Assembly: GCF_003628535.1 (NCBI RefSeq)
Contig: NZ_RBCI01000011.1
Location: 62,001-126,000 of the forward strand
Source of the DNA: Flavisolibacter nicotianae
GTDB taxonomy: Bacteria > Bacteroidota > Bacteroidia > Chitinophagales > Chitinophagaceae
DNA length: 64,000 nt
Reading direction: 5' to 3'
The position numbers and the translations under genes were made by a program. Within the stretch, counting starts at the first letter, position 1. Every line of letters begins with the position of its first letter. Under the pieces are notes generated by a model. The model was not told the origin of the DNA and did no database searches. It saw only the letters and a program-made list of their open reading frames with translations. Below, piece after piece: positions 1-64,000 of the stretch.

Positions 1-2
1 TC

Positions 3-3000
3 TTTACTGTGACTGATGAAAAAATCAGAAATGCAGGTACCAATAATTTCACGCTTTCATCAGTTGACAATATCCTCTCTTTTGAGATTGATTTTTACGC
101 CAACAAATTTTTCTACAATACTTCATTCACTTGTACCGCCAACCTCACTATCGAAGCCTATGACCGTTTTGATACCACACAAAAAATTCCCGGTTGGCCG
201 AAAACCATTAAACTTGAAATAAAGTATAATAAAAATGAAGGCGAACGTTACAAAGGAATGGGGTTGTACAAATTCAAGGGCGCACATAAGTTTAAAGTCA
301 CCGTTGACAGCATCAGCAGTGCAGAGTTGGGTAGCCCGTTGCCTGAAATCTTTTTGCTAAAGGGAACAACCATTGTTCACGACCGCAAGTACGATCTGCA
401 ACCGCCGTTATCGACCGCCCGCACAACGTATACAAAAGAGCCTGGCAAATTGAACCTGCAATGGAACCCGGGTGATTATCCGGGTGCCGAAATGTTTGAC
501 CTGGAGTACACCTTCATTGACAAGCACAGCCTAATCAGCGAGCGGCTGCGGACAGCGTTCAGCCCCTCCACCAATGTATCGGGACCTTTTCAGGTTCCTG
601 CTGATACGTTAAACAAATGGTTTAAAAACAACAGTACCCGGGTTACGTTGACATCACCTTCTTACTTGTTGAACCTTTCTTATGATAGTGGATATGTGTT
701 ATTCCGGATACGTGGTGTGCAAATGTCTATGCCGCCGGATGAGATTCGACTGACAACAGTCTGGAACTACCAGGCGATAGATGGCAACACACAGGTACAA
801 ACCACTGCGGCAATTTTTACCGATGGACATGAACAAAATTTAAACTGGCAATATGCCGCCACCTTTGCCGAAGAGGGCAAGCGTAAAGAAGTAATGTCTT
901 ATTTTGATGGCTCACTGAAAGGCAGGCAAGCCGTTACCATCAACAATTCCGACAATCGTTCGGTGGTGCAAGAGTCGATTTACGATGAAATAGGCCGGCC
1001 AGTGGTCAGTTTGCTGCCGGCACCTGCTGACGACAGCACCTTGCACTACTTCCGAGCTTTTAACCGCAACCAGGCCGGCAATCCTTTCAGCTTTACCGAT
1101 ATTGTTTACGCAAAATGTGGTGTTACAGTCAGCCCGTTATCTACTGCTTCGGGTACTTCACAATACTATTCACCACAAAATCCATTTACCGGTTTCCTCC
1201 ATCAAGCGTACATCCCAGATGCATTGGGATATCCCATTGCCGTAACAGAGCACACGCCAGATAATACCGGTAGGATCAAGCGACAAGGTGGCGTAGGCGC
1301 TGCATTTCAATTAAACAAGGGTCACGAAACTTCGTACTTCTATGGTAAGCCTGCACAACCAGAGCTGGATAGGCTTTTCGGATCTGAGGCAGGAGAAGCC
1401 AGCCATTACCTGAAAAACATGGTCGTTGACCCGAATGGGCAAATCAGCGTAAGCTACGTGAACGCCAGCGGCAAAACGATTGCAACCGCTTTGGCAGGGA
1501 AAAGCCCACCAAACCTGCATCCGCTTCCTTCAAACAGCGAGAGTACGATAGTGAAAATGACAAATGAGCTGATTACAGGAAAGAGCTTTGTACCGAATGC
1601 AGCGTCTTATTCGCTGACAGCCTCGGCTACATTTCTTGCTCCCGTTACCGGAGATTACATCTTTACTTACAATGTAAATCCCCAGCGCCTCGATATTGCT
1701 CATGGCGAAAACGGTGAAAAGACCATCTGTAACACCTGTTATTATGACGTATTGATTACGGTAAGAGATGGTTGCGATGATACTATTCAAACCAGGCAAG
1801 TGCCTGCTGGTTTTGTATTTGACTCAACCTGTGCTGTCCCTGCGCCTATTAGTGGAACCTTTACAGCTGGGATTAGTAAGATCGGTGAATACAATGTTTC
1901 CTATGAATTAAAAGTGAGTAAGGCAGCTCTTGATTTTTACGATGCAGAGCACATTAAAAAGAATACAAACCTGAAGAAGGTAAACAGCTTTTTGCTCGAT
2001 CAGTTAAAGGAAACTGATTTTACGGGTTGCTATAGCAACTGTGAAACCTGTAAGGAAGATTTGGGTGACAAAGAAGAATTCAACAATTACTTCAAAACCT
2101 TGTACGATAAAAGTGCTGTGGAATTTGGTGAAGCTGATTCTTTGTGGGTGAACAACCTCTACGACAGCTTGTATGCGAATTGTGCTGCTTTGCAAGCTTC
2201 CGCCGATTGCGGCAGCGGGCCTTGTGAGGATCGCCTTGTTTTGCTCAAAGCCGATGTAACACCTGCGGGCCAGTACGCACTACTTGACAGCACCTGGCAA
2301 CACTTCACCAACGTTGACGGTGAGAACGACTCTACTTCGGTGTTTGCATTCCATAACGATGGAACCAATGTTCTGTATAACTACACTTCCATTGATTTTA
2401 CGGATGGGAGTGGAAAAATAGACTCTGTTGCCAATAGTGTAGGAGATCTTGTGCCTGTGAAGCAACTGACACAAGATGAATTTATCAAAAATTGGAAGGA
2501 CTCGTGGGCAGATTCTCTTGTTACCCGTCATCCGGAGTATTGCTATTATCGCTGGTGTTTGGCCAATCCGGGTAGTTATGCGTTTGACGACATGATCCAG
2601 GATTTTGACGATGCAGACAGCGCCATGCGTGCCGGTTATTTTGACTCAACCCGTGTGCGGTATGACGCCCTGTTGCAGTATGACCCATTTTTCAATGGTG
2701 GCCTCGGCTCTTCGCTAAAGGACCGTATGCGTGATAGCCTGCGCCTTTTTTCCCGTACGCTGCTGCGTTACGGGGTGCCTGATAAAACTATTTTGCAATT
2801 TATCGATGTAGCGTTGTATTGCAACAATCAGTACAGCGGTTGGCAAGGTTGTCTGCCACCCGACAATGAATGCCGCAGTGATTACCAGGAATGGCTCCTT
2901 TACCGGAACCTTTACTTAAACCTGAAGCGAAAGTTTTATGAAGAAGCAAGACGGACCAGCAATGATCCTGTATTTGCCAATTGCTCCAATTGTTCCATCG

Positions 3001-6000
3001 GGAAGGATAACTTTTCCCTGGCTAATGCACCCATAGCTATTAATCCTGCAACTCCTTTCTCTGATTCCACTACCTGTAACTATTCGTGTCCCGGTGGCAT
3101 TTACTCACCGGCCGACAGAAACGGAATTTCCTTCTTTGTTCAATACGGCACACCCACCGTTTCGCCCACGAATACACCTTCAGGTTACGGCAACTGCCAG
3201 TTCTACAATGTTTTTGACTTGCAAAAAGGCGGAGGGATAAGCTGCCGGTTTCTAAATGTATGGGTTTGTATGTACGATTCTTCCTGCAATGTCACGGCTC
3301 CGCCTTCCTCGTGTGGGCAAAGTTTTAGCGGTTCATCGCCCGCTATCAGCGGATTTTATACATACCCTGATCAAACCATTAATGTGCATACGGTTGCACA
3401 AGGCGGTAGTATTAGCCTGTATTACGACGCCATTGAACTACCAAACAATTTTACCATATACGACGGCACAACAGGGGCCATGATTGCCACTACAGGCTGG
3501 CAGGGCTACGCTACCTATGAGGGGCAGTGGGGAAATAGCCTGAACACGCAACCCAGCGGCGTACTGACGTTTACCCGAGGTGCTTCCTCCACTTATATTC
3601 TGCGGGTGACTACCCAAACGCAGCAATATGAAAATGATGCATGGAATGCCAGCATTGCTTGTGATTCTTCCGCTGGCGCCGCGCCTTGTCCTGTGCCGGC
3701 TTCCTATCCCTCTCAATGTCCGGACAATGCACAAGCTTCACTTTACAAAGATAAAATCCGTCGCTACCCTGACTATGTCAACACCGACAGTTTTATCGGT
3801 CAGGTGCTGGCATCCAATCCTGCGGGGCAAAGCCAAGCTAACGCCGCAGCTATCATTGACGAATGTAAAAGCTCCTGCGAAGCCCAAGCTGATAATTGGA
3901 TTGCGGCACTTTCCAATTGCAATGCCGACTCTGCTCAACTGACGCAACTACGTGCAGCCTTTGTAGAGATATGCAGCGCCGGCTGTGCTTACAGCAAAGG
4001 CAATCACGGCTCCTCATCTGTGCCAGCGGGATCGGGCACTGCTTACAATAGCTTTGAAGAGGCCATTATTGGCATTCTCGGTGCAGACCATCTTAACGAT
4101 GCCTGTACGGCAGAACTCATTGGAACACCTTATCCCTACAATCGGCAGCCGTTTGATGCGAACCGCACCGTCTTTACAACCGATTACGATATCTGCAACA
4201 AACTGCAGCAATATAGAAGTCAATACAGCGCTTCAGGCTTTGCCGGCAGCCTTCATGCTTATTTGCAGGAACTACTAAAGTCGGATTATACACTCGATTC
4301 GCTCGACCTTGACAATCTGGTAAAAAGCTGCACCACCTGCAATGGCATTCTCAAAGAGCCGGTTGTGTTGCCCATCGCCTTTGAGCCCGGAAGCCGGCCC
4401 TGCCTTGACTGTGGCAGTGTGCAACAACTCCTGTCCTCCTTCACTGCGAAGTACAACATCACGCCTGCCAACCCAAGGTATGAAACCTTGCTCACCAACT
4501 ACTTCAACCACAGTCTCGGCTTTTCGCTTACCTACCAGGATTACCGCGACTTTATGGACAGCTGCGATGCACACGGAGGCAACTACAGCGGTCGCCTTTG
4601 CGACCAGCCGGTAAGCCCGGCTGAAAGCAGTGCGGTTACGGAGGGAAATAGTTGCACGGGTGAACTGTTTAATACAGCGCTGGAAAATGCCTATATCGAG
4701 TACAACCAATATATTGACTCGGTACACCTTGCCTTCCGCGAAGCCTACACCACGAAGTGCTTGAACGTGCAAGCCGGCCTGAGCATGACAGCCGATCTTT
4801 ACGAATACCACTATACCCTTTACTATTACGACCAAAGTGGCAACCTGGTGAAAACCATCCCACCCGAAGGCGTGAAGCTGCTTACGCAGCAGCAGATTGA
4901 TACGGTGCAACAGTACCGTAAGCTGAACACCGATGGTTGCTACCAATACAGCAATTACCTGAAGTTAAACGAAAGTGCTTCAGCAGGGGGGCGCATTCAG
5001 GGCAACAAGGCGTTCTATCCGCTCATGGGTAGCAAAGCCTATACAATCGAGATGTGGGTGAAGCCGTCGAGCTATGCCGACCAGGGGCTATTCAGCCATG
5101 CCATGCATGCAACCACCAGTCCTACGGTCTATTCCGGTGTGTCGCTATCGCTGGTCAACAAAAAACTGAATGTCTATCTCTATGACATGATCAACAGTGC
5201 GTCGAGCCCGGATGTGCCGGAGATCAAATTGCAATCGGCTGACGTGACCGGAAAGTTAAAGCTGAACGAATGGAACCACATTGCCGTAACGGTACAAGGC
5301 AGCGGTTACGGTTCGGTAAGGCTGTTCTTGAATGGACAAGACCCTGCCAGTCGTTACCTGAAAGACACGCCTTGCGAACTTTTTCAAACGACCGACGGCC
5401 AGAGCTTTACAGTAGGAACGGCTTATAGTTGGAATGAAAGCCAACCCGGTGCGCCACCCGTTGAGGTGGATGCGACCAATCTTGGTGTAAAACAATTCCG
5501 CCTTTATAACCGTGCACTGACTAACTCGGAAGTCGTGCAAAACGCTTTTTCGGGTTGTCTGCTACCTGCTTCTGAAGTTGGGCTGAAGGCTTGGTTGCCA
5601 TTGACGAGCCTCCCCATTACCGATCTTACCGACCCTGTGGTCAATGCAAGTGCAGAAAATGATATAAGTGTTGGTAGCGGCCTTGGACCTGTTTTTCCGG
5701 ACCACGGACTGCCAACAACCTATACGTACAACAGTCTGAACCAGGTGATCAGACAAAACTCACCCGACGGTGGCGAAAGCCAGTTCTGGTACGACCGGCT
5801 GGGACGCCTGAGCGCATCGCAGAACGCGGAACAAAAAGATCCATCGAACGGTGGGGAGGCAAACCGTTACAGCTACACACTTTACGACAAGCTAGGCCGC
5901 ATTACTACTGTTGGAGAAAAAACCGGCGTAGCGGATCTTGCCACCGTTGATACCAAAGATGATCAGGCGCTGTCCGGATGGCTGGCCGCAGGTTCTAACA

Positions 6001-8963
6001 AACAGGTAACCAAGACCCTTTACGACGATCCGGTGAACCTGACCTTTCAAACCATGGGCAACAGCCGCAAAAGGGTAGTGGCTTCCGTTTTCCTGGAGAA
6101 TGAGAGTGAGCTGGAAGGCGACTCCACGCTCTACGCCTACGACCTTTCCGGCAACGTGAAAACACTGGTGCAACACGTAAAGGCCTTACTGGCGAACGAT
6201 CCGGATAACGGGAAAAAACGGGTGGATTACGACTACGACCTCATAAGCGGCAAAGTGAACAAGCTAACGTACCAAAAGGGCCGTGGCGACCAGTTCTTTT
6301 ACCAATATGGGTATGATGCCGAGAACCGGCTGACGAGTGCGCAAACGAGCCGTGACGGGCTTGTGTGGACGCAGGACGCTACCTACCGCTATTACTTGCA
6401 CGGTCCGCTGGCCCGTACTGAGTTAGGTCACTACAAAGTGCAGGGCGTCGACTATGCCTATACCCTGCAGGGGTGGCTCAGAGGCATTAACAGCGATACC
6501 TTGAACTCCGCGAAGGAGATCGGTGGCGATGGTGAGCCGAATACTTTATTTAGCAAAGTATCCAAAGATGTCTATGCCTTTACCCTGGGATATTACGGCG
6601 GTGATTACACACCCATTGGGGGCACCGCTGCACCGGCTTTTGGCTTGGTGCCCTACAGTGCACCCAGCAGTTTAGCGGCAACGGGCAATTCACTTTACAA
6701 CGGTAACATCAGCTATACCACAGTGGCACTTTCAAAAATCAACAATGGCGCCACTGCCGGCTATACCTATGGTTACGACCAGCTTAACCGCTTGCGGGAG
6801 ATGCGGCAGCACACGGTGAACGGCGCCTGGAGCAACAGCAACATTATTGATGCGTACAGCGAATCCATCGCCTACGATGCCAATGGCAACATTTTACAGT
6901 ACCTGCGCAAAGGGGCAAATACTGCTGGTCAGCCACTGGACATGGACAGCCTTACCTACAAGTACAACCGGGATGCTGATGGCCGGCTGCTCACCAACCG
7001 GTTAAACCATGTAAGAGATGCTGTGAGCAGCAGCAACTATACCATAGATATTGATGATCAGGCACCGGACAACTATGCCTATGACAAGATCGGAAACCTG
7101 ACCAAAGACAATGCTGAACATATTTCAGGCATCAATTGGACGGTGTACGGCAAGATCAAAAACATCACAAAGGGGGGCAGCACGGCCTCACAGATCAATT
7201 ATGGGTACGATGCCGGAGGAAACAGGACGCTGAAAACCGTGGGCGCCGGTGAAGCCCTGAAAAAGACCTTTTATATACGGGATGCGCAGGGCAATGTGCT
7301 GGCGGTTTATACACGCAAAAACAGTGAAGCCGTTAAATGGGAGGAACAACATCTTTATGGCAGTAGCCGTTTGGGCATGTGGCAATGGGATACCCTTGTT
7401 CCCGCTACGGCACCCCTTGTACAAAGTGATGGACAGCCTATCTTTGATAGCCTGCTACTAGGCAGCCGTACCTATGAGCTATCGAATCATTTGGGTAACG
7501 TGCTGGCGACGATCTCTGATAAGAAGATCGGTGTATCTTCACCACAAGACAGTTCTTTGATTGAGCACTACAGGGCGGAAGTAACCACAGCCCAGGACTA
7601 TTACCCCTTCGGGATGCTAATGCCGGAGCGCTCGGGGGCGCTGAGTGCCAGCGGGTTGTGGCAAAATGCGGGCAACGGAAGTGCCCTTCCGGCCAACCCG
7701 GTCTATGACAGCCGCACGGGCAATGAGCCCCTGGAGTACAAGGCCACCGAGACCATCACCTTTGTAGAGGGCTTTGAAAGCGGGGTGAACGATGCCTTTG
7801 AGGCCTATATCACAACGGATAATGGAGGTGGTAGCGGTGGAAATGGTGGCAGTGGTGCAGGCTTGTATGCTGATGGTGGGTATCGCTATGGGTTTAACGG
7901 CAAAGAGAACGATGATGAAGTGAAGGGAGTGGAAGGCAGCCAGCAGGACTACGGCATGCGCATCTATGACCCACGACTAGGTAGATTTTTAAGCGTGGAT
8001 CCCCTAGAAGATGAATATCCGTGGAATAGTCCTTATAGTTTTGCTGAAGGCGATCCTGGCAACTACATTGATTTAGACGGTGCCGAAAAATCAAAAAGCG
8101 AACTCCAACAGATTGACCGTCAAAATACAACCCGCCTTCAAGTTATAAAACAGAATGCAAATCTGCTGGCAATTGCCACCCGCGGTGCTTCAGATGCTCT
8201 GTTAAATGCTAATACCGTTGGCTTTTCGGAAATGTTCGGTACTCATTTGAACGATTACAATTCCGATGCTGAAAGAGAAGCATATCTCAGGGGAAGGATT
8301 TCCGGAGATGTTATTGCAGGCTTACAATCAGCGAACGAAATTGGCACCGGCGGTGGTATTGCCTTGGCTTCCGGTGGCGAAACAATGGGTGCCGGGGCAG
8401 TTGTTGGAGGTGCTGTTGCTTTGCATGGATTTGGTGTGGGTGTTACAGCGGCAAGCGATATTGGCTGGGCGATAAAACAGCTTTACCAGCTGAATATGCA
8501 GGGCACAGCAGGAAACGATGCCACCAACTCTACAAACCAACAAGCTCAATCTGCTCATCAAAAAAGTAGCAACGCTTCTAACAGCAATACATCTAATGGA
8601 AATCAGTCAAATATCAAAACAAATCAACAGAAAGGGACGAGTCGAGAAGCGGCAGAACTGGCAGAGCTGAAACAAAACAATCCTAATGCATCAGTACTAG
8701 CAGAACGTTATTTAAGAGACAAAAACGGGAAAATATTAAAAGATCCACTTACCGGGGAAGCAAGAAGAATTGACTTTGCTGTCATTGAGAATGGAAGAGT
8801 CAAGCAGTTGGTTGAAACTACAAGTCTTACGGCAAATAAGACAGCGCAGACAGCAAAAGAAATGCGCATTAGAAATGCCGGTGGAACCTTTATAAGAGAT
8901 TCAAAAACTAGAAAACTTTATGATGTTAGTACTATTCAGACAACTTTAAGCAGAAGACAATAA
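3..8963 (+). CDS. Rhs/YD-repeat polymorphic toxin, full-length copy, 5' end outside window
   Basis: The reading frame is open to the window edge, so the true start lies upstream; about 2985 residues are visible. It should encode a large surface or secreted shell protein that encloses and delivers a C-terminal toxin. Visible parts: a Cys-rich Bacteroidota-type N-terminal region; a LamG/jelly-roll segment (about residues 1660-1850, 'YTIEMWVKP'); YD repeats (about 1905-2430, for example 'YDRLGRLSAS', 'YDKLGRITTV'); the Rhs core end 'YYPFGMLMPERSG' (about 2530) and 'YDPRLGRFLSVDPL' (about 2655). After 'DLDGAE' a variable tip runs to the end. Its last 100 residues contain 'RIDFAV' and 'VETTS', with D and E about 14 apart and a following Lys/Gln-rich helix, as in restriction-endonuclease-fold toxins; that assignment is inference. 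The downstream gene is its likely immunity gene. The codons after PFGM (LMPERS) differ from every stored cassette (KLPGRS). Confidence 0.95.
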   Translation, partial: FTVTDEKIRNAGTNNFTLSSVDNILSFEIDFYANKFFYNTSFTCTANLTIEAYDRFDTTQKIPGWPKTIKLEIKYNKNEGERYKGMGLYKFKGAHKFKVTVDSISSAELGSPLPEIFLLKGTTIVHDRKYDLQPPLSTARTTYTKEPGKLNLQWNPGDYPGAEMFDLEYTFIDKHSLISERLRTAFSPSTNVSGPFQVPADTLNKWFKNNSTRVTLTSPSYLLNLSYDSGYVLFRIRGVQMSMPPDEIRLTTVWNYQAIDGNTQVQTTAAIFTDGHEQNLNWQYAATFAEEGKRKEVMSYFDGSLKGRQAVTINNSDNRSVVQESIYDEIGRPVVSLLPAPADDSTLHYFRAFNRNQAGNPFSFTDIVYAKCGVTVSPLSTASGTSQYYSPQNPFTGFLHQAYIPDALGYPIAVTEHTPDNTGRIKRQGGVGAAFQLNKGHETSYFYGKPAQPELDRLFGSEAGEASHYLKNMVVDPNGQISVSYVNASGKTIATALAGKSPPNLHPLPSNSESTIVKMTNELITGKSFVPNAASYSLTASATFLAPVTGDYIFTYNVNPQRLDIAHGENGEKTICNTCYYDVLITVRDGCDDTIQTRQVPAGFVFDSTCAVPAPISGTFTAGISKIGEYNVSYELKVSKAALDFYDAEHIKKNTNLKKVNSFLLDQLKETDFTGCYSNCETCKEDLGDKEEFNNYFKTLYDKSAVEFGEADSLWVNNLYDSLYANCAALQASADCGSGPCEDRLVLLKADVTPAGQYALLDSTWQHFTNVDGENDSTSVFAFHNDGTNVLYNYTSIDFTDGSGKIDSVANSVGDLVPVKQLTQDEFIKNWKDSWADSLVTRHPEYCYYRWCLANPGSYAFDDMIQDFDDADSAMRAGYFDSTRVRYDALLQYDPFFNGGLGSSLKDRMRDSLRLFSRTLLRYGVPDKTILQFIDVALYCNNQYSGWQGCLPPDNECRSDYQEWLLYRNLYLNLKRKFYEEARRTSNDPVFANCSNCSIGKDNFSLANAPIAINPATPFSDSTTCNYSCPGGIYSPADRNGISFFVQYGTPTVSPTNTPSGYGNCQFYNVFDLQKGGGISCRFLNVWVCMYDSSCNVTAPPSSCGQSFSGSSPAISGFYTYPDQTINVHTVAQGGSISLYYDAIELPNNFTIYDGTTGAMIATTGWQGYATYEGQWGNSLNTQPSGVLTFTRGASSTYILRVTTQTQQYENDAWNASIACDSSAGAAPCPVPASYPSQCPDNAQASLYKDKIRRYPDYVNTDSFIGQVLASNPAGQSQANAAAIIDECKSSCEAQADNWIAALSNCNADSAQLTQLRAAFVEICSAGCAYSKGNHGSSSVPAGSGTAYNSFEEAIIGILGADHLNDACTAELIGTPYPYNRQPFDANRTVFTTDYDICNKLQQYRSQYSASGFAGSLHAYLQELLKSDYTLDSLDLDNLVKSCTTCNGILKEPVVLPIAFEPGSRPCLDCGSVQQLLSSFTAKYNITPANPRYETLLTNYFNHSLGFSLTYQDYRDFMDSCDAHGGNYSGRLCDQPVSPAESSAVTEGNSCTGELFNTALENAYIEYNQYIDSVHLAFREAYTTKCLNVQAGLSMTADLYEYHYTLYYYDQSGNLVKTIPPEGVKLLTQQQIDTVQQYRKLNTDGCYQYSNYLKLNESASAGGRIQGNKAFYPLMGSKAYTIEMWVKPSSYADQGLFSHAMHATTSPTVYSGVSLSLVNKKLNVYLYDMINSASSPDVPEIKLQSADVTGKLKLNEWNHIAVTVQGSGYGSVRLFLNGQDPASRYLKDTPCELFQTTDGQSFTVGTAYSWNESQPGAPPVEVDATNLGVKQFRLYNRALTNSEVVQNAFSGCLLPASEVGLKAWLPLTSLPITDLTDPVVNASAENDISVGSGLGPVFPDHGLPTTYTYNSLNQVIRQNSPDGGESQFWYDRLGRLSASQNAEQKDPSNGGEANRYSYTLYDKLGRITTVGEKTGVADLATVDTKDDQALSGWLAAGSNKQVTKTLYDDPVNLTFQTMGNSRKRVVASVFLENESELEGDSTLYAYDLSGNVKTLVQHVKALLANDPDNGKKRVDYDYDLISGKVNKLTYQKGRGDQFFYQYGYDAENRLTSAQTSRDGLVWTQDATYRYYLHGPLARTELGHYKVQGVDYAYTLQGWLRGINSDTLNSAKEIGGDGEPNTLFSKVSKDVYAFTLGYYGGDYTPIGGTAAPAFGLVPYSAPSSLAATGNSLYNGNISYTTVALSKINNGATAGYTYGYDQLNRLREMRQHTVNGAWSNSNIIDAYSESIAYDANGNILQYLRKGANTAGQPLDMDSLTYKYNRDADGRLLTNRLNHVRDAVSSSNYTIDIDDQAPDNYAYDKIGNLTKDNAEHISGINWTVYGKIKNITKGGSTASQINYGYDAGGNRTLKTVGAGEALKKTFYIRDAQGNVLAVYTRKNSEAVKWEEQHLYGSSRLGMWQWDTLVPATAPLVQSDGQPIFDSLLLGSRTYELSNHLGNVLATISDKKIGVSSPQDSSLIEHYRAEVTTAQDYYPFGMLMPERSGALSASGLWQNAGNGSALPANPVYDSRTGNEPLEYKATETITFVEGFESGVNDAFEAYITTDNGGGSGGNGGSGAGLYADGGYRYGFNGKENDDEVKGVEGSQQDYGMRIYDPRLGRFLSVDPLEDEYPWNSPYSFAEGDPGNYIDLDGAEKSKSELQQIDRQNTTRLQVIKQNANLLAIATRGASDALLNANTVGFSEMFGTHLNDYNSDAEREAYLRGRISGDVIAGLQSANEIGTGGGIALASGGETMGAGAVVGGAVALHGFGVGVTAASDIGWAIKQLYQLNMQGTAGNDATNSTNQQAQSAHQKSSNASNSNTSNGNQSNIKTNQQKGTSREAAELAELKQNNPNASVLAERYLRDKNGKILKDPLTGEARRIDFAVIENGRVKQLVETTSLTANKTAQTAKEMRIRNAGGTFIRDSKTRKLYDVSTIQTTLSRRQ
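7606..8005 (+). repeat. Rhs-core homology block, expressed copy
   Basis: This 400-bp stretch encodes PFGM through GRFLSVDP. It is present, closely similar by eye, at the start of all nine orphan cassettes (from 9363, 11478, 13083, 14843, 16753, about 18571 and 20733 forward; ending at about 28372 and 30294 reverse). It includes a Gly/Ser-rich linker whose length varies between copies. It is the obvious substrate for homologous exchange of toxin tips. Confidence 0.9.
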
Positions 8964-8970
8964 ATATTAT

Positions 8971-9297
8971 ATGGAAAAAGATTTTATCATTGACCAAGTA
9001 AGTTGGCACACACACAAGGATAGAAATTTTGAGATCAATCAAGACCTCATTTATTCATATTTCAAAGGTATAATGACATATCTTCAAATTAGAGGTTTGG
9101 CAACGAAACCGCTCATTCAAGACGCTACTGTGATCAATGACAATACGCGGATTAGTTCGGGTGATTTAACTGAAGAAGGATTGTTGTTGATGAAAAAAGC
9201 ATACGGCAAATGGGTCGATGGGATAATGGATAAAGGCAAGAATCCTTTCGACTATAAAACCCTAGATAATGCTTTAAATAAAATCAGAAATAAGTAA
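8971..9297 (+). CDS. Putative immunity protein for the expressed Rhs tip
   Basis: This 108-residue protein starts 7 bp after the Rhs stop codon. It has no signal peptide or membrane segment, so it should act in the cytoplasm, which fits a nuclease-type tip. I recognise no family. The role is inferred from position: every toxin tip here is followed at once by one small gene with a different sequence. No terminator is visible before the first orphan cassette. Confidence 0.7.
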   Translation: MEKDFIIDQVSWHTHKDRNFEINQDLIYSYFKGIMTYLQIRGLATKPLIQDATVINDNTRISSGDLTEEGLLLMKKAYGKWVDGIMDKGKNPFDYKTLDNALNKIRNK

Positions 9298-9348
9298 GCA
9301 TTTAATACTGTATATCTCCACTTACACACTTGCATTATATTGGTTAAT

Positions 9349-9360
9349 GGTTCTTTGACA
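9349..9360 (+). promoter_or_regulatory. boxA-like element before cassette c1
   Basis: GGTTCTTTGACA matches the bacterial boxA antitermination consensus (TGYTCTTTRAMA) at all but the first position. It ends 2 bp before the cassette homology (CCTTCGGG). Its TGA is in frame with the cassette. The function is inference. Confidence 0.5.
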
Positions 9361-9370
9361 TTCCTTCGGG

Positions 9371-10612
9371 ATGAAGCTGCCGGGCCGCTCGGGTGCGCTG
9401 AGTGCCAGCGGGTTGTGGCAAGATGGGGGCAGTTCCAATGCTCTGCCAGCCAACCCGGTTTACGACAGCCGCACGGGCAATGAGCCCCTGGAGTACAAGG
9501 CCACTGAGACCATCAGCTTTGTGGAGGGCTTTGAAAGCGGGGTGAACGATGCCTTTGAGGCCTACATCACAACGGATAATGGAAGCGGCAGTGGAAATGG
9601 CGGCAGTGCAGCAGGCTTGTATGCTGATGGCGGGTACCGCTATGGCTTCAACGGCAAAGAGAAAGATAATGAGATAAAGGGTGAGGGGAATAGCTTAGAT
9701 TTCGGAGCAAGAATTTACGATCCCAGGCTTGGACGTTGGTTCAGTGATGATCCTAAATCTTCAAAATACCCAAGCTACAGCCCATACATATATTCCGCAA
9801 ATAGTCCGATTACTTTTATTGACCAAGATGGTGAAGATTGGATTGTATCTACTTCAACGGATAAGAAAACTGGCGTAACAACAATCAGTATAACAATCAA
9901 TGCTAAAATTGTGAATAATTCGTCCAAACCTATTGATATGAAAAAGTTAATCAAAAATGTTGAGGCGAATGTTGAAAGGTTATACTCTGGATCAGATCCT
10001 TCCGAGAAGTTGGTCTGGAAAACAAATCTGAATTTGCAGGAGTTTAAACAAGACAAAAACAAGCAGTCTAATCTTAGCAAAACAGATCACTTTTTAGAAG
10101 TTTTAGATGGTGACCATTTCAATAGTAAAACCACAGGGGGTTTCTCAAAGCAAGGTGGACTGTACATCGGTTTAAATGCAGATTATTTTGATAATAAAGG
10201 CACAATAGGGCGAATAAATGCGGGCAACGGCAAAATCGCTTACAATACCTCAATAATAGCTCATGAACTCGGCCATACAGGAGGATTACTCCATCCATGG
10301 GAAATTGAGGATAATCCTAATCTCAATACCGTGAACGGAAAAAAATTGGAAATCCCGGCACAAATAGCTGAAGATAGCAGAAATGACGACTTATATTATA
10401 CGTTTATGGGCTATTCAAGTAATCCGCCTGCTGGAGTGATATTAGACCCTAATATTCCAGCGCGTAATCCAAATAATGCAATGGCAAGTCAAATAAAAGA
10501 TATTAAACGAAATGCAGATAAAGGAAATCTAAATGGTAACGATACATCTACCCCAAGCGGTAAAGTTATACAGAAACGAACTCAAAAAAGTTTTGCAAAT
10601 ACACATGAATAG
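9371..10612 (+). CDS. Orphan Rhs cassette c1 with metzincin-type protease tip
   Basis: The first about 130 residues (from MKLPGRSGALSASGLWQ) copy the Rhs core. The ATG is simply the Met of PFGM and was chosen because an in-frame TGA lies just upstream; there is no obvious ribosome site, so the cassette may be silent. The tip after 'DQDGEDW' carries HELGHTGGLLH (residues 298-308), an exact HExxHxxGxxH zinc motif, followed by a candidate Met-turn 'FMGYS'. This is the signature of metzincin metalloproteases. The core end is slightly divergent (RWFSDDP). The stop codon overlaps the next gene, a lipoprotein and likely immunity protein, which suggests the target is in the periplasm or envelope. The protease motif is seen directly; use as a toxin is inferred from context. 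Confidence 0.85.
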   Translation: MKLPGRSGALSASGLWQDGGSSNALPANPVYDSRTGNEPLEYKATETISFVEGFESGVNDAFEAYITTDNGSGSGNGGSAAGLYADGGYRYGFNGKEKDNEIKGEGNSLDFGARIYDPRLGRWFSDDPKSSKYPSYSPYIYSANSPITFIDQDGEDWIVSTSTDKKTGVTTISITINAKIVNNSSKPIDMKKLIKNVEANVERLYSGSDPSEKLVWKTNLNLQEFKQDKNKQSNLSKTDHFLEVLDGDHFNSKTTGGFSKQGGLYIGLNADYFDNKGTIGRINAGNGKIAYNTSIIAHELGHTGGLLHPWEIEDNPNLNTVNGKKLEIPAQIAEDSRNDDLYYTFMGYSSNPPAGVILDPNIPARNPNNAMASQIKDIKRNADKGNLNGNDTSTPSGKVIQKRTQKSFANTHE

Positions 10613-11321
10613 CTACGTGATATTTTGGTGGGCTGCATGTTTTAGCCTCATTTTATCAAGTGTTAACTGTAAACTTAACAACGAGGCAATCATTCAAATT
10701 GACAATGCAGTTTTCGCTTTACCGAAGGGATGGAGTTATAAACAGCCTTCATCCAACAATTTTGTAATATTTAATGACACCAACAGGATAATAGTCAATA
10801 TAACCAATGACACTTCCTTTACGGACACACACCTTAAAAGTCCTTTAGAATATATTGAAACAGAAGATCCAAACCTTTTAACCCGCTTTGCATTTAATGA
10901 GCCAGGCGTTATATATACTTCTAAAGAAAACGTCGAAAAAATCAAAAGATCGAACGGCCTTGAAAGCAAAGTTCGAGAAAACCCTAAACCTGTTTTGGAG
11001 AGAGTAGTGAAAATTAATGACAGCTCATTAAGAAAGGAGGGCGTGGACTATTTATGCAGATTTAGAGTTAACGGCGGAGAAAAATGGCTACCTGTAAGCT
11101 TGCCAAAATACTTAAATAATTTCCTATTCGAAGTGAGTAAAAACGAAAATACATACAAAAAGCTTTACTATCCTATAAATAAAAATAGAGGGAAGATTGG
11201 TTTTCTGATCAAAGATTTCAACCATCATATTGTGCTGTCCGCTCATAGTAATTTGATAAATAGTGACACCCAATATTTTGTTGATATGCTAACGATATTT
11301 AATTCAATGAGAATTAAGTGA
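10605..11321 (+). CDS. Putative lipoprotein immunity protein for c1
   Basis: I chose the ATG at 10605, which overlaps the c1 stop by 8 bp. The product, about 238 residues, then starts with a lipoprotein signal (hydrophobic run ending SSVNC); a longer in-frame start at 10533 would bury it. The rest resembles small secreted Bacteroidota proteins of unknown function with the pattern 'ALPKGWSYKQP'. An exported inhibitor fits a secreted metalloprotease toxin. Translational coupling to c1 is likely. No family is recognised. Confidence 0.7.
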   Translation: MNSYVIFWWAACFSLILSSVNCKLNNEAIIQIDNAVFALPKGWSYKQPSSNNFVIFNDTNRIIVNITNDTSFTDTHLKSPLEYIETEDPNLLTRFAFNEPGVIYTSKENVEKIKRSNGLESKVRENPKPVLERVVKINDSSLRKEGVDYLCRFRVNGGEKWLPVSLPKYLNNFLFEVSKNENTYKKLYYPINKNRGKIGFLIKDFNHHIVLSAHSNLINSDTQYFVDMLTIFNSMRIK

Positions 11322-11460
11322 TAAATACGGGCGACCCCTAGCCTTTATTGAATTATACAAATGCATGCGTCTGGCTTTTGGTAGTGTTCGCTTAGATTAT
11401 CAAGGACTTCTGTTTTAGTCTCTTTGGCTCTAGAGAGTTATTCTTATTTTCCACCATTCT

Positions 11461-11472
11461 AGTTCTTTGACA
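11461..11472 (+). promoter_or_regulatory. boxA-like element before cassette c2
   Basis: AGTTCTTTGACA lies 5 bp before the cassette homology, with its TGA in frame with the cassette. About 140 bp of otherwise featureless DNA separates it from the c1 immunity gene. Confidence 0.5.
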
Positions 11473-11485
11473 GTCTCCCTTCGGG

Positions 11486-12499
11486 ATGAAGCTGCCGGGC
11501 CGCTCGGGTGCGCTGAGTGCCAGCGGGTTGTGGCAAGACGCGGGCAGTTCCAATGCCCTTCCCGCTAACCCGGTTTACAACAGCCGCACAGGCAACGAGC
11601 CCCTGGAATACAGGGCCACCGAGACCATCAGCTTTATGGAGGGCTTTGAAAGCGGGGTGAACGATGCCTTTGAGGCCTATATTACGACGGATAATGGAAG
11701 CGGCAGTGGATCAGGTGGCAGTGGTGCCGGCCTGTATGCTGATGGTGGGTATCGCTATGGCTTCAACGGAAAAGAGCAAGATCCAGAGACCTACGGCGAT
11801 GCAAACATTTATGATTATGGCTTTAGGATTTATAATCCTCGCATCGGGCGGTTCTTGAGCGTCGACCCGTTAACAAAAAAATACCCTGAACTGACGCCTT
11901 ATCAATTTGCTTCAAACAGGCCAATTGACGGTGTTGATTTAGATGGTCTGGAGTATGCAACTTTCCATATTTACGTTGACAAAAATCAAAAAGTAACGAA
12001 GGTTACAGTCACTACCGATTATGAGTTAAAGAATAACGGTACCGAAGGACCCGGAGTAAAATATGTTATTTTTAAAGTGGATGAAGGGTATAGGCCTGAT
12101 GAAGTAAGATGGTCCAAGAATATTTATGGCATTTATCAAGGTCCAGATAACCCCCGGATGCCCAAGGTAGGTAAGAACTATAATGTTTTATATGATGATT
12201 ATAGGCTTGCTCCAATAGATGAAGCCGACGCTAATGCAAAGCAGCACGATCAGGATTATGATGCCGTCAAGGTAAGAGGCTTGGGTGGTGTGATGGATTC
12301 TAAGAGTACACCTGCAAATGAAGCTTATATAAAAAGAGCAGGCATAATCGAAGAAAAACAAAAGAAAGGTGAAAAGGACAACATTACTGGAAAGCCGGTG
12401 ACAAAGGAAGCGGCGAAAGCTGCAAAAAAAGGTAGCGAGTTTTTTCAAGCGGCTGAAAGTCTGAAAAAAATGAAGGGCATGCGGATACCGACACAATAA
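11486..12499 (+). CDS. Orphan Rhs cassette c2 with phospholipase A2-like tip
   Basis: The core-like segment runs to 'RIGRFLSVDPL'. The tip after 'DGLEYATF' contains 'APIDEADANAKQHDQDYD' with the His-Asp pair at residues 254-255. The pattern of an acidic residue, Ala, Lys and HDxDYD followed by a Gly-rich stretch and an 'AN' helix resembles the PLA2-like domain found at the ends of other Rhs proteins; family assignment is from memory. It would attack membrane phospholipids. The C-terminus is Lys-rich. A lipoprotein gene follows 10 bp downstream, consistent with a periplasm-acting toxin. Like the other cassettes it lacks an evident promoter or strong ribosome site. Confidence 0.75.
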   Translation: MKLPGRSGALSASGLWQDAGSSNALPANPVYNSRTGNEPLEYRATETISFMEGFESGVNDAFEAYITTDNGSGSGSGGSGAGLYADGGYRYGFNGKEQDPETYGDANIYDYGFRIYNPRIGRFLSVDPLTKKYPELTPYQFASNRPIDGVDLDGLEYATFHIYVDKNQKVTKVTVTTDYELKNNGTEGPGVKYVIFKVDEGYRPDEVRWSKNIYGIYQGPDNPRMPKVGKNYNVLYDDYRLAPIDEADANAKQHDQDYDAVKVRGLGGVMDSKSTPANEAYIKRAGIIEEKQKKGEKDNITGKPVTKEAAKAAKKGSEFFQAAESLKKMKGMRIPTQ

Positions 12500-12509
12500 A
12501 GCACAATAA

Positions 12510-12971
12510 ATGAGATACAGTTTGGTTTTTATTATAATACTGCTCGGCTGTGGCATTGATGGTGGCACCCATGGTTCAATAAAGGGATACCGCTATCATG
12601 TCTCAAAACATCGCTTACAAGAGGCTGTCAATGCAGTAATTAACACGAGCCAAAATGTTGTCCGGGATACAAGTAAAGATTACTACAACGATGGAGAGAA
12701 CTACCTCACAATAACAATTAAAAAACAAGACGTTGAGAATATTTATACGTTCCGGTATTATGGCAAAAAAGAAGATTGGGATACATCTCACAGTTCAGAG
12801 GTATTCATTGCCTATGCACATGACAAAGAAGGAAATGGCGGCAGCACAGGGGATGGAGGTTTCACACGGCTAAGTGAAAAATCAAAACAAAAATTGATTG
12901 GGATTTTCGAAACTGAATTTATTGATAAAGTTGACGGTCACGTAGGGCAAACTCATGTAACCACCGATTAA
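12510..12971 (+). CDS. Putative lipoprotein immunity protein for c2
   Basis: This 153-residue protein begins with a short lipoprotein signal (IIILLGCG; lipobox LLGC), so the mature protein should be anchored in the envelope. It is rich in charged and aromatic residues and is not recognised. It lies 10 bp after the PLA2-like cassette, and an exported inhibitor is expected for a membrane-attacking enzyme. Confidence 0.7.
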   Translation: MRYSLVFIIILLGCGIDGGTHGSIKGYRYHVSKHRLQEAVNAVINTSQNVVRDTSKDYYNDGENYLTITIKKQDVENIYTFRYYGKKEDWDTSHSSEVFIAYAHDKEGNGGSTGDGGFTRLSEKSKQKLIGIFETEFIDKVDGHVGQTHVTTD

Positions 12972-13065
12972 CGATCATAGTCCTTTCCCCGTTTCCATTA
13001 ATATTGAGAATATCCAAAGGTTAATTTGTGAAGGCATCTTAAGAACAAGAATTGATCTCTGCTTT

Positions 13066-13077
13066 GGTTCTTTGACA
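13066..13077 (+). promoter_or_regulatory. boxA-like element before cassette c3
   Basis: GGTTCTTTGACA is identical to the c1 element. It lies 5 bp before the cassette homology, with its TGA in frame. Confidence 0.5.
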
Positions 13078-13090
13078 TTGTCCCTTCGGG

Positions 13091-14311
13091 ATGAAGCTGC
13101 CGGGCCGCTCGGGCGCACTGAGTGCCAGCGGGTTGTGGCAAGATGGGGGCAGTTCAACTGCCCTTCCGGCCAACCCGGTTTACAACAGCCGCAGTGGCAA
13201 CCAGCCCCTGGAGTACAGGGCTACCGAAAGCATCAGCTTTGTGGAGGGCTTTGAAAGCGGGGTGAACGACGCCTTCGAGGCCTATATCACGACTGATAAT
13301 GGCAGCGGTAGCGGTGGAAATGGCGGCAGTGCAGCAGGCTTGTATGCAGATGGTGGGTACCGCTATGGCTTTAACGGAAAGGAGAATGACAATGAAGTCA
13401 AGGGTGAGGGCAACCAGCAGGACTACGGCATGCGCATTTATGACCCGAGGCTGGGACGGTTCCTGAGCGTGGACCCTGTTGTCTCTGAGTTTCCATGGAT
13501 ATCTCCTTATGCTTTTGCCGAAAACGATGTTATTAGAAATTTTGATTTAGATGGACTAGAAAAAGCAACTCCTGCCGTTTATGACATGGCTGTACAGTTG
13601 AGAGAAATGGTGGGCAGAAGGGTTACGAATTCTACAGTTTCACTCTCCAAGACAACAGATAAAGAAGTTATCAAGACTTTGAAGTTGTCAATTGAACTTG
13701 ATAAAAGAACATACGCTGCCTTAGTACTTTTTACATACAAAAACCATCCTACAGAAACTGAAAGGTTAGCCTACTATGCTGAAAAAGCAAAGCCAATTGT
13801 TAAAGAAGGCCTAGACTTAACTCCTGCCGGAGATGTAAAGGTTGTCTTAACAGGTAAAAATTTCAGAGGGGAAGAGAGCAGTAGATTAGGGGCTGTAGGC
13901 TGGTTGGCATTAGACGTTTTTGGCGCTGAGATTTTAAGTGGCCTAGGAAAAGCAGGACGAGCGGCAAGAGTGCTTGAGGGAGCTGGAAAAGAAGCTCTTG
14001 AAAACGTCATTAAGAAGGTTAATAATATTTCTACTGCTTTGGACGAACTCCATATAAGAGCCGCTGTAAATGACATATTTGGCAAGCCGGTCATAATCAA
14101 TGGGAAAGCTTATGATCATCTAACCGAAGTAAAGAATGCTTTGGGCGGCTTAAAAAATCAAATAAAAGAACTGAACAAGTTAATTAATAGCAACAAAGTA
14201 AGTAGGGATGTAGTTGAAACAGCCACTGAATTGAGGAATACACTTTCTAAGCAGAAAGATGAAATAAATGCCGTTCTAGATAGAGCAACAAAAGCCGCAA
14301 AAAACAAATAA
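13091..14311 (+). CDS. Orphan Rhs cassette c3 with Ntox28-like tip
   Basis: The core segment runs to 'YDPRLGRFLSVDP'. A hydrophobic, Gly-rich pre-toxin segment follows ('RLGAVGWLALDVFGAEILSG', about residues 270-290) and resembles pre-toxin regions of other polymorphic toxins. The last about 90 residues contain 'GKAYDHLTEVKNALGGL' (Asp-His at 342-343) and a long helical 'LINSNKVSRDVVETATELRN' segment. This matches the pattern of polymorphic toxin type 28 (Ntox28), a predicted RNase; family recognition is from memory. The downstream gene, 4 bp away, has no signal peptide, as expected for a cytoplasmic nuclease inhibitor. Confidence 0.8.
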   Translation: MKLPGRSGALSASGLWQDGGSSTALPANPVYNSRSGNQPLEYRATESISFVEGFESGVNDAFEAYITTDNGSGSGGNGGSAAGLYADGGYRYGFNGKENDNEVKGEGNQQDYGMRIYDPRLGRFLSVDPVVSEFPWISPYAFAENDVIRNFDLDGLEKATPAVYDMAVQLREMVGRRVTNSTVSLSKTTDKEVIKTLKLSIELDKRTYAALVLFTYKNHPTETERLAYYAEKAKPIVKEGLDLTPAGDVKVVLTGKNFRGEESSRLGAVGWLALDVFGAEILSGLGKAGRAARVLEGAGKEALENVIKKVNNISTALDELHIRAAVNDIFGKPVIINGKAYDHLTEVKNALGGLKNQIKELNKLINSNKVSRDVVETATELRNTLSKQKDEINAVLDRATKAAKNK

Positions 14312-14315
14312 CAAA

Positions 14316-14741
14316 ATGAACACCCAAGAAGCGAATAACCGATCCTTAGAAGAATTAGAAAATGACTTTTGGAATGTCCCGTCAGAGTTTCCAACAAAAC
14401 TAGTTGAAAGTGTATTTCTACTCCGGAGGAAACCGATATACAATTTAGATGCTAATGAAATACGTATCCTTTTGTCACAAAATGTTGGGCTAAAATATAT
14501 AGTTCCTTTAGCAATTAGTTTATTAAATCGGAATGTTTATGAAGAAGCCCTATACTACCCAGGAGATTTACTACTAACTCTTTTGAAAGTCGAAGAAAGC
14601 TTTTGGTTGAAAAACATTCAACAAAAGAATGAGCTAATAAAATTGATTAATAAAAAGAGACCAAATATTATCAAGAGTGATATATTGGATGAGGATATAA
14701 AAAACGAGATATTAGACAAATTTCAGAAGCTTGTAGTTTAA
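14316..14741 (+). CDS. Putative cytoplasmic immunity protein for c3
   Basis: This 141-residue, mostly helical, acidic protein has no signal peptide. 'LEELENDFWNVPSEFPTKLV' near the start and a following helical region resemble small immunity proteins that accompany contact-dependent toxins, but no family name is certain. It starts 4 bp after the Ntox28-like cassette. Confidence 0.7.
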   Translation: MNTQEANNRSLEELENDFWNVPSEFPTKLVESVFLLRRKPIYNLDANEIRILLSQNVGLKYIVPLAISLLNRNVYEEALYYPGDLLLTLLKVEESFWLKNIQQKNELIKLINKKRPNIIKSDILDEDIKNEILDKFQKLVV

Positions 14742-14822
14742 GATATGCAACTCTAAAGCAAATTGCTACTGGTTTGGGACATGGCAACCGTGAGTTTTAA
14801 TACAAGAAAGAGTAATCAATCG

Positions 14823-14834
14823 CGCTCTTTGACA
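14823..14834 (+). promoter_or_regulatory. boxA-like element before cassette c4
   Basis: CGCTCTTTGACA is close to the enterobacterial boxA form. It lies 8 bp before the cassette homology, with its TGA in frame with the cassette. Confidence 0.5.
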
Positions 14835-14850
14835 AGTCTCTCCCTTCGGG

Positions 14851-16149
14851 ATGAAGCTGCCGGGCCGCTCCGGCGCATTGAGTGCCAGCGGGTTGTGGCA
14901 AGAGGCGGGCAGTATAAACCCTCTTCCGGCCAACCCGGTTTACGACAGCCGCACCGGCAACGAGCCCCTGGAATACAAGGCCACCGAGACCATCAGCTTT
15001 GTGGAGGGCTTTGCCAGCGGGGAAGTTGATGCCTTCGAGGCCTATATCACACAGGATAATGGAAGTGGTAGCGGTGGCAATGGCGGCAGTGGTGCCGGCT
15101 TGTATGCGGAAGGCGAGTATCGCTACGGCTTTAATGGCAAGGAGAATGACGATGAGGTCAAGGGAGTTGAAGGTAGTCAGCAGGACTACGGCATGCGCAT
15201 TTATGACCCACGGCTGGGCAGGTTCCTGAGCGTGGACCCATTGACTTTTAAATATCCAGAATTAACTCCTTATCAATTTGGTTCGAATAGGCCAATTGAT
15301 GGTATAGATGAAGACGGTCTTGAGTGGGCACCAACTAAAGACAAGCAAGGTAAGGTTACTGATTATTCTTGGGTAGGTTATAACTCGGACGGTTCAGCAA
15401 AGGCTGGATCGGTCTCCAGTGCCATTTTATTTAAAAGCGATTTTGACTACTATTTTTCAAGCAACTCCAAAGAAAAATCTGGGGCAATTGATATCATTTC
15501 GCAAAAACGTTCAGAGGGCCGTACAGCGCCCAGTGAGATTTATGATGCAACGAAAGATTATAATTATACGATCAACTTTACTACTTCCGGGAGTGGCCGT
15601 TATGGTTCAGGGTATAAAATAACTGCTAATGTATGGGCACCGAATAGCGGCTCAAGTCCTGATACTTGGATTGATGCGACAAATTCCAGAATAGATCCAA
15701 GTGGTTACGGCGGAGAAAGGGCTTTGAACAAGGCCAGTTCAACATTTGGCCTTAAGCAGCAATCGCCTGCACTCGTTCCTGTATATCCAGAAGCCTTGCT
15801 AATGCCTTTACCTAAGCTGGGGATGTTTGGGAAAGCGGCAGAGTCTCTTGAAGGCTTTCTTGCAGCTGAAACTGGCGGCATGAAGCAGTGGTTGAGATTT
15901 GGAAAGAGCTATTCAAAGGTCGGAGAAACGCCTACGGTTGGTTTTCGATGGGGTGCTGGTGGAGACTTTAGTTTAAAAATTGGTAACCCGTACTTAAGAT
16001 CAGCTAATGAATGGTTGAGAACTAGAAGGTTATTCCCTGGTCTGAAAACATGGTGGAATGAGGCAGGCCATTTTCATCTAATGAAGTTGCCAAGCAGGAC
16101 CTTCTATCAAAACATGGCAAGGGAAAACATTATAAATTTACTGAAGTAA
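14851..16149 (+). CDS. Orphan Rhs cassette c4 with unassigned tip
   Basis: The core copy ends in 'KENDDEVKGVEGSQQDYGMR', identical here to the expressed Rhs gene and unlike most cassettes. The tip (after 'DEDGLEW', about residue 155 on) has a Tyr/Ser/Gly-rich middle and a C-terminal domain of about 110 residues with 'GMKQWLRFGKSYSK', 'WLRTRRLFPGLKTWWNEAGH' and a final 'AGHFHLMKL'. I do not recognise it. The immunity candidate starts in the stop codon (TAATG) and has no signal peptide, which suggests a cytoplasmic target such as nucleic acid or translation; that is inference. Confidence 0.75.
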   Translation: MKLPGRSGALSASGLWQEAGSINPLPANPVYDSRTGNEPLEYKATETISFVEGFASGEVDAFEAYITQDNGSGSGGNGGSGAGLYAEGEYRYGFNGKENDDEVKGVEGSQQDYGMRIYDPRLGRFLSVDPLTFKYPELTPYQFGSNRPIDGIDEDGLEWAPTKDKQGKVTDYSWVGYNSDGSAKAGSVSSAILFKSDFDYYFSSNSKEKSGAIDIISQKRSEGRTAPSEIYDATKDYNYTINFTTSGSGRYGSGYKITANVWAPNSGSSPDTWIDATNSRIDPSGYGGERALNKASSTFGLKQQSPALVPVYPEALLMPLPKLGMFGKAAESLEGFLAAETGGMKQWLRFGKSYSKVGETPTVGFRWGAGGDFSLKIGNPYLRSANEWLRTRRLFPGLKTWWNEAGHFHLMKLPSRTFYQNMARENIINLLK

Positions 16150-16652
16150 TGAACATTGTAGATCATGAAACTAAGATGTTCCTTAAAGGGAACAATTCTA
16201 TAAATGTGCTTAAGGTGATTGACTTCTTGGAAAATCACAAAGCATTACAAGCAAATGCTACGATAGAAGAACTGGCTACTGCAGACTTTTTCAAAATATA
16301 CTTTAGCTGCAGTTTACATAGAAGGTGCTCGTTCTCGATTTGGATAGAAAGAAGTGATGATCAAATAGTGTTTTTTAATGTAGGTGAAAAGGAGATAGAA
16401 GCAACTGTTTTTCATTACATCGAAATATCCTCGCTGAAGGATGTTGAGCAGGTAATTTCAGGAATCAAAACTTTTTTGGAAAGCGTTGTAGAAAAGCAGT
16501 CTCAATATTGTAACGGACGTTTAAAGAAAGTCTCATATAAGTTGATCCATGCGAATCATAAAGGCCTAATCTATACAAAGCTTGTAGAGAGCCATCTTTT
16601 TTGCTTCAGAAAGTCACTCTCCTACGACAAATATGAGGCTTGGACGAAATAA
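16149..16652 (+). CDS. Putative cytoplasmic immunity protein for c4
   Basis: This 167-residue protein overlaps the c4 stop by one base (TAATG), indicating translational coupling. It has no signal peptide and looks like a mixed alpha/beta domain ('FSIWIERSDDQIVFFNVGEK'). No family is recognised. The role is assigned by position. Confidence 0.65.
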   Translation: MNIVDHETKMFLKGNNSINVLKVIDFLENHKALQANATIEELATADFFKIYFSCSLHRRCSFSIWIERSDDQIVFFNVGEKEIEATVFHYIEISSLKDVEQVISGIKTFLESVVEKQSQYCNGRLKKVSYKLIHANHKGLIYTKLVESHLFCFRKSLSYDKYEAWTK

Positions 16653-16732
16653 TCCTTCTAAGCGGTTGCCGTTGTCCCATTATGCTTTCTTCCAGAACAT
16701 TGCTATAGCTGCAATTGAAGTCAGGCAACAAC

Positions 16733-16744
16733 AGCTCTTTGAAA
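16733..16744 (+). promoter_or_regulatory. boxA-like element before cassette c5
   Basis: AGCTCTTTGAAA lies 8 bp before the cassette homology, with its TGA in frame. The final AAA resembles the Gram-positive boxA form. Confidence 0.5.
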
Positions 16745-16760
16745 CTGCCCTCCCTTCGGG

Positions 16761-18068
16761 ATGAAGCTGCCGGGCCGCTCGGGCGCACTGAGTGCTAGCG
16801 GGTTGTGGCAAGAGGCAGGCAGTTCAACTGCTCTGCCAGCCAACCCGGTCTATGACAGCCGAACGGGCAACCAGCCCCTGGAGTACAAGGCCACCGAGAG
16901 CATCAGCTTTGTGGAGGGCTTTGAAAGTGGGGTGAACGATGCCTTTGAGGCCTATATCACGACGGATAATGGAAGCGGCAGTGGATCAGGTGGCAGTGGT
17001 GCCAGCTTGTATGCTGATGGCGGGTACCGGTATGGGTTTAACGGCAAGGAACAAGATTCGGAAATTTCCGGTGATGGAAATCAGTACGATTACGGGTTTA
17101 GGATTTACAATCCCCGGTTAGGAAGATTCTTGAGTGTAGATCCCTTGACAAAAGGTTACCCGATGTTAACACCTTATCAATATGCCAGCAACAGGCCTGT
17201 AAATGGAATAGACTTGGATGGATTGGAGTTTTTGTCCTTCCAAAAATCTATGTACCGAATGCAGTTTAGCGTTTCAAGTACAAATAATGTGTCAACGACA
17301 AGCACAATCCTTCAAACAGTTTATGAGAATATTCCTGCGGCTTTACAAGATGCAAAGATGCAAAGCTTCAAGTTTGTGAATGGAGGTCCTGTTACAACTA
17401 AGGGGCGAGACTATAACTCAACACTTGATGGGGCTATCGTTTATGACGCTAATAAATACTACGGAAGGCAAACTCCTGGCTTTAACGGCCTTCCCCCAGG
17501 GTCTGCACCAGAGCCTACAGATGCCACTAAACCGGTAGGTAGTTACTATGGTGATGATCCTGCGTGGGGCTCTTCTGGTCCGGCACAGATAAGTGCAGGG
17601 GCTTCGGGAGCTAAAGAAGGAGTTGAAATTGCACAGAATGTTTCTAACATTAGCATTTGGGATGCTCTATATGATGAGAGTAATTTACGCAGGGGATTTT
17701 ATAACGCAACCAACACGATTGATGCTTACATGGCAATAAATCCAAAGACGGGAAAGAATTATTTTGGAGACGAGCTAAAAGGCGCTGATCAAAGAGTTAT
17801 GCTGGTTAATTTTTTAAGTGATGGTTATCTGCCGACTGCCGAAACCGACCAGTTCACTGGTTCGGAATATAGCAAGATCCGGAGAGAAGCTTTTGGAAGG
17901 CAGTTAACGGTAGCTTGGCATGGACTACAGGTTATGCAGGCTCAAGGAATTAAAATTCAGGATAAGACAAAGAGTGCCGTAAATGATGTGTTGAAAAAAT
18001 ACAAAGCAGACGGCGGAGGTAATGAATATGATAAGATTAGTCAATATACTTCAACCCAGAAACAATGA
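16761..18068 (+). CDS. Orphan Rhs cassette c5 with unassigned tip
   Basis: The core copy carries the 'QYDYGFRIYNPRLGRFLSVD' allele. The tip (after 'DLDGLEF') is about 290 residues with 'GQTPGFNGLPPGSAPEPTD'-like low-complexity and a C-terminal helical domain with 'NPKTGKNYFGDELKGADQRV' and 'AFGRQLTVAWHGLQVMQAQG'. No enzyme motif is recognised. Its stop overlaps the next ATG by 4 bp (ATGA). Because that partner is a predicted lipoprotein, the tip probably acts outside the cytoplasm. Confidence 0.75.
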   Translation: MKLPGRSGALSASGLWQEAGSSTALPANPVYDSRTGNQPLEYKATESISFVEGFESGVNDAFEAYITTDNGSGSGSGGSGASLYADGGYRYGFNGKEQDSEISGDGNQYDYGFRIYNPRLGRFLSVDPLTKGYPMLTPYQYASNRPVNGIDLDGLEFLSFQKSMYRMQFSVSSTNNVSTTSTILQTVYENIPAALQDAKMQSFKFVNGGPVTTKGRDYNSTLDGAIVYDANKYYGRQTPGFNGLPPGSAPEPTDATKPVGSYYGDDPAWGSSGPAQISAGASGAKEGVEIAQNVSNISIWDALYDESNLRRGFYNATNTIDAYMAINPKTGKNYFGDELKGADQRVMLVNFLSDGYLPTAETDQFTGSEYSKIRREAFGRQLTVAWHGLQVMQAQGIKIQDKTKSAVNDVLKKYKADGGGNEYDKISQYTSTQKQ

Positions 18069-18526
18069 TTAAATTATTTACGATAGTATATGTCACTTTT
18101 TTGACAAGCAGCGGTTGCAGCAACATTGGCTCTGCAAAAGATAAAAGACGTGAGGTTATCGAGAAAGCAGTTACTGCAATATCAAAGTATGATACCTCTC
18201 AACTATATCAGCTAGTAGATACGAGCCGGTGCTTTAATATTTACAGCAAGGAAGGATTTTTAGACAAGGTGGATTTTGTGTCCAAACGTTTAATAAACTG
18301 TGGTAGTCAGATCAATGACAGTATAATAAAGATCGAAAAGGAGCAGCCATATCACACAAAATACACCATCCCCTTTTGTTCCTCCGAGGGACAGACTAAA
18401 GATGATAGCTTTAGTCTGATATTTAGCTTTGCTGATTATCGAAAAGACGAAATGATAGATTTTATGGATGTTGAAGTTCGTCGAGAGATTCAGACTAATA
18501 CACTGCCTGTCCCAACTAAGAATTGA
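18065..18526 (+). CDS. Putative lipoprotein immunity protein for c5
   Basis: This 153-residue protein overlaps c5 by ATGA. The N-terminus is a lipoprotein-type signal (VTFLTSSGCS). The mature part has a helical start ('REVIEKAVTAISKYDTSQLY') and then beta-like stretches, a shape seen in small NTF2-like lipoproteins, but that is a guess. Confidence 0.65.
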   Translation: MIKLFTIVYVTFLTSSGCSNIGSAKDKRREVIEKAVTAISKYDTSQLYQLVDTSRCFNIYSKEGFLDKVDFVSKRLINCGSQINDSIIKIEKEQPYHTKYTIPFCSSEGQTKDDSFSLIFSFADYRKDEMIDFMDVEVRREIQTNTLPVPTKN

Positions 18527-18576
18527 AGTGTAAACTAGGCGGAATTTCTTTTTAGCCGGCTAATTACCCCTTCGGG

Positions 18577-19782
18577 ATGAAGCTGCCGGGCCGCTCGGGT
18601 GCCCTGAGTGCCAGCGGGTTGTGGCAAGAGGCAGGCAGTGGAAACCCTCTTCCGGCCAACCCGGTCTACAGCAGCCGCAGTGGCAATGAGCCCCTGGAAT
18701 ACAAGGCCACCGAGACCATCAGCTTCGTGGAAGGCTTTGAAAGCGGGGTGAACGATGCCTTCGAGGCTTACCTCACAACGGACAATGGCAGCGGTAGCGG
18801 TGGCAATGGCGGCAGTGCAGCCGGCTTGTATGCTGATGGCGGGTACCGCTATGGCTTTAACGGCAAGGAGCAAGACCCGGAAGTCTCCAGTGATGGAAAC
18901 CAGTACGATTACGGGTTCCGTATCTATGACCCACGAATCGGCAGGTTTAAATCGGTGGATCCTTTAACTGCAAGTTACCCGTGGTACACGCCTTATCAGT
19001 TTGCCGGAAATAAGCCCATTATGAATGTAGATATGGACGGCAAGGAAGATAAGTGGTACATGGTAGAGATCTTTCTGAACGGTACAAACACTAAGATTGA
19101 AAAGATTAATATCACAAATGTTGGAACCTACTCTAATAACAATGGGCCACGACAAAATTTACCACAAGGCCCCAAAGGGCCAGGCATCCAATTTAATGTG
19201 CAGGTTTGGCACTGGGAGGGAAACCGGATGGTTCAGGAAGAAGCCGGTAATCCATTTTTTGCAGCCTCCAAACAAAACAAAGGTTTCTGGGACAAAGTCA
19301 GTGATTTTTTCTCTGGTCTTCGCCAGAGCGGTTCGATTCTTAAAGGCGGAAACTCGCCAGATGGCATGGGCGGTTCTGGACACGTTAACCTTGTGAATGT
19401 AGATGAGATAGACATCAGCACTATTACCGCTATTGCCAGCATTGCGAGTGCCAAACCAGAGGCACTTAGTGAATCATTGCATGGTAAGGGAATTGGGAAA
19501 GTTATTCATCTTTTAGAAGGAGTGAAAAACGCAGGGGAAGCACTAAATACCAAAGACGAGATTCTTAAAAAGAAAAAGGAGTTAGACGATGATAAGGAGA
19601 AAAAGGAATCTGAAAAAAGAGAGCCTGACACTATACTGCCGGCTGGTAGCGATTCCTGCACCATTTGTAATAAAGTTGAACCTAAGGACAGTATGAATCA
19701 CCACGTTAATCCCGAAGAAAATTATCATGGTAATAAGACACGAACGAAGGCGACAAACAAAATACCTACTATCAAAAGCTAA
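18577..19782 (+). CDS. Orphan Rhs cassette c6 with unassigned, Cys/His-ending tip
   Basis: Homology to the expressed gene starts a few bases earlier than in c1-c5 (ATTACCCC before TTCGGGATG). No convincing boxA lies upstream, only a T-rich degenerate stretch at 18544-18555. The tip after 'DMDGKEDKWY' has a basic/acidic coiled region ('KKKKELDDDKEKKESEKREP') and ends with 'SCTICNKVEPKDSMNHHVNP', a CxxC plus His pair that could bind metal; it resembles a minimal HNH-like site only weakly. The partner gene, 6 bp downstream, encodes a lipoprotein. Confidence 0.75.
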   Translation: MKLPGRSGALSASGLWQEAGSGNPLPANPVYSSRSGNEPLEYKATETISFVEGFESGVNDAFEAYLTTDNGSGSGGNGGSAAGLYADGGYRYGFNGKEQDPEVSSDGNQYDYGFRIYDPRIGRFKSVDPLTASYPWYTPYQFAGNKPIMNVDMDGKEDKWYMVEIFLNGTNTKIEKINITNVGTYSNNNGPRQNLPQGPKGPGIQFNVQVWHWEGNRMVQEEAGNPFFAASKQNKGFWDKVSDFFSGLRQSGSILKGGNSPDGMGGSGHVNLVNVDEIDISTITAIASIASAKPEALSESLHGKGIGKVIHLLEGVKNAGEALNTKDEILKKKKELDDDKEKKESEKREPDTILPAGSDSCTICNKVEPKDSMNHHVNPEENYHGNKTRTKATNKIPTIKS

Positions 19783-19788
19783 AACAGG

Positions 19789-20478
19789 ATGAGAATTGTC
19801 GAACGATATATTTCGGTGTTTTTATTGATATTAATTTTTGAAGCTTGTGGTAATGACCAGTCAGTAATAAAGGAATACTACTCAGACGGAAAGCTTAAAA
19901 AGAAAATAGTTTTTGAAGGCTCCCGCCGAAATCGTGAGGAAATAAGCTATTATGCAAACGGTGTTATGAGTAGAAGATGTCATTTTATGAATGACTCATT
20001 AAATGGCGAAGCATTAGAGTTTGATACTTCTGGCCAGTTACGAGGCAAAGGCTATTTTCTTAATGGCACTGCAATAGGACCTATTTTCCATTACCAAAAT
20101 GGAGCTTTGAGCCTTTATAACGAGCGTGACTTCAAAGGAGAGATATATTATGTAAAAAAGTATGATTCGCCAACCCAAAACTTGATCAAAGAAGAAGGTG
20201 TTTGCCTAAGCCCTAATACAATGATTAGAAATGCGGTTGGAACTGAAAATAAACAAGAAGTCATATTTCTATATGCCGAACCCAGCGGTTATTCGAACCA
20301 AGTGACCGTTTTGATAAACAACTCACTTTATTCATTTGACACTATTGCAAGCCATGTAGGAAGAATAAGCCTCCCGAACTCAGGAAGAAACGAAAATGAA
20401 GTCGAAATTTATTCTGTCTTGCGTTCTGGCGACTCAAATATAGTTTGCCGTGACAGTTTGAAGATAATAGTTCAATGA
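19789..20478 (+). CDS. MORN-repeat lipoprotein, putative immunity protein for c6
   Basis: This 229-residue protein has a lipoprotein signal ending 'ILIFEAC'. It contains MORN/YwqK-like repeats ('EYYSDGKLKKKIVFEG', 'SYYANGVMSRRCHF', 'FDTSGQLRGKGYFLNG', 'FHYQNGALSLY'). Such repeats are common in Bacteroidota proteins that accompany toxins. A terminator-like hairpin follows at 20492. A second MORN protein is encoded at 32420. Confidence 0.75.
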   Translation: MRIVERYISVFLLILIFEACGNDQSVIKEYYSDGKLKKKIVFEGSRRNREEISYYANGVMSRRCHFMNDSLNGEALEFDTSGQLRGKGYFLNGTAIGPIFHYQNGALSLYNERDFKGEIYYVKKYDSPTQNLIKEEGVCLSPNTMIRNAVGTENKQEVIFLYAEPSGYSNQVTVLINNSLYSFDTIASHVGRISLPNSGRNENEVEIYSVLRSGDSNIVCRDSLKIIVQ

Positions 20479-20491
20479 ATTAGGCGAGACC

Positions 20492-20546
20492 CCTGTTGGG
20501 CACCTTTGAACTAAGCATGTTAGCCCAGCAGGTTTTTATTTTTTTT
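20492..20546 (+). terminator. Intrinsic terminator after the c6 immunity gene
   Basis: The arms CCTGTTGGGC (20492-20501) and GCCCAGCAGG (20523-20532) pair over 10 bp with one G-U, enclose a 21-nt loop, and are followed by a T-rich run. It ends the only forward stretch of the array (c1-c6) in which no other terminator is evident. Confidence 0.7.
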
Positions 20547-20709
20547 ATTGGCGATGAGGCTGTCCAGAAAGTCGAAGACGAGTTCCTTTTCTTTTTTGGT
20601 GGAGACGTCAAATTCTTTTCAGTGCAGTTATTTAAGCACATTTACATCGTTTTCGATGCGGGGGTTGCACCCAGTGTCGATCTTGCAATAGAGCGCTGCT
20701 TTTTTGAGA
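20520..20709 (-). pseudogene. Decayed reading frame, possibly XRE-regulator C-terminus
   Basis: The minus strand reads through two stops as a protein-like sequence including 'KIDTGCNPRIENDV', 'KEFDVSTKKEKELVFDFLDS' and 'LIANKKNKNLLG', then stops. The end resembles the C-terminus of small XRE-type regulators in Bacteroidota; this is uncertain. It lies between the c6 immunity gene and c7 and may mark an insertion or acquisition boundary. Confidence 0.3.
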
Positions 20710-22071
20710 CAGTACCTTGACATTTTTTATTCCTTTGGCAACGTGCTGGCGACGATCTCTGATAAGAAGATCGGTGTATCTTCACCACAAGACAGTTCTT
20801 TGATTGAGCACTACAGGGCGGAAGTAACCACAGCCCAGGACTATTACCCCTTCGGGATGAAGCTGCCGGGCCGCTCGGGTGCCCTGAGTGCCAGCGGGTT
20901 GTGGCAAGATGCAGGCAGTGGAAACCCTCTTCCGGCTAACCCGGTTTACAACAGCCGCACTGGCAACGAGCCCCTGGAATACAAGGCCACCGAGACCATC
21001 AGCTTTGTGGAGGGCTTTGAAAGCGGGGTGAACGATGCCTTTGAGGCCTACATCACAACGGATAATGGAAACGGCAGTGGAAATGGCGGCAGTGCAGCCG
21101 GCTTGTATGCTGAAGGTGGGTACCGCTATGGCTTCAACGGCAAGGAGCAAGACCCGGAAATTTCCGGCGATGGAAATCAGTATGACTACGGGTTCAGGAT
21201 TTATAATCCCCGGCTAGGGCGCTTCTTGAGTACTGATCCTATTGCAGCGAAATACCCTGAGCTTACACCGTTTCAGTTTGCAAGTAATAGTCCCGTTAGC
21301 GGCGTTGATCAAGATGGTTTAGAGTATGTGTTTTACAAGATGTTTCGTAATGATGCTACTTCTGAGTTTAAAATTGTCAAGACCGGAGAAGTGGATTATG
21401 GAAATTGGGCATTAAACTTAGTCCATAAAACAACGGGTTGGACACCAGACTATTTTAAAACTCCTGTGCTTGAATATCTTGATGGAAAGCATTACTTGTT
21501 TTCTTCAGAAAAAGAAGTAATGAGTTTAAAGCCTGGTGATGCTAGGTTAAGCCCAGACAAGACCTATACTTTAGAGGGGATCGGAGCTTTATACAACGCT
21601 ACAGATGCATTAGGCGGTGTATTAGTTGGAACTTTAATTGAAAAGGCGCCAAGCGAAAAAGTCTCTCCAAACAAAGGAAGAGGAACAGCATTAGAGAAAC
21701 AAAATGGAACGGCTGCGCAACAATATGAAAATACAATACCGGGATCCGCGTCCGACGTAGCTACCCAAAAGAAAATAGTTCCGACTCTTAAGTACGATAA
21801 TCCTAACCCTAACGGGAAAAACTTTATTAAGTTTGATGGATTTGAACCTGAAACAAATACTTTTATAGACAGGAAGCTTTCTTTCACCAGTTATCCAAAG
21901 TCCTTAGATCAGTTAAGAAGAGCCTCTGAAGCGTTGAGACAAAATCCTGGCTTTAACATTCGGTATGAGGTTCCTGATGCCAAACAGCTTAGGACGGCGG
22001 TAAAATTATTTAGAGACTTAAGAATAACCAATGTTGGTGTAAAAGTTGTGCCCAGAAAGCCTACGCCTTAA
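20704..22071 (+). CDS. Orphan Rhs cassette c7 with REase-fold nuclease-like tip
   Basis: This cassette differs from the others: Rhs homology begins about 125 bp earlier (at about 20733, encoding 'GNVLATISDKKIG'), and there is no clear boxA-like element. It may start at the ATG at 20704. The core is followed by a tip ending in 'NFIKFDGFEP' (D378) and 'FIDRKL' (D389-K391), then 'RRASEALRQNPGFNIRYEVP'. The D...DxK arrangement and following helix match restriction-endonuclease-fold toxins. The partner gene 9 bp downstream has no signal peptide, as expected for a DNA- or RNA-cutting toxin. Confidence 0.8.
   Translation: MRQYLDIFYSFGNVLATISDKKIGVSSPQDSSLIEHYRAEVTTAQDYYPFGMKLPGRSGALSASGLWQDAGSGNPLPANPVYNSRTGNEPLEYKATETISFVEGFESGVNDAFEAYITTDNGNGSGNGGSAAGLYAEGGYRYGFNGKEQDPEISGDGNQYDYGFRIYNPRLGRFLSTDPIAAKYPELTPFQFASNSPVSGVDQDGLEYVFYKMFRNDATSEFKIVKTGEVDYGNWALNLVHKTTGWTPDYFKTPVLEYLDGKHYLFSSEKEVMSLKPGDARLSPDKTYTLEGIGALYNATDALGGVLVGTLIEKAPSEKVSPNKGRGTALEKQNGTAAQQYENTIPGSASDVATQKKIVPTLKYDNPNPNGKNFIKFDGFEPETNTFIDRKLSFTSYPKSLDQLRRASEALRQNPGFNIRYEVPDAKQLRTAVKLFRDLRITNVGVKVVPRKPTP
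20733..21240 (+). repeat. Extended Rhs-core homology block of c7
   Basis: This copy matches the expressed gene from about position 7489 onward, so it carries roughly 125 bp more upstream homology than the other modules. The match across 20745-20860 appears nearly exact to 7500-7615. The longer block would make c7 the best recombination partner of the expressed gene. Confidence 0.85.
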
Positions 22072-22080
22072 CAATTAAAC

Positions 22081-22725
22081 ATGAGATATAGATTTGACCT
22101 TTCTTCCAGAACCAGCATAAACATTAGTGTTGAACAAAAGCATGAGAAAATTATTAATGGTTTAAAAGTTATTCCAAAACCATGGGGAGTGGAAGACGGC
22201 TTCTATCCAGTTCCTGATTTTGCAGATGGCATTATAGCTATTTTTCCTTTGGACAACATTCTTGGAGAAGGTATAACAGGCAATATCATCTATCGCTATA
22301 GAAGGCGCTTGGAAGATAGTTCAATGGATGACGACATTATAAACATAGAATTTAATCCGAAGAAAGTGGACTATGGTCATCTACTTAATGAAACGTTTAA
22401 GAAGTACATTGATTTTTTCGATCCTTATGCAGCTCAAATTTTCGATGAAGAAATCATTTACCAAGACTTTGAAAGAGTACAGAACAAAAATCTTAGAAAA
22501 GAGCTTATCCGCCTCTACCCTGTAAATTATTATGATACTCAATATTGCAATGATGCTTTGGGAATGTCTCCAATACAAATAAAAGAATTAATTGCGGGCA
22601 GTGTTGAGAAGGCTGAGTTATACAGAAATGGTATAATTATTATTGTCAGTTCTAAGCTATTGTATGTTGAACAAGCAGATAAAATTGATATGGAATTGAA
22701 ATCTCTACTTCAAAAAAACCGCTGA
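22081..22725 (+). CDS. Putative cytoplasmic immunity protein for c7
   Basis: This 214-residue protein has no signal peptide and starts 9 bp after the c7 stop. Its stop codon lies inside the stem of the terminator at 22712. 'FDPYAAQIFDEEIIYQDFER' and 'MSPIQIKELIAGSVEKAELY' suggest an alpha/beta protein of the kind seen among polymorphic-toxin immunity proteins; no family is named. The role is assigned by position. Confidence 0.7.
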   Translation: MRYRFDLSSRTSINISVEQKHEKIINGLKVIPKPWGVEDGFYPVPDFADGIIAIFPLDNILGEGITGNIIYRYRRRLEDSSMDDDIINIEFNPKKVDYGHLLNETFKKYIDFFDPYAAQIFDEEIIYQDFERVQNKNLRKELIRLYPVNYYDTQYCNDALGMSPIQIKELIAGSVEKAELYRNGIIIIVSSKLLYVEQADKIDMELKSLLQKNR

Positions 22726-22742
22726 TTGCTCAGCGGTTTTTT
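22712..22742 (+). terminator. Intrinsic terminator ending the forward cassette array
   Basis: The perfect stem CCGCTGA/TCAGCGG with a TTGC loop is preceded by A and followed by T runs. It ends transcription after the c7 immunity gene. Confidence 0.9.
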
Positions 22743-22817
22743 GGTAGCCTCTAATTCTTTGTGTAAATAGATTAATAAATTTCCACTCTTCAGAAGAAAA
22801 GCAAACTCAAATGTTAT

Positions 22818-25352
22818 TTACCGGTATTCATAAATGATAATCACGCCGGCAGAACCTGCGCCACCAGTTTGCCCAGCAACGGCACCAATTGCTGCTGCGC
22901 CGCTACCACCACTTCCATAAGCTGTTGCCGTCATACCAACACTTGTAGCTGTACGGGAAGTTCCTCCTCCACCATAAGGAGAAGAAGCCCCTGCACCACT
23001 TGCTACCACAGTTCCACTTAATCTCATTCCATTGTCACCAGGCTGACCAGCACCGTTGATATCTCCGTTTGTGCCCACACTCGCCCCGCTACCACCGGAT
23101 ACGAAGAGTGCTGTTGCAGCATCGGAAGTTGAACCACTGCCACCGCTACCACCAGGTGCCGTATAAGTCACTCCGTTAATTACAATGGATGTGGAACCTC
23201 CATTATCACCATTACCACCTGCCGTTGTACCGCCGCTACCGCCGGTTCCAATAGAATACGTAAAAGGACCTAAAGGCAGCGAAGAAATGTATTTTTTGAC
23301 CTGCGCACCACTACCGCCACCGGCACCACAGCTTGCATTGTTGTTTGTTGTTGCAATAGTTCCGCCACCCCCACCGCCGCCGCCAGTGAGCTCGATTGCG
23401 ATAGCTGATGTACCAGTGGACGGAGTGTACACAGTACCACTAGTCAGTACACGAATGCCAATCAATGTACCTGATGCCATCGCCCCTGTTAATTGTTTTG
23501 TTACAGGATTGTAACTAACGAGGGTGTCCCTGCTTGTAGCCGAAAAAGGCAAAGTGGAAACCCGTGCCGAGCCGGCTACGTCAAGTGTGAACGACGGTGC
23601 AGATGTGGCTATACCCACGTTACCCGTACTATCCACAATCATGCGCTGGGTATTGTTGGTACGAACACGCAATGACACGTTATTGGTAGTTCCCAAAAAT
23701 GAACCTGTTTCACTCCCTGCAGCGGCTGCGTTGCCTGTCAACTTCCATGCAATGGAGTCGCTGTTGGGAGTTCCACCCAAACTGCTGGAGGCCACTGTTT
23801 CCACGTTGCCGGTAGTTTGGTTTCTCACCAACACATCATAGTTACCGGCACTGTATATAGCTGGCGCAGCGGCATAGCGCATTTTGCCGCCAATCGTGAC
23901 GGTATTGGGATTGGCTGTGTTATTCTCAACGCTCAGCAAGTCGCTGCCCCAACCAATTTTCAGGGTGCTGTCGCTGGCATTGTTCAGGTATGAGCCAAAC
24001 AGGTAGGAGGCCTTTCCAGTGTTGAACAGATACTTCCCCATCAATACCGATGGATAGGGAATTGGTTTGTTGAAAGCGCCAATGGTGGAGCCTGCATAGT
24101 TGCGCACACCTACACCATACACAAGCGACGCGGTTGAGTTGTTGTAGATGCTATCAGTGTTGTTTGCCCAACCACCGACAAACGAGGACAGGCCAGTGTT
24201 CTCCACATAAGCCCCCTTTTGCGCAAAAACCGACATAAATGATCCCCCGCCGCCGTTTTTTACCGTGGTTGAGGTATCAGCCACCGCGAATAACGTTGAG
24301 CCATATCCACTGTTCGTGACCGAAGAATTGTAGTAAGACGTAGCAAAGGTGCGTGCATTGTATCCCGATGTAATGACCTTCGAGCCGATAAAGGCACGCG
24401 CTGCCGTAAAGGACATTTGCCCCGCTGCCGATATGGTATCGTTGGACGTGGTCGTTGCGGCATCCCCCGTGTAGCCAAAGACAACCGCACCGGCCGATGT
24501 GCTGCCGGTGTTGCCCATGAAGCTGTTTGTACCTGCCGAAATGCCGTGTACAAACACACCGGACACTGAGGCGCTCAACTTGGCATTGAGTGCACCCGAA
24601 GGGTTGTACGCATAGCCTGTTGCCCGTGAGCCTGCGGCCGTGGCCAGTATATCACCGCCATACGCTATCCCCTGCGCAAATGAACCCGAGGCCGAAGCAA
24701 GGATGCTGTCGCCGTCTTTGATGGAATAACCCTGCGCAAACGTACCCGAACCCGAGGCTAGGATGGCAGAGTTGGAAGCAGTGAAGGTTGCGTTAAGCAT
24801 CTGCGCACCCTGCGCAAACGAACCCCGGCCTGTTGCCATAATACGGCCGCCGTTGGAATATCCACCGGCAAATGCTCCCGGCAACGTCGCAGCAATCACA
24901 CTATTCGGATTCACCGTCCCGTACTTAAACCCGCCTATACGTGTCATAAAAAGGGCGCTGTCAGCGTTTTGTTGCAGGTACTTTATGCTGTCTATAGTCA
25001 GGTCGAAGCCTTTGAAGCTGTGCGCCCGGTTACCAGTTGCCCTGCTGTCTGCACTAAAAAAGAAATCACTGCCCGCAAACTTTGCCGGACCGGTGCCGGT
25101 TTTTAAGGTATCTGCGCCGATAATGTAAGTTGTATCATCAACTTTGATGACTCCGCGGCGGAACTCGGTGCGGCCATTGGCCTTGTTGAAAAGAAAGCCG
25201 TTGACGTTCCTGGTGCTATTTTCGAGTATCAGTTCGGCGTTGCAACTATCATTGGTAATTTTGACGCTATCGGCTTTGATTTTGTATACGTATTGTGAAA
25301 AGCCGGTTGCGGATAGCAGCGCCAGAAAGAGCAGGAGAAAAGCTTGTTTCAT
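22818..25352 (-). CDS. Secreted adhesin-like protein with glycine-rich C-terminus
   Basis: This 844-residue protein has a clear Sec signal (MKQAFLLLFLALLSATGFSQ). Residues about 30-500 form short repeated beta-rich units with recurring 'ASGSGTFAQGYS', 'GSFAQG', 'GSRATGYAY' patterns, like trimeric adhesin head repeats. A 'NVSLRVRTNNTQRMIVDSTG' stretch typical of Bacteroidota fibre proteins follows (about 555-600). The last about 190 residues are very Gly-rich ('ELTGGGGGGGGTIATT', 'GAGGGSGAQ', 'GGAGSAGVIIIYEY'), resembling glycine-rich adhesin tips of phage tail fibres. It should be surface-exposed. It sits between forward and inverted Rhs cassettes and would be flipped by any inversion between the expressed gene and c8 or c9. 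Confidence 0.8.
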   Translation of the reverse strand: MKQAFLLLFLALLSATGFSQYVYKIKADSVKITNDSCNAELILENSTRNVNGFLFNKANGRTEFRRGVIKVDDTTYIIGADTLKTGTGPAKFAGSDFFFSADSRATGNRAHSFKGFDLTIDSIKYLQQNADSALFMTRIGGFKYGTVNPNSVIAATLPGAFAGGYSNGGRIMATGRGSFAQGAQMLNATFTASNSAILASGSGTFAQGYSIKDGDSILASASGSFAQGIAYGGDILATAAGSRATGYAYNPSGALNAKLSASVSGVFVHGISAGTNSFMGNTGSTSAGAVVFGYTGDAATTTSNDTISAAGQMSFTAARAFIGSKVITSGYNARTFATSYYNSSVTNSGYGSTLFAVADTSTTVKNGGGGSFMSVFAQKGAYVENTGLSSFVGGWANNTDSIYNNSTASLVYGVGVRNYAGSTIGAFNKPIPYPSVLMGKYLFNTGKASYLFGSYLNNASDSTLKIGWGSDLLSVENNTANPNTVTIGGKMRYAAAPAIYSAGNYDVLVRNQTTGNVETVASSSLGGTPNSDSIAWKLTGNAAAAGSETGSFLGTTNNVSLRVRTNNTQRMIVDSTGNVGIATSAPSFTLDVAGSARVSTLPFSATSRDTLVSYNPVTKQLTGAMASGTLIGIRVLTSGTVYTPSTGTSAIAIELTGGGGGGGGTIATTNNNASCGAGGGSGAQVKKYISSLPLGPFTYSIGTGGSGGTTAGGNGDNGGSTSIVINGVTYTAPGGSGGSGSTSDAATALFVSGGSGASVGTNGDINGAGQPGDNGMRLSGTVVASGAGASSPYGGGGTSRTATSVGMTATAYGSGGSGAAAIGAVAGQTGGAGSAGVIIIYEYR

Positions 25353-26131
25353 TGGTACTTGTTTGAAGTGGTGGTTCAGTTGTTTGTCTTGTTTTGGTTT
25401 TAGGTCAGATATCTTTATTGTTACTATTTCAATGCACGAGGGCCTCTTCCTGCCAGAAACAGGTCACTGGCAGAGGGGTGAACATATATTGCCTCTTGCT
25501 TCTGAGCTTGGATATGGCTGAGATGCAGCAGTTGATTTCAAGGAATAAAAAATGGCAAATAGAGGGACCATTTTGATGAACATTTTGGTATTGCTTAATA
25601 AAATTAGTTTGGTCAAAATAATATACATATTCGAAAAATGCTTTGGCTTTTGAAATGCTGGGTTAGTAGCGCAGCCCATATTGTCAGTGTTTATAGGATG
25701 TTATGGATAGCTGACGAGCTACTTTGACTGTGCTGACATCAGAGTATAATTTTGCCCATAGATATGCCTCACACTTGTCGTTTCTTTGTTGATCGTTGTT
25801 AGCATATTACCAAGATTATCACTCCAAATCCGTTTTTGCCATCGAATTTCTGCAAGCCTCTGTACACCTTTTGTATCAAAGAACTTTTGCTAAAGAATTG
25901 CCTTACAACTGCACAAGATAAAAGTATTTGTCATTCATGGGTAGCGTATTTCTACGATTGATTTCACTAATTCCGGCTTACCATAGTATCTCCGACGCCT
26001 TGAAACTCGACATTGGCGGGTTGTAGTTTAAAGGAGCTTTCAAGCTGCTAATCAAAACCCTATTACATCTGCTGCTTGCGAAAAAGGATACTTACAACTT
26101 AAGCAATGCACTGAGTATAGCAAAATAAAAA
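25353..26131. other. Gene-poor stretch
   Basis: This 780-bp AT-rich region separates the 844-aa gene from a decayed regulator. I see no credible gene, RNA or repeat. Its right part leads into the XRE relic at 26132, so some of it may be eroded coding sequence. Confidence 0.5.
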
Positions 26132-26311
26132 ATGAAGCCTTCCATCGAAGCGGCCGCAAAGATGGCCGACCTCCTAGAAGTGTCGCTGGATTGCCTGGTA
26201 GGCAAGGCCGATGAGCATTTGGATAAATTTACCCTCACCCGCATCCTTGAAGTGCAAAAGCTGCCGGCCGAGAAGAAAAACTTTGTCTTCAACATGATTG
26301 ATATGGACTAA
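26132..26311 (+). pseudogene. XRE-family regulator, 3' remnant
   Basis: The 59 visible codons include 'MKPSIEAAAKMADLLEVSLD' and 'CLVGKADEHLDKFT', the second half of an XRE helix-turn-helix domain, and end 'KKNFVFNMIDMD'. A TAA stop lies two codons before the first ATG, and the N-terminal half of the domain is not found upstream in any frame. It is most likely a decayed DNA-binding regulator. Confidence 0.65.
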
Positions 26312-26344
26312 GAGACTTCAAAGTAGGCCGGGCCCACACCGGAT

Positions 26345-26382
26345 AACACAAAAGCCGCTGCATGTGCAGCGGCTTTTGTGTT
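26345..26382. terminator. Bidirectional terminator hairpin
   Basis: A long inverted repeat (AACACAAAAGCCGCTGCA and its complement with a 2-nt loop) has A-rich and T-rich flanks. It overlaps the stop codon of the c8 immunity gene and can end transcription from both sides. Confidence 0.85.
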
Positions 26383-27028
26383 AGTAGTTTACACGGTCTT
26401 TATAGTCTGGCGGCAGCCACTCTCTCACCTCCTGCCACTCTTCATCTGGTTGCGTAAGATTTCGCATAAACAGATTTGACAGTTCCGGTTTAAATCCAAT
26501 GATGTCAAGTGGCTTTTCAAAATCATTTGCCGAATACTTTCCCCATGCTGCGGTCTGCCCAAAAACAAAATATTCTTTGTGTGGCATTTCAAAAAGGACG
26601 GAAGAGATGAAGTTGCCGCTCATTAGCTCTTCCCATGTAACTATAGCTGGATACTTCATTCGTAAAGGCGGTTCGTCGGAAGATTTACCAAAGGTGTTTT
26701 CAATAACTACAAAACTCCTCTCACCAAGTTCTAAAAAACATGCCTGCAAACTTTCAAAATCAGCCTTCTCAAAAAGCACCCCTCCTCTCAAGGCTATTAA
26801 ACGATAGCTGTCGCCAAAAACCATTTCAGGTAAAGCCCTATCTTGATTAATAAAAATCTCATCTTGTAGTGGCTTCCAAAAAGTTTCATACTCAGGCTCC
26901 GTCAGGCCGTATTTTTCCAAATAGCCTCTTCCAACTGCTTTTAATCCCCACTCGTTCTCCTGTATGCTTGAGTAAAGCAGGTAATAGTTTGAAGAATACT
27001 TTTCAATTAGCGTTTCAAAATCATTCAT
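26381..27028 (-). CDS. Putative cytoplasmic immunity protein for c8
   Basis: This 215-residue protein has no signal peptide. Its start overlaps the end of c8 by 8 bp, so translation is probably coupled. 'SFVVIENTFGKSSDEPPLRM' and 'EYFVFGQTAAWGKYSANDFE' suggest an alpha/beta fold; the family resembles small uncharacterised proteins next to polymorphic toxins. It implies that the c8 tip acts in the cytoplasm. Confidence 0.7.
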   Translation of the reverse strand: MNDFETLIEKYSSNYYLLYSSIQENEWGLKAVGRGYLEKYGLTEPEYETFWKPLQDEIFINQDRALPEMVFGDSYRLIALRGGVLFEKADFESLQACFLELGERSFVVIENTFGKSSDEPPLRMKYPAIVTWEELMSGNFISSVLFEMPHKEYFVFGQTAAWGKYSANDFEKPLDIIGFKPELSNLFMRNLTQPDEEWQEVREWLPPDYKDRVNY

Positions 27029-28364
27029 TCTCTACTCTTATTTTATACGTCTTTCCAGAATTGTTCACGTCAATGGTCGGCACTCCGGTTCTCGTTGAGT
27101 TATGCATTCCCATTCTAAGCTCGCCAGACTGGAAAAATATTCCTCCTTTGCTGTCAGCTTGTAGCTCTGCACCGTATTGCTTCGCCAAGCCCTGCAACAC
27201 ATCATACGCATCTCCTTTGATAGTACCCTGCTTAACTCCCCCTTTGAGCCTTGTTAATGTACCGGCATCTGAAATCAAGTCATCCACCTTTTTATACTTC
27301 GCTGCATTTGCATTTTCAAGAGAAAAGCCACTGGTTCGGTTTAATGGACCAATATTGTTCTCGCCCAACGTCATGAAGCCGGTAAACAACTCCATCATTT
27401 GAAGGTTTGTAAACCACACGAAATGATAATTCTGGGTTGTCCTGTCGTGTCGCTCTTGAATGAGTGCCGCTTTTGTATTTGGGTCTTTTGCCTGGTTAAT
27501 CTTGTTCAGGTAATTATTGTACGCAGCGTCTCCAAAAAACCTTGACCTCGCATAGTCGTTTGCAATCTCAAACGCCTTGTCCATAGCACTTTGCTGGATG
27601 CCTGTTACATCACCGCCTGCGTAAAGCGAATAGGATGTGTACTTGCTTAACGCATTGGTTCCAAAGTATCCGTACATCGCATCTTTAACCCTGGTTGTAA
27701 ACTCCGGATCAATGTTGTAGTTGGGATTGAACTGCTTTTGAACAATGTCATTTATCTCAACTACGATTTGGTTCCAACTTTGCTGTTGCAGTAGAACCAA
27801 TCCTCTGGGATTTGTTGAAGCCATCGTTTTGGCAGTCTTTGAAGCTATTGGGTCGGCGGTTATCACAAATACGTCTATTACGTTGGTCTCTTGCTCCTCC
27901 AACCCATCTAAGTCAACGGCAATAATCGGTTTGTTTCCTGCAAATTGATAAGGGGTATACCAAGGATAAGATTTAAACAGAGGGTCAACGGATAAGAACC
28001 GTCCCAATCTGGGGTTGTAAATCCTGAACCCGTAATCGTACTGATTTCCATCGCCGGAGATTTCCAGATCATTTTCCTTTCCGTTAAACCCATAGCGGTA
28101 CCCACCATCAGCATACACGCCGGCCCCACTGCCGTCATTTCCACTGCCGCTTCCATTATCCGTCGTGATATAGGCCTCAAAGGCATCGTTCACCCCGCTT
28201 TCAAAGCCTTCCACAAAGCTGATGGTCTCGGTGGCCTTGTACTCCAGGGGCTCATTGCCGGTGCGGCTGTTGTAAACCGGGTTGGCCGGAAGGGCAGTTG
28301 AACTGCCCCCATCTTGCCACAACCCGCTGGCACTCAGGGCACCCGAGCGGCCCGGCAGCTTCAT
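27021..28364 (-). CDS. Inverted orphan Rhs cassette c8 with unassigned tip
   Basis: The cassette is on the opposite strand to the expressed Rhs gene. The core copy carries the 'QYDYGFRIYNPRLGRFLSVD' allele. The tip of about 290 residues has a helical middle ('QERHDRTTQNYHFVWFTNLQ') and a C-terminal about 80-residue domain with 'LTRLKGGVKQGTIKGDAYDV', 'GIFFQSGELRMGMHNSTRTG' and 'TIDVNNSGKTYKIRVE'. The short basic beta-rich end looks like a small nuclease toxin but I cannot name it. The inverted orientation means that exchange with the expressed gene would invert about 20 kb. Confidence 0.75.
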   Translation of the reverse strand: MKLPGRSGALSASGLWQDGGSSTALPANPVYNSRTGNEPLEYKATETISFVEGFESGVNDAFEAYITTDNGSGSGNDGSGAGVYADGGYRYGFNGKENDLEISGDGNQYDYGFRIYNPRLGRFLSVDPLFKSYPWYTPYQFAGNKPIIAVDLDGLEEQETNVIDVFVITADPIASKTAKTMASTNPRGLVLLQQQSWNQIVVEINDIVQKQFNPNYNIDPEFTTRVKDAMYGYFGTNALSKYTSYSLYAGGDVTGIQQSAMDKAFEIANDYARSRFFGDAAYNNYLNKINQAKDPNTKAALIQERHDRTTQNYHFVWFTNLQMMELFTGFMTLGENNIGPLNRTSGFSLENANAAKYKKVDDLISDAGTLTRLKGGVKQGTIKGDAYDVLQGLAKQYGAELQADSKGGIFFQSGELRMGMHNSTRTGVPTIDVNNSGKTYKIRVENE

Positions 28365-28374
28365 CCCGAAGGGA

Positions 28375-28386
28375 TATCAAAGAGCT
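28375..28386 (-). promoter_or_regulatory. boxA-like element before cassette c8
   Basis: On the minus strand this reads AGCTCTTTGATA. It lies 2 bp before the cassette homology, with its TGA in frame with the cassette, as in c1-c5. Confidence 0.5.
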
Positions 28387-28495
28387 GAATAATAACACAA
28401 CCAATGAGTCCGAAGCCAATGCATAAAAACAGCGGCTAGACTCATTGAGGAAGGAAAAATTGAAATAAACCTTAAATAGTATGTGGCTTTTTGTT

Positions 28496-29041
28496 TTATA
28501 AGTTTGTAATTATAGCTCTACACTCATTAGGGAAATCTGCACACTTATCGTTTAATACGTTGTATTTAATATCTGTTTCTAAAAAAATATATCGGCTAAT
28601 AACAAAACCTACTAATGAGCTGGATTTTTTGATGGTTTCATTTAAAGGAAACAAAAACCTCCTTCCATAAAGACTATAATCACTTAACCTCTTATTTATT
28701 TTTCTTCCGCTCTTACTTTTTGGATTATTTTCCATCACGTTATAGACTTTAAATTCCTGCTTTAGAGTATCAAGTATTCCTAATTTTGTAGAATAGTTTT
28801 TTTTACTCAATGCACTCATAACAGAGTCTATTTTTAAAGGCGTATCGGAAACAATCAAATATAAGTCTTCAAAAGACACATACCCCAAATCAATTAAACC
28901 AGAAGCATACACAGGATTGAAAGAAATTATGTAACTACCAGTTTTGCTTGCTGGTGTTTGAGCAATAGCAAAGCAATTGATTTGAAGAAGCCCTGCTATC
29001 ATTGCTACCTTGATAAATGCTATTATTTTTTCAATCTTCAT
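28496..29041 (-). CDS. Putative exported immunity protein for c9
   Basis: This 181-residue protein starts 3 bp after the c9 stop. The N-terminus is a signal sequence ('VAMIAGLLQINCFAIAQ'), either a lipoprotein or a Sec signal. The mature part is Lys/Ser-rich with 'YISFEDLYLIVSD'-like beta regions, not recognised. An exported inhibitor fits the metalloprotease-like tip of c9. Confidence 0.65.
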   Translation of the reverse strand: MKIEKIIAFIKVAMIAGLLQINCFAIAQTPASKTGSYIISFNPVYASGLIDLGYVSFEDLYLIVSDTPLKIDSVMSALSKKNYSTKLGILDTLKQEFKVYNVMENNPKSKSGRKINKRLSDYSLYGRRFLFPLNETIKKSSSLVGFVISRYIFLETDIKYNVLNDKCADFPNECRAIITNL

Positions 29042-29044
29042 TAC

Positions 29045-30286
29045 TTATTGTTTAGGTGGTTCTGGTCTTTTCGGAACAGATTGCAATATGTTAGTAACAT
29101 TGGTTTGGCTAAGTGGTTTGATACCATCAAATGAAACGGTTGTCTTTTCATCTGTTGATGTCCTTATTTGTCCAGGGAACCTAAATTGAGCTGTACCGTA
29201 ATTTAAAATACCGCCACCTGCAGCAGCATGTCCTGCGGCTGTATTTTCAGGAGAACTAATTTTTCTATCAGGATGTAATCTTAAAAAGAAGTGTGTGGCT
29301 TCATGACCTGTCGTATGCGGTCTTTGAGTTCGTTCGTCATAGAATTGGCTATTAACCGTTACAACAAAGCCCCTGTCTAAGTTACCTTCTTCTTTAGTAC
29401 CCTCGTCTCCTGGCTCTGACGGCATCACTTCAGGATTTATAAGATCTCTTCGTAAAATAAATCCTCTGTATTGATAGGCTCCGCCACCTTCGGGAGTTAC
29501 TTTGAATGCTTGATTATTTTTAAGCTCAGTAACTTTGTTCTCAATTCCAGTTTCCGAACCATCAACTTCAAAGGTTTTAACGTTGAACCTCCATATAACA
29601 TCATTTCCTGCATCATCTTTAAACTTATTGTCTGGGAATTGAGAATTCAAATCTCCTATTACTTGGCCTTTAACTTTCACATCATCAGATGGCTTCTTTG
29701 CATAAAAATGAGGTGAATTTTTATCTCTTGATATTGCCACATAAACATCTGCTTCAACTACTCTTTTGATAACAGCCTTTCCATCTTTATCAGTTTGTGT
29801 TTCTAAGTATTGCACTCCTTCTAAACCGTCTACATCTATAGCTTGTATCGGTGAATTACTTGCAAACTGATATGGCGTAAGCATAGGGTATTTTTTCATT
29901 AATGGGTCGGCAGAAAGGAACCGTCCTATTCTCGGGTCATATATGCGCATGCCATAGTCCTGCTGGTTACCCTCACCCTTGACCTCATCGTCATTCTCCT
30001 TGCCATTAAACTCATAGCGGTACCCGCCATCAGCATACAAGCCAGCTCCACTGCCGCCTGATCCGCTACCACTGCCATCACCCGTCGTGATGTAGGCCTC
30101 AAAGGCATCGTCCACGCCGCTTTCAAAGCCCTCCACAAAGCTGATGGTCTCAGTGGCTTTGTATTCCAGGGGCTCATTGCCCGTGCGGCTGTCGTAAACC
30201 GGGTTGGCTGGCAGAGCATTGGAACTGCCCCCGTCTTGCCACAAGCCGCTGGCTGTCAGGGCACCCGAGCGGCCCGGCAGCTTCAT
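29045..30286 (-). CDS. Inverted orphan Rhs cassette c9 with HExxH zinc-protease tip
   Basis: The core copy ends 'QQDYGMRIYDPRIGRFLSAD' and is inverted relative to the expressed gene. The tip contains 'GHEATHFFLRLHPD': H328, E329, H332 form HExxH, and H338 sits at the metzincin third-ligand spacing, although the usual Gly is absent. 'NTAAGHAAAGGGILNYG' follows. The shape suggests a zinc-dependent peptidase different from the c1 metzincin. The downstream partner carries a signal peptide, so the target is probably periplasmic. Confidence 0.8.
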   Translation of the reverse strand: MKLPGRSGALTASGLWQDGGSSNALPANPVYDSRTGNEPLEYKATETISFVEGFESGVDDAFEAYITTGDGSGSGSGGSGAGLYADGGYRYEFNGKENDDEVKGEGNQQDYGMRIYDPRIGRFLSADPLMKKYPMLTPYQFASNSPIQAIDVDGLEGVQYLETQTDKDGKAVIKRVVEADVYVAISRDKNSPHFYAKKPSDDVKVKGQVIGDLNSQFPDNKFKDDAGNDVIWRFNVKTFEVDGSETGIENKVTELKNNQAFKVTPEGGGAYQYRGFILRRDLINPEVMPSEPGDEGTKEEGNLDRGFVVTVNSQFYDERTQRPHTTGHEATHFFLRLHPDRKISSPENTAAGHAAAGGGILNYGTAQFRFPGQIRTSTDEKTTVSFDGIKPLSQTNVTNILQSVPKRPEPPKQ

Positions 30287-30337
30287 CCCGAAGGGAGACG
30301 AAAATCTCGACTATAACTATACAGATCGCCAGGATCT

Positions 30338-30349
30338 TGTCAAAGAACA
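30338..30349 (-). promoter_or_regulatory. boxA-like element before cassette c9
   Basis: On the minus strand this reads TGTTCTTTGACA, a full match to the TGYTCTTTRAMA consensus. Here it is 43 bp from the cassette homology and not in the common reading-frame register. Confidence 0.55.
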
Positions 30350-30438
30350 GTTGTTTTTGCCTTTGAACACAAAATGCAACTTTTTGGCTGTTTTTGCACT
30401 ATCATTTTTAACCTATTTTCTTTAAAAAACAATTTGTT

Positions 30439-31509
30439 ATGGCAAAAAAGTGCAAACAACCGTATTGTTTCTTCTCTTTATTTGAACGCTTCATAAAAGA
30501 AAGCAAAAGCGGGAAGCGAATTCAGCCCAATGGAAAACGTATTTCCAAAGGCACCATTAAAAATTATACCTGTACAAAAAACCTTCTCGAGCAGTTTTGT
30601 AGCAAGAAGCAGTTTTCACTTCGTATCATTCCTGAAAGGATGCTAACCAGGAGAGGCATGGAAGTCGAGAAGAATTACTGGAAAAAGTTTTATCGTAGCT
30701 ACACTGATTTTTTGTACAATGAGAAGGATTTTTTTGACAATTATGTAGGATCAACGATTAAGAACATCAAAACTTTTTTCAATTACCTCAATCGCGATCT
30801 TAATTTGGGTGTCGGCATGTTTCACAAGCAATTCTATGTGCGAAAGGAGGAAATTGCCATTTATCCTTTATTGCCGGAGGAATTGAATTTCCTGATCTAT
30901 AACAAAGATTTTGAGCAAAGGCTTTCTAAGCGGATGAAAGAAGTAAAGGACTTTTTCGTGTTTGGTTGTACGGTGGCACTGCGCATTTCCGATTTGCTCC
31001 ATCTGAAAAAATCGGCCTTGCGCGTGGTGAATGGACAATATTACCTGTCTGTGCGCTCACGAAAGACGAATATTGATACATTGGTGAAATTACCAGATTA
31101 CGCAGTAGAAATTTTACAAAAACGCAGAAAAACCCAAAACGGCCTTTTGCCTTCATTTCAAACGTCAAACCTGAACAAATACATAAAAGTTTTGTTGAAA
31201 GAAGCTGGGTTCACTCATCCTGTTACTCTTTATCGTGAACGTAGAGGGGTACCGGTCGCTATCCGGAAGGGAATAGTTCTTTTTTGTGACGTAGCCAGTA
31301 CACATTCGATGCGCAGGACAGCCATTACCACGATGCTTTGCCTTGGAATGCCTGAGCAAGTAGTACGAAAGATCAGTGGACATTCACCAGTGACAAAAGA
31401 GTTTTACCGTTATGTACTTTGGGCACAAACCTATCAGGATAGCGAATCGGATCGCATGTTTGAGAAATTAAAAGAAAAGAAACTGATTCTGCAAAAGTCG
31501 ATTTTCTAA
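30439..31509 (+). CDS. Tyrosine recombinase (phage-integrase family)
   Basis: This 356-residue protein has an N-terminal SAM-like core-binding region ('SKGTIKNYTCTKNLLEQF') and a catalytic domain with R181 ('ALRISDLLHL'), a Lys in 'RSRKTN', H289-x-x-R292 ('HSMRRTAITT'), H315 ('ISGHSP') and a candidate nucleophile Tyr323 or Tyr325 ('FYRYVLW'). It would cut and rejoin DNA by a 3'-phosphotyrosine intermediate. It lies 90 bp beyond the boxA-like element of c9, transcribed away from the cassettes. It could belong to a mobile element or act on the Rhs cassettes; neither is shown. No attachment site was found. Confidence 0.9.
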   Translation: MAKKCKQPYCFFSLFERFIKESKSGKRIQPNGKRISKGTIKNYTCTKNLLEQFCSKKQFSLRIIPERMLTRRGMEVEKNYWKKFYRSYTDFLYNEKDFFDNYVGSTIKNIKTFFNYLNRDLNLGVGMFHKQFYVRKEEIAIYPLLPEELNFLIYNKDFEQRLSKRMKEVKDFFVFGCTVALRISDLLHLKKSALRVVNGQYYLSVRSRKTNIDTLVKLPDYAVEILQKRRKTQNGLLPSFQTSNLNKYIKVLLKEAGFTHPVTLYRERRGVPVAIRKGIVLFCDVASTHSMRRTAITTMLCLGMPEQVVRKISGHSPVTKEFYRYVLWAQTYQDSESDRMFEKLKEKKLILQKSIF

Positions 31510-32419
31510 TTTTAATGGACTTGTCCAAGTATTTAAAAAACAGGGTAGAAGTAGGTTTTAGTTTAAGAAGTCATGCATCAAAGAAATGAACGCTGAGTTG
31601 ATCTTTCAATATACGCGGGTTAAATTACAGATTGAATTACGAAATTTCCTTTTGATGATACATTCATAAGGCTTTTGTTGATATTGGGAAGTTACGATTG
31701 TTTTCGTGCTCGCTTATTCCACAATACCAAGCCTATAAAACTCTTTTCATAACTGGACCTCTTTGCCTTTCAGTCGAGGACGGGCTCATTTTTTGTCCAC
31801 CAGGGCAGGAGTCTCTATCGACTTCAATGCTATTTGCGGGGCGAACTTATTTCAATACAGTGCTTTCTTCACATCTGCATTTAAGAATCGTTTCTTTTAT
31901 TCAATTGGCATAACAGGACTTAGTGAAACAAAGTGAAAAGCAAAGAAAGACAAACTAGTTTTTCCAAATCAGAGAATTGCTGCTATGAAAACACAGGAAA
32001 GAATCGTGAATTCATCATTGTTTCGGAAACAGCTAAAGAAACAGCAATCATGGTCACAAAAACGATTTTTTAGCAAGTAGACTGTAGCAAACTTCAGCAA
32101 GTATCTGTTAACCAATCGAACAGTAAAAATACCTCAAAATAATTCATCGCTTTCGCCTACAATTGAAGGATATATACAAGCCATACTTGAACACTAAAGA
32201 AAAAATTGTTTTTAAGCAACAGGGGGACGGAAATAAGGTATTATTTAAATATTTATTACGGGGAAAAAGCAAGGTTACGATCAGAAGGCTATGAAATTTA
32301 GGTCTTAGTGATTATCATTGTATAAAGTTCAATGATACATCTGTTTTAACAGTCATTGAGGCTTATATTCTTCTTAAATGCTAATGCTTATTATTTATTT
32401 AAGTTTATAAATCCGTAAT
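31510..32419. other. Gene-poor stretch
   Basis: This 910-bp AT-rich DNA follows the recombinase. Only short, unconvincing frames occur (for example one beginning MKTQERIVNSSLF at 31985, which stops after 31 codons). No terminator or repeat was seen. Confidence 0.5.
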
Positions 32420-32920
32420 ATGAAAATTGTCCTAATCCTTTTTTTATTAGGTATAACATTCCCGGGCCTTTCGTATAGTCAAACGATTCTAGACGAAACT
32501 TTTAATGAAAACAATTATGTTAAGCAGCGCCAAGGTTTAGACCCTGAAAGCTCCAATGAACTGTATGCAATTTGGTACAGGCTTGTGCAAGACACTTCCT
32601 ATACGTATAAAAAAACGTTTTTGGATAGCAACTACACACAAATATTGACAAAGTCCTTTTACAAAAAAGACTTGCAGGTTGGTCCGTTTTATGGGTATTT
32701 GAGCGGGATACTAACCTTTCAGGGCTTTTATAAACAAGGAAGGCTGGACGGCGAAACACTTACCTACCACAATGGCACAATTGTACAGCGGGCTCATTAT
32801 ACGAATGGTATCAAAACAGGATTATGGGAGGAGTTTGATCTGGAGGGAAAGCCAATAAGGAAAATTACTTATAATATGAGAGGGCTAGTTGTCACTGAGG
32901 AGAAAATTCTTTCTGACTAA
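32420..32920 (+). CDS. Secreted MORN-repeat protein
   Basis: This 166-residue protein has a Sec signal (MKIVLILFLLGITFPGLSYS) and two or three MORN/YwqK-type units ('YLSGILTFQGFYKQGRLDGE', 'TYHNGTIVQRAHYTNGIKTG', 'EFDLEGKPIRKITYNM'). It resembles the c6 immunity candidate in repeat type but has no adjacent Rhs tip. It could be an orphan immunity protein or an unrelated periplasmic protein. Confidence 0.75.
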   Translation: MKIVLILFLLGITFPGLSYSQTILDETFNENNYVKQRQGLDPESSNELYAIWYRLVQDTSYTYKKTFLDSNYTQILTKSFYKKDLQVGPFYGYLSGILTFQGFYKQGRLDGETLTYHNGTIVQRAHYTNGIKTGLWEEFDLEGKPIRKITYNMRGLVVTEEKILSD

Positions 32921-32987
32921 CCCATGAGTCGTTTTTACTGCCAACCTTTGTATGCGCTAATTCCTATTCCCCTTTAAACTATTGTTT

Positions 32988-34574
32988 ATGAAAAAGATCC
33001 TTCCCTTTTTAGTTATCTTTTCTTTAACGACCATTTACGGCTTTTCTCAAACTGCTACCAATAAGTTAGAGCCAACCGGCAATGCCGGTGTGGGTACAAC
33101 AACTCCGCCGGGACTTCTTTCTTTAGCAGGAGACAAGAGTGCTTCATCTTGGACGACAAATGGTGTGAACTTTCAAACCGCTGCAGCTACTTACACCAAC
33201 AGTTCATCCTCAGGAGGTTCAACTGTTGCGGCCCAAGTTGCTAATTCCTTTGGCGTGCCAACATTTAGTTCTACTAACGCCATTACGGTCACGAATGCGG
33301 CTAACTTGTACCTCGCGGGAGCGCCTAATGCGGGAACCAATACCTCCATCACGAACGCCTACGCACTTTACGTAAATAGTGGCAACTCATATTTCGGCGG
33401 CCGGCTGGGTATCGGCTCCATGGGGAACGGCTATCCTACCGAGCAACTCAACGTTGGTGGCAATATTGGAGTTATGGGTGGTAATGCTGTCCGGTTGTAT
33501 GATCAATATAATAGCAATTTTGGAGAGATTTTATTCGATGAGGGCAGCAACTATGTCATGCGCTCCCAGTACTATAATGTGGAAGCACAAGCAGCCAATA
33601 ATATTAACCTTAAAACTTATGATTATGGCGCTTCTTTTTATTCAACAAAGTTAACGGTTTTGAATGGTGGAAATATTGGTGTTGGTACAACTGCACCGGG
33701 GGCCAAATTTGAGTCGCTTTCAACAGGTGAACAGTTACGGCTTTCTTACAGTACTGGCAATTATACATCTTTTACTGTGGCGCCAAGTGGCGCTCTTACT
33801 GTGAGTTCACCCAATGTCCAACCGGTCACGTTCAACAATGGTATTGCGATAGGCAATATGGCGGCCAATCTGTATGTGCCTGATTACGCTGGTGGATCTT
33901 ATGCCACCAATACAGCCTATTTATTAGGTGGCGCCAGCAACACAGGATTTCGAATTGCCCTTCGCGGTACAGGAGCGAATACACTGGGTACTAACTATTC
34001 CGGTGCCAACTTTTTGATTGGAGGTCAGTCTATTACGGCGGCTGCTTCGGGCACTCACAGCATTGTAGCCCAACAGGCAATCAAACCTCTTACGATTACC
34101 AATACAGGTACAGCTTCCATTACAAACTCAGCCACCCTGTATTTAGAGAACGCTGCAACGGGGGCGCAGAATAATTATTCCCTTTGGGTGGATGATGGCG
34201 TAACTCGCTTTGATGGCAGTGTGGGAATTGGTACGAACGACCCTGGCATGTATCAATTGGCTGTTAAAAATACGATTGGTGCTGGAAAAGTAAAAGTGTT
34301 AAATACGACAACTTGGCCTGATTATGTTTTTGCGCCCAGTTATAAACTCCCCACGTTAAGAGAAGTGGAGACTTTTATTCAAACACATAAGCATCTACCT
34401 GATGTTCCTTCAGCAGAGGAGGTGAAAAAAGATGGTTTGGATGTTGGCGATAACCAAGCAACGCTTTTAAAAAAAATCGAAGAGCTGACGCTCTATGTGA
34501 TCGAAATTAAAAAAGAAATAGAACAGCAAAAAAGGGAAATTGCAGAGTTGAAAATCAAAGTAGAAAGTAATTAG
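32988..34574 (+). CDS. Secreted fibre-like protein with C-terminal coiled coil
   Basis: From the ATG at 32988 the protein (528 residues) starts with a Sec signal (MKKILPFLVIFSLTTIYGFS). The body contains repeated 'GNAGVGTTTPPG', 'GNIGVGTTAPGAKF' and 'SVGIGTNDPGMY' motifs typical of Bacteroidota tail-fibre-like proteins. The end has 'KLPTLREVETFIQTHKHLPD', 'VPSAEEVKKDG' and a final coiled coil ('LLKKIEELTLYVIEIKKEIE'). It is probably a surface-exposed trimeric fibre. An alternative ATG at 32982 would only add two residues. Confidence 0.85.
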   Translation: MKKILPFLVIFSLTTIYGFSQTATNKLEPTGNAGVGTTTPPGLLSLAGDKSASSWTTNGVNFQTAAATYTNSSSSGGSTVAAQVANSFGVPTFSSTNAITVTNAANLYLAGAPNAGTNTSITNAYALYVNSGNSYFGGRLGIGSMGNGYPTEQLNVGGNIGVMGGNAVRLYDQYNSNFGEILFDEGSNYVMRSQYYNVEAQAANNINLKTYDYGASFYSTKLTVLNGGNIGVGTTAPGAKFESLSTGEQLRLSYSTGNYTSFTVAPSGALTVSSPNVQPVTFNNGIAIGNMAANLYVPDYAGGSYATNTAYLLGGASNTGFRIALRGTGANTLGTNYSGANFLIGGQSITAAASGTHSIVAQQAIKPLTITNTGTASITNSATLYLENAATGAQNNYSLWVDDGVTRFDGSVGIGTNDPGMYQLAVKNTIGAGKVKVLNTTTWPDYVFAPSYKLPTLREVETFIQTHKHLPDVPSAEEVKKDGLDVGDNQATLLKKIEELTLYVIEIKKEIEQQKREIAELKIKVESN

Positions 34575-35453
34575 GGACATTATACGTTTGTTTTAGCTAT
34601 AAGCACGTAAAAGCGGGGGCAAATGCTCCTGCTTTATTTTATTGGGCGCATTTGCACTACCCTTTTACTAATTGTCACTTTTTGTTCCTGTTGTTCTTTC
34701 AAAGAAGAGGCTGAAGATTCGATTTTTCATAACCATTTTAATAAAGATTTCAGGTGGTTAATTTCCCTACCTTATTGACAGAGTTTTAAGCTGCATAAAC
34801 ACATCGCTTTATCCAAGGTCCACATGTGTCATTTCTAAAAATTAATATATCCAGCACTGCTATAACTTGGGCTTTCTGCCAAATAGTATTTACAATTCAT
34901 GTCCGAGGTTTATGTCGGTAAAATGAAACATGTTTTTATACTTTGAAGTTTTTACTTGGATGTCAAAATGTTAATTCAACAGATTTCTTAAAAATAAGCA
35001 TGTTTCTATTCTTCATTATTACTAAAATGGAACTACCATACGATTTGGGTGATTTTCGTTGTTTATGTTTGAGGCAACTACAAGGACGCCATATATACAA
35101 CAGCATCGAATAACATAACACGCATGAATTATGAAATTCATACAGGAGCTATTTTGTATTTCCCAGAAGGATTGCATTATTTTTTGTTGCACCGATTGTT
35201 GCCAACTTTTTGACAACAGGTTTTAGTTTCTAGTGAGGCAAGAGATATAAAAGAAAAAAGCTGGCAGCTCAGCAAAAACATCAACTTTCAGTTAGCCACA
35301 GCTTAAAAGTCGCCTGATGGCTACTTGGGCTTTTTCACGTTCTAGCTCCTATTTGGCCCTGAAGGCAAGTTTTGTCCAATAATGGACTTTAAAGTGTGAA
35401 TTCTTCTCAATAAATCCCATATTTGGTTCGAACTTTTGCTGGTTAAGTCCACA
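34575..35453. other. Gene-poor stretch
   Basis: About 880 bp without a credible gene. It starts with the terminator at 34609 and runs into the frameshifted relic on the minus strand. Confidence 0.5.
34609..34640 (+). terminator. Intrinsic terminator after the fibre-like gene
   Basis: AAAGCGGGGGC pairs with GCTCCTGCTTT, allowing G-U pairs, around a short loop and is followed by a T-rich run. It is placed 35 bp after the stop codon. Confidence 0.7.
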
Positions 35454-35701
35454 TTACCCCAGTGTTATTAGTGTAATTAAATTATCGGCCGCTTCGTCCT
35501 TTGGTGTGTTGTAGTAAAACCCATTGTAGTTGGCGGTACCGGTTTTTTAAAGATTCCTTTGACCTGAATGGGTTTCTTTTCTTCTTTGGTAACCGTAGCC
35601 GCATTTATGATGGCAGCGATTGACGCAGGCGAATAAAATAACGATTCAAATGTGCGGGGCTCATTTGGCAGTTCTGCTGGTATAAGGTTGGTTCCAGGCA
35701 T
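35454..35701 (-). pseudogene. Frameshifted gene relic, exonuclease VII large-subunit-like N-terminus
   Basis: The minus strand reads 'MPGTNLIPAELPNEPRTFES', 'FYSPASIAAIINAATVTKEE' and 'IQVKGIFKK' in one frame. After an A-run (about 35550) the protein-like sequence continues in another frame as 'GTANYNGFYYNTPKDEAADN' then 'LITLITLG' and stop. The combined pattern resembles the N-terminal OB-fold region of exonuclease VII large-subunit-like proteins, from memory only. The rest of such a gene is absent. It is probably a truncated, single-base-shifted relic. Confidence 0.5.
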
Positions 35702-36153
35702 AGAGAGGGTGCTATTGTAATGTTAGGGGGGTAGCCCAATAATTACAATAGATAAACCGAATGCCTTAACAAGTATCTTATAAAGGGGTTATTAATTTCT
35801 GCAACGACTGCAGCAATCTCAAAATTGAAACAGTGATGTAATAGATGAAAGATTGTGTAAAAAACAACTACTGACAGGCGATGTTTTTCTTTTCAAGTGG
35901 TTAATCCAGCATACTGCTGTATCCTACATCAGGAAAACTTCCAACATAATTACAGAAGTGAAGGAAATACTATCTGGCTATTCCTTCATTCACGATTCTT
36001 TTCAGTAAATCATAGAGGGCTCTGTCAATAGGATAAATTGTGAGGCCTGGATTACAGGTAACAAGTGAGGTGATAAGAGCTATCTGCTCCATTATCCTGA
36101 AATAATTGTTTGCACAACCTCTCATTATTGTTCGGTTTTATCAGGTATTGAGA
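35702..36153. other. Gene-free stretch with inverted repeat
   Basis: 450 bp without a gene. It holds the inverted repeat at 35712-35751, which lies just upstream of the relic's start, and otherwise nothing I can assign. Confidence 0.5.
35712..35751. repeat. Perfect 10-bp inverted repeat
   Basis: CTATTGTAAT and ATTACAATAG flank 20 bp, 11 bp upstream of the relic's ATG on the minus strand. It could be an old operator or a hairpin; there is no T run typical of a terminator. Confidence 0.5.
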
Positions 36154-39100
36154 TCAGATAGAAACAGACTGAATTTTTTTTGCTCGCTCTAGCAAATTGT
36201 TTACAAACAAATCAAAGGTTGCTGCTTCATCTCCCAACCAAACACGTTTTCCTATTTTGTATTTGAAGTTCTTATTATCAAAATCGATTCCTTCGTCCTC
36301 ACCGGCTGCTTCTTCGTCAATCAAGGCTTCGATCCTAATAGCTGCGTCTACGCGGTTGCGCAGACGTATGCCGATATCCATAATAAAACGTGCATTCTCT
36401 TTGAAATACATTTCGGTGACGTCCTTCAAGTTCTCTGTCCTTCCAAGCACGCATAGCGCGTAGTTGGAAGGGTTTTCAACTGCTGTTTTCCCTTGTCGTT
36501 TTGACATATGCACCTTCTGCTTATCGGCTGCATAGGACTTTACCTCCACAAAATAGTGTGTACCGTCGCTGAAGGTAATTGCAAAATCTTGTCCCCAGTC
36601 AAACCCTTCCCGTTCTACCTTCAATACCTGGGCGTAGCCTTCAAATGCGTTACGGAACTTTTGTTCAACATGCGAACCAAGATGTCTTAGGAATGCCAGA
36701 TTTGCCTGTTCCTCCATATGGGCATCTACTATTTCTTGGAGATTTTCAATTCCACCAACGGCCTGTTGTATTCTGGTCAATTGGGTAATGTTGATTCCAG
36801 CTTCTACCGCTGCGGAGATCGCATCAAAATGCTCACTTTCTACAATCATCGTAAGTGCTCCAATATCCGCATCCATCTTTATAAGGTTGAAGATGGGTTC
36901 GCGCTTTCCTGGAGGTAAACTCTTGAATACGATGTGCGGCTTGTTTGTTTTTAGCCGAGGGAATTCCTGTTCATATTCGAGGTGGGAGTCGAGCCAATCA
37001 ATTACGCCCATTGCCATCCCGGCGTCATTGTGTAAATAGCGTGTATCAAGCTCTATGTCGATTTCGCCGGATATCGTGCTTTGGTAGCATATTTTTTCTA
37101 CCGCAGCCGTTTGGAAATCTTGAAGCAACAACGTGCTGCGAATATTTTTTGAAGGAAATAATCGATTGTGCATGTCTTTCAAAAAGTCATCCATACAATC
37201 CACATCAACTGCCAGCTCTTTCGCAAGATGAAAATTACTCGACTGATCAGGATAGATGCCATACTCAGTCGAAAACTCTTTTAATTCACCATGGTCTTCA
37301 ATAAGCCTAACTAAACGCTGTAACCAAAATTCAGAATCTTCTTTTTTCTCAAGGTTGAGCAATGAAAGAAGATTGTTTATCGACCCTGCGAGTTGGACTT
37401 TGCCCAAGCAATATTTTACTACAGCCCTAAGCGCCGAGCGGAACTTAAAATCTTCACCTCGTAACTGCGGTGCATTAACGGGAGTTTCCGCCCCAACTGC
37501 GATTATTCTTGACAAATGACGTGTAATGGCAAGCCTAGTGTCGTCTGCCCTTTGTCCACCGGTGACAACATGACAAAGCCTTGCAGCTGCAATCAGTTTT
37601 TCGTCCGGGTCCTTTTCAGGATGAATATTGCTTTGGCCAATCACTTCGTTTAACTCAAGGGATATTTCTTTTAAACTCCGGTCCTTCTTGACGGCATCAC
37701 AATTTAGACCGGGAAATATGAGCGTGCTGCGATAAGGCTTACCAAAAGCTGCTCCAGCATCCTTTAGCAGTTCGGGTATTCCGCCTTCCTGTTCCCGTTC
37801 GATGAATGCAGCAAAGCAGAAATGTCGATCCTGATTAGGGACGATTTTGAATCGGTCATAAAGGTGTATTTGATCGTTCTTGGTTAAAAACGAATACACC
37901 TGATTAAGCCATAAAGCAGCATCGTTCACCTCATTAAATCCAAGATTGTCAATTTTGCCGGAGTTCTCGATGAACTTTAGCAACTCTTCCAAGTTGAGTG
38001 CCGCATTTGCGTTCCATGTGTGGCTCTCGGCCTGGATTATGTCTAACCATTGTAAAAACTCGGTCTCTATAGGGATTGCCTTGCCGAAAGGTGCGACACA
38101 GAGATGATAGAATGCTAGATAGTCTTTGTCCGAGCTTGCGATTGACGGATCAAATATTGGGAAACGACATTCGATAATTGGCTTAAGGCCTTCAGATGTA
38201 TTAACAATAGGCAATAGTCTTGCGTCCGTTCTGAATGTAGTTTGAAGTTTCAGTAAAAAATCCTTTACATCAACCTGGTCTTCCTGAAGCGGCAAGCCGG
38301 ATCTCATTAGTCTATATAGGCCGAGTGGAGGAGTGGCAGGGTCACTAAGCAACTTTACGAGGCTTAGCGCCTCGTCAAAGAGTTTTTCGATTAACTCTCT
38401 GTTTCGTTCGACCTTGAGACCTGGTTTCTCTTCATCTCCACTGATGTGAAGATAAAGACCATCACGAGGATCGGTAGGCTCGAAGAAGACTCCATTACAA
38501 ACAAAATCAAACATCCAATTCTCGGTTCCAACTAATGGAAAATCCTTGAATAAAACCGGCACTTTTTTCTTTAGTCCGATCACTTCATTGATAACACCAT
38601 CGCTGCCGATGGAAACAGGCACTGCTAATGTCAAACCATCTTTTCCCGGTAGATATGCGAGATCGCTTTTTTTGATATCTCCCGTTTTCTTGTTTTCAAT
38701 TAATGCTTTGAATAAGAGGATATTTCCACGTAGCGGATGAGCTTCTTCACGGAAAATTCGGTAATGTGAATGGTCTATTTCATTGATAATTTCGATTTCG
38801 CCAATTCGTTTATTAAACAACAGAACAAAGGCGGAATTGCTGAGTAAGTCATGAATTCCTTCAAGAGCTGATCGTATTGTTCCACTCGATAGTTCATATA
38901 CAAAACGAGTATTGAATTCACCTAAGATTGTCTCTCTCTCTTTGGAAGTAAGTGGCGGATACAAGTCATCATTGCTTAGTTGTTCCGTTTGTTTGAATGA
39001 CTCTTTCACTTTATCGATGAGTTCTTCTGGCGTTTCAGCGTTCCGATCTAAAGTGAGATGAAAACGCTTCGCATCGGTGCCATACTCTAGAATACTATCG

Positions 39101-39465
39101 ATGTGAACCACCTTACTCAGCATATGGGTAGTGATAAAGCCAGTTCCGAACTTGCCTGTTGTTTCAGTATTTGCTTGAGACCCTTTTGAACTGGTTTGCT
39201 GTACTAAGCCTATAAGGCTCTTAATATCGAAGGGATCAGCGTTATGTTCAAAAACCAACTCGTGTGCTCGACAGATAACCCGAATTTTAACGGGTCCTAG
39301 ATTTTCCTTTATGTCCACGTCTTTTGCGTTCTGGACCAACTCCCAAATCCACCGCCGTCGTTCGCCTTTATTATAAGCCGTTTGAATTCCGTTAAATAGC
39401 TTGTCTGCTATTGCCTTAATGAAAGTTTCCAACTGGGCATCTTTAACTTGGTCGGACAATGACAT
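36154..39465 (-). CDS. Sacsin-like GHKL ATPase with C-terminal nuclease-like domain
   Basis: This 1103-residue protein starts with a sacsin-type histidine-kinase-like ATPase domain: E42, N46, D49 in 'WELVQNAKDV', 'FEHNADPF' at the second motif, and 'TTGKFGTGFITTHML' (about 105-120). A long central part (about 250-900) is not recognised. Near the C-terminus 'GQDFAITFSDGTHYFVEVKS' (about 955-975) has the D...ExK arrangement of restriction-like nucleases, as in the DUF3883-type domain often fused to such ATPases. It is a stand-alone gene between gene-poor DNA. The combination of an ATP switch and a nuclease suggests a defence protein; that is inference. Confidence 0.8.
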   Translation of the reverse strand: MSLSDQVKDAQLETFIKAIADKLFNGIQTAYNKGERRRWIWELVQNAKDVDIKENLGPVKIRVICRAHELVFEHNADPFDIKSLIGLVQQTSSKGSQANTETTGKFGTGFITTHMLSKVVHIDSILEYGTDAKRFHLTLDRNAETPEELIDKVKESFKQTEQLSNDDLYPPLTSKERETILGEFNTRFVYELSSGTIRSALEGIHDLLSNSAFVLLFNKRIGEIEIINEIDHSHYRIFREEAHPLRGNILLFKALIENKKTGDIKKSDLAYLPGKDGLTLAVPVSIGSDGVINEVIGLKKKVPVLFKDFPLVGTENWMFDFVCNGVFFEPTDPRDGLYLHISGDEEKPGLKVERNRELIEKLFDEALSLVKLLSDPATPPLGLYRLMRSGLPLQEDQVDVKDFLLKLQTTFRTDARLLPIVNTSEGLKPIIECRFPIFDPSIASSDKDYLAFYHLCVAPFGKAIPIETEFLQWLDIIQAESHTWNANAALNLEELLKFIENSGKIDNLGFNEVNDAALWLNQVYSFLTKNDQIHLYDRFKIVPNQDRHFCFAAFIEREQEGGIPELLKDAGAAFGKPYRSTLIFPGLNCDAVKKDRSLKEISLELNEVIGQSNIHPEKDPDEKLIAAARLCHVVTGGQRADDTRLAITRHLSRIIAVGAETPVNAPQLRGEDFKFRSALRAVVKYCLGKVQLAGSINNLLSLLNLEKKEDSEFWLQRLVRLIEDHGELKEFSTEYGIYPDQSSNFHLAKELAVDVDCMDDFLKDMHNRLFPSKNIRSTLLLQDFQTAAVEKICYQSTISGEIDIELDTRYLHNDAGMAMGVIDWLDSHLEYEQEFPRLKTNKPHIVFKSLPPGKREPIFNLIKMDADIGALTMIVESEHFDAISAAVEAGINITQLTRIQQAVGGIENLQEIVDAHMEEQANLAFLRHLGSHVEQKFRNAFEGYAQVLKVEREGFDWGQDFAITFSDGTHYFVEVKSYAADKQKVHMSKRQGKTAVENPSNYALCVLGRTENLKDVTEMYFKENARFIMDIGIRLRNRVDAAIRIEALIDEEAAGEDEGIDFDNKNFKYKIGKRVWLGDEAATFDLFVNNLLERAKKIQSVSI

Positions 39466-40054
39466 AAAATGAATTTTGCAGTTAATTAAGGTCTTTTAAA
39501 TCAAAGCGTTCATTGAAAATATGGCTTTTAGTTTATCTGTCAAACATGTTGGCAAACGTTTGAAAAATTCTCTATCAAAACTGACGTATTTGCCATTGCT
39601 TGTCTGTCACCTCTCCATACCACTCCGGTACTGTGCCTTCGTCTGCTCCATAATTTCTGTTTTTTAGCTTCACGAATTGCTTCCGTTAGGAATAAAGTCG
39701 AACGATGTTCTTTTCAATTCGGAACTAATTTGTACTTCTTTATTCGTGTTTCTATATGCGGCTGCAAGGATTTTGAAAAGCGGCTCTGTATTGAGCATTT
39801 TTGTTGCGCTGTTTTGATTAAATTTGACGATAGTTCTTTCATCCAGTTCCTTTGCCGTTGGCTAGAAAATGAGCGAAGTGTACTGGAACTTACAGTAAAA
39901 TTTCCAACTGTTCCGAACCCTCTTTAATTTCTTCTCGTTCATTACTGTAGCGAGTGTAGAACTTCTCAAAGCTTTACTCGGATTTGAAAGATTGCTGGAT
40001 AACAACGTTGCTGGATTAAACTCCAAATTGGTGTTAATGATGTATGTTGTGGTG
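39466..40054. other. Gene-poor stretch with dispersed repeat
   Basis: 590 bp between the ATPase start and the end of the 188-aa gene. It contains repeat copy A (39761-39912). No convincing gene is present. Confidence 0.5.
39761..39912 (+). repeat. Dispersed repeat, copy A
   Basis: About 150 bp matching 61696-61851 on the same strand, with an exact run of about 40 bp starting TTTTTGTTGCGCTGTTTTGA and only scattered changes after. The left end keeps a weaker form of the terminator hairpin seen in copy B. Confidence 0.85.
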
Positions 40055-40621
40055 TTAGTCTTTTTTAACAAAAATAAATACCTGCTTGATTTTGTTGAAA
40101 GCAAATGCCTTGCTTAGCTTATCGCAAACAAAATTGTTAGCAATGGTATCTTGGGCGAAATTGGCTGCGTTGGGAACCTTCATGCCATTCCAACCGCCCT
40201 GCTGCTTTCCCGGTAAAATGATCGCAACATGACCGTGTTTTTTGTCATCAGGGTTTCGCCAAACGGCAACTACGCAGCGATTGGAATTAGCAATATTTTG
40301 AGCATTATCCAATACCTGCTGTTGATCGCAACTTCCTAAATTCTCCCATTTATCGCTTAACTCAATAAAAAGACGATCTGCAATTTGATTTGCAGATAAA
40401 TAACCCGAACCAGAAGCTGAACTTTCGAAATCACCAATACCATAAATCTCTTTCACAACACGAGCGACAAATACGTTGCAGTTTTCTGTTGCTGGCGTTT
40501 GCTCACAGACACCTTTGGTTTTATCGAGGACAGCAAGCACTTGCGTGCATTTGTCCTCTGTCTGTGCATAAAGAAATAATGAAACAAATGATAACAAAGT
40601 GAAAAGGCACAATTTTCTCAT
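40055..40621 (-). CDS. Secreted cysteine-amidase-like protein (NlpC/P60- or CHAP-like)
   Basis: This 188-residue protein has a Sec signal (MRKLCLFTLLSFVSLFLYAQ). C48 in 'ENCNVFVARVVKEIYG' at the start of a helix and H131 in 'KKHGHVAIILPG' match the Cys-His layout of papain-like amidases that cut peptidoglycan or amide bonds; several T6SS amidase effectors share this shape. It lies 53 bp after the giant gene and is probably the last gene of the minus-strand operon. No immunity gene is evident beside it. Confidence 0.65.
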   Translation of the reverse strand: MRKLCLFTLLSFVSLFLYAQTEDKCTQVLAVLDKTKGVCEQTPATENCNVFVARVVKEIYGIGDFESSASGSGYLSANQIADRLFIELSDKWENLGSCDQQQVLDNAQNIANSNRCVVAVWRNPDDKKHGHVAIILPGKQQGGWNGMKVPNAANFAQDTIANNFVCDKLSKAFAFNKIKQVFIFVKKD

Positions 40622-40673
40622 AAAATTATTTTTTTAATGATGTATAATGCTTAATTACATAACTAAACAATTT

Positions 40674-43600
40674 CTAAGTTTGTTGTTTGAAAATAGTATT
40701 ACAAAAGAATACTGGCAAGTCATTTTCGGCGTCCACATGTTCGTCATTGTAAACCGTGATTGTCATTGCGGGGTATCCATTATCATAATTGACAAACAAT
40801 TCATCTATATTGGTAGGAAGGATGGCTTCCTTCATGAGTTCCATTTGCATAATAGGAATGGAAGGAAGGGATAAGCTCCGCCGATCGCTCAGATTAACCT
40901 TGCCATAAGTGTTCATCAGGTATTTAATCGAAGACTTAAAAGGTAGAACGCCTTTCTTATTTTTATCCATTAGGTTATTAAAGACCGTTTGCAGTTTGTC
41001 CCTCACAAGAATCGCATTCAAATATTTCAGATGCACAGTAGTCCAGGTAGGAGGAGTTACAACAGGTGTTTTATATCTGAAATTTGGGTTCTTGATATCC
41101 GGGCTGTCGTTCCGTGTGACCCAAACATCTGGCCTAACAGATATGACGGGCTTTTTATTGGGCAGTTCGGCATCCGCAAAAATGTTAGGCCCATGGAAGA
41201 TTAGTTTTTTAATATCGACAGTATCGCCCACCTTAAGCGGAACAGGAGCGGCTTTGTTCTGTTGTGATTCGGCAATCAGGTAAATATCCCTGATGGATTT
41301 TATCCATCCGATTTTCCATTTTCCTGATTCATCTTTTATCAGAATGATATCTTCTGGAACATTCATACTCTTGCCTGATTCAGTCTTCGTATTTACTGGC
41401 TTTTGTAATTCTGAATGCAGGTCCGCAATAAACTTAGCGTAGTTGTTTATTATATCATGTGCGGCCCAGTAGGAAATGAACCCTTCAAAATTTCTGAAAT
41501 TGTCCGCAGCAAATCTATTCAGCGTCTGCGGGCTTTTAAGATTCAGTTTAATGTAGATCTTGTCATTGGGTTTGAATAAGGCGTCGTCATTAAAGCCCAG
41601 CAGATATTGCCATTTTCCCAGATTCGTGGCCCATGTTTTCGAAAGGCTTTCGGGAACTACCTGAGAGGTATTATTCAGTTTTATTACCGGTTTCGGAGGA
41701 TAAGCTCTAATGATCGACGGAAAGTTCTTAACAGATATGGGGTCTAACTGAACTGGTTCCAGTAACTGTATCCATTGAGCATCCTCAATTTCACTAACCC
41801 CGTCACTGTTGATGTTATACTCGATATGCGTTATTACCGGCTTCACAACAAATTCATATTTGGCGGGCAATCCCTCGCCTTCGGAATTATTCAGAATGTA
41901 GTCAAAGAGGATGGACCAGGTAATTTTATCGTTTTTCCTGAAATCAAGCTTTGACGACTGTATCTGGTATTGGCCCTCTAAAGCCGTTTTGTCTATGATA
42001 ATGCTTAGCCTGTGATCCTGCAAAGCTTTATTTGGTTGTAGCTCGATCTTTAGCACTCCGTCGTAGTTATAAAAATTATTCAAATTTTCAAGCAGGAGAT
42101 TTTCAAACTCCTGAAGGTTATCCTTTCCTGTTTCTATGAGATTCTCCAGTTTATCGGAAAGTTCGCCTGTAAGTTTACATGGCTGATCAGACACTGCTTT
42201 AAGGATTTCACAGTCTCCTTTTACAATTAGTTTCTTGCAATTTATTAATGTATTCAGGGATTTAGCGTCTGCGCTGTTTATCTTGCTAAGATTTGCAGGA
42301 GCGAAAAGTTCGCTCATTTTTGTAAGAACAACTTTTAACGCTTGGTCGGGGTCTATGTCTTTATAATTTTCTTCATTATAGCTGCCTGACCACAAACTTG
42401 TGCTGTAGGGTTTTATGCCATAAAAGTTTTTGTTTGGATTTAATGCTACATCCTTTGCCAAGGATTTCAGAACTCCTTTTCTTACTAAGAACGGAACCCG
42501 TTCAAGACTTTTATCAACTACGCCGGCTCCTATGCAATACTCTGTTTCCATCAACATTTTATTCAGTTCAGTAAGAGCGTTTTTTAATTTCCTCTCACCC
42601 CCATCTGAATTTATATGGTCGGAACTGGCCAGGACTGTACGGGTTTTTACATATTTTATTGATTCATATTCCCATGGTGCATTGATGGCTATGGAGCCGG
42701 GAAGTTTGCAGAACCAATCATCACTGACAGCTCTTTTCATAATGAGCTCGGGACTAAGAGCTGTTTTCAAAGCATTGGGCTTGATGAGAAATTCAACCTT
42801 CACAGTGTCGGCAGTACTTTCCGTTACGGTTTCGCCGGCGTATTTAAGGGAAGCGTTTATCAATTTATTTAATTCTTCCCTCTTGTCCTTGGGGAGTTCG
42901 GTTTCTGCATTCTCATTTGTAATTGAGATTTTAAGGTTTTTATCCAATAGCTGCGCCTTAACCGTATATAAGGTCTCAATGATGTGTTGTTTGCTCTCCA
43001 GATCTTCGAGGAGTTTTTTATTGTTATTGCCCGGTTCTTTGTTGAGATCAAATTTTAAAAACCAGGTAATTTTTTTTGCGCTGTCCAATTCGCACCAAAA
43101 GGCTAGGTTAATAAAGGGCCAGGAATTAACAGGTATTATTTTGTCAAAATAAGTATGCTTATAATCTTTTTTTGCCATCGAGGGTAGTTCGGCAGCCCTG
43201 AACCCGTATATATCACGTAAGGAAAAATCAATTGAATAGCTGGCGCCTACTGCTGCATACCTATTGATGTTATGAACGTCATTTTTGTAGGAGATGAGAG
43301 TAGCTACATGATTGTAGAAAAGCTTGTTCTTAATAATATTATCCGGTGTCAGCGGTTTGGTACTATCCTTCATCACCGTTTGCGGCATTATCGGTAATAC
43401 CGTATCCCTGTTGACGAGCTCTTGGCCGGCAGTATCATTCTTTATGCTGAAATCAATAGGAACATAGTGCTGTACCTCGTCGGCCTGCATCTCCCGCTCT
43501 AGTTCAAAACTCAGACAATGCGATGGTAAAATCGTATGATACTCTTTTGCCCAAGTGTTAAATTCACCATTTGCACTAGGGATGTTTAACAGAACATCAG

Positions 43601-46600
43601 TATATAAATAGTAATCGTTGTGTTCAAGCGATTGAAAGATCGTTTTGGTCGGATCTAAATCTGTTTTTGCATTGGCTACTTTGAAAAAATTATTAAATCC
43701 ATACACAGGTGCCAGTTGATCTTTAGTCGTCTCGAAGGATATTACAAGTTTGAGTTCCTCCGCAGAGCCGTTTATCGCTTTAAAACTGTTGTCGTTATCG
43801 CTGACAAAATAGAACCCTCCATTATTGGTTGTCATTCCTTCCCATAGCAGGCGAACGAAACTTTTGGTGTCTTTAATAGTAGCAATGTATTGGTTGCTTT
43901 CTTTGTCGTCGTTTCCACGAAACTGTGAGGGGCGAAAGATTATCGGTGGATGCGTTTTAGGTGAAAGATTTGTTTTTACCAGTGAAAACCCGGCAATAGG
44001 CAATGCCAACATCTGGGTTTCTGTAGGGGTTTCATCTGCTTTGTATATGGAAATATTCTCAATGAGGTCTCCAATAGAAGTTTTTCGGTGCACCGCATTG
44101 ATCAAGACCAAGTCATCAATGGCTACGGTGCCAAACTCGAGTGCGAGGACTGTTTTATCTTCTGCAAGGAAGGGTTTAACGGTTAACTGGACATTCGTAC
44201 AAATCTTTGTGGAAACTTCCACGGTTTGATTTTCACGGCGATAGAGTTTCTCATCTTTGGTAGAAGCCTTAGTTAAATTAAGCCTAAGAACACATTTTTC
44301 AGAATCACCAAAGTGCTCTTTAATTTTAGAAGGTATTTCAAAAAAGCCAAAGCTTTTATCTGTGGTGTGAATGCGTGTGTTCTGTAGGGCGAGTTTCACA
44401 TCAATCAATTCAAAAGGACTCTTGAGCGTGAAGCTTTTGAATTGATTATCAAAATCACGGTCGGCAATCAGTTTTTTGCCTTCGTTTATAAAAAGTTTAA
44501 ACTGCTCTTTGTTTTCGTATAATTCATCTTTTAGGTCCCTTGAATATTTTGGAGTCCCATCACTGTCTATTTCAATAGAACTGAGCACGAAGCTGGAATT
44601 TTGGTAATTGTCTTCAAGGAGTTGGCCTTTGAAGGGAACAGCCTGTTTCAACAGTGAAAAATAAGATTTGACTACATCATCCCTGTCCTTAAACCTCAAG
44701 CCATTATTATAAAAATAATTGAGGTGGCCGATGATGTCGCCGATATGATTATTAATGTTCCAAGTTTTGTCATTGGTGAAGTCGGAGGGCAGGTCAGTGA
44801 GGATTTCGGATATTTTTACAGAGAGCCTGAAGTTCTTGTCGTCGCGGTGTTCGTCCAGGCCGTAGAGAAAATTGTAGTAGGTTTCCAAAGTGAGCAAGCC
44901 GAGTAAACAGAAATATTCAGGGACCGCCAAGTCTTCACGCAAATCGTAGAAGTCATTCTGATATGATTTTGGTTCTGTGTCGAATTGTGTTTTGTACGTA
45001 TTATTCAGTTCGTCCTGAATGGCCTTGATCCTTTCTTTTGGAAACGCGGCATCCTTTTGAAAGCTTAAAGCCAGAATTTCTTCGTCGGTTATCCCTTTGA
45101 GTGCAATGGTAAATCCATTGAGCGGAGTTGGGTCCTTAACGCCGTTTGCGATCACCTGAATTGCAGAAGATACCGGAACAGGTATAGGCCGGTACAGGCA
45201 AGCCCCGGGATCATTAGCGCATGTATCAGCTGCTGAATTCTGAATAAATAAATTGGACTCTGTTCTGTCAAAACCAAAATAGGCTTTTAAGAATTCAGCA
45301 TATTCATCAGTGGGAGCTGCCGGTTTTTTAAAATCGGCCAAAAACGTAGGACGATAGTTGGGAAATGAGAAGGTGATAGGCGTGTCTTCTAATTTTCCTT
45401 TTAATACGCTGCGTAATTGTTCATAGTCCATGCTCCCACCTTCTGCAATTCCGAAAGCTTTGTAAATCCCGGCGTAGAGGGGGCGGAGTATCTGGTCCTT
45501 CAGGATATTAAATGTACTTACACGAAGTTGCCTTGTGCCATTAACTGCAGCCACTTCAAACCCGAAAAAGGGAATCGCAAAGTTCCCTATGAAATAATTT
45601 TCTGCAGTTTGTTTCTCCGCAGCCCTGGTAAATGTCGGAATGAAAATAACGGGGATATTCGTAATGCCAGTTATTTTAATTTTCTCCGGCACTTGAATCG
45701 CTATAAACGAGCACGGTTGCGGCTGACCACCGAGTACATAGGTAAAGCGCACATAAGCATGGAAGGACAGATGAATGGTTATGCAAATGCGGTGTCCGAA
45801 AACCTTGAAGCAGGCAATGGTAAAGTCAAATTCAACAATGACTTCTCCCTCGATGTATAAAGGTACGGGTTGCAAACCACGGTTTTTTATCAGGACGAGC
45901 GTAAGCCCCACTTCAACGCGAAGCACAATGTGTATACTGGCTTTTAAGATCTTGAAGTCTACGTACCCCACTAATTCCGCAATGGCGCCAATTCTTCCAA
46001 TCAAGGCAAAATGATCCGGCAATAGTTTTTGCAAGGCGCTGCCATTCTTCTCAAACGCAAATGCTCCTTCAAGAATACCGTAAACGCTTATGGAGGCGCC
46101 AACATAAAATATGCCTTTATCAATATAGGCGCCTATTCCTATCCGTATGGCAAAACCTGCTTGGAAGATAGAAGTGTTTTCTACACATTTGCTATACTGC
46201 GGGCCGAAGAGCGATAAAGAAGCCGTCTTAAGCCTGGCGACATATAATCCTCCCCATCCTACGAACGGTCGAAGTTGAACCAGGCAGGAGCGAGACCAGT
46301 TATTCCCTTTCGGGAAACCAATATCCAGTTTCCAATCGCCTTTGGTAGAAATATCGATACCGAGATTAGGGAGGGTAATTACCAATTCACCAGCATCAAT
46401 GGTCCTGAGGGTTGGATCGAGTTCGAATTCGAGGGACCACATGCCCAGGTCATCTGAAAGCTTTTTGTACAGGATGTCAATTCCAAAAAGCCCGACCAGT
46501 CTGATATATATTCCATAGAGCACCGGGTCATTGAATATAAACTTGAGATCGACAATAGTTGCTAGCGACTCGGGGATAATATTTTCAGATGCCACAAGCC

Positions 46601-49600
46601 AGTTATTTCCGGGCTTGTAAACGGTATTGGGAAAGCTTTGAGTTTTGCATACATCTATTGCGGGATCAAAAATGGTTTTGATCGCTACCATCGCATCGTT
46701 CACTGTACGGATATCTTCCAACCCTGGCAATCCCACTCTTTGTCCGATGCCTAATGTCAACTTTTTTGATTTCTTTTCGACATAAGAAATCAGCCAGGCG
46801 ATTTTATTGCCCTTGCTGGCGAAGATCAATGCACTAAAATCGTAATCGCCGCTAGGCAATTCCAGCCCCAGTATGGTTAGTCTTGCCCGGGTCAGTCTAA
46901 GCAAATACTGATTTCCGAAAGTGCACAGCTCCACTTTCTCGATATCAAGCTTCAAAGCCCCAAAAAGATCCACGTGGATGGCGCTGGTGCCGGTGGCATT
47001 GAGCTTAAATCCCAGTGCAAATCCTCCTCTCAAGGACCATCCCAATACCAACTGTCCTTTTAGTGCTTTTAAAAAGCCAAGATCACCTAAGGTCCCCATG
47101 TCGAAATCGAAAATAAAGCTGAACAAACTTGGTATTTGAAAATTGGGCAGGGATATATCGTCCAAACTGATATCAGGCCTGGAAAAACTGATTTTTGAAA
47201 AATCGAAATCGGGAAAGTCAAGGTCGAACCTCCCGTCGGGTGCCGGAATTTTTTTCAGCTTGAACATTTCAAAATGGCTGAAGGAGATCGGAAAGCTGCT
47301 AAGGAATCCATTGCAATCAAAGCTTATTTTGGGAAGTACAAAGAGTTTCGAAAGATCGAAGCTTATTCTGGGAAGCCTTATCGACTCGGCATTAAATTGA
47401 AGCCCTACGTTCCCAAACTTCAGACTGTCAAACCTGATCAGGTTTTTGAATCCATTTACATCGTTGGTAAAATTAGCCCCGGCATCAATATCAAACCGGT
47501 AGGTGTTTCCGAAAGTGTAACTGAATGCTATTTTGTCGATATCCAATGAACTCAGTATGTTTCCCTTATCAAATGCAATTTTAACCTTTGACTCGGCACT
47601 GAACACAAATTCATCCTGCCCTGCAAGGTTTTTTTGATAACGTCCTTCCAGGCGCACCAGGTTTTTGATCATATCACCGGCCTTATCCCCATTGCTAAGC
47701 ATTGTCTGAAAGTTGCTAACCGGATTTTCAAATAGGTTCTTAATCTTCAGAAAAGCAAAGGATCTGAAATTCCGAATCTCAGCGTTTTCAAATCGAACAA
47801 GGAGTTTGGTAAGCATGAACTTCCATGTAAGATTGTCCCTGGAATTGCCAAACTCGTCGTTCAGGTACCTTTTCGAGGTTTTATAATCAGCGGATTCCGT
47901 ACCGCCTGAAAATAAATCATAGTCTATCAGTCCGAAAATAGATGTCGACTGGATTTCAATTTTTCCTTTATTGATGAAGGTCTTGTTGACCGGAATGGCG
48001 ACATATTCAAAATTCAAGGGTGTCTCAAGCGCAAGTTTTTCGCCTCCTTCTGTGGGTTGTAAATTTTGCGAGGCCGTCAGCCCTGTAAAAATTGAAGGTA
48101 AATGGTCATGATCGGAGACAGGGATGGTCAGTATGAAGACACCGTTCCAGTTTCTATCATTTGCCACCACCTGGTTGGGATAAAAATAATCCTCATTTTT
48201 TGCGCCACCCTTGTTTTGATACCGATCTGAAAAGTGATCGAATTTTTCCTGAATAATTTTCTGCAGGGAACTCCAGTTTGGTCGGCCTTCTGCAGATTGC
48301 CTCATGTATTTATTCCAATTGGACCATTTGGACGTATCTGCCAACAGTTCATTTACGCTATGCTTACTGTATTTAAATAAAATGATCCGCTCGTTATCTG
48401 TATGCTGCCCGGAGCCAAGATTTGCTAACACCAGGTCTACGTCAAATCCGCAAACACTAAAAAAGATATCAAATTCCACCTTTGACAGCGATTCCTTAAG
48501 CAGTTTTGGTGTGATGACAAAAAAGACATCTTCTTTCGACATTGATAAGTTGAAATCGGTGTCTATCTTTTTGATGGTAAAACGCAAGGTCTGCTGGTGC
48601 TGCGTTTCCTCTGAAAACCTGAATTCGGATATTTGAGACCGATCAGGTTTAAGGTTGCGAACCGGATTCATGTAATTGAACGTATTTGCATCTTTTAGAT
48701 AGCCTTGTGGTGTGACATAGGTTCCTTTAACCGGCTTCGGTTTTTTGTAGTTATTCAGCCTTATTTTACTGAATACTTTTTCCAATGCAGTCAGGTCGTC
48801 CATATCTTGCCCGGCGGGGTAGCCATTTGGATTAGGGTTGACGAAAGCTAGTAATGGAATGATCGGTTGAACAACCTGCTCCAGATCGTTACGATGCAGC
48901 CTGGCAATTATATCTGAAAGGAAGGCGCCTGGCCCGCCGGAGATCGTTTCGTCATCGCCTAAAGCACCTGTATCAATTGCTTCATAGGGAATCTGCTTGC
49001 TCGTATTGGATTTTGTGCTTTCATCATTGCTGAATAGAGGGGACTTATCGGCATCTACACAATACGTCTTTTCAAAGAACCACAGTTTAGATGTGACAGA
49101 CCCCTGGAATTCTTCCAACCCGTTCAGGGCCTGGTTCGTTTTCAACTTTGCAGAGAGTACGAAGGCTATATCCAGGCTCGTATGCTGGATCTTGATTCTT
49201 TCTGTGCCCGAGTACCCTAATAAAGCTTCGGATTGTTTATTGTCTGCAGTGAAAAGAGTGAGTTTATTGAAAGGTATAAATAGGAACTTCGGATTCTCGC
49301 TATCCGGAGTTTTATAAACTGCCATTCTACAGAGAAATGTGGAAAAATCTTTGGCAACATATCTTCTGCCGAATTTGTCTACGTTATTTAAAAGGACAGA
49401 AGCCCCGGCTGTTTTTTGGAAAAGTTCTATGTAGCTTACTACTGAGGAAGAATTCGTAAAGTCCCTGTAAGGATACAAGGTTACAAACAGATCAATGTTC
49501 CTCGTGAAAGAATTTTCTTCGAAGTAATCGATGAATACCGGGACTGCCGTTTTTCCCTTGTTTAACAGATAAGGAGAATAGGGTTTTATAGGCCTTACCC

Positions 49601-50297
49601 TACCTTGGTCTTCTTTAAATTGATAAGTCCTGAACCGGATGCTGCCCGAGTTATTTTTAATCTGTGTTGCTGCGTTCGCAGCATCCATCGCAACAGAAGT
49701 ATTGGAAAGTCTTATTTCCAGTTTTTTAGTTAAAGCAGTTTGATTGTTCGCCAAAAAACCAAAAGCGCCTGAGTCGGCGGAAATGACGAAGGCATCGGTT
49801 GCTGCGTTGTAGTCAATGCGGGTTTTGCTTGCTGCTTCAACGTCTAATTGAACACCGTCTTGCCTGTCGACATTGAGAAAAAATACACTTATGTCTTTTA
49901 TTTGGTTCTTGTCAATTTGTAAACGCGGCAAACCCTCATTGGATTTGGCTTTGGAATACCATATGAAACTTTTCCTTTGCAGATTAGCCCTGCAGACGTC
50001 TTCAAGTTCCTGGTTAAAACTGATGTCTTCATGAAAGAATATGATTGAAAACTCATAAGCGGCATATTCCGGTTTAAATGCTTTTTCGATTTCGAATTCA
50101 CTCTCATTAAATTCTTCGCCTGCATAAATGAAATAATTGACAGATGGGTCGTCCGAGACAAAGAAATACCTGCCTCTTCTTTTGAACTTTCGTATGGGGG
50201 CGGCCAGTGCATTCAATGGTGAAAGGGCAACTGAAGCGCCGAGAGTGGCAACAACTACTTTTTTGATAAAATGTCTTCTGTTATTGGAATTGGGCAT
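40674..50297 (-). CDS. Giant exported protein with twin-arginine-like signal
   Basis: This 3207-residue protein starts 'MPNSNNRRHFIKKVVVATLG', with an RR-x-F-x-K motif and a hydrophobic stretch, matching a Tat signal. It shows long beta-rich regions and a middle part (about 950-1150) with repeated 'SFDLSKLFVLPKISFD', 'DFPDFDFSKISFSRPDIS' phrases, followed by 'LGWSLRGGFALGFKLNATGT' and further soluble domains. No catalytic motif is recognised. It lies 40 bp after a 454-residue gene and 53 bp before the amidase-like gene. A large surface or periplasmic structural protein is plausible; function unknown. Confidence 0.9.
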   Translation of the reverse strand: MPNSNNRRHFIKKVVVATLGASVALSPLNALAAPIRKFKRRGRYFFVSDDPSVNYFIYAGEEFNESEFEIEKAFKPEYAAYEFSIIFFHEDISFNQELEDVCRANLQRKSFIWYSKAKSNEGLPRLQIDKNQIKDISVFFLNVDRQDGVQLDVEAASKTRIDYNAATDAFVISADSGAFGFLANNQTALTKKLEIRLSNTSVAMDAANAATQIKNNSGSIRFRTYQFKEDQGRVRPIKPYSPYLLNKGKTAVPVFIDYFEENSFTRNIDLFVTLYPYRDFTNSSSVVSYIELFQKTAGASVLLNNVDKFGRRYVAKDFSTFLCRMAVYKTPDSENPKFLFIPFNKLTLFTADNKQSEALLGYSGTERIKIQHTSLDIAFVLSAKLKTNQALNGLEEFQGSVTSKLWFFEKTYCVDADKSPLFSNDESTKSNTSKQIPYEAIDTGALGDDETISGGPGAFLSDIIARLHRNDLEQVVQPIIPLLAFVNPNPNGYPAGQDMDDLTALEKVFSKIRLNNYKKPKPVKGTYVTPQGYLKDANTFNYMNPVRNLKPDRSQISEFRFSEETQHQQTLRFTIKKIDTDFNLSMSKEDVFFVITPKLLKESLSKVEFDIFFSVCGFDVDLVLANLGSGQHTDNERIILFKYSKHSVNELLADTSKWSNWNKYMRQSAEGRPNWSSLQKIIQEKFDHFSDRYQNKGGAKNEDYFYPNQVVANDRNWNGVFILTIPVSDHDHLPSIFTGLTASQNLQPTEGGEKLALETPLNFEYVAIPVNKTFINKGKIEIQSTSIFGLIDYDLFSGGTESADYKTSKRYLNDEFGNSRDNLTWKFMLTKLLVRFENAEIRNFRSFAFLKIKNLFENPVSNFQTMLSNGDKAGDMIKNLVRLEGRYQKNLAGQDEFVFSAESKVKIAFDKGNILSSLDIDKIAFSYTFGNTYRFDIDAGANFTNDVNGFKNLIRFDSLKFGNVGLQFNAESIRLPRISFDLSKLFVLPKISFDCNGFLSSFPISFSHFEMFKLKKIPAPDGRFDLDFPDFDFSKISFSRPDISLDDISLPNFQIPSLFSFIFDFDMGTLGDLGFLKALKGQLVLGWSLRGGFALGFKLNATGTSAIHVDLFGALKLDIEKVELCTFGNQYLLRLTRARLTILGLELPSGDYDFSALIFASKGNKIAWLISYVEKKSKKLTLGIGQRVGLPGLEDIRTVNDAMVAIKTIFDPAIDVCKTQSFPNTVYKPGNNWLVASENIIPESLATIVDLKFIFNDPVLYGIYIRLVGLFGIDILYKKLSDDLGMWSLEFELDPTLRTIDAGELVITLPNLGIDISTKGDWKLDIGFPKGNNWSRSCLVQLRPFVGWGGLYVARLKTASLSLFGPQYSKCVENTSIFQAGFAIRIGIGAYIDKGIFYVGASISVYGILEGAFAFEKNGSALQKLLPDHFALIGRIGAIAELVGYVDFKILKASIHIVLRVEVGLTLVLIKNRGLQPVPLYIEGEVIVEFDFTIACFKVFGHRICITIHLSFHAYVRFTYVLGGQPQPCSFIAIQVPEKIKITGITNIPVIFIPTFTRAAEKQTAENYFIGNFAIPFFGFEVAAVNGTRQLRVSTFNILKDQILRPLYAGIYKAFGIAEGGSMDYEQLRSVLKGKLEDTPITFSFPNYRPTFLADFKKPAAPTDEYAEFLKAYFGFDRTESNLFIQNSAADTCANDPGACLYRPIPVPVSSAIQVIANGVKDPTPLNGFTIALKGITDEEILALSFQKDAAFPKERIKAIQDELNNTYKTQFDTEPKSYQNDFYDLREDLAVPEYFCLLGLLTLETYYNFLYGLDEHRDDKNFRLSVKISEILTDLPSDFTNDKTWNINNHIGDIIGHLNYFYNNGLRFKDRDDVVKSYFSLLKQAVPFKGQLLEDNYQNSSFVLSSIEIDSDGTPKYSRDLKDELYENKEQFKLFINEGKKLIADRDFDNQFKSFTLKSPFELIDVKLALQNTRIHTTDKSFGFFEIPSKIKEHFGDSEKCVLRLNLTKASTKDEKLYRRENQTVEVSTKICTNVQLTVKPFLAEDKTVLALEFGTVAIDDLVLINAVHRKTSIGDLIENISIYKADETPTETQMLALPIAGFSLVKTNLSPKTHPPIIFRPSQFRGNDDKESNQYIATIKDTKSFVRLLWEGMTTNNGGFYFVSDNDNSFKAINGSAEELKLVISFETTKDQLAPVYGFNNFFKVANAKTDLDPTKTIFQSLEHNDYYLYTDVLLNIPSANGEFNTWAKEYHTILPSHCLSFELEREMQADEVQHYVPIDFSIKNDTAGQELVNRDTVLPIMPQTVMKDSTKPLTPDNIIKNKLFYNHVATLISYKNDVHNINRYAAVGASYSIDFSLRDIYGFRAAELPSMAKKDYKHTYFDKIIPVNSWPFINLAFWCELDSAKKITWFLKFDLNKEPGNNNKKLLEDLESKQHIIETLYTVKAQLLDKNLKISITNENAETELPKDKREELNKLINASLKYAGETVTESTADTVKVEFLIKPNALKTALSPELIMKRAVSDDWFCKLPGSIAINAPWEYESIKYVKTRTVLASSDHINSDGGERKLKNALTELNKMLMETEYCIGAGVVDKSLERVPFLVRKGVLKSLAKDVALNPNKNFYGIKPYSTSLWSGSYNEENYKDIDPDQALKVVLTKMSELFAPANLSKINSADAKSLNTLINCKKLIVKGDCEILKAVSDQPCKLTGELSDKLENLIETGKDNLQEFENLLLENLNNFYNYDGVLKIELQPNKALQDHRLSIIIDKTALEGQYQIQSSKLDFRKNDKITWSILFDYILNNSEGEGLPAKYEFVVKPVITHIEYNINSDGVSEIEDAQWIQLLEPVQLDPISVKNFPSIIRAYPPKPVIKLNNTSQVVPESLSKTWATNLGKWQYLLGFNDDALFKPNDKIYIKLNLKSPQTLNRFAADNFRNFEGFISYWAAHDIINNYAKFIADLHSELQKPVNTKTESGKSMNVPEDIILIKDESGKWKIGWIKSIRDIYLIAESQQNKAAPVPLKVGDTVDIKKLIFHGPNIFADAELPNKKPVISVRPDVWVTRNDSPDIKNPNFRYKTPVVTPPTWTTVHLKYLNAILVRDKLQTVFNNLMDKNKKGVLPFKSSIKYLMNTYGKVNLSDRRSLSLPSIPIMQMELMKEAILPTNIDELFVNYDNGYPAMTITVYNDEHVDAENDLPVFFCNTIFKQQT

Positions 50298-50336
50298 GGT
50301 CGTGGAGTAAAGGTGATAACTGTGGAACTGGCTTAT

Positions 50337-51701
50337 CTAATAGCTGATCTTGTCGTTGGGAAGAAGGAGCAGGTTACCGTTGGCGGACTTAATCCTTCTA
50401 TACTTATTCTTATAAATCCGATAAACTTTCATCTTATCTATCGGAGGGATGATGCCTTGATTTTTATTAATGTCAAGTGTCGAATTCAGATTGACCTCTA
50501 CTGTGACCTTGTTAATGATGACAGGTATTACAGCATTGATCTCGTTTCTCATCCCGAAGGTGGAATACTTCAAGCCAGGAGATTGATGCGGGTCTGGGTT
50601 TACAGCATCCATCAGGTTGACAAATGCTCTATTGATCGTGTTGTTGAATAATAATTGGGAGTTGTTTTCTGTGAAGTTATTATCATCATCCTTCGGCTTT
50701 TTGGAGGCGTTGGAATTATTGCGTTTAAAATTGTTTTGAAAAAGGTAGATGAATTTTTGTTTTTTAATTATATCGGATAATTGAATATCAGCTGTGGATG
50801 CCTGTAGCGTTCCTTCATATGGGTGGCGGGGATTGCTATCATCTATGTTCAGGGTGTTTGCAGGTAAAACAGTCTTTTGAGAAAACTGCAGGAGCGGGTA
50901 CTGCATGATCGCCCCTTTTTCATTTCGGTAGAACCTAATCAGCGTTTGACCAAGCAAGTTGTAGCTCCAAAAATCATTATTGGTACCGGTGGGATTTCCT
51001 TGATTATCAAATTGAAGTTTGGGCCTGGTCTTTTCAACGTTGTCGACACGAAGCCATATCTGCGGGTCTAACAACACAAAGGTCTTGTCGTCATCTATGA
51101 GAGCCATATAGCGGCCAAGAGATTGGTCCTGCGGGATAGGCGTCAACTCAATTATTTTTTTGACAATTTCATGAACCATACTCCCATTTTGACCTCCCCA
51201 GCCTACCGACTCATCCAGTCTGGCAATTTCTACGAATAGGTCGAAATAGTAGTTCTTGAAATTAGCCAAGTTTTGCAGCAATAGGTCATAATCGATTTGA
51301 AAGGCAATATTGTCCTTGTTGGCGGAAATGAAATAATTGACGTAAGCATCAAGCTTGACCGGAGTATTGGTAACATAGCTCCTAATAGCTCTGGGTAAAG
51401 CGCTCGTAGAAGATCTTTTATATGTCGCATTTGAAATGGCGTTCTTAGAGGTTGAATAATTCTTTGATAGTCCGCGAAAGATTACGTACTGGTACCTGTA
51501 TTTTGAGTTATTCGTAAAGGTCAACGGGCCTTTTTTATGGAACAAAAAACCTGTAGGGGCAATTTTTGACTTGGGAGGTATCAGGAACTCGATTTCTTTT
51601 CCTGCGACATTGACTTTTTGTAACCAATATGATTGCGCATGCGAAGATGCAAAGAATAGCAGCGTTAAGATGGTCAACAGGAGGTAAAGTTTTGGTTTCA
51701 T
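50337..51701 (-). CDS. Secreted protein of unknown function
   Basis: This 454-residue protein has a Sec signal (MKPKLYLLLTILTLLFFASS, then HAQ). It has 'FLIPPKSKIAPTGFLFHKKG', 'LIDDDKTFVLLDPQIWLRVD' and a polar Asn/Lys-rich segment 'NNFKRNNSNASKKPKDDDNN' (about 330-350). It is not recognised. The very short distances to the M4 peptidase (33 bp) and to the giant gene (40 bp) on the same strand point to an operon and joint function. Confidence 0.85.
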   Translation of the reverse strand: MKPKLYLLLTILTLLFFASSHAQSYWLQKVNVAGKEIEFLIPPKSKIAPTGFLFHKKGPLTFTNNSKYRYQYVIFRGLSKNYSTSKNAISNATYKRSSTSALPRAIRSYVTNTPVKLDAYVNYFISANKDNIAFQIDYDLLLQNLANFKNYYFDLFVEIARLDESVGWGGQNGSMVHEIVKKIIELTPIPQDQSLGRYMALIDDDKTFVLLDPQIWLRVDNVEKTRPKLQFDNQGNPTGTNNDFWSYNLLGQTLIRFYRNEKGAIMQYPLLQFSQKTVLPANTLNIDDSNPRHPYEGTLQASTADIQLSDIIKKQKFIYLFQNNFKRNNSNASKKPKDDDNNFTENNSQLLFNNTINRAFVNLMDAVNPDPHQSPGLKYSTFGMRNEINAVIPVIINKVTVEVNLNSTLDINKNQGIIPPIDKMKVYRIYKNKYRRIKSANGNLLLLPNDKISY

Positions 51702-51733
51702 GTATGTAGTTTAATTGAAAATGAAATTTTGGT

Positions 51734-52873
51734 TTACCGATAAATTTCGCGGCAAGAAGGTACCCCAACGGCTCTCCACGCATCCTTTACACTCTGAAGC
51801 TGCACTGATCCTTGTCCAAAAAGGTCCGTCGCGGATCTAATGCAGGCGTCTCGCCAATCACAGTACTGGGAATTCGATTGGAGGTATACGGTTTCGCACC
51901 GGTAGATAATGCTATCCGATGCTCCCAAGCCGATTTTTCTGACTTTATACTGTTTGCCATTAGAGTTTGTACCTTCTCCGCCATTCACTAATAAATAAAA
52001 CATGTAATTACCCACACCGCTATTAATGTGATCGTTTTTATCACTGCTGCCGCCGCGGTACCACAGGGCTATATCTTTATAAGTGTCGGGTTGATTATAC
52101 AATTTGGGGTCAGACATATCTCTAACCTTGTAATTCATTTTGTTACTGATGATCCAACTTGATGCGTTTGGATCCGACCAAAACTCAATTGATTTTCCCA
52201 TGATGTCGCTTATGCTTTCGCTAATCGCACCCGACTCTCCACCCGGGCGGAGTCGCGAAGTATGTGCTGTGACCCCATGGGTCAATTCATGGCCAATAAT
52301 ATCAAGAGTGGCGATGCCGTTTCCTGAGATTGTTTGGTTTCCTATCCTTAAGTTATTTCCGTACCAGACGGCATTGTCTGGAAAGTTGGGATCATTGACG
52401 TAGCTGAATATTGCACACCCGTTGTTATCAATGCTATTGCGATTAAAAAGGGTTTTATAGAACATATAAGTCTGAGACACGCCGTAATGGACATCTAGTG
52501 CGAATTGATCCTTTTCTTGGAAGAACCACCCGGGCATTCTGCTGATATAGTCTCCTCCTTCATCATCGCCACTTCTAAGCGTTATGATACCTTTTCCTTT
52601 GCTCCTATCTCTCAAATAATAAGTTGTGTCATTGAACCTCACGCAGGTGATGATTTGCCTGCCCGAATAGAAGGTCTGGGCGAAAACAGATGTATCAATG
52701 CAGTCATGGTTTTTCATCCCAGATGTCATTGGATAATTGTTTGACGCTCTGGAAGCGGCTGCCGACTTGCTCCCGACTCCTATTATTCCTTGTGCGACGA
52801 TAACCGAAACCATTAAAGCAAAAGAAGTCAGCCGGAAACATTTCTGTATTAATAAATGTTCATACATACCCAT
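51734..52873 (-). CDS. M4 (thermolysin-family) metallopeptidase without propeptide
   Basis: 'IIGHELTHGVTAHTS' provides the HExxH zinc site, and 'ESGAISESISDIMGKSIEFW' the third ligand Glu; 'DHINSGVGNYMFYLLVNGGE' matches the family's C-terminal domain with its catalytic His. I prefer the ATG at 52873 or 52867 over one at 52918 because a hydrophobic signal ('LTSFALMVSVIVAQGIIGVG') then sits near the N-terminus. Only about 380 residues are present: the usual about 200-residue inhibitory propeptide (FTP/PepSY) is missing. It is the first gene of the probable minus-strand operon with the 454-aa, giant and amidase-like genes. Confidence 0.85.
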   Translation of the reverse strand: MGMYEHLLIQKCFRLTSFALMVSVIVAQGIIGVGSKSAAASRASNNYPMTSGMKNHDCIDTSVFAQTFYSGRQIITCVRFNDTTYYLRDRSKGKGIITLRSGDDEGGDYISRMPGWFFQEKDQFALDVHYGVSQTYMFYKTLFNRNSIDNNGCAIFSYVNDPNFPDNAVWYGNNLRIGNQTISGNGIATLDIIGHELTHGVTAHTSRLRPGGESGAISESISDIMGKSIEFWSDPNASSWIISNKMNYKVRDMSDPKLYNQPDTYKDIALWYRGGSSDKNDHINSGVGNYMFYLLVNGGEGTNSNGKQYKVRKIGLGASDSIIYRCETVYLQSNSQYCDWRDACIRSATDLFGQGSVQLQSVKDAWRAVGVPSCREIYR

Positions 52874-53075
52874 AAGAAATAGCAAATGAATAAGTGTAGG
52901 ATCGACTAATAGTAACAAATCATTTAGTTAGTTGTAATTCGGTATTAAAAAATTAATGGACTGGAATGAAGCGCCATTCAAAACAAGCCGGGAATCATAG
53001 TATTCGAATATAAATAATATTTTAACTTTAACAAATTATATTATATATTCAATTGCAGATTGAGTTATTACATCA

Positions 53076-53834
53076 ATGAGATACGTAATCCATAGTATGA
53101 AGTATTTCAAGCTCGCTATGATTTTATTTAGTATCAACGGATTTGGCTTCCATGTATTTGGACAAAATTCCACACCGGGTAATGACGCATTGCAGCGGTT
53201 ATTTAGAGATAGTCTTCCTACTCTAGTCAAGCGAATTGAAAACAGGATTATGTCCTCTCGATATATGGAGAAAATAGTCTTACAAGAAACAGATACATTA
53301 GAAGGCTGGAAGGGGTATATGGTTAAATTATATGAATATAAATTCAACGCAAAAGTTCCTAGTGCAAAGGTATACATGTTGAATGCAAATAGTCAGCAAG
53401 TGGCGAAATGGATTATCTCAGCATGTTATCGAGTGACTGGAAGGCTTGATTAAAAACATACAAACCTTCTAATTAATACTATAAGAGATCAATCTGGAGG
53501 ACAGTTTCCGGTGAAGGGAACAGTTTACGAAAATCGTAATAAGCCACCTTTCTTTTTCAAAGATGGCGTAACTGTTTTCTTAAAAGCTAATGTGAAAGAT
53601 AAACTTAAAAAGCACCAAATTGATACTCTTTCTGCTATAACTGACCAAAATATCACGTCTGGAAAATATGGGAGAATAATAAGTACAACAAGAGAAGAAT
53701 ACAAGATGAATGGTGGCAAGGAGGATGTAAGCGGATTGAACTGGCTGAAAGTTGTTAGACATGCATACCAAAAGGCACTAAATGTTAATGAGAATGAATT
53801 GATCACTGCTTGGGCTAGACAACATTTGCATTAA
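53076..53834 (+). pseudogene. Exported protein gene interrupted by an in-frame stop
   Basis: Two frames (53076-53453 and 53511-53834) are in the same reading frame, separated by one TAA at 53451-53453. The codons between read smoothly ('KHTNLLINTIRDQSGGQFPV'). Removing the stop gives one protein of about 252 residues with a signal-like start ('YFKLAMILFSINGFGFHVFG') and an end 'LKVVRHAYQKALNVNENELI'. This is best explained as a nonsense-mutated gene or a sequencing error; stop readthrough is less likely. Family unknown. Confidence 0.65.
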
Positions 53835-54233
53835 ATTCAAAAAAACATAAATAGTGAGGGGGACAATTTCAGGGCCTAAATAGAAAACTTTCTTAGCACT
53901 CCTAACTGTTAGAGTACGGAATAGGCAATTAGGCAGCAAAAGCGGGTTAATTATGATAAAAGTTGTTTGTGTTGCCGAACAGTAAGCCTAATATAAAAGT
54001 AAAGTATTCGGAAGATCAAAGGTGAACATTGGCGCATGAATTATTAATACCAAGGCAAAGACCAACAATTCAAAAGCTGCCAAATATTTCTTTTGACATC
54101 GTGCAGCTTAAAAAAAACAGTGATAATGTAAAGCTGGAAATTAGAGGCATTATTGCGGGTATTGGTATTTCAGCACATACTTGACTCATATCCTAAAATT
54201 ATTTTTTATTCCCTAACAAATAAACCAATTCTA
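53835..54233. other. Gene-poor stretch before the muramidase operon
   Basis: 400 bp, mostly featureless. A short plus-strand frame at 54029-54184 (TTG start, 51 codons) reads protein-like as 'PRQRPTIQKLPNISFDIVQL' and 'KLEIRGIIAGIGISAHT'; it may be a small gene or gene end but has no other support. Confidence 0.35.
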
Positions 54234-55331
54234 ATGGTAAACAAAACGCTTTTCCTTCTACTGCTGCTATTCATAGTAGGCAGCGCTGTGGCGCAAAAGA
54301 AAATGAAAAGCAGTAAGCCTCTTACTGAAGACACTAACTCCAAAGCATTCTTGTACTATGCTGTAATGGATGTAAAGCATGCCTCAAGTGATACGGTGTG
54401 CCTTGAAAATAACGTTTACCTGTATATAAACCGCCAAGACAATGGTTTGTACTTCAAGAAATACGATAAGTTGTATCCTGTGCCGAAAAAATATTACAGT
54501 GATATTACTACATTTATCTTCCAGTCCGCACTTGCCAATGATCCATATGGCATCTTGGAAAGAATGGCACAAATGAATGGTCTGCTTAAAAATTCAAAGA
54601 TCGGAATAGATGTTGCAAGTCACCAATCGCCTACGGGGCAGCCTATAGATTGGCATAAGGTAAAGGCTGACACGGCCAATGCGCCAATTTCATTTATAAT
54701 CATGCGGTCTATACGTGGATATGACAACTCTTATGATCCAAGGTTTCTTACTCATTACACGCAAGCATCAGCTACCGGTTTCCCAATTGGTTTTTACCAC
54801 AATTTCGTACTAAACCGCTCTCACCGCCCCGACTACCTAAAGCACGCCGAAGAACAGGCTTATAAATTTGTCGAGTCGTTCAAAAACAAAAAAGTTGCTT
54901 TTAAGCCAATATTAGATATTGAAGTACATGAAAAATATGCCGTTGGAAAAGATTTTTCACCAGATGAGATTAGAAAGGCGACAAAGGTGTTCATTGATTT
55001 TGTTGAGCGTGAATTAAAAACTGATGTGATTATTTACACATTCGAAAGCTTTTATTATACTAATCTAAAAGGCTATTTCGATGACAGGTATGTATGGATC
55101 GCACGCTATCCTCACGGTGCAGATTTTGGCAAGCAAGGCACATACCCCGGGAGTAAAAATCCCTTCCTCGGTATATCCTATGATTTCGTTAACCAGAGAT
55201 TTGATTACAGGCTTAAGAATAATTCTATAGGGTGGCAATTTTCCGAAAACGGCATAGTGAAAGGTACCCATAATGACGTGGACCTGAGTATTATACTGAA
55301 TAAAGATTACGAGAAGTGGTTATGGAAATGA
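54234..55331 (+). CDS. Secreted GH25-family muramidase
   Basis: I chose the ATG at 54234 because it gives a clean signal peptide (MVNKTLFLLLLLFIVGSAVA). The domain from about residue 120 shows the GH25 lysozyme pattern: 'KIGIDVASHQSPTGQPIDW', 'PISFIIMRSIRGYD', 'FPIGFYHNF', 'FKPILDIEVHEK' (D228 and E230), 'DVIIYTFESFYY', and 'IGWQFSENGIVKG' followed by 'VDLSIIL'. It should hydrolyse the MurNAc-GlcNAc bond of peptidoglycan outside the cytoplasm. Its stop overlaps the start of the caspase-like gene (ATGA), so the two are co-translated. Confidence 0.9.
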   Translation: MVNKTLFLLLLLFIVGSAVAQKKMKSSKPLTEDTNSKAFLYYAVMDVKHASSDTVCLENNVYLYINRQDNGLYFKKYDKLYPVPKKYYSDITTFIFQSALANDPYGILERMAQMNGLLKNSKIGIDVASHQSPTGQPIDWHKVKADTANAPISFIIMRSIRGYDNSYDPRFLTHYTQASATGFPIGFYHNFVLNRSHRPDYLKHAEEQAYKFVESFKNKKVAFKPILDIEVHEKYAVGKDFSPDEIRKATKVFIDFVERELKTDVIIYTFESFYYTNLKGYFDDRYVWIARYPHGADFGKQGTYPGSKNPFLGISYDFVNQRFDYRLKNNSIGWQFSENGIVKGTHNDVDLSIILNKDYEKWLWK

Positions 55332-57205
55332 GAGCAATAGCACTGACAGTGTTTCTAGCTGGATTTACATTCCTGACAAGTGCACAGAACGTGAACCATG
55401 CAATAGTAATTGGGGTTGATAAGTACCTGTACGACGATGAATGGGGCACTATCCCGGAGTTGAAGGACAATATTGATACCGTTCTTGCATTCTTAAAAAG
55501 AGACCCAGTTCATAAGTTTCAGGTAACGCCGCCCTTAAGGAATAAGAATGCAATAGTTCGAAAAATAGTTACTATGTTCCAAAACCTTAAAGTGAGTAAG
55601 GGTGATAATGTGCTTATCTATTTGACCGGCCATGGTAGTCAAGTAGATGACTTAAATAATGATGAGAAAGACGGGAAAGACGAAGTGTTTGTTTGTTATG
55701 ATGCTCCAAGCCCGAAAAATGATAGTGAGTTCAGGAGAAAAGTATTAATAGATGATAAGTTAGATGAACTGCTCACAGCTCTCAGGCAAAAATTGGGAAG
55801 CAGTGGACAGGTGTTCCTTATCGTAGAATCTTGCCATTCAGGTACAATAGAAAAGGCAGGAAATAAGGTAGTCTTTGTAGAAAGTAAGAAATGGCAAACA
55901 GCCTTCATGAGCGAAAAGCCTGTTAAAACAGAAGGGCTTGCACCCTTGATAACTTTCTCTTCTTCACGCGCCAATGATCCCACGCTTGTTGTTTACAATT
56001 ATACCTCGCATTTCTTGAACGCACTTGAAAAGTTCGGCCGAGGAAGCTATTATGATCTGTACTATAACTTTTATCTGCTGCAGCGGCAGGAAGAGTTTAA
56101 TAATTCTAACGTCGAACTTACCCTGAATGTAAATGTGGATGATCCTTATTATCTGCGGCTGGGTGTTTTCCAGGATATGGTTTACCCGGAAAAGAAGTTT
56201 GTGCGGGTCATTGCTACAGACCCGGCCTATCCTAAAGTGTCGCGGTACGAAATAGACAAAGGGATTTATGAGGGGCTCACTATCGGTTCGCTTATCAAGT
56301 TAATAGATGGTAAAGGGGCTGGTCACCAAGGTATGGTAACGTTTGTAAAAAGCAACTCATCCATTATTACACCCGATGCTAATGATGTAGCGCCGAAAGT
56401 AGATGATCTTTGGCCTGCCAAAGTAGAAATCACACACTACAATTTTAGCGACACTTTGTTGCTGCATATTGATTCCACCGTACCCGCTGACAAAAGGGCA
56501 GATATTATTACGGCCATGAGAGGGCTGGAATTTGTAAGGCTTGCAAATGACTCAGTCAGGGGATATACCCTGGTAGGCGTTTCCAATGGGGAGTTAGTTA
56601 TAAAAAGGAACAATGATAATAAAGGCATTTACCTGATAAAAAATGCTAATGATACGAGAGCGGCCATGCTTAAACTGCAGATAAGTCATTTCATCATTAG
56701 GCTCAACACCGCCCGAGATTCATCAGTGAACTTATGCCTTCAAAGCAATGGGAAATGTCTCAGCGCTACCGAGTTAAACCAGCTAACAACCGGACAAAAA
56801 CTAGCGCTTTTCGTCAAATCCAACAAGCTTATAAAAGACAAATATTATTGCATTCTTCAAATAGAAGATGAGATCATCAGGCAATTGGTGCCGGTCACAT
56901 TTCGCTTCAATGAAAGTGATTGCATGCTAGCCAAAGATCAGTTGCAAAATATCTTTATTGGCGACATCATCGTTGGCAAGCTTAATGGCTCTTTTTTGCT
57001 CATCAGCAGTGAGAATCCTATTGACCTTAGGGAAATACTGTTAACGCCGCTTACGGCTAAAACAAAGGGCCATGGTGAAATGAATGACCTGGCGAAACTG
57101 GTCAGCCAATTGTTTCTCAACAGGAGTGGCAACCAGACCCTGTATGATCCCAGCAGCATTATTACACAGCAATTGGAATACCACGTGCGTGCAAAAAGTC
57201 AATAG
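55328..57205 (+). CDS. Secreted caspase-like (peptidase C14) protein
   Basis: I chose the ATG at 55328, which overlaps the muramidase stop (ATGA) and gives a signal peptide (MRAIALTVFLAGFTFLTSAQ). The peptidase domain (about 20-240) has 'NHAIVIGVDKYLYDDEWG', H102 in 'YLTGHGSQ' and C169 in 'VESCHSG', the caspase His-Cys pair. The C-terminal about 390 residues are beta-rich with no recognised family ('LLISSENPIDLREILLTPLT'). It is a Cys protease of the metacaspase/C14 clan exported with a muramidase; the substrate is unknown. Confidence 0.9.
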   Translation: MRAIALTVFLAGFTFLTSAQNVNHAIVIGVDKYLYDDEWGTIPELKDNIDTVLAFLKRDPVHKFQVTPPLRNKNAIVRKIVTMFQNLKVSKGDNVLIYLTGHGSQVDDLNNDEKDGKDEVFVCYDAPSPKNDSEFRRKVLIDDKLDELLTALRQKLGSSGQVFLIVESCHSGTIEKAGNKVVFVESKKWQTAFMSEKPVKTEGLAPLITFSSSRANDPTLVVYNYTSHFLNALEKFGRGSYYDLYYNFYLLQRQEEFNNSNVELTLNVNVDDPYYLRLGVFQDMVYPEKKFVRVIATDPAYPKVSRYEIDKGIYEGLTIGSLIKLIDGKGAGHQGMVTFVKSNSSIITPDANDVAPKVDDLWPAKVEITHYNFSDTLLLHIDSTVPADKRADIITAMRGLEFVRLANDSVRGYTLVGVSNGELVIKRNNDNKGIYLIKNANDTRAAMLKLQISHFIIRLNTARDSSVNLCLQSNGKCLSATELNQLTTGQKLALFVKSNKLIKDKYYCILQIEDEIIRQLVPVTFRFNESDCMLAKDQLQNIFIGDIIVGKLNGSFLLISSENPIDLREILLTPLTAKTKGHGEMNDLAKLVSQLFLNRSGNQTLYDPSSIITQQLEYHVRAKSQ

Positions 57206-57224
57206 GTAAATAACTTTATGTAAT

Positions 57225-57464
57225 GTGAGAAAGATATTCGCTATAACCTATTTTGTACCCTTTGCCATTACAGTTCCCGCCCTATTGAAGTGTTCCTTTA
57301 ATGAAAACAGAAGGCCTCTGCAGAAAGAACACGTATCAAGGCATTGGCCATATCGCGCCGACAAGTGTTACACTGTTGATGAGCAATGTGGGAAAATTAT
57401 TCAACTTCAACCTATAGAGGTAATTTGTAATGTAAATAAGAGTAAGGCGAAATGTGACATCTAA
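57225..57464 (+). CDS. Possible small lipoprotein
   Basis: A GTG-start frame 20 bp after the caspase-like gene encodes 79 residues with a lipoprotein-like start ('FVPFAITVPALLKCS') and six Cys overall. No family is recognised and the start is non-ATG, so it may be spurious. Confidence 0.35.
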   Translation: MRKIFAITYFVPFAITVPALLKCSFNENRRPLQKEHVSRHWPYRADKCYTVDEQCGKIIQLQPIEVICNVNKSKAKCDI

Positions 57465-57770
57465 TGAGAAATTCGTTACAAGCAATTATGACATTTTACT
57501 TTATTTTGAAGACGACGAATATCCGCAACAGATAGCGTGGGCAGAACGATGGTCATTTTCTGTTGCTGGTGAGCGATGAACTGCTGAACCTCACGGGCGT
57601 GCTGATTACGTTTATTGAACTGAAACAGAGCGGAGTAGCAAAGATGAAAGTGCTGGTCTCGCAACAAAACGGACTGTTCTTGGAAAAAGTGGAAAGAGGT
57701 CGCTGAATAATCCCAAAGTGCTGCAAACCGTAAAGATTACTTACTCAATTAATTAATAAACTCTTTTTAG
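57465..57770. other. Short gap with orphan coding fragment
   Basis: The plus strand from about 57542 to 57706 reads like coding sequence ('NDGHFLLLVSDELLNLTGVL', 'SQQNGLFLEKVERGR' and stop) but has a stop upstream and no start. It is probably the 3' end of a lost gene. Confidence 0.4.
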
Positions 57771-60700
57771 ATGAAATGGTATGTTTTTCTGCTACTTGCA
57801 TGGTGGTGCAACCAAGGCGCATTTGCACAAATTTCTTTCAAAAAGGTGAAAAAATTGCATTTGCCTATACAGGACTGTAAGATTCATGATGTGAGTAGCG
57901 ATGACCACTATGCGCTCATTTCCGACCTCCACCGCAACCAGTTGTATGTGTACGATCTACAAAGCCAGGAAACGGTATATGCTGCCGAACACACCCCTCT
58001 TCCTGATCACCCGCGGTACGCAAAATTCAACAGTAACTACAACAAAGTATTGGTTTGTTACACAGAATCGGATAAGCCTGTTATTGTTTATCAACTGGAC
58101 TTTTCTGTTGATAGTATGCGGGTGCGGGCGTTAAAGCTGCCAATAAAAGGAAATAATCTTTTGTTTTTTCGCGTTTTCCGAAATCTATTATTATTCGAAA
58201 CGAGGAAAACATCGTTGAGTCCCATACAAAATCTGTATGCTTATAACCCTGAAACATTAACACCCTACCAAGATTTAGATAAACTTTACAGCAAAACATG
58301 TAATAAAAAACATCGGGCATTATGCCTTGTGGATGAAGTTAAAAAAGTTGTGTATGCAGTCACTGAGGAAAAACTCCAGGCAGGTGTGATTAAAGGCACA
58401 ATAACAAAATTAACTCAAACTACAAAAGGATGGAGGCTAGGATATAACGCTCCTTTGAACATGCTGGATGTTAAAAAGTTTGCGGATGTTAGTGATTTGA
58501 GGATTATACCAGAATATTTTTTGATGGAAAAAGGCCGCCAGATTATTATCGTGGGAAACGGAGGTGAGGGTTTATACAGGCAGAATACATCGAAAGTTTT
58601 AGAGGTAACCGTTTTCAATACCCAAACTCGGGAGAGTACCACACAAATGTGGAAAGGTAATGCATTAAAACTACGCCTTGACAGTTTGTTCGCTAAATAT
58701 GGTGGCCTCGATCTGGCGAATGCGCTGGAGGGATTTAGCTATCAAACGAAGGGATATGGCCAGAAATATCCAATGGAAAAGTATGGGTTGCAAAGCGATA
58801 GCATTCAGTTGTACGAGTTTAGGGGAGCAGAACGGGATTCTTTTTTAAATGCGGTTCCAATTTCAAAATTGTCATTGTACGGTGCGGGATATGCGCGGGG
58901 CCGGTATAAAGCATTATCGGATTCATATTATGATTACGGTGAGAACGAGTCTGCCGGCGGAAAACTGGTTTTCGATTATACAAATAGCGCTGCTACGCCC
59001 ATTTTACTGGATAATAGCCCTGAAGTGTTACAGTACAACGACGTGGTGCAGAACCTGAGTAGTTATCAGTTGATCCGTAATACTCCATTTGATGTGGTAC
59101 ACGATAAACCGTGGCGAATATTACATGCTTTTTTGTCATGCCAAGCTCAACGTACTGACACTAACCAACGAGAGGTACTGCCTTTCAGCTATAACCCTTC
59201 TACTTCAACCATTGATACTGGTTGGCAAGATTGTGATAAAGGGATTATTTATATCAAAACGGGGGGGAAGCAATATACATTTGCCCGCGATACGCTAATA
59301 GCGCAAATTGCGAAACTCGCAGATTTACCTCACAATGCTCTGTCAATCATTTCGGAGATTCGTGTGGGCAGTTTTCACTACCCTATAGCGCATATCTCCG
59401 CCTATTTTGATAAAGTAAGTTACGTCTATTTAGCATGGAACGTCCAAATACAGCAGCTTGTTTCGTTTCACCGGTTTTATAGGAAAGAAGATTACGGTAT
59501 ATGGAAGAGAGTAGATCCAAAAGATTCGATCTTGTTTTTCTGTGATGAGCGTAGGGGTAAGGAAAATATCGGAAACTTGCCCGCTACGAACTCGCTGAAA
59601 CCATATCTTTCTAAAAATGACACGGTAGATGTTTTGGATTTGTATGCTGTGAACCTACTATCCGGGAAATTGTCGATTTTAGATACGATTCAATATCATG
59701 CGTTGCAAACGACGCATATGGCTATTGATTGGGGAAACTACGGATACGAACCAAATTTAGGGTTAGCTATGTATCATATACCCGGTTCGTTCGAAACTAC
59801 TGTGGTTTACGATCTGATAAACCGACGGCGATTGCTGCATTTTGAAACCAATTACGGAAGTATTTCAGGGCAGATGATGCCTGTGCTACAAAAGTTTTTG
59901 CAGAGATTGCTGCAACTAAACCAGATCAAAAAGGAAGCAGTAATCGAGTTGCCCTTACTGTCTACGCTTTTTGACGGAGACGCGTTTGACAAAAACCCGG
60001 AAAATGTGTTCAGAATAGATCTGGAGCATAAACGGGTAACTGTAATAACGCAGGGACAGCTGGTTTTGATGAATTTGGAAGGAGCGGAATTGAAGAACGT
60101 CAGGAATTATTTCTATGAAGGCGAATATGCGTATGCGGACTTCGGACGAGGTATGTTTGCTAGCCGTATAGGTTTTGATGATAAAGTTTATAAATTGTAC
60201 AGGCTTGAAGATGGGAAATACCTATGCACAGTATATTTTGACGTATCCGCTGTGCGCTTCGAAGACGCATTTGGCAATTTCGCTTCATTTTCGCTATACA
60301 GCAGTGGTTCCTCCGCGCAAAACGATGCAATGTTGAACCGACCGGATCTGTTTTTAAAGTTGCTGAATAACCATGATGAGCGGTTTGGCATTATTTACGA
60401 TCGGGTAGTAAAACTAAGGCAACATAAATCACAGCATGCGGTACAAACCGGTAAAATGCCCGAAGTGAGGATTGTACAAACGTCAGACCTGAAAATGCTA
60501 TACCGGAATTCAAACAAGGTGCGGCTCACCATTCAGCTCTTGGATAGCTTGCGTTCCATACGAAAAATCAATATTTGGATTAACGGCCTACCTACATTGG
60601 GGTACAACGGCAAATTGGTTCCGATGGCAATAGACAGCATGTACCAAACCGTTGTACTAACAGAGGGGAAAAACGTAATAGAAGTGGCGGTGATGAACGA

Positions 60701-61610
60701 AGCGGGTGTTTGGGGGAAGCGTGCGAAGTTTGTGTGTTACTATGCCCCGCCTTTGCCAAGTCCTAGCTGTACCTATTTCGTCGGCATCGGCATGTCTGAG
60801 TACGAAGATACTACGCGCCGCCTCAATGCCTCTGTGGAAGATATTCGCAGTGTAATAAAGAATATGCAGGCGCAGGATCCCAATTTCAAAGTGCTGGATA
60901 CTCTGCTGAACACACGGTATTCACTTCGCAGGCAACTGATGCAGATCAAAGAAAAACTGATTCGAACATCAGCCAAAGACAAAGTGATATTCTGGTTAAG
61001 CGGCCACGGCTTGCTGTCCCCTGGAAACTTAACCTGGCATTTCGCCGGCTACAATACCAATTTCGCCCATCCCGATACCAGCACAACGCTTACGTATGAC
61101 GATCTTGAAGATTTATTTGAGGGCGTGCCCGCGCGGAAACGTTTAATCATGATAGACGCATGTCATGCAGGACAATCGTATTTCGATTATGCGGATACAC
61201 AAGGCTATAAACAAAAAGAAAATGCCGCTGACGGACAGAAAGATCGTTCGGGGGACCCGCCCGTAAAGTCATCGTTTGAGATTATAGATGGGTTTTCAAC
61301 TTTTATTCCTGATGATAGGTTCGAAAATATAGACTATGAGGCATTTAAAATCATTACCCAAGCTTTTCCTGACTACAGCCAGAACGGCTCCGTAGTAATT
61401 ACCGCCTCTCGCGGCGAACAAACGGCCAAAGAAGACAAATACAATGGCCTATTTACACGGTCGTTCCTCAAGATTTATGACCGTACACCGACTGGTACAC
61501 TCACTGTATCAAGACTCGTCGATCAATTGCTAGAAGAATTTAGGAATTCCGAATACCAGTCGCCTTCACTCAAAGCCTTCAATCCTGCATCCGACTGGAT
61601 TCTGAAATAA
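57771..61610 (+). CDS. Large secreted protein with C-terminal caspase-like domain
   Basis: This 1279-residue protein has a signal peptide (MKWYVFLLLAWWCNQGAFAQ). Residues about 25-950 form a beta-propeller-like region with loosely repeated blocks ('SSDDHYALISDLHRNQLYVY', 'NYNKVLVCYTESDKP'), then a short Ig-like segment ('KINIWINGLPTLGYNGKLVP'). The C-terminal about 270 residues are a caspase fold: 'CTYFVGIGMSEYEDTTRRLN', H1079 in 'LSGHGLL' and C1131 in 'IDACHAG', the same pair as in the 629-aa protein upstream. Together the two suggest exported caspase-type proteases in one neighbourhood. Substrate unknown. Confidence 0.9.
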   Translation: MKWYVFLLLAWWCNQGAFAQISFKKVKKLHLPIQDCKIHDVSSDDHYALISDLHRNQLYVYDLQSQETVYAAEHTPLPDHPRYAKFNSNYNKVLVCYTESDKPVIVYQLDFSVDSMRVRALKLPIKGNNLLFFRVFRNLLLFETRKTSLSPIQNLYAYNPETLTPYQDLDKLYSKTCNKKHRALCLVDEVKKVVYAVTEEKLQAGVIKGTITKLTQTTKGWRLGYNAPLNMLDVKKFADVSDLRIIPEYFLMEKGRQIIIVGNGGEGLYRQNTSKVLEVTVFNTQTRESTTQMWKGNALKLRLDSLFAKYGGLDLANALEGFSYQTKGYGQKYPMEKYGLQSDSIQLYEFRGAERDSFLNAVPISKLSLYGAGYARGRYKALSDSYYDYGENESAGGKLVFDYTNSAATPILLDNSPEVLQYNDVVQNLSSYQLIRNTPFDVVHDKPWRILHAFLSCQAQRTDTNQREVLPFSYNPSTSTIDTGWQDCDKGIIYIKTGGKQYTFARDTLIAQIAKLADLPHNALSIISEIRVGSFHYPIAHISAYFDKVSYVYLAWNVQIQQLVSFHRFYRKEDYGIWKRVDPKDSILFFCDERRGKENIGNLPATNSLKPYLSKNDTVDVLDLYAVNLLSGKLSILDTIQYHALQTTHMAIDWGNYGYEPNLGLAMYHIPGSFETTVVYDLINRRRLLHFETNYGSISGQMMPVLQKFLQRLLQLNQIKKEAVIELPLLSTLFDGDAFDKNPENVFRIDLEHKRVTVITQGQLVLMNLEGAELKNVRNYFYEGEYAYADFGRGMFASRIGFDDKVYKLYRLEDGKYLCTVYFDVSAVRFEDAFGNFASFSLYSSGSSAQNDAMLNRPDLFLKLLNNHDERFGIIYDRVVKLRQHKSQHAVQTGKMPEVRIVQTSDLKMLYRNSNKVRLTIQLLDSLRSIRKINIWINGLPTLGYNGKLVPMAIDSMYQTVVLTEGKNVIEVAVMNEAGVWGKRAKFVCYYAPPLPSPSCTYFVGIGMSEYEDTTRRLNASVEDIRSVIKNMQAQDPNFKVLDTLLNTRYSLRRQLMQIKEKLIRTSAKDKVIFWLSGHGLLSPGNLTWHFAGYNTNFAHPDTSTTLTYDDLEDLFEGVPARKRLIMIDACHAGQSYFDYADTQGYKQKENAADGQKDRSGDPPVKSSFEIIDGFSTFIPDDRFENIDYEAFKIITQAFPDYSQNGSVVITASRGEQTAKEDKYNGLFTRSFLKIYDRTPTGTLTVSRLVDQLLEEFRNSEYQSPSLKAFNPASDWILK

Positions 61611-61695
61611 ATCAAAAGCATTTTCGGTACATCAATTCGAGTGTTTTCTTCTACTTTACAGGTTAGACGACGTGGGCTGAATTCCTTGTCTGGTA

Positions 61696-61851
61696 GCTGC
61701 AAGAATTTTTAAAAAAGGCTCTAAATTGAGCCTTTTTTGTTGCGCTGTTTTGATTAAATTTGACGATAGTTCTTTTCATCCACTTCCTTCACTGTTGGCT
61801 AAAAGATGAGCGAAGTGCATTGGAACTTACAGGTAAAATTTTCAAGCTGTT
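61696..61851 (+). repeat. Dispersed repeat, copy B
   Basis: About 155 bp matching 39761-39912 on the same strand. It includes a full intrinsic terminator at its left end. Only two copies are seen in this window. Confidence 0.85.
61711..61738 (+). terminator. Terminator inside repeat copy B
   Basis: The stem AAAAAAGGCTC/GAGCCTTTTTT with a TAAATT loop ends in a T run. It lies 100 bp after the caspase-like gene and may terminate it. Confidence 0.75.
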
Positions 61852-62021
61852 ATGATCCGAGTTGGACCATGCCTTTCGACGATTACAGTTTTTAGTCGGA
61901 CGCCACTGGCGACTATAATTCATGGTGAGTCATTCGGTGAGTCCAAGATATGAAAATATATAAGTCGGTGAAAGTCATCATATTACAAGGTACTTTCAAA
62001 TCCTGTCTTCCCGACAACTAA

Positions 62022-62059
62022 ACAATAAAACCCGCTCCTATAGCGGGTTTTATTGTTTT
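62022..62059. terminator. Bidirectional terminator-like hairpin
   Basis: ACAATAAAACCCGCT and its complement pair around a short loop, with A and T tracts at the ends. No gene is adjacent, so it may be a relic or terminate a small RNA. Confidence 0.65.
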
Positions 62060-63056
62060 TCTGCCATAGGAGCAAAAACCATGAATTTCTATGAATGAAG
62101 ATTTATAATATTAGTGAGGATGCCAAGAATTTGACTACGAAATTATTTTTTGAGGAATGTGCTATCAGCGATCCAAAAAGGAATACAGCGAATAGTAATT
62201 CTACTGTTTGATTACTACAAAAAGTAACGAGCCTTGTTTTAAATAAATCTCTCTTGATCCAAAAGTTATTTAAATATGACTTTTGTAATTATAACTTCAG
62301 TCATTCTAACACTACATACTCGCTTCCTAATCTTTTTTAAAAGTATTCTTCCGTCTATTTGTGTTTAAAATAGATATTCCAGACTTTCATTACTCTTGCT
62401 GTAGTACGCCAGCGGCGATGGTGTTAAAAGGAACCTGGAAACCAGAAAATATCTAAAAACAACGACCAGCAATACCATAAAATGGGTAAAATTCCAGCCT
62501 GCGAAATTGTGTTGCAAGCGAGTGACTGTATAGAAGCACACGTAGTGTCTACTGCGGGACGTGGCCCCCGGCCCTCTGCACAGGCGCTTTACGTTTCCTC
62601 AAAGGCAATACCTGTACAGATTTGACCCAAGGAAATTTGAATCGGCGACGTTGCAAACCCGTTTGCTTCTTTTTTGCTCCTGCGTTTGAACGTTTTGACT
62701 AACAGAGAACGAATGCCTGAACAGCGTTTTCCCAGACCATACTATTTCTCTGCTGTTTTCCAGACATCAGGAAAAGGTTGCTGACTGCGGCCTTTTCCCT
62801 TTTTGTACTGATATCGCTGCCGAAGCATCAGGTATGCACGCCGTCCTTTAGTTGTTTGCATTGGCAAAGCCCCGCCTTCTATCCCCGACAACTGTCATTT
62901 CATTATCTATATGTCAATGAATGGTGCCTGAATACATGTGCAAGTATCGAGAAAATCTGGGCGACTGCAGGGCATTTGCGGGGCGCCGCCTGCTGCTTCA
63001 AGACGGGTCGAAAAACATCTATCTGCTGAAAGTTTGTGACCTCCTACCTTTGCCAG

Positions 63057-63377
63057 ATGGTTGAAGTGATTTGCCTGGACGATACGAACAAGCCGGAAGC
63101 CATTCCTGACCGATTCTGGATAAAGGAAGGCGAGAAGGTTCACATCACGCTTGTTACCTTTCATCCGATGCAGGAAGGCGGCATCCAGGGCTGTGAATTG
63201 TACGAAAAGCCCCTGCCGCTGGAGTACTGCGCCCCTTACAACTTCTGGAAATTAAGCCGGTTTGGCATCACGCCAGAGAACCTCGAAGCGCTGATTGAAC
63301 TGATAAAGCAGTCCACGGAACTCAATGACGTGGACATCCGGCACCTGATCGAAGAAACAGAACTACAGACGGTGTAG
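63057..63377 (+). CDS. Small conserved-looking protein of unknown function
   Basis: From the ATG at 63057 (start 'MVEVICLDDTNKPEAIPDRF') the protein has 106 residues. It is acidic and compact, with 'WIKEGEKVHITLVTFHP' and a helical end ('NLEALIELIKQSTELNDVDI'). I cannot name a family, but the composition is like small Bacteroidota hypothetical proteins. An in-frame ATG at 63036 would add seven residues. Confidence 0.65.
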   Translation: MVEVICLDDTNKPEAIPDRFWIKEGEKVHITLVTFHPMQEGGIQGCELYEKPLPLEYCAPYNFWKLSRFGITPENLEALIELIKQSTELNDVDIRHLIEETELQTV

Positions 63378-64000
63378 TTTGCCTCATGCGCCTGTTTGCA
63401 GCGGGCCATCAAGTAGAGATTACTGCGGCTGTATTGAAAGTTTATTCTGCGAAAACAAGCCACCGTTTATTCCAGGGAGCCTTCGGTGTGTCCGGTGTGT
63501 TCGCAGGAGCGCACAATTGGTCGCGGGTGAGGTTTTACTTCTTTACCGTTCCCTTGCAGGAAGACCAGTAGACCTTTTTATTGAAAGAACCGCTATAAAC
63601 TGATTTGTCGTTGACTGGCTTGTTTGCTGCGGTTGGCGTTTTTCCTGCTTTGTTTATTCTGACGGCTTTGCAACCTGTGAATAAGGTGGGAAGCACCTAT
63701 CCATGCGGACGCAAGGAGCTCTTTATAAAATTGTAGACACAAGGCCTGTCGTTTCATCCACAGCCAAACAGCTGTTGGAGCAGGCTATTTTTACCGTATT
63801 CACGTCACTTCATTGCAGACGGCCTGCCGCCACCTTGCGCCTGTACGACTCAGACAGCTTGCTTCTCTTCTTTACAGATTGACCCTACGGTTCGCCGTTT
63901 GTATTCAGGGATAGGTTGCGTTTGCAGACTTGCAGCAGAGGCCACCTTCCACACAGGCCCAAATGCTAGTCTAAGGCTGCGTTGCAGTTGCTGAGGTATT
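63378..64000. other. Gene-poor end of window
   Basis: 620 bp with only short, unsupported frames (63379-63603, 63386-63571). I see no RNA gene, repeat or terminator. Confidence 0.4.

What the first reader, a model, noticed from the sequence alone, without database searches (positions are those of the whole stretch)
9349..30349. boxA-like element at a fixed in-frame position before seven cassettes
A 12-bp motif (GGTTCTTTGACA, AGTTCTTTGACA, CGCTCTTTGACA, AGCTCTTTGAAA, AGCTCTTTGATA, TGTTCTTTGACA) precedes c1-c5, c8 and c9. In six of seven it ends 2, 5 or 8 bp before the cassette homology, always in register so that its TGA is in frame with the cassette. It resembles rRNA boxA, which recruits NusB/S10 for antitermination. 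Intergenic DNA between modules is otherwise unrelated, so the motif and its phase are conserved for a reason: transcription through the array, a translational stop ahead of the cassette, or a recombination-site mark. I know of no report of boxA at Rhs tips.
Basis: partly seen in the sequence, partly recalled or inferred. Interest (0 to 1): 0.85.

Follow-up and report, generated by a model that had tools for sequence, protein, structure and literature searches.

The report
boxA signals before displaced toxin cassettes
A short sequence that matches the ribosomal-RNA boxA signal sits at the start of most truncated ("orphan") Rhs toxin-immunity cassettes in this window and recurs at part of such cassettes in two bacterial families, which suggests that it helps transcription run through a truncated toxin gene to its protective immunity gene.

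Summary
The motif is real and not chance. GYTCTTTGAHA occurs 9 times in the window (0.49 expected): before seven of nine orphan Rhs tips, before a probable decayed core fragment, and once inside an unrelated long frame. Genome-wide, 12 of 41 hits lie outside frames of 168 aa or more: 8 in this array, 2 in the rRNA operon (16S leader, 16S-23S spacer), 2 elsewhere. So it equals the genome's own rRNA boxA. With the window left out, GTTCTTTGA was the top-ranked 9-mer at orphan-tip breakpoints of related genomes and again in a second, named set. A profile trained only on rRNA boxAs fits breakpoints in Chitinophagaceae (19/90; antisense 0/90) and in a Flavobacteriaceae-like family (21/55; antisense 0/55), not elsewhere (1/56; antisense 2/56). 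A promoter-like box is enriched 11-30 bp upstream (29 against 3.5 in shuffles), but not in this window. The in-frame TGA is local: outside the window 4 of 24 sites are in frame. Best reading: a boxA antitermination element that carries RNA polymerase across a truncated toxin segment to its immunity gene. Nus-factor binding and antitermination are inferred. Library searches found no report.

The parts
9349..9360 (+). boxA-like element before c1 (GGTTCTTTGACA)
11461..11472 (+). boxA-like element before c2 (AGTTCTTTGACA)
13066..13077 (+). boxA-like element before c3 (GGTTCTTTGACA)
14823..14834 (+). boxA-like element before c4 (CGCTCTTTGACA)
16733..16744 (+). boxA-like element before c5 (AGCTCTTTGAAA)
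28375..28386 (-). boxA-like element before c8 (AGCTCTTTGATA)
30338..30349 (-). boxA-like element before c9 (TGTTCTTTGACA), 45 bp before TTCGGG
25874..25884 (-). boxA-like element (GTTCTTTGATA) before an eroded Rhs core fragment
25722..25823 (-). eroded Rhs core fragment (SDNLGNMLTTINKE...), a probable tenth, decayed orphan
   Evidence: 8/18 identical to SNHLGNVLATISDKKIGV of the full-length core, E 0.001 in a single comparison
20712..20722 (+). two-mismatch boxA look-alike (GTACCTTGACA) before the c7 breakpoint; may be chance
9..8963 (+). full-length rhs gene (open frame runs on upstream of the window)
9371..10612 (+). orphan tip c1
11486..12499 (+). orphan tip c2
13091..14311 (+). orphan tip c3 (Pfam Ntox28 at its end)
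14851..16149 (+). orphan tip c4
16761..18068 (+). orphan tip c5
18577..19782 (+). orphan tip c6 (no motif)
20704..22071 (+). orphan tip c7 with a longer core remnant (no exact motif at its breakpoint)
27021..28364 (-). orphan tip c8
29045..30286 (-). orphan tip c9
8971..9297 (+). ORF after the full-length rhs; candidate immunity gene by position only
10533..11321 (+). ORF after c1; candidate immunity gene by position only
   Evidence: no Pfam match
12510..12971 (+). ORF after c2; candidate immunity gene by position only
14316..14741 (+). ORF after c3; candidate immunity gene by position only
16149..16652 (+). ORF after c4; candidate immunity gene by position only
   Evidence: no Pfam match
18065..18526 (+). 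ORF after c5; candidate immunity gene by position only
28496..29041 (-). ORF after c9; candidate immunity gene by position only
26381..27028 (-). ORF after c8; candidate immunity gene by position only
   Evidence: no Pfam match

Best explanation
The motif is a boxA element, the RNA signal bound by NusB-S10 in rRNA leaders, placed at the breakpoint where an Rhs gene was cut by displacement of its tip. Transcripts that enter an orphan module, by read-through from the module before it or from a promoter just upstream of boxA, would otherwise run over about 1 kb of toxin RNA that is poorly translated because the tip has lost its gene start, and would be lost to Rho-dependent termination (polarity). 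boxA loads the antitermination complex, so the polymerase reaches the immunity gene at the end of the module and stored immunities stay expressed. Shown by sequence: identity with the genome's rRNA boxA, sense orientation, position at the breakpoint, recurrence in many genera at different breakpoints, fit to a profile trained on rRNA only, and in other genomes a promoter-like box upstream. Inferred: NusB-S10 binding, resistance to Rho, poor translation of the orphan tip, that the downstream ORFs are immunity genes, and the benefit.
For: Same 11-mer in the 16S leader and 16S-23S spacer of this genome. 8 of 12 hits outside long frames lie in this array. Top 9-mer at breakpoints of other genomes, window excluded: 9 of 28 genomes, one of them (L120) a coding look-alike; next unrelated 9-mer 3. 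Repeated in a second set: 6 of 29 organisms, then GCTCTTTGA 3. 113 breakpoints outside the window: 21 sites in the 100 bp before the boundary, antisense 0, reversed pattern 0. rRNA-trained profile, score 8: 19/90 and 21/55 against antisense 0/90 and 0/55 and shifted windows 10/510 and 0/317. In the Flavobacteriaceae-like family four breakpoints of one array carry that family's rRNA form GTTCATTGA, seen at 0 of 90 Chitinophagaceae breakpoints. Promoter-like box 11-30 bp upstream, 29 against 3.5. A NusB gene is present. Precedent: a CRISPR boxA, GTTCTTTAAAA, raised array RNA about 10-fold and relieved polarity (PMC7862264, passages).
Against: Only 19/90 and 21/55 breakpoints match at score 8, and c6 and c7 lack an exact copy. 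No signal in other families (1/56, antisense 2/56). With a profile from the Flavobacteriaceae-like rRNA alone only 7/55 of that family's breakpoints match, and their commonest forms are GTTCTTTTA (9) and GTTCTTTAA (7), not the rRNA form; my pre-written pattern GTTC-N7-TATTG hit only 3 of 47. Bases after GTTCTTTGA vary (GAGT, GAAT), unlike rRNA. Five of 11 readable Chitinophagaceae leaders have GATCTTTGA, not GTTCTTTGA. The cassettes' shared coding part is under purifying selection (pN/pS 0.21), so these frames were translated at some time. No promoter-like box by the pattern at the 8 window sites. Nothing on RNA or protein was measured.
Confidence: 0.6

Rival explanations
1. The element belongs to a DNA promoter or its first transcribed bases and has nothing to do with Nus factors; orphan modules simply carry their own promoter.
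For: A Bacteroidota-like -7 box is enriched 11-30 bp upstream (29 against 3.5), and the motif holds TTTG as that box does.
Against: The motif lacks the TA two bases before TTTG, keeps GTTC instead, and equals rRNA boxA, which in this genome lies well downstream of the leader's promoter-like boxes. At the window sites no promoter-like box is found by the pattern.
Confidence: 0.15
2. Promoter plus boxA serve to express the truncated toxin itself, as a separate small protein, rather than only the immunity gene.
For: The tips are long open frames and their shared part shows pN/pS 0.21; an ATG follows the breakpoint at PFGM in the window.
Against: In nine flavobacterial modules in four genomes an in-frame TAG lies between the boxA-like string and PFG (several are related copies). 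Many breakpoints have no start codon near in frame. Untranslated RNA, not mRNA, is what boxA is known to protect (established knowledge).
Confidence: 0.12
3. The motif marks a recombination or insertion site at which tips are swapped or displaced.
For: It sits exactly at the breakpoint, and a phage-integrase-family gene lies next to c9.
Against: Breakpoints fall at different core positions; the full-length gene has no such site directly before PFGM; the motif is strictly sense; it equals rRNA boxA; flanks share nothing longer.
Confidence: 0.06
4. Relic of core codons: TCTTTGA arises from coding words such as F-F-E-L or S-S-L-I and was left by deletions.
For: Coding look-alikes exist: L102, L103, L120, L219 at 9265, and AGTTCTTTGATT in the window's full-length gene and c7, 56 bp before the ATG.
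Against: DNA before the junction elements is not core, as a simple deletion would require; downstream-shifted windows, which lie in the core and tip, match in 7/258 and 0/163 against 19/90 and 21/55.
Confidence: 0.04

Closest known systems
boxA of rRNA operons (NusB-S10/NusA/NusG/SuhB antitermination)
   Same: Same sequence as this genome's leader and spacer boxA; sense strand; precedes a long stretch to be transcribed. boxA is described as necessary and sufficient for building the complex (PMC10250234, passages).
   Different: Not in an rRNA operon; lies 4-10 bp (once 45 bp) before the cassette; less conserved after GTTCTTTGA; function not shown.
boxA upstream of CRISPR arrays (Stringer et al., recalled and as cited in PMC7862264)
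   Same: boxA ahead of an array; form GTTCTTTAAAA is also seen at flavobacterial breakpoints.
   Different: There one boxA serves a whole array of short repeats; here each of several toxin-immunity modules has its own.
boxA of the lambda nut site (passages of PMC10250234)
   Same: Use of boxA outside rRNA to overcome termination.
   Different: Works with boxB and protein N; no such partner was looked for here.
Orphan Rhs/effector-immunity modules made by displacement (model described in PMC5361080, passages)
   Same: Truncated C-terminal tips followed by small ORFs behind a full-length rhs gene.
   Different: The passages seen do not mention boxA; terms 'promoter' and 'transcri' do not occur in that paper's main text.

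Membership tests
boxA antitermination element | Sequence matches the boxA of the organism's own rRNA operon | tested here: met
   Leader GTTCTTTGAAA and spacer GTTCTTTGACATATTGG; rRNA-trained profile
boxA antitermination element | On the transcribed strand of the region it serves | tested here: met
   8 of 8 window sites are sense to the following core; antisense 0 at 113 breakpoints in the 100 bp before the boundary
boxA antitermination element | Lies in the 5' part of a transcript, after a promoter | tested here: inconclusive
   Promoter-like box enriched upstream in other genomes, none by the pattern in the window; no RNA data
boxA antitermination element | Binds NusB-S10 | not testable with these tools
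   A NusB gene is in the genome
boxA antitermination element | Lets polymerase resist Rho or polarity | not testable with these tools
   Needs a reporter assay
Bacteroidota -7 promoter box TAnnTTTG (consensus recalled) | TA two bases before TTTG in the motif itself | tested here: not met
   The 8 window sites read G(T/C)TCTTTGA, without that TA
Orphan Rhs tip (displaced C-terminal cassette) | Core C-terminal part homologous to a full-length rhs gene, cut at its 5' side, followed by a different tip | tested here: met
Orphan Rhs tip (displaced C-terminal cassette) | Followed by a cognate immunity gene | tested here: inconclusive
   Small ORF follows each tip; the three checked, after c1, c4 and c8, have no Pfam match

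The most novel reading that the evidence does not exclude
Displaced Rhs toxin-immunity modules of Chitinophagaceae and Flavobacteriaceae share a dedicated head: a boxA at the breakpoint, in many genomes with a promoter-like box just before it. It keeps archived immunity genes transcribed across a silenced toxin segment, making these arrays a further natural user of boxA antitermination beside rRNA operons, lambdoid phages and CRISPR arrays, gained repeatedly at independent breakpoints.
Probability: 0.45. Interest if true: 0.85.

Novelty: new variant of a known kind. Interest (0 to 1): 0.72.

Why it matters
It would explain how stored, truncated toxin modules can keep their immunity genes expressed without expressing the toxin, an open question for orphan Rhs arrays. 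It would extend boxA antitermination to a further class of gene arrays and give a simple signal for finding displaced toxin-immunity modules. It also makes a direct prediction: changing about 10 bp should lower RNA of the immunity gene about 1 kb downstream.

Tried and rejected
Phase of TGA as a general feature: rejected. The pattern GTTC-N7-TATTG, written down before the flavobacterial set was read: only 3 of 47, so it does not describe that family's element well. Other families of the phylum: 42 truncations in 13 genomes without enrichment (this set still held three genomes of the Flavobacteriaceae-like family, counted with that family); 'other' is 1/56. Many boundaries there may be ill placed, because the core profile comes from Chitinophagaceae-type proteins, so a real element could be missed. 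Rfam on the two other own-genome hits outside long frames and on the 25874 region: no match; reading their surroundings gave no clear account. Sigma-70-type promoter and terminator scans of 8900-28800: no excess over shuffles (40 against 37.3; 16 against 20.7).

Rows and choices: one search took 20 array regions and searches took 40 entries (one a 10-base filler, one a refetch) by hand from the capped list, favouring short frames; one search took 20 from the capped list; searches took 38. Breakpoints within 100 bp of a locus edge, with a profile start below 60, or with 60 aa or more open upstream were dropped (86 breakpoints, 74 kept, 9 of these from the window; 54 and 48 after dropping 12 already seen). 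The coding look-alikes L120 (248) and L219 (9265) were left inside the automatic counts. One leader hit of L149 and one of L321 were removed from the training set.
Full report
WHAT IS THERE. The window holds one full-length rhs gene (frame 9-8963; the open frame runs to 3034 aa beyond the window) and nine orphan C-terminal tips, c1-c7 on + and c8-c9 on -. Their shared 5' part is 87-94% identical to a composite query, with ten matches in the genome, all in this array (a shorter core query gave eleven). Directly before seven of the nine tips lies GYTCTTTGAHA. An eighth copy (25874-25884, -) lies before an eroded core fragment (the similarity is weak). The window has 9 hits against 0.49 expected, and none of 100 shuffles reaches 9. 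Between the previous gene and the motif the modules share only 8-12 bp matches, while the motif is kept at 11 of 11 positions of GYTCTTTGAHA. The shared coding part differs at 36% of synonymous sites, summed over pairs of the nine tips and the full-length gene, so these modules are old and the motif has been kept.

IT IS THE GENOME'S OWN boxA. The 16S leader has GTTCTTTGAAA 136 bp before 16S, and the 16S-23S spacer has GTTCTTTGACATATTGG. Of 41 genome-wide hits (reversed pattern 14), 29 lie in stop-to-stop frames of at least 168 aa. The other 12 are 8 in the array, 2 in the rRNA operon and 2 elsewhere. Of 20 family genomes searched, 10 had a 16S match. With the own genome, all 11 with a readable leader have G(T/A)TCTTTGAAA there: GTTC in 6 and GATC in 5.

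IT RECURS ELSEWHERE. I built a profile of the Rhs core from ten proteins, found core breakpoints in 59 loci of other genomes of the family plus the window, and asked which k-mers are commonest in the 80 bp before true truncations (to +5), leaving the window out (65 truncations, 28 genomes). GTTCTTTGA and AGTTCTTTG came first among 9-mers (9 genomes each; one, L120, is a coding look-alike); the next unrelated 9-mer had 3. One breakpoint, in a Flaviaesturariibacter MAG (L219, 7650), reads GTTCTTTGACATCTCCCTTCCTTCGGGATG, nearly that of c2. Other breakpoints lie at GNVLAT, DYYPFG or RYGFNG of the core, so the element is not tied to one piece of core. Over 113 breakpoints outside the window, 21 sense sites lie in the 100 bp before the boundary, 5 in the bin before that, 4, 4, 3 and 3 in the four bins after it, and 0 or 1 in every other bin from -1500 to +1500; antisense and reversed patterns have 0 in the 100 bp before the boundary.

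TEST WITH rRNA ONLY. A 12-column profile was trained on 17 + 23 rRNA boxAs. At score 8, Chitinophagaceae breakpoints match in 19 of 90 (antisense 0 of 90, shifted windows 10 of 510, shuffled 5 of 900) and those of a Flavobacteriaceae-like family in 21 of 55 (antisense 0 of 55, shifted 0 of 317, shuffled 5 of 550). Fisher tests give 1e-6 to 8e-20, but related breakpoints are not independent, so these values are too small. Other families: 1 of 56, antisense 2 of 56. A profile from the Flavobacteriaceae-like rRNA alone matches only 7 of 55 breakpoints of that family, and one from Chitinophagaceae rRNA alone 20 of 90 and 8 of 55.

LINEAGE FORMS. In the Flavobacteriaceae-like family the spacer boxA is GTTCATTGACATATTG in 11 of 11 genomes read, and 10 of 11 leaders have GTTCAT with TATTG behind it. 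Four breakpoints of the G655 array read ACGTTCATTGAAA, a form seen at 0 of 90 Chitinophagaceae breakpoints. But GTTCTTTTA (9) and GTTCTTTAA (7) are commoner in that family, so co-variation with rRNA is only partial. The pattern that I had written down beforehand, GTTC-N7-TATTG, hit 3 of 47. There GTTCTTT is the top 7-mer (10 of 20 genomes; next 8), while several AT-rich 6-mers rank beside GTTCTT. GTTCTTTAA is the form of a Legionella CRISPR boxA, GTTCTTTAAAA, that raised precursor RNA about 10-fold in synthetic arrays (PMC7862264, passages).

A PROMOTER-LIKE BOX. Over 59 boxA-like sites chosen by a loose pattern (22 Chitinophagaceae, 29 Flavobacteriaceae-like, 8 window), TAnnTT(T/A)G or TAnnTTTA starts 11-30 bp upstream 29 times, against 3.5 in mononucleotide shuffles; a 60-bp control stretch further upstream has 4. 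None of these is at a window site; c1 has only the near match TATATTGG. So some modules elsewhere probably start their own transcript at boxA, while those of the window may rely on read-through.

PHASE. In the window TGA is in frame in 6 of 7 sites; outside in 4 of 24. It is a local trait.

MECHANISM. boxA is described as necessary and sufficient for building the rRNA antitermination complex (PMC10250234, passages). rRNA and CRISPR RNA share one trait: RNA without ribosomes, which Rho could attack. A displaced tip has lost the start of its gene. In nine flavobacterial modules (four genomes, several of them related copies) an in-frame TAG lies just after the element; all nine have GTTC(A/T)T within 110 bp upstream, against 11 of 24 sites with an intact codon. 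The simplest account is that boxA carries the polymerase over the tip to the immunity gene. The strongest counter-evidence is the purifying selection on the shared coding part (pN/pS 0.21), which says that these frames were translated at some time. That may date from before displacement, or from return into the full-length gene by recombination. Neither translation nor transcription was measured.

LIMITS. Two same-genus genomes have no comparable array (two weaker matches in G004), so orthologous arrays could not be compared. Many draft arrays end at contig ends. Boundaries are those of a profile search and can be off by tens of bases. Regions were picked by hand from capped lists. Searches of the open-access library for boxA with Rhs, with 'polymorphic toxin', with NusB and 'immunity gene', and for orphan Rhs with Chitinophaga gave no paper; most subscription papers are not in that library. 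I saw only listings of the other papers.

Noticed in passing
window 30439-31509 (+): A phage-integrase-family (PF00589) recombinase gene lies divergent from c9.
   Followed up: no
window 13091-14311 (+): The c3 tip matches Pfam Ntox28 (Bacterial toxin 28) at its end; tips c1, c2, c4, c5 and c6 have no Pfam match; c7-c9 were not scanned.
   Followed up: no
window 20492-20532 (+): A 10-bp hairpin followed by a T run lies before c7, which lacks an exact boxA; its energy is not unusual against shuffles (z -0.30).
   Followed up: partly
L282, L283, L284, L286, L287, L302, L237: Nine orphan modules have an in-frame TAG in place of the first Y of DYYPFG (or its variant), just after a boxA-like string.
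   Followed up: partly
window 16149 and 18065: The ORFs after c4 and c5 overlap the tip's stop codon by a few bases, which suggests translational coupling in the ancestral arrangement.
   Followed up: no
window 22818-25352 (-): An 844-aa ORF lies inside the array beyond the eroded core fragment; its family was not checked.
   Followed up: no
L001 1-600: The 16S leader holds several TATCTTTG-like boxes in tandem, which look like rRNA promoters (read by eye).
   Followed up: no
L173, L185, L186, L304, L309, L312: A few flavobacterial breakpoints carry GTTC-N7-TATTG, the longer rRNA boxA outline (L185, L186, L304, L309, L312); L173 carries only GTTCTTA.
   Followed up: partly
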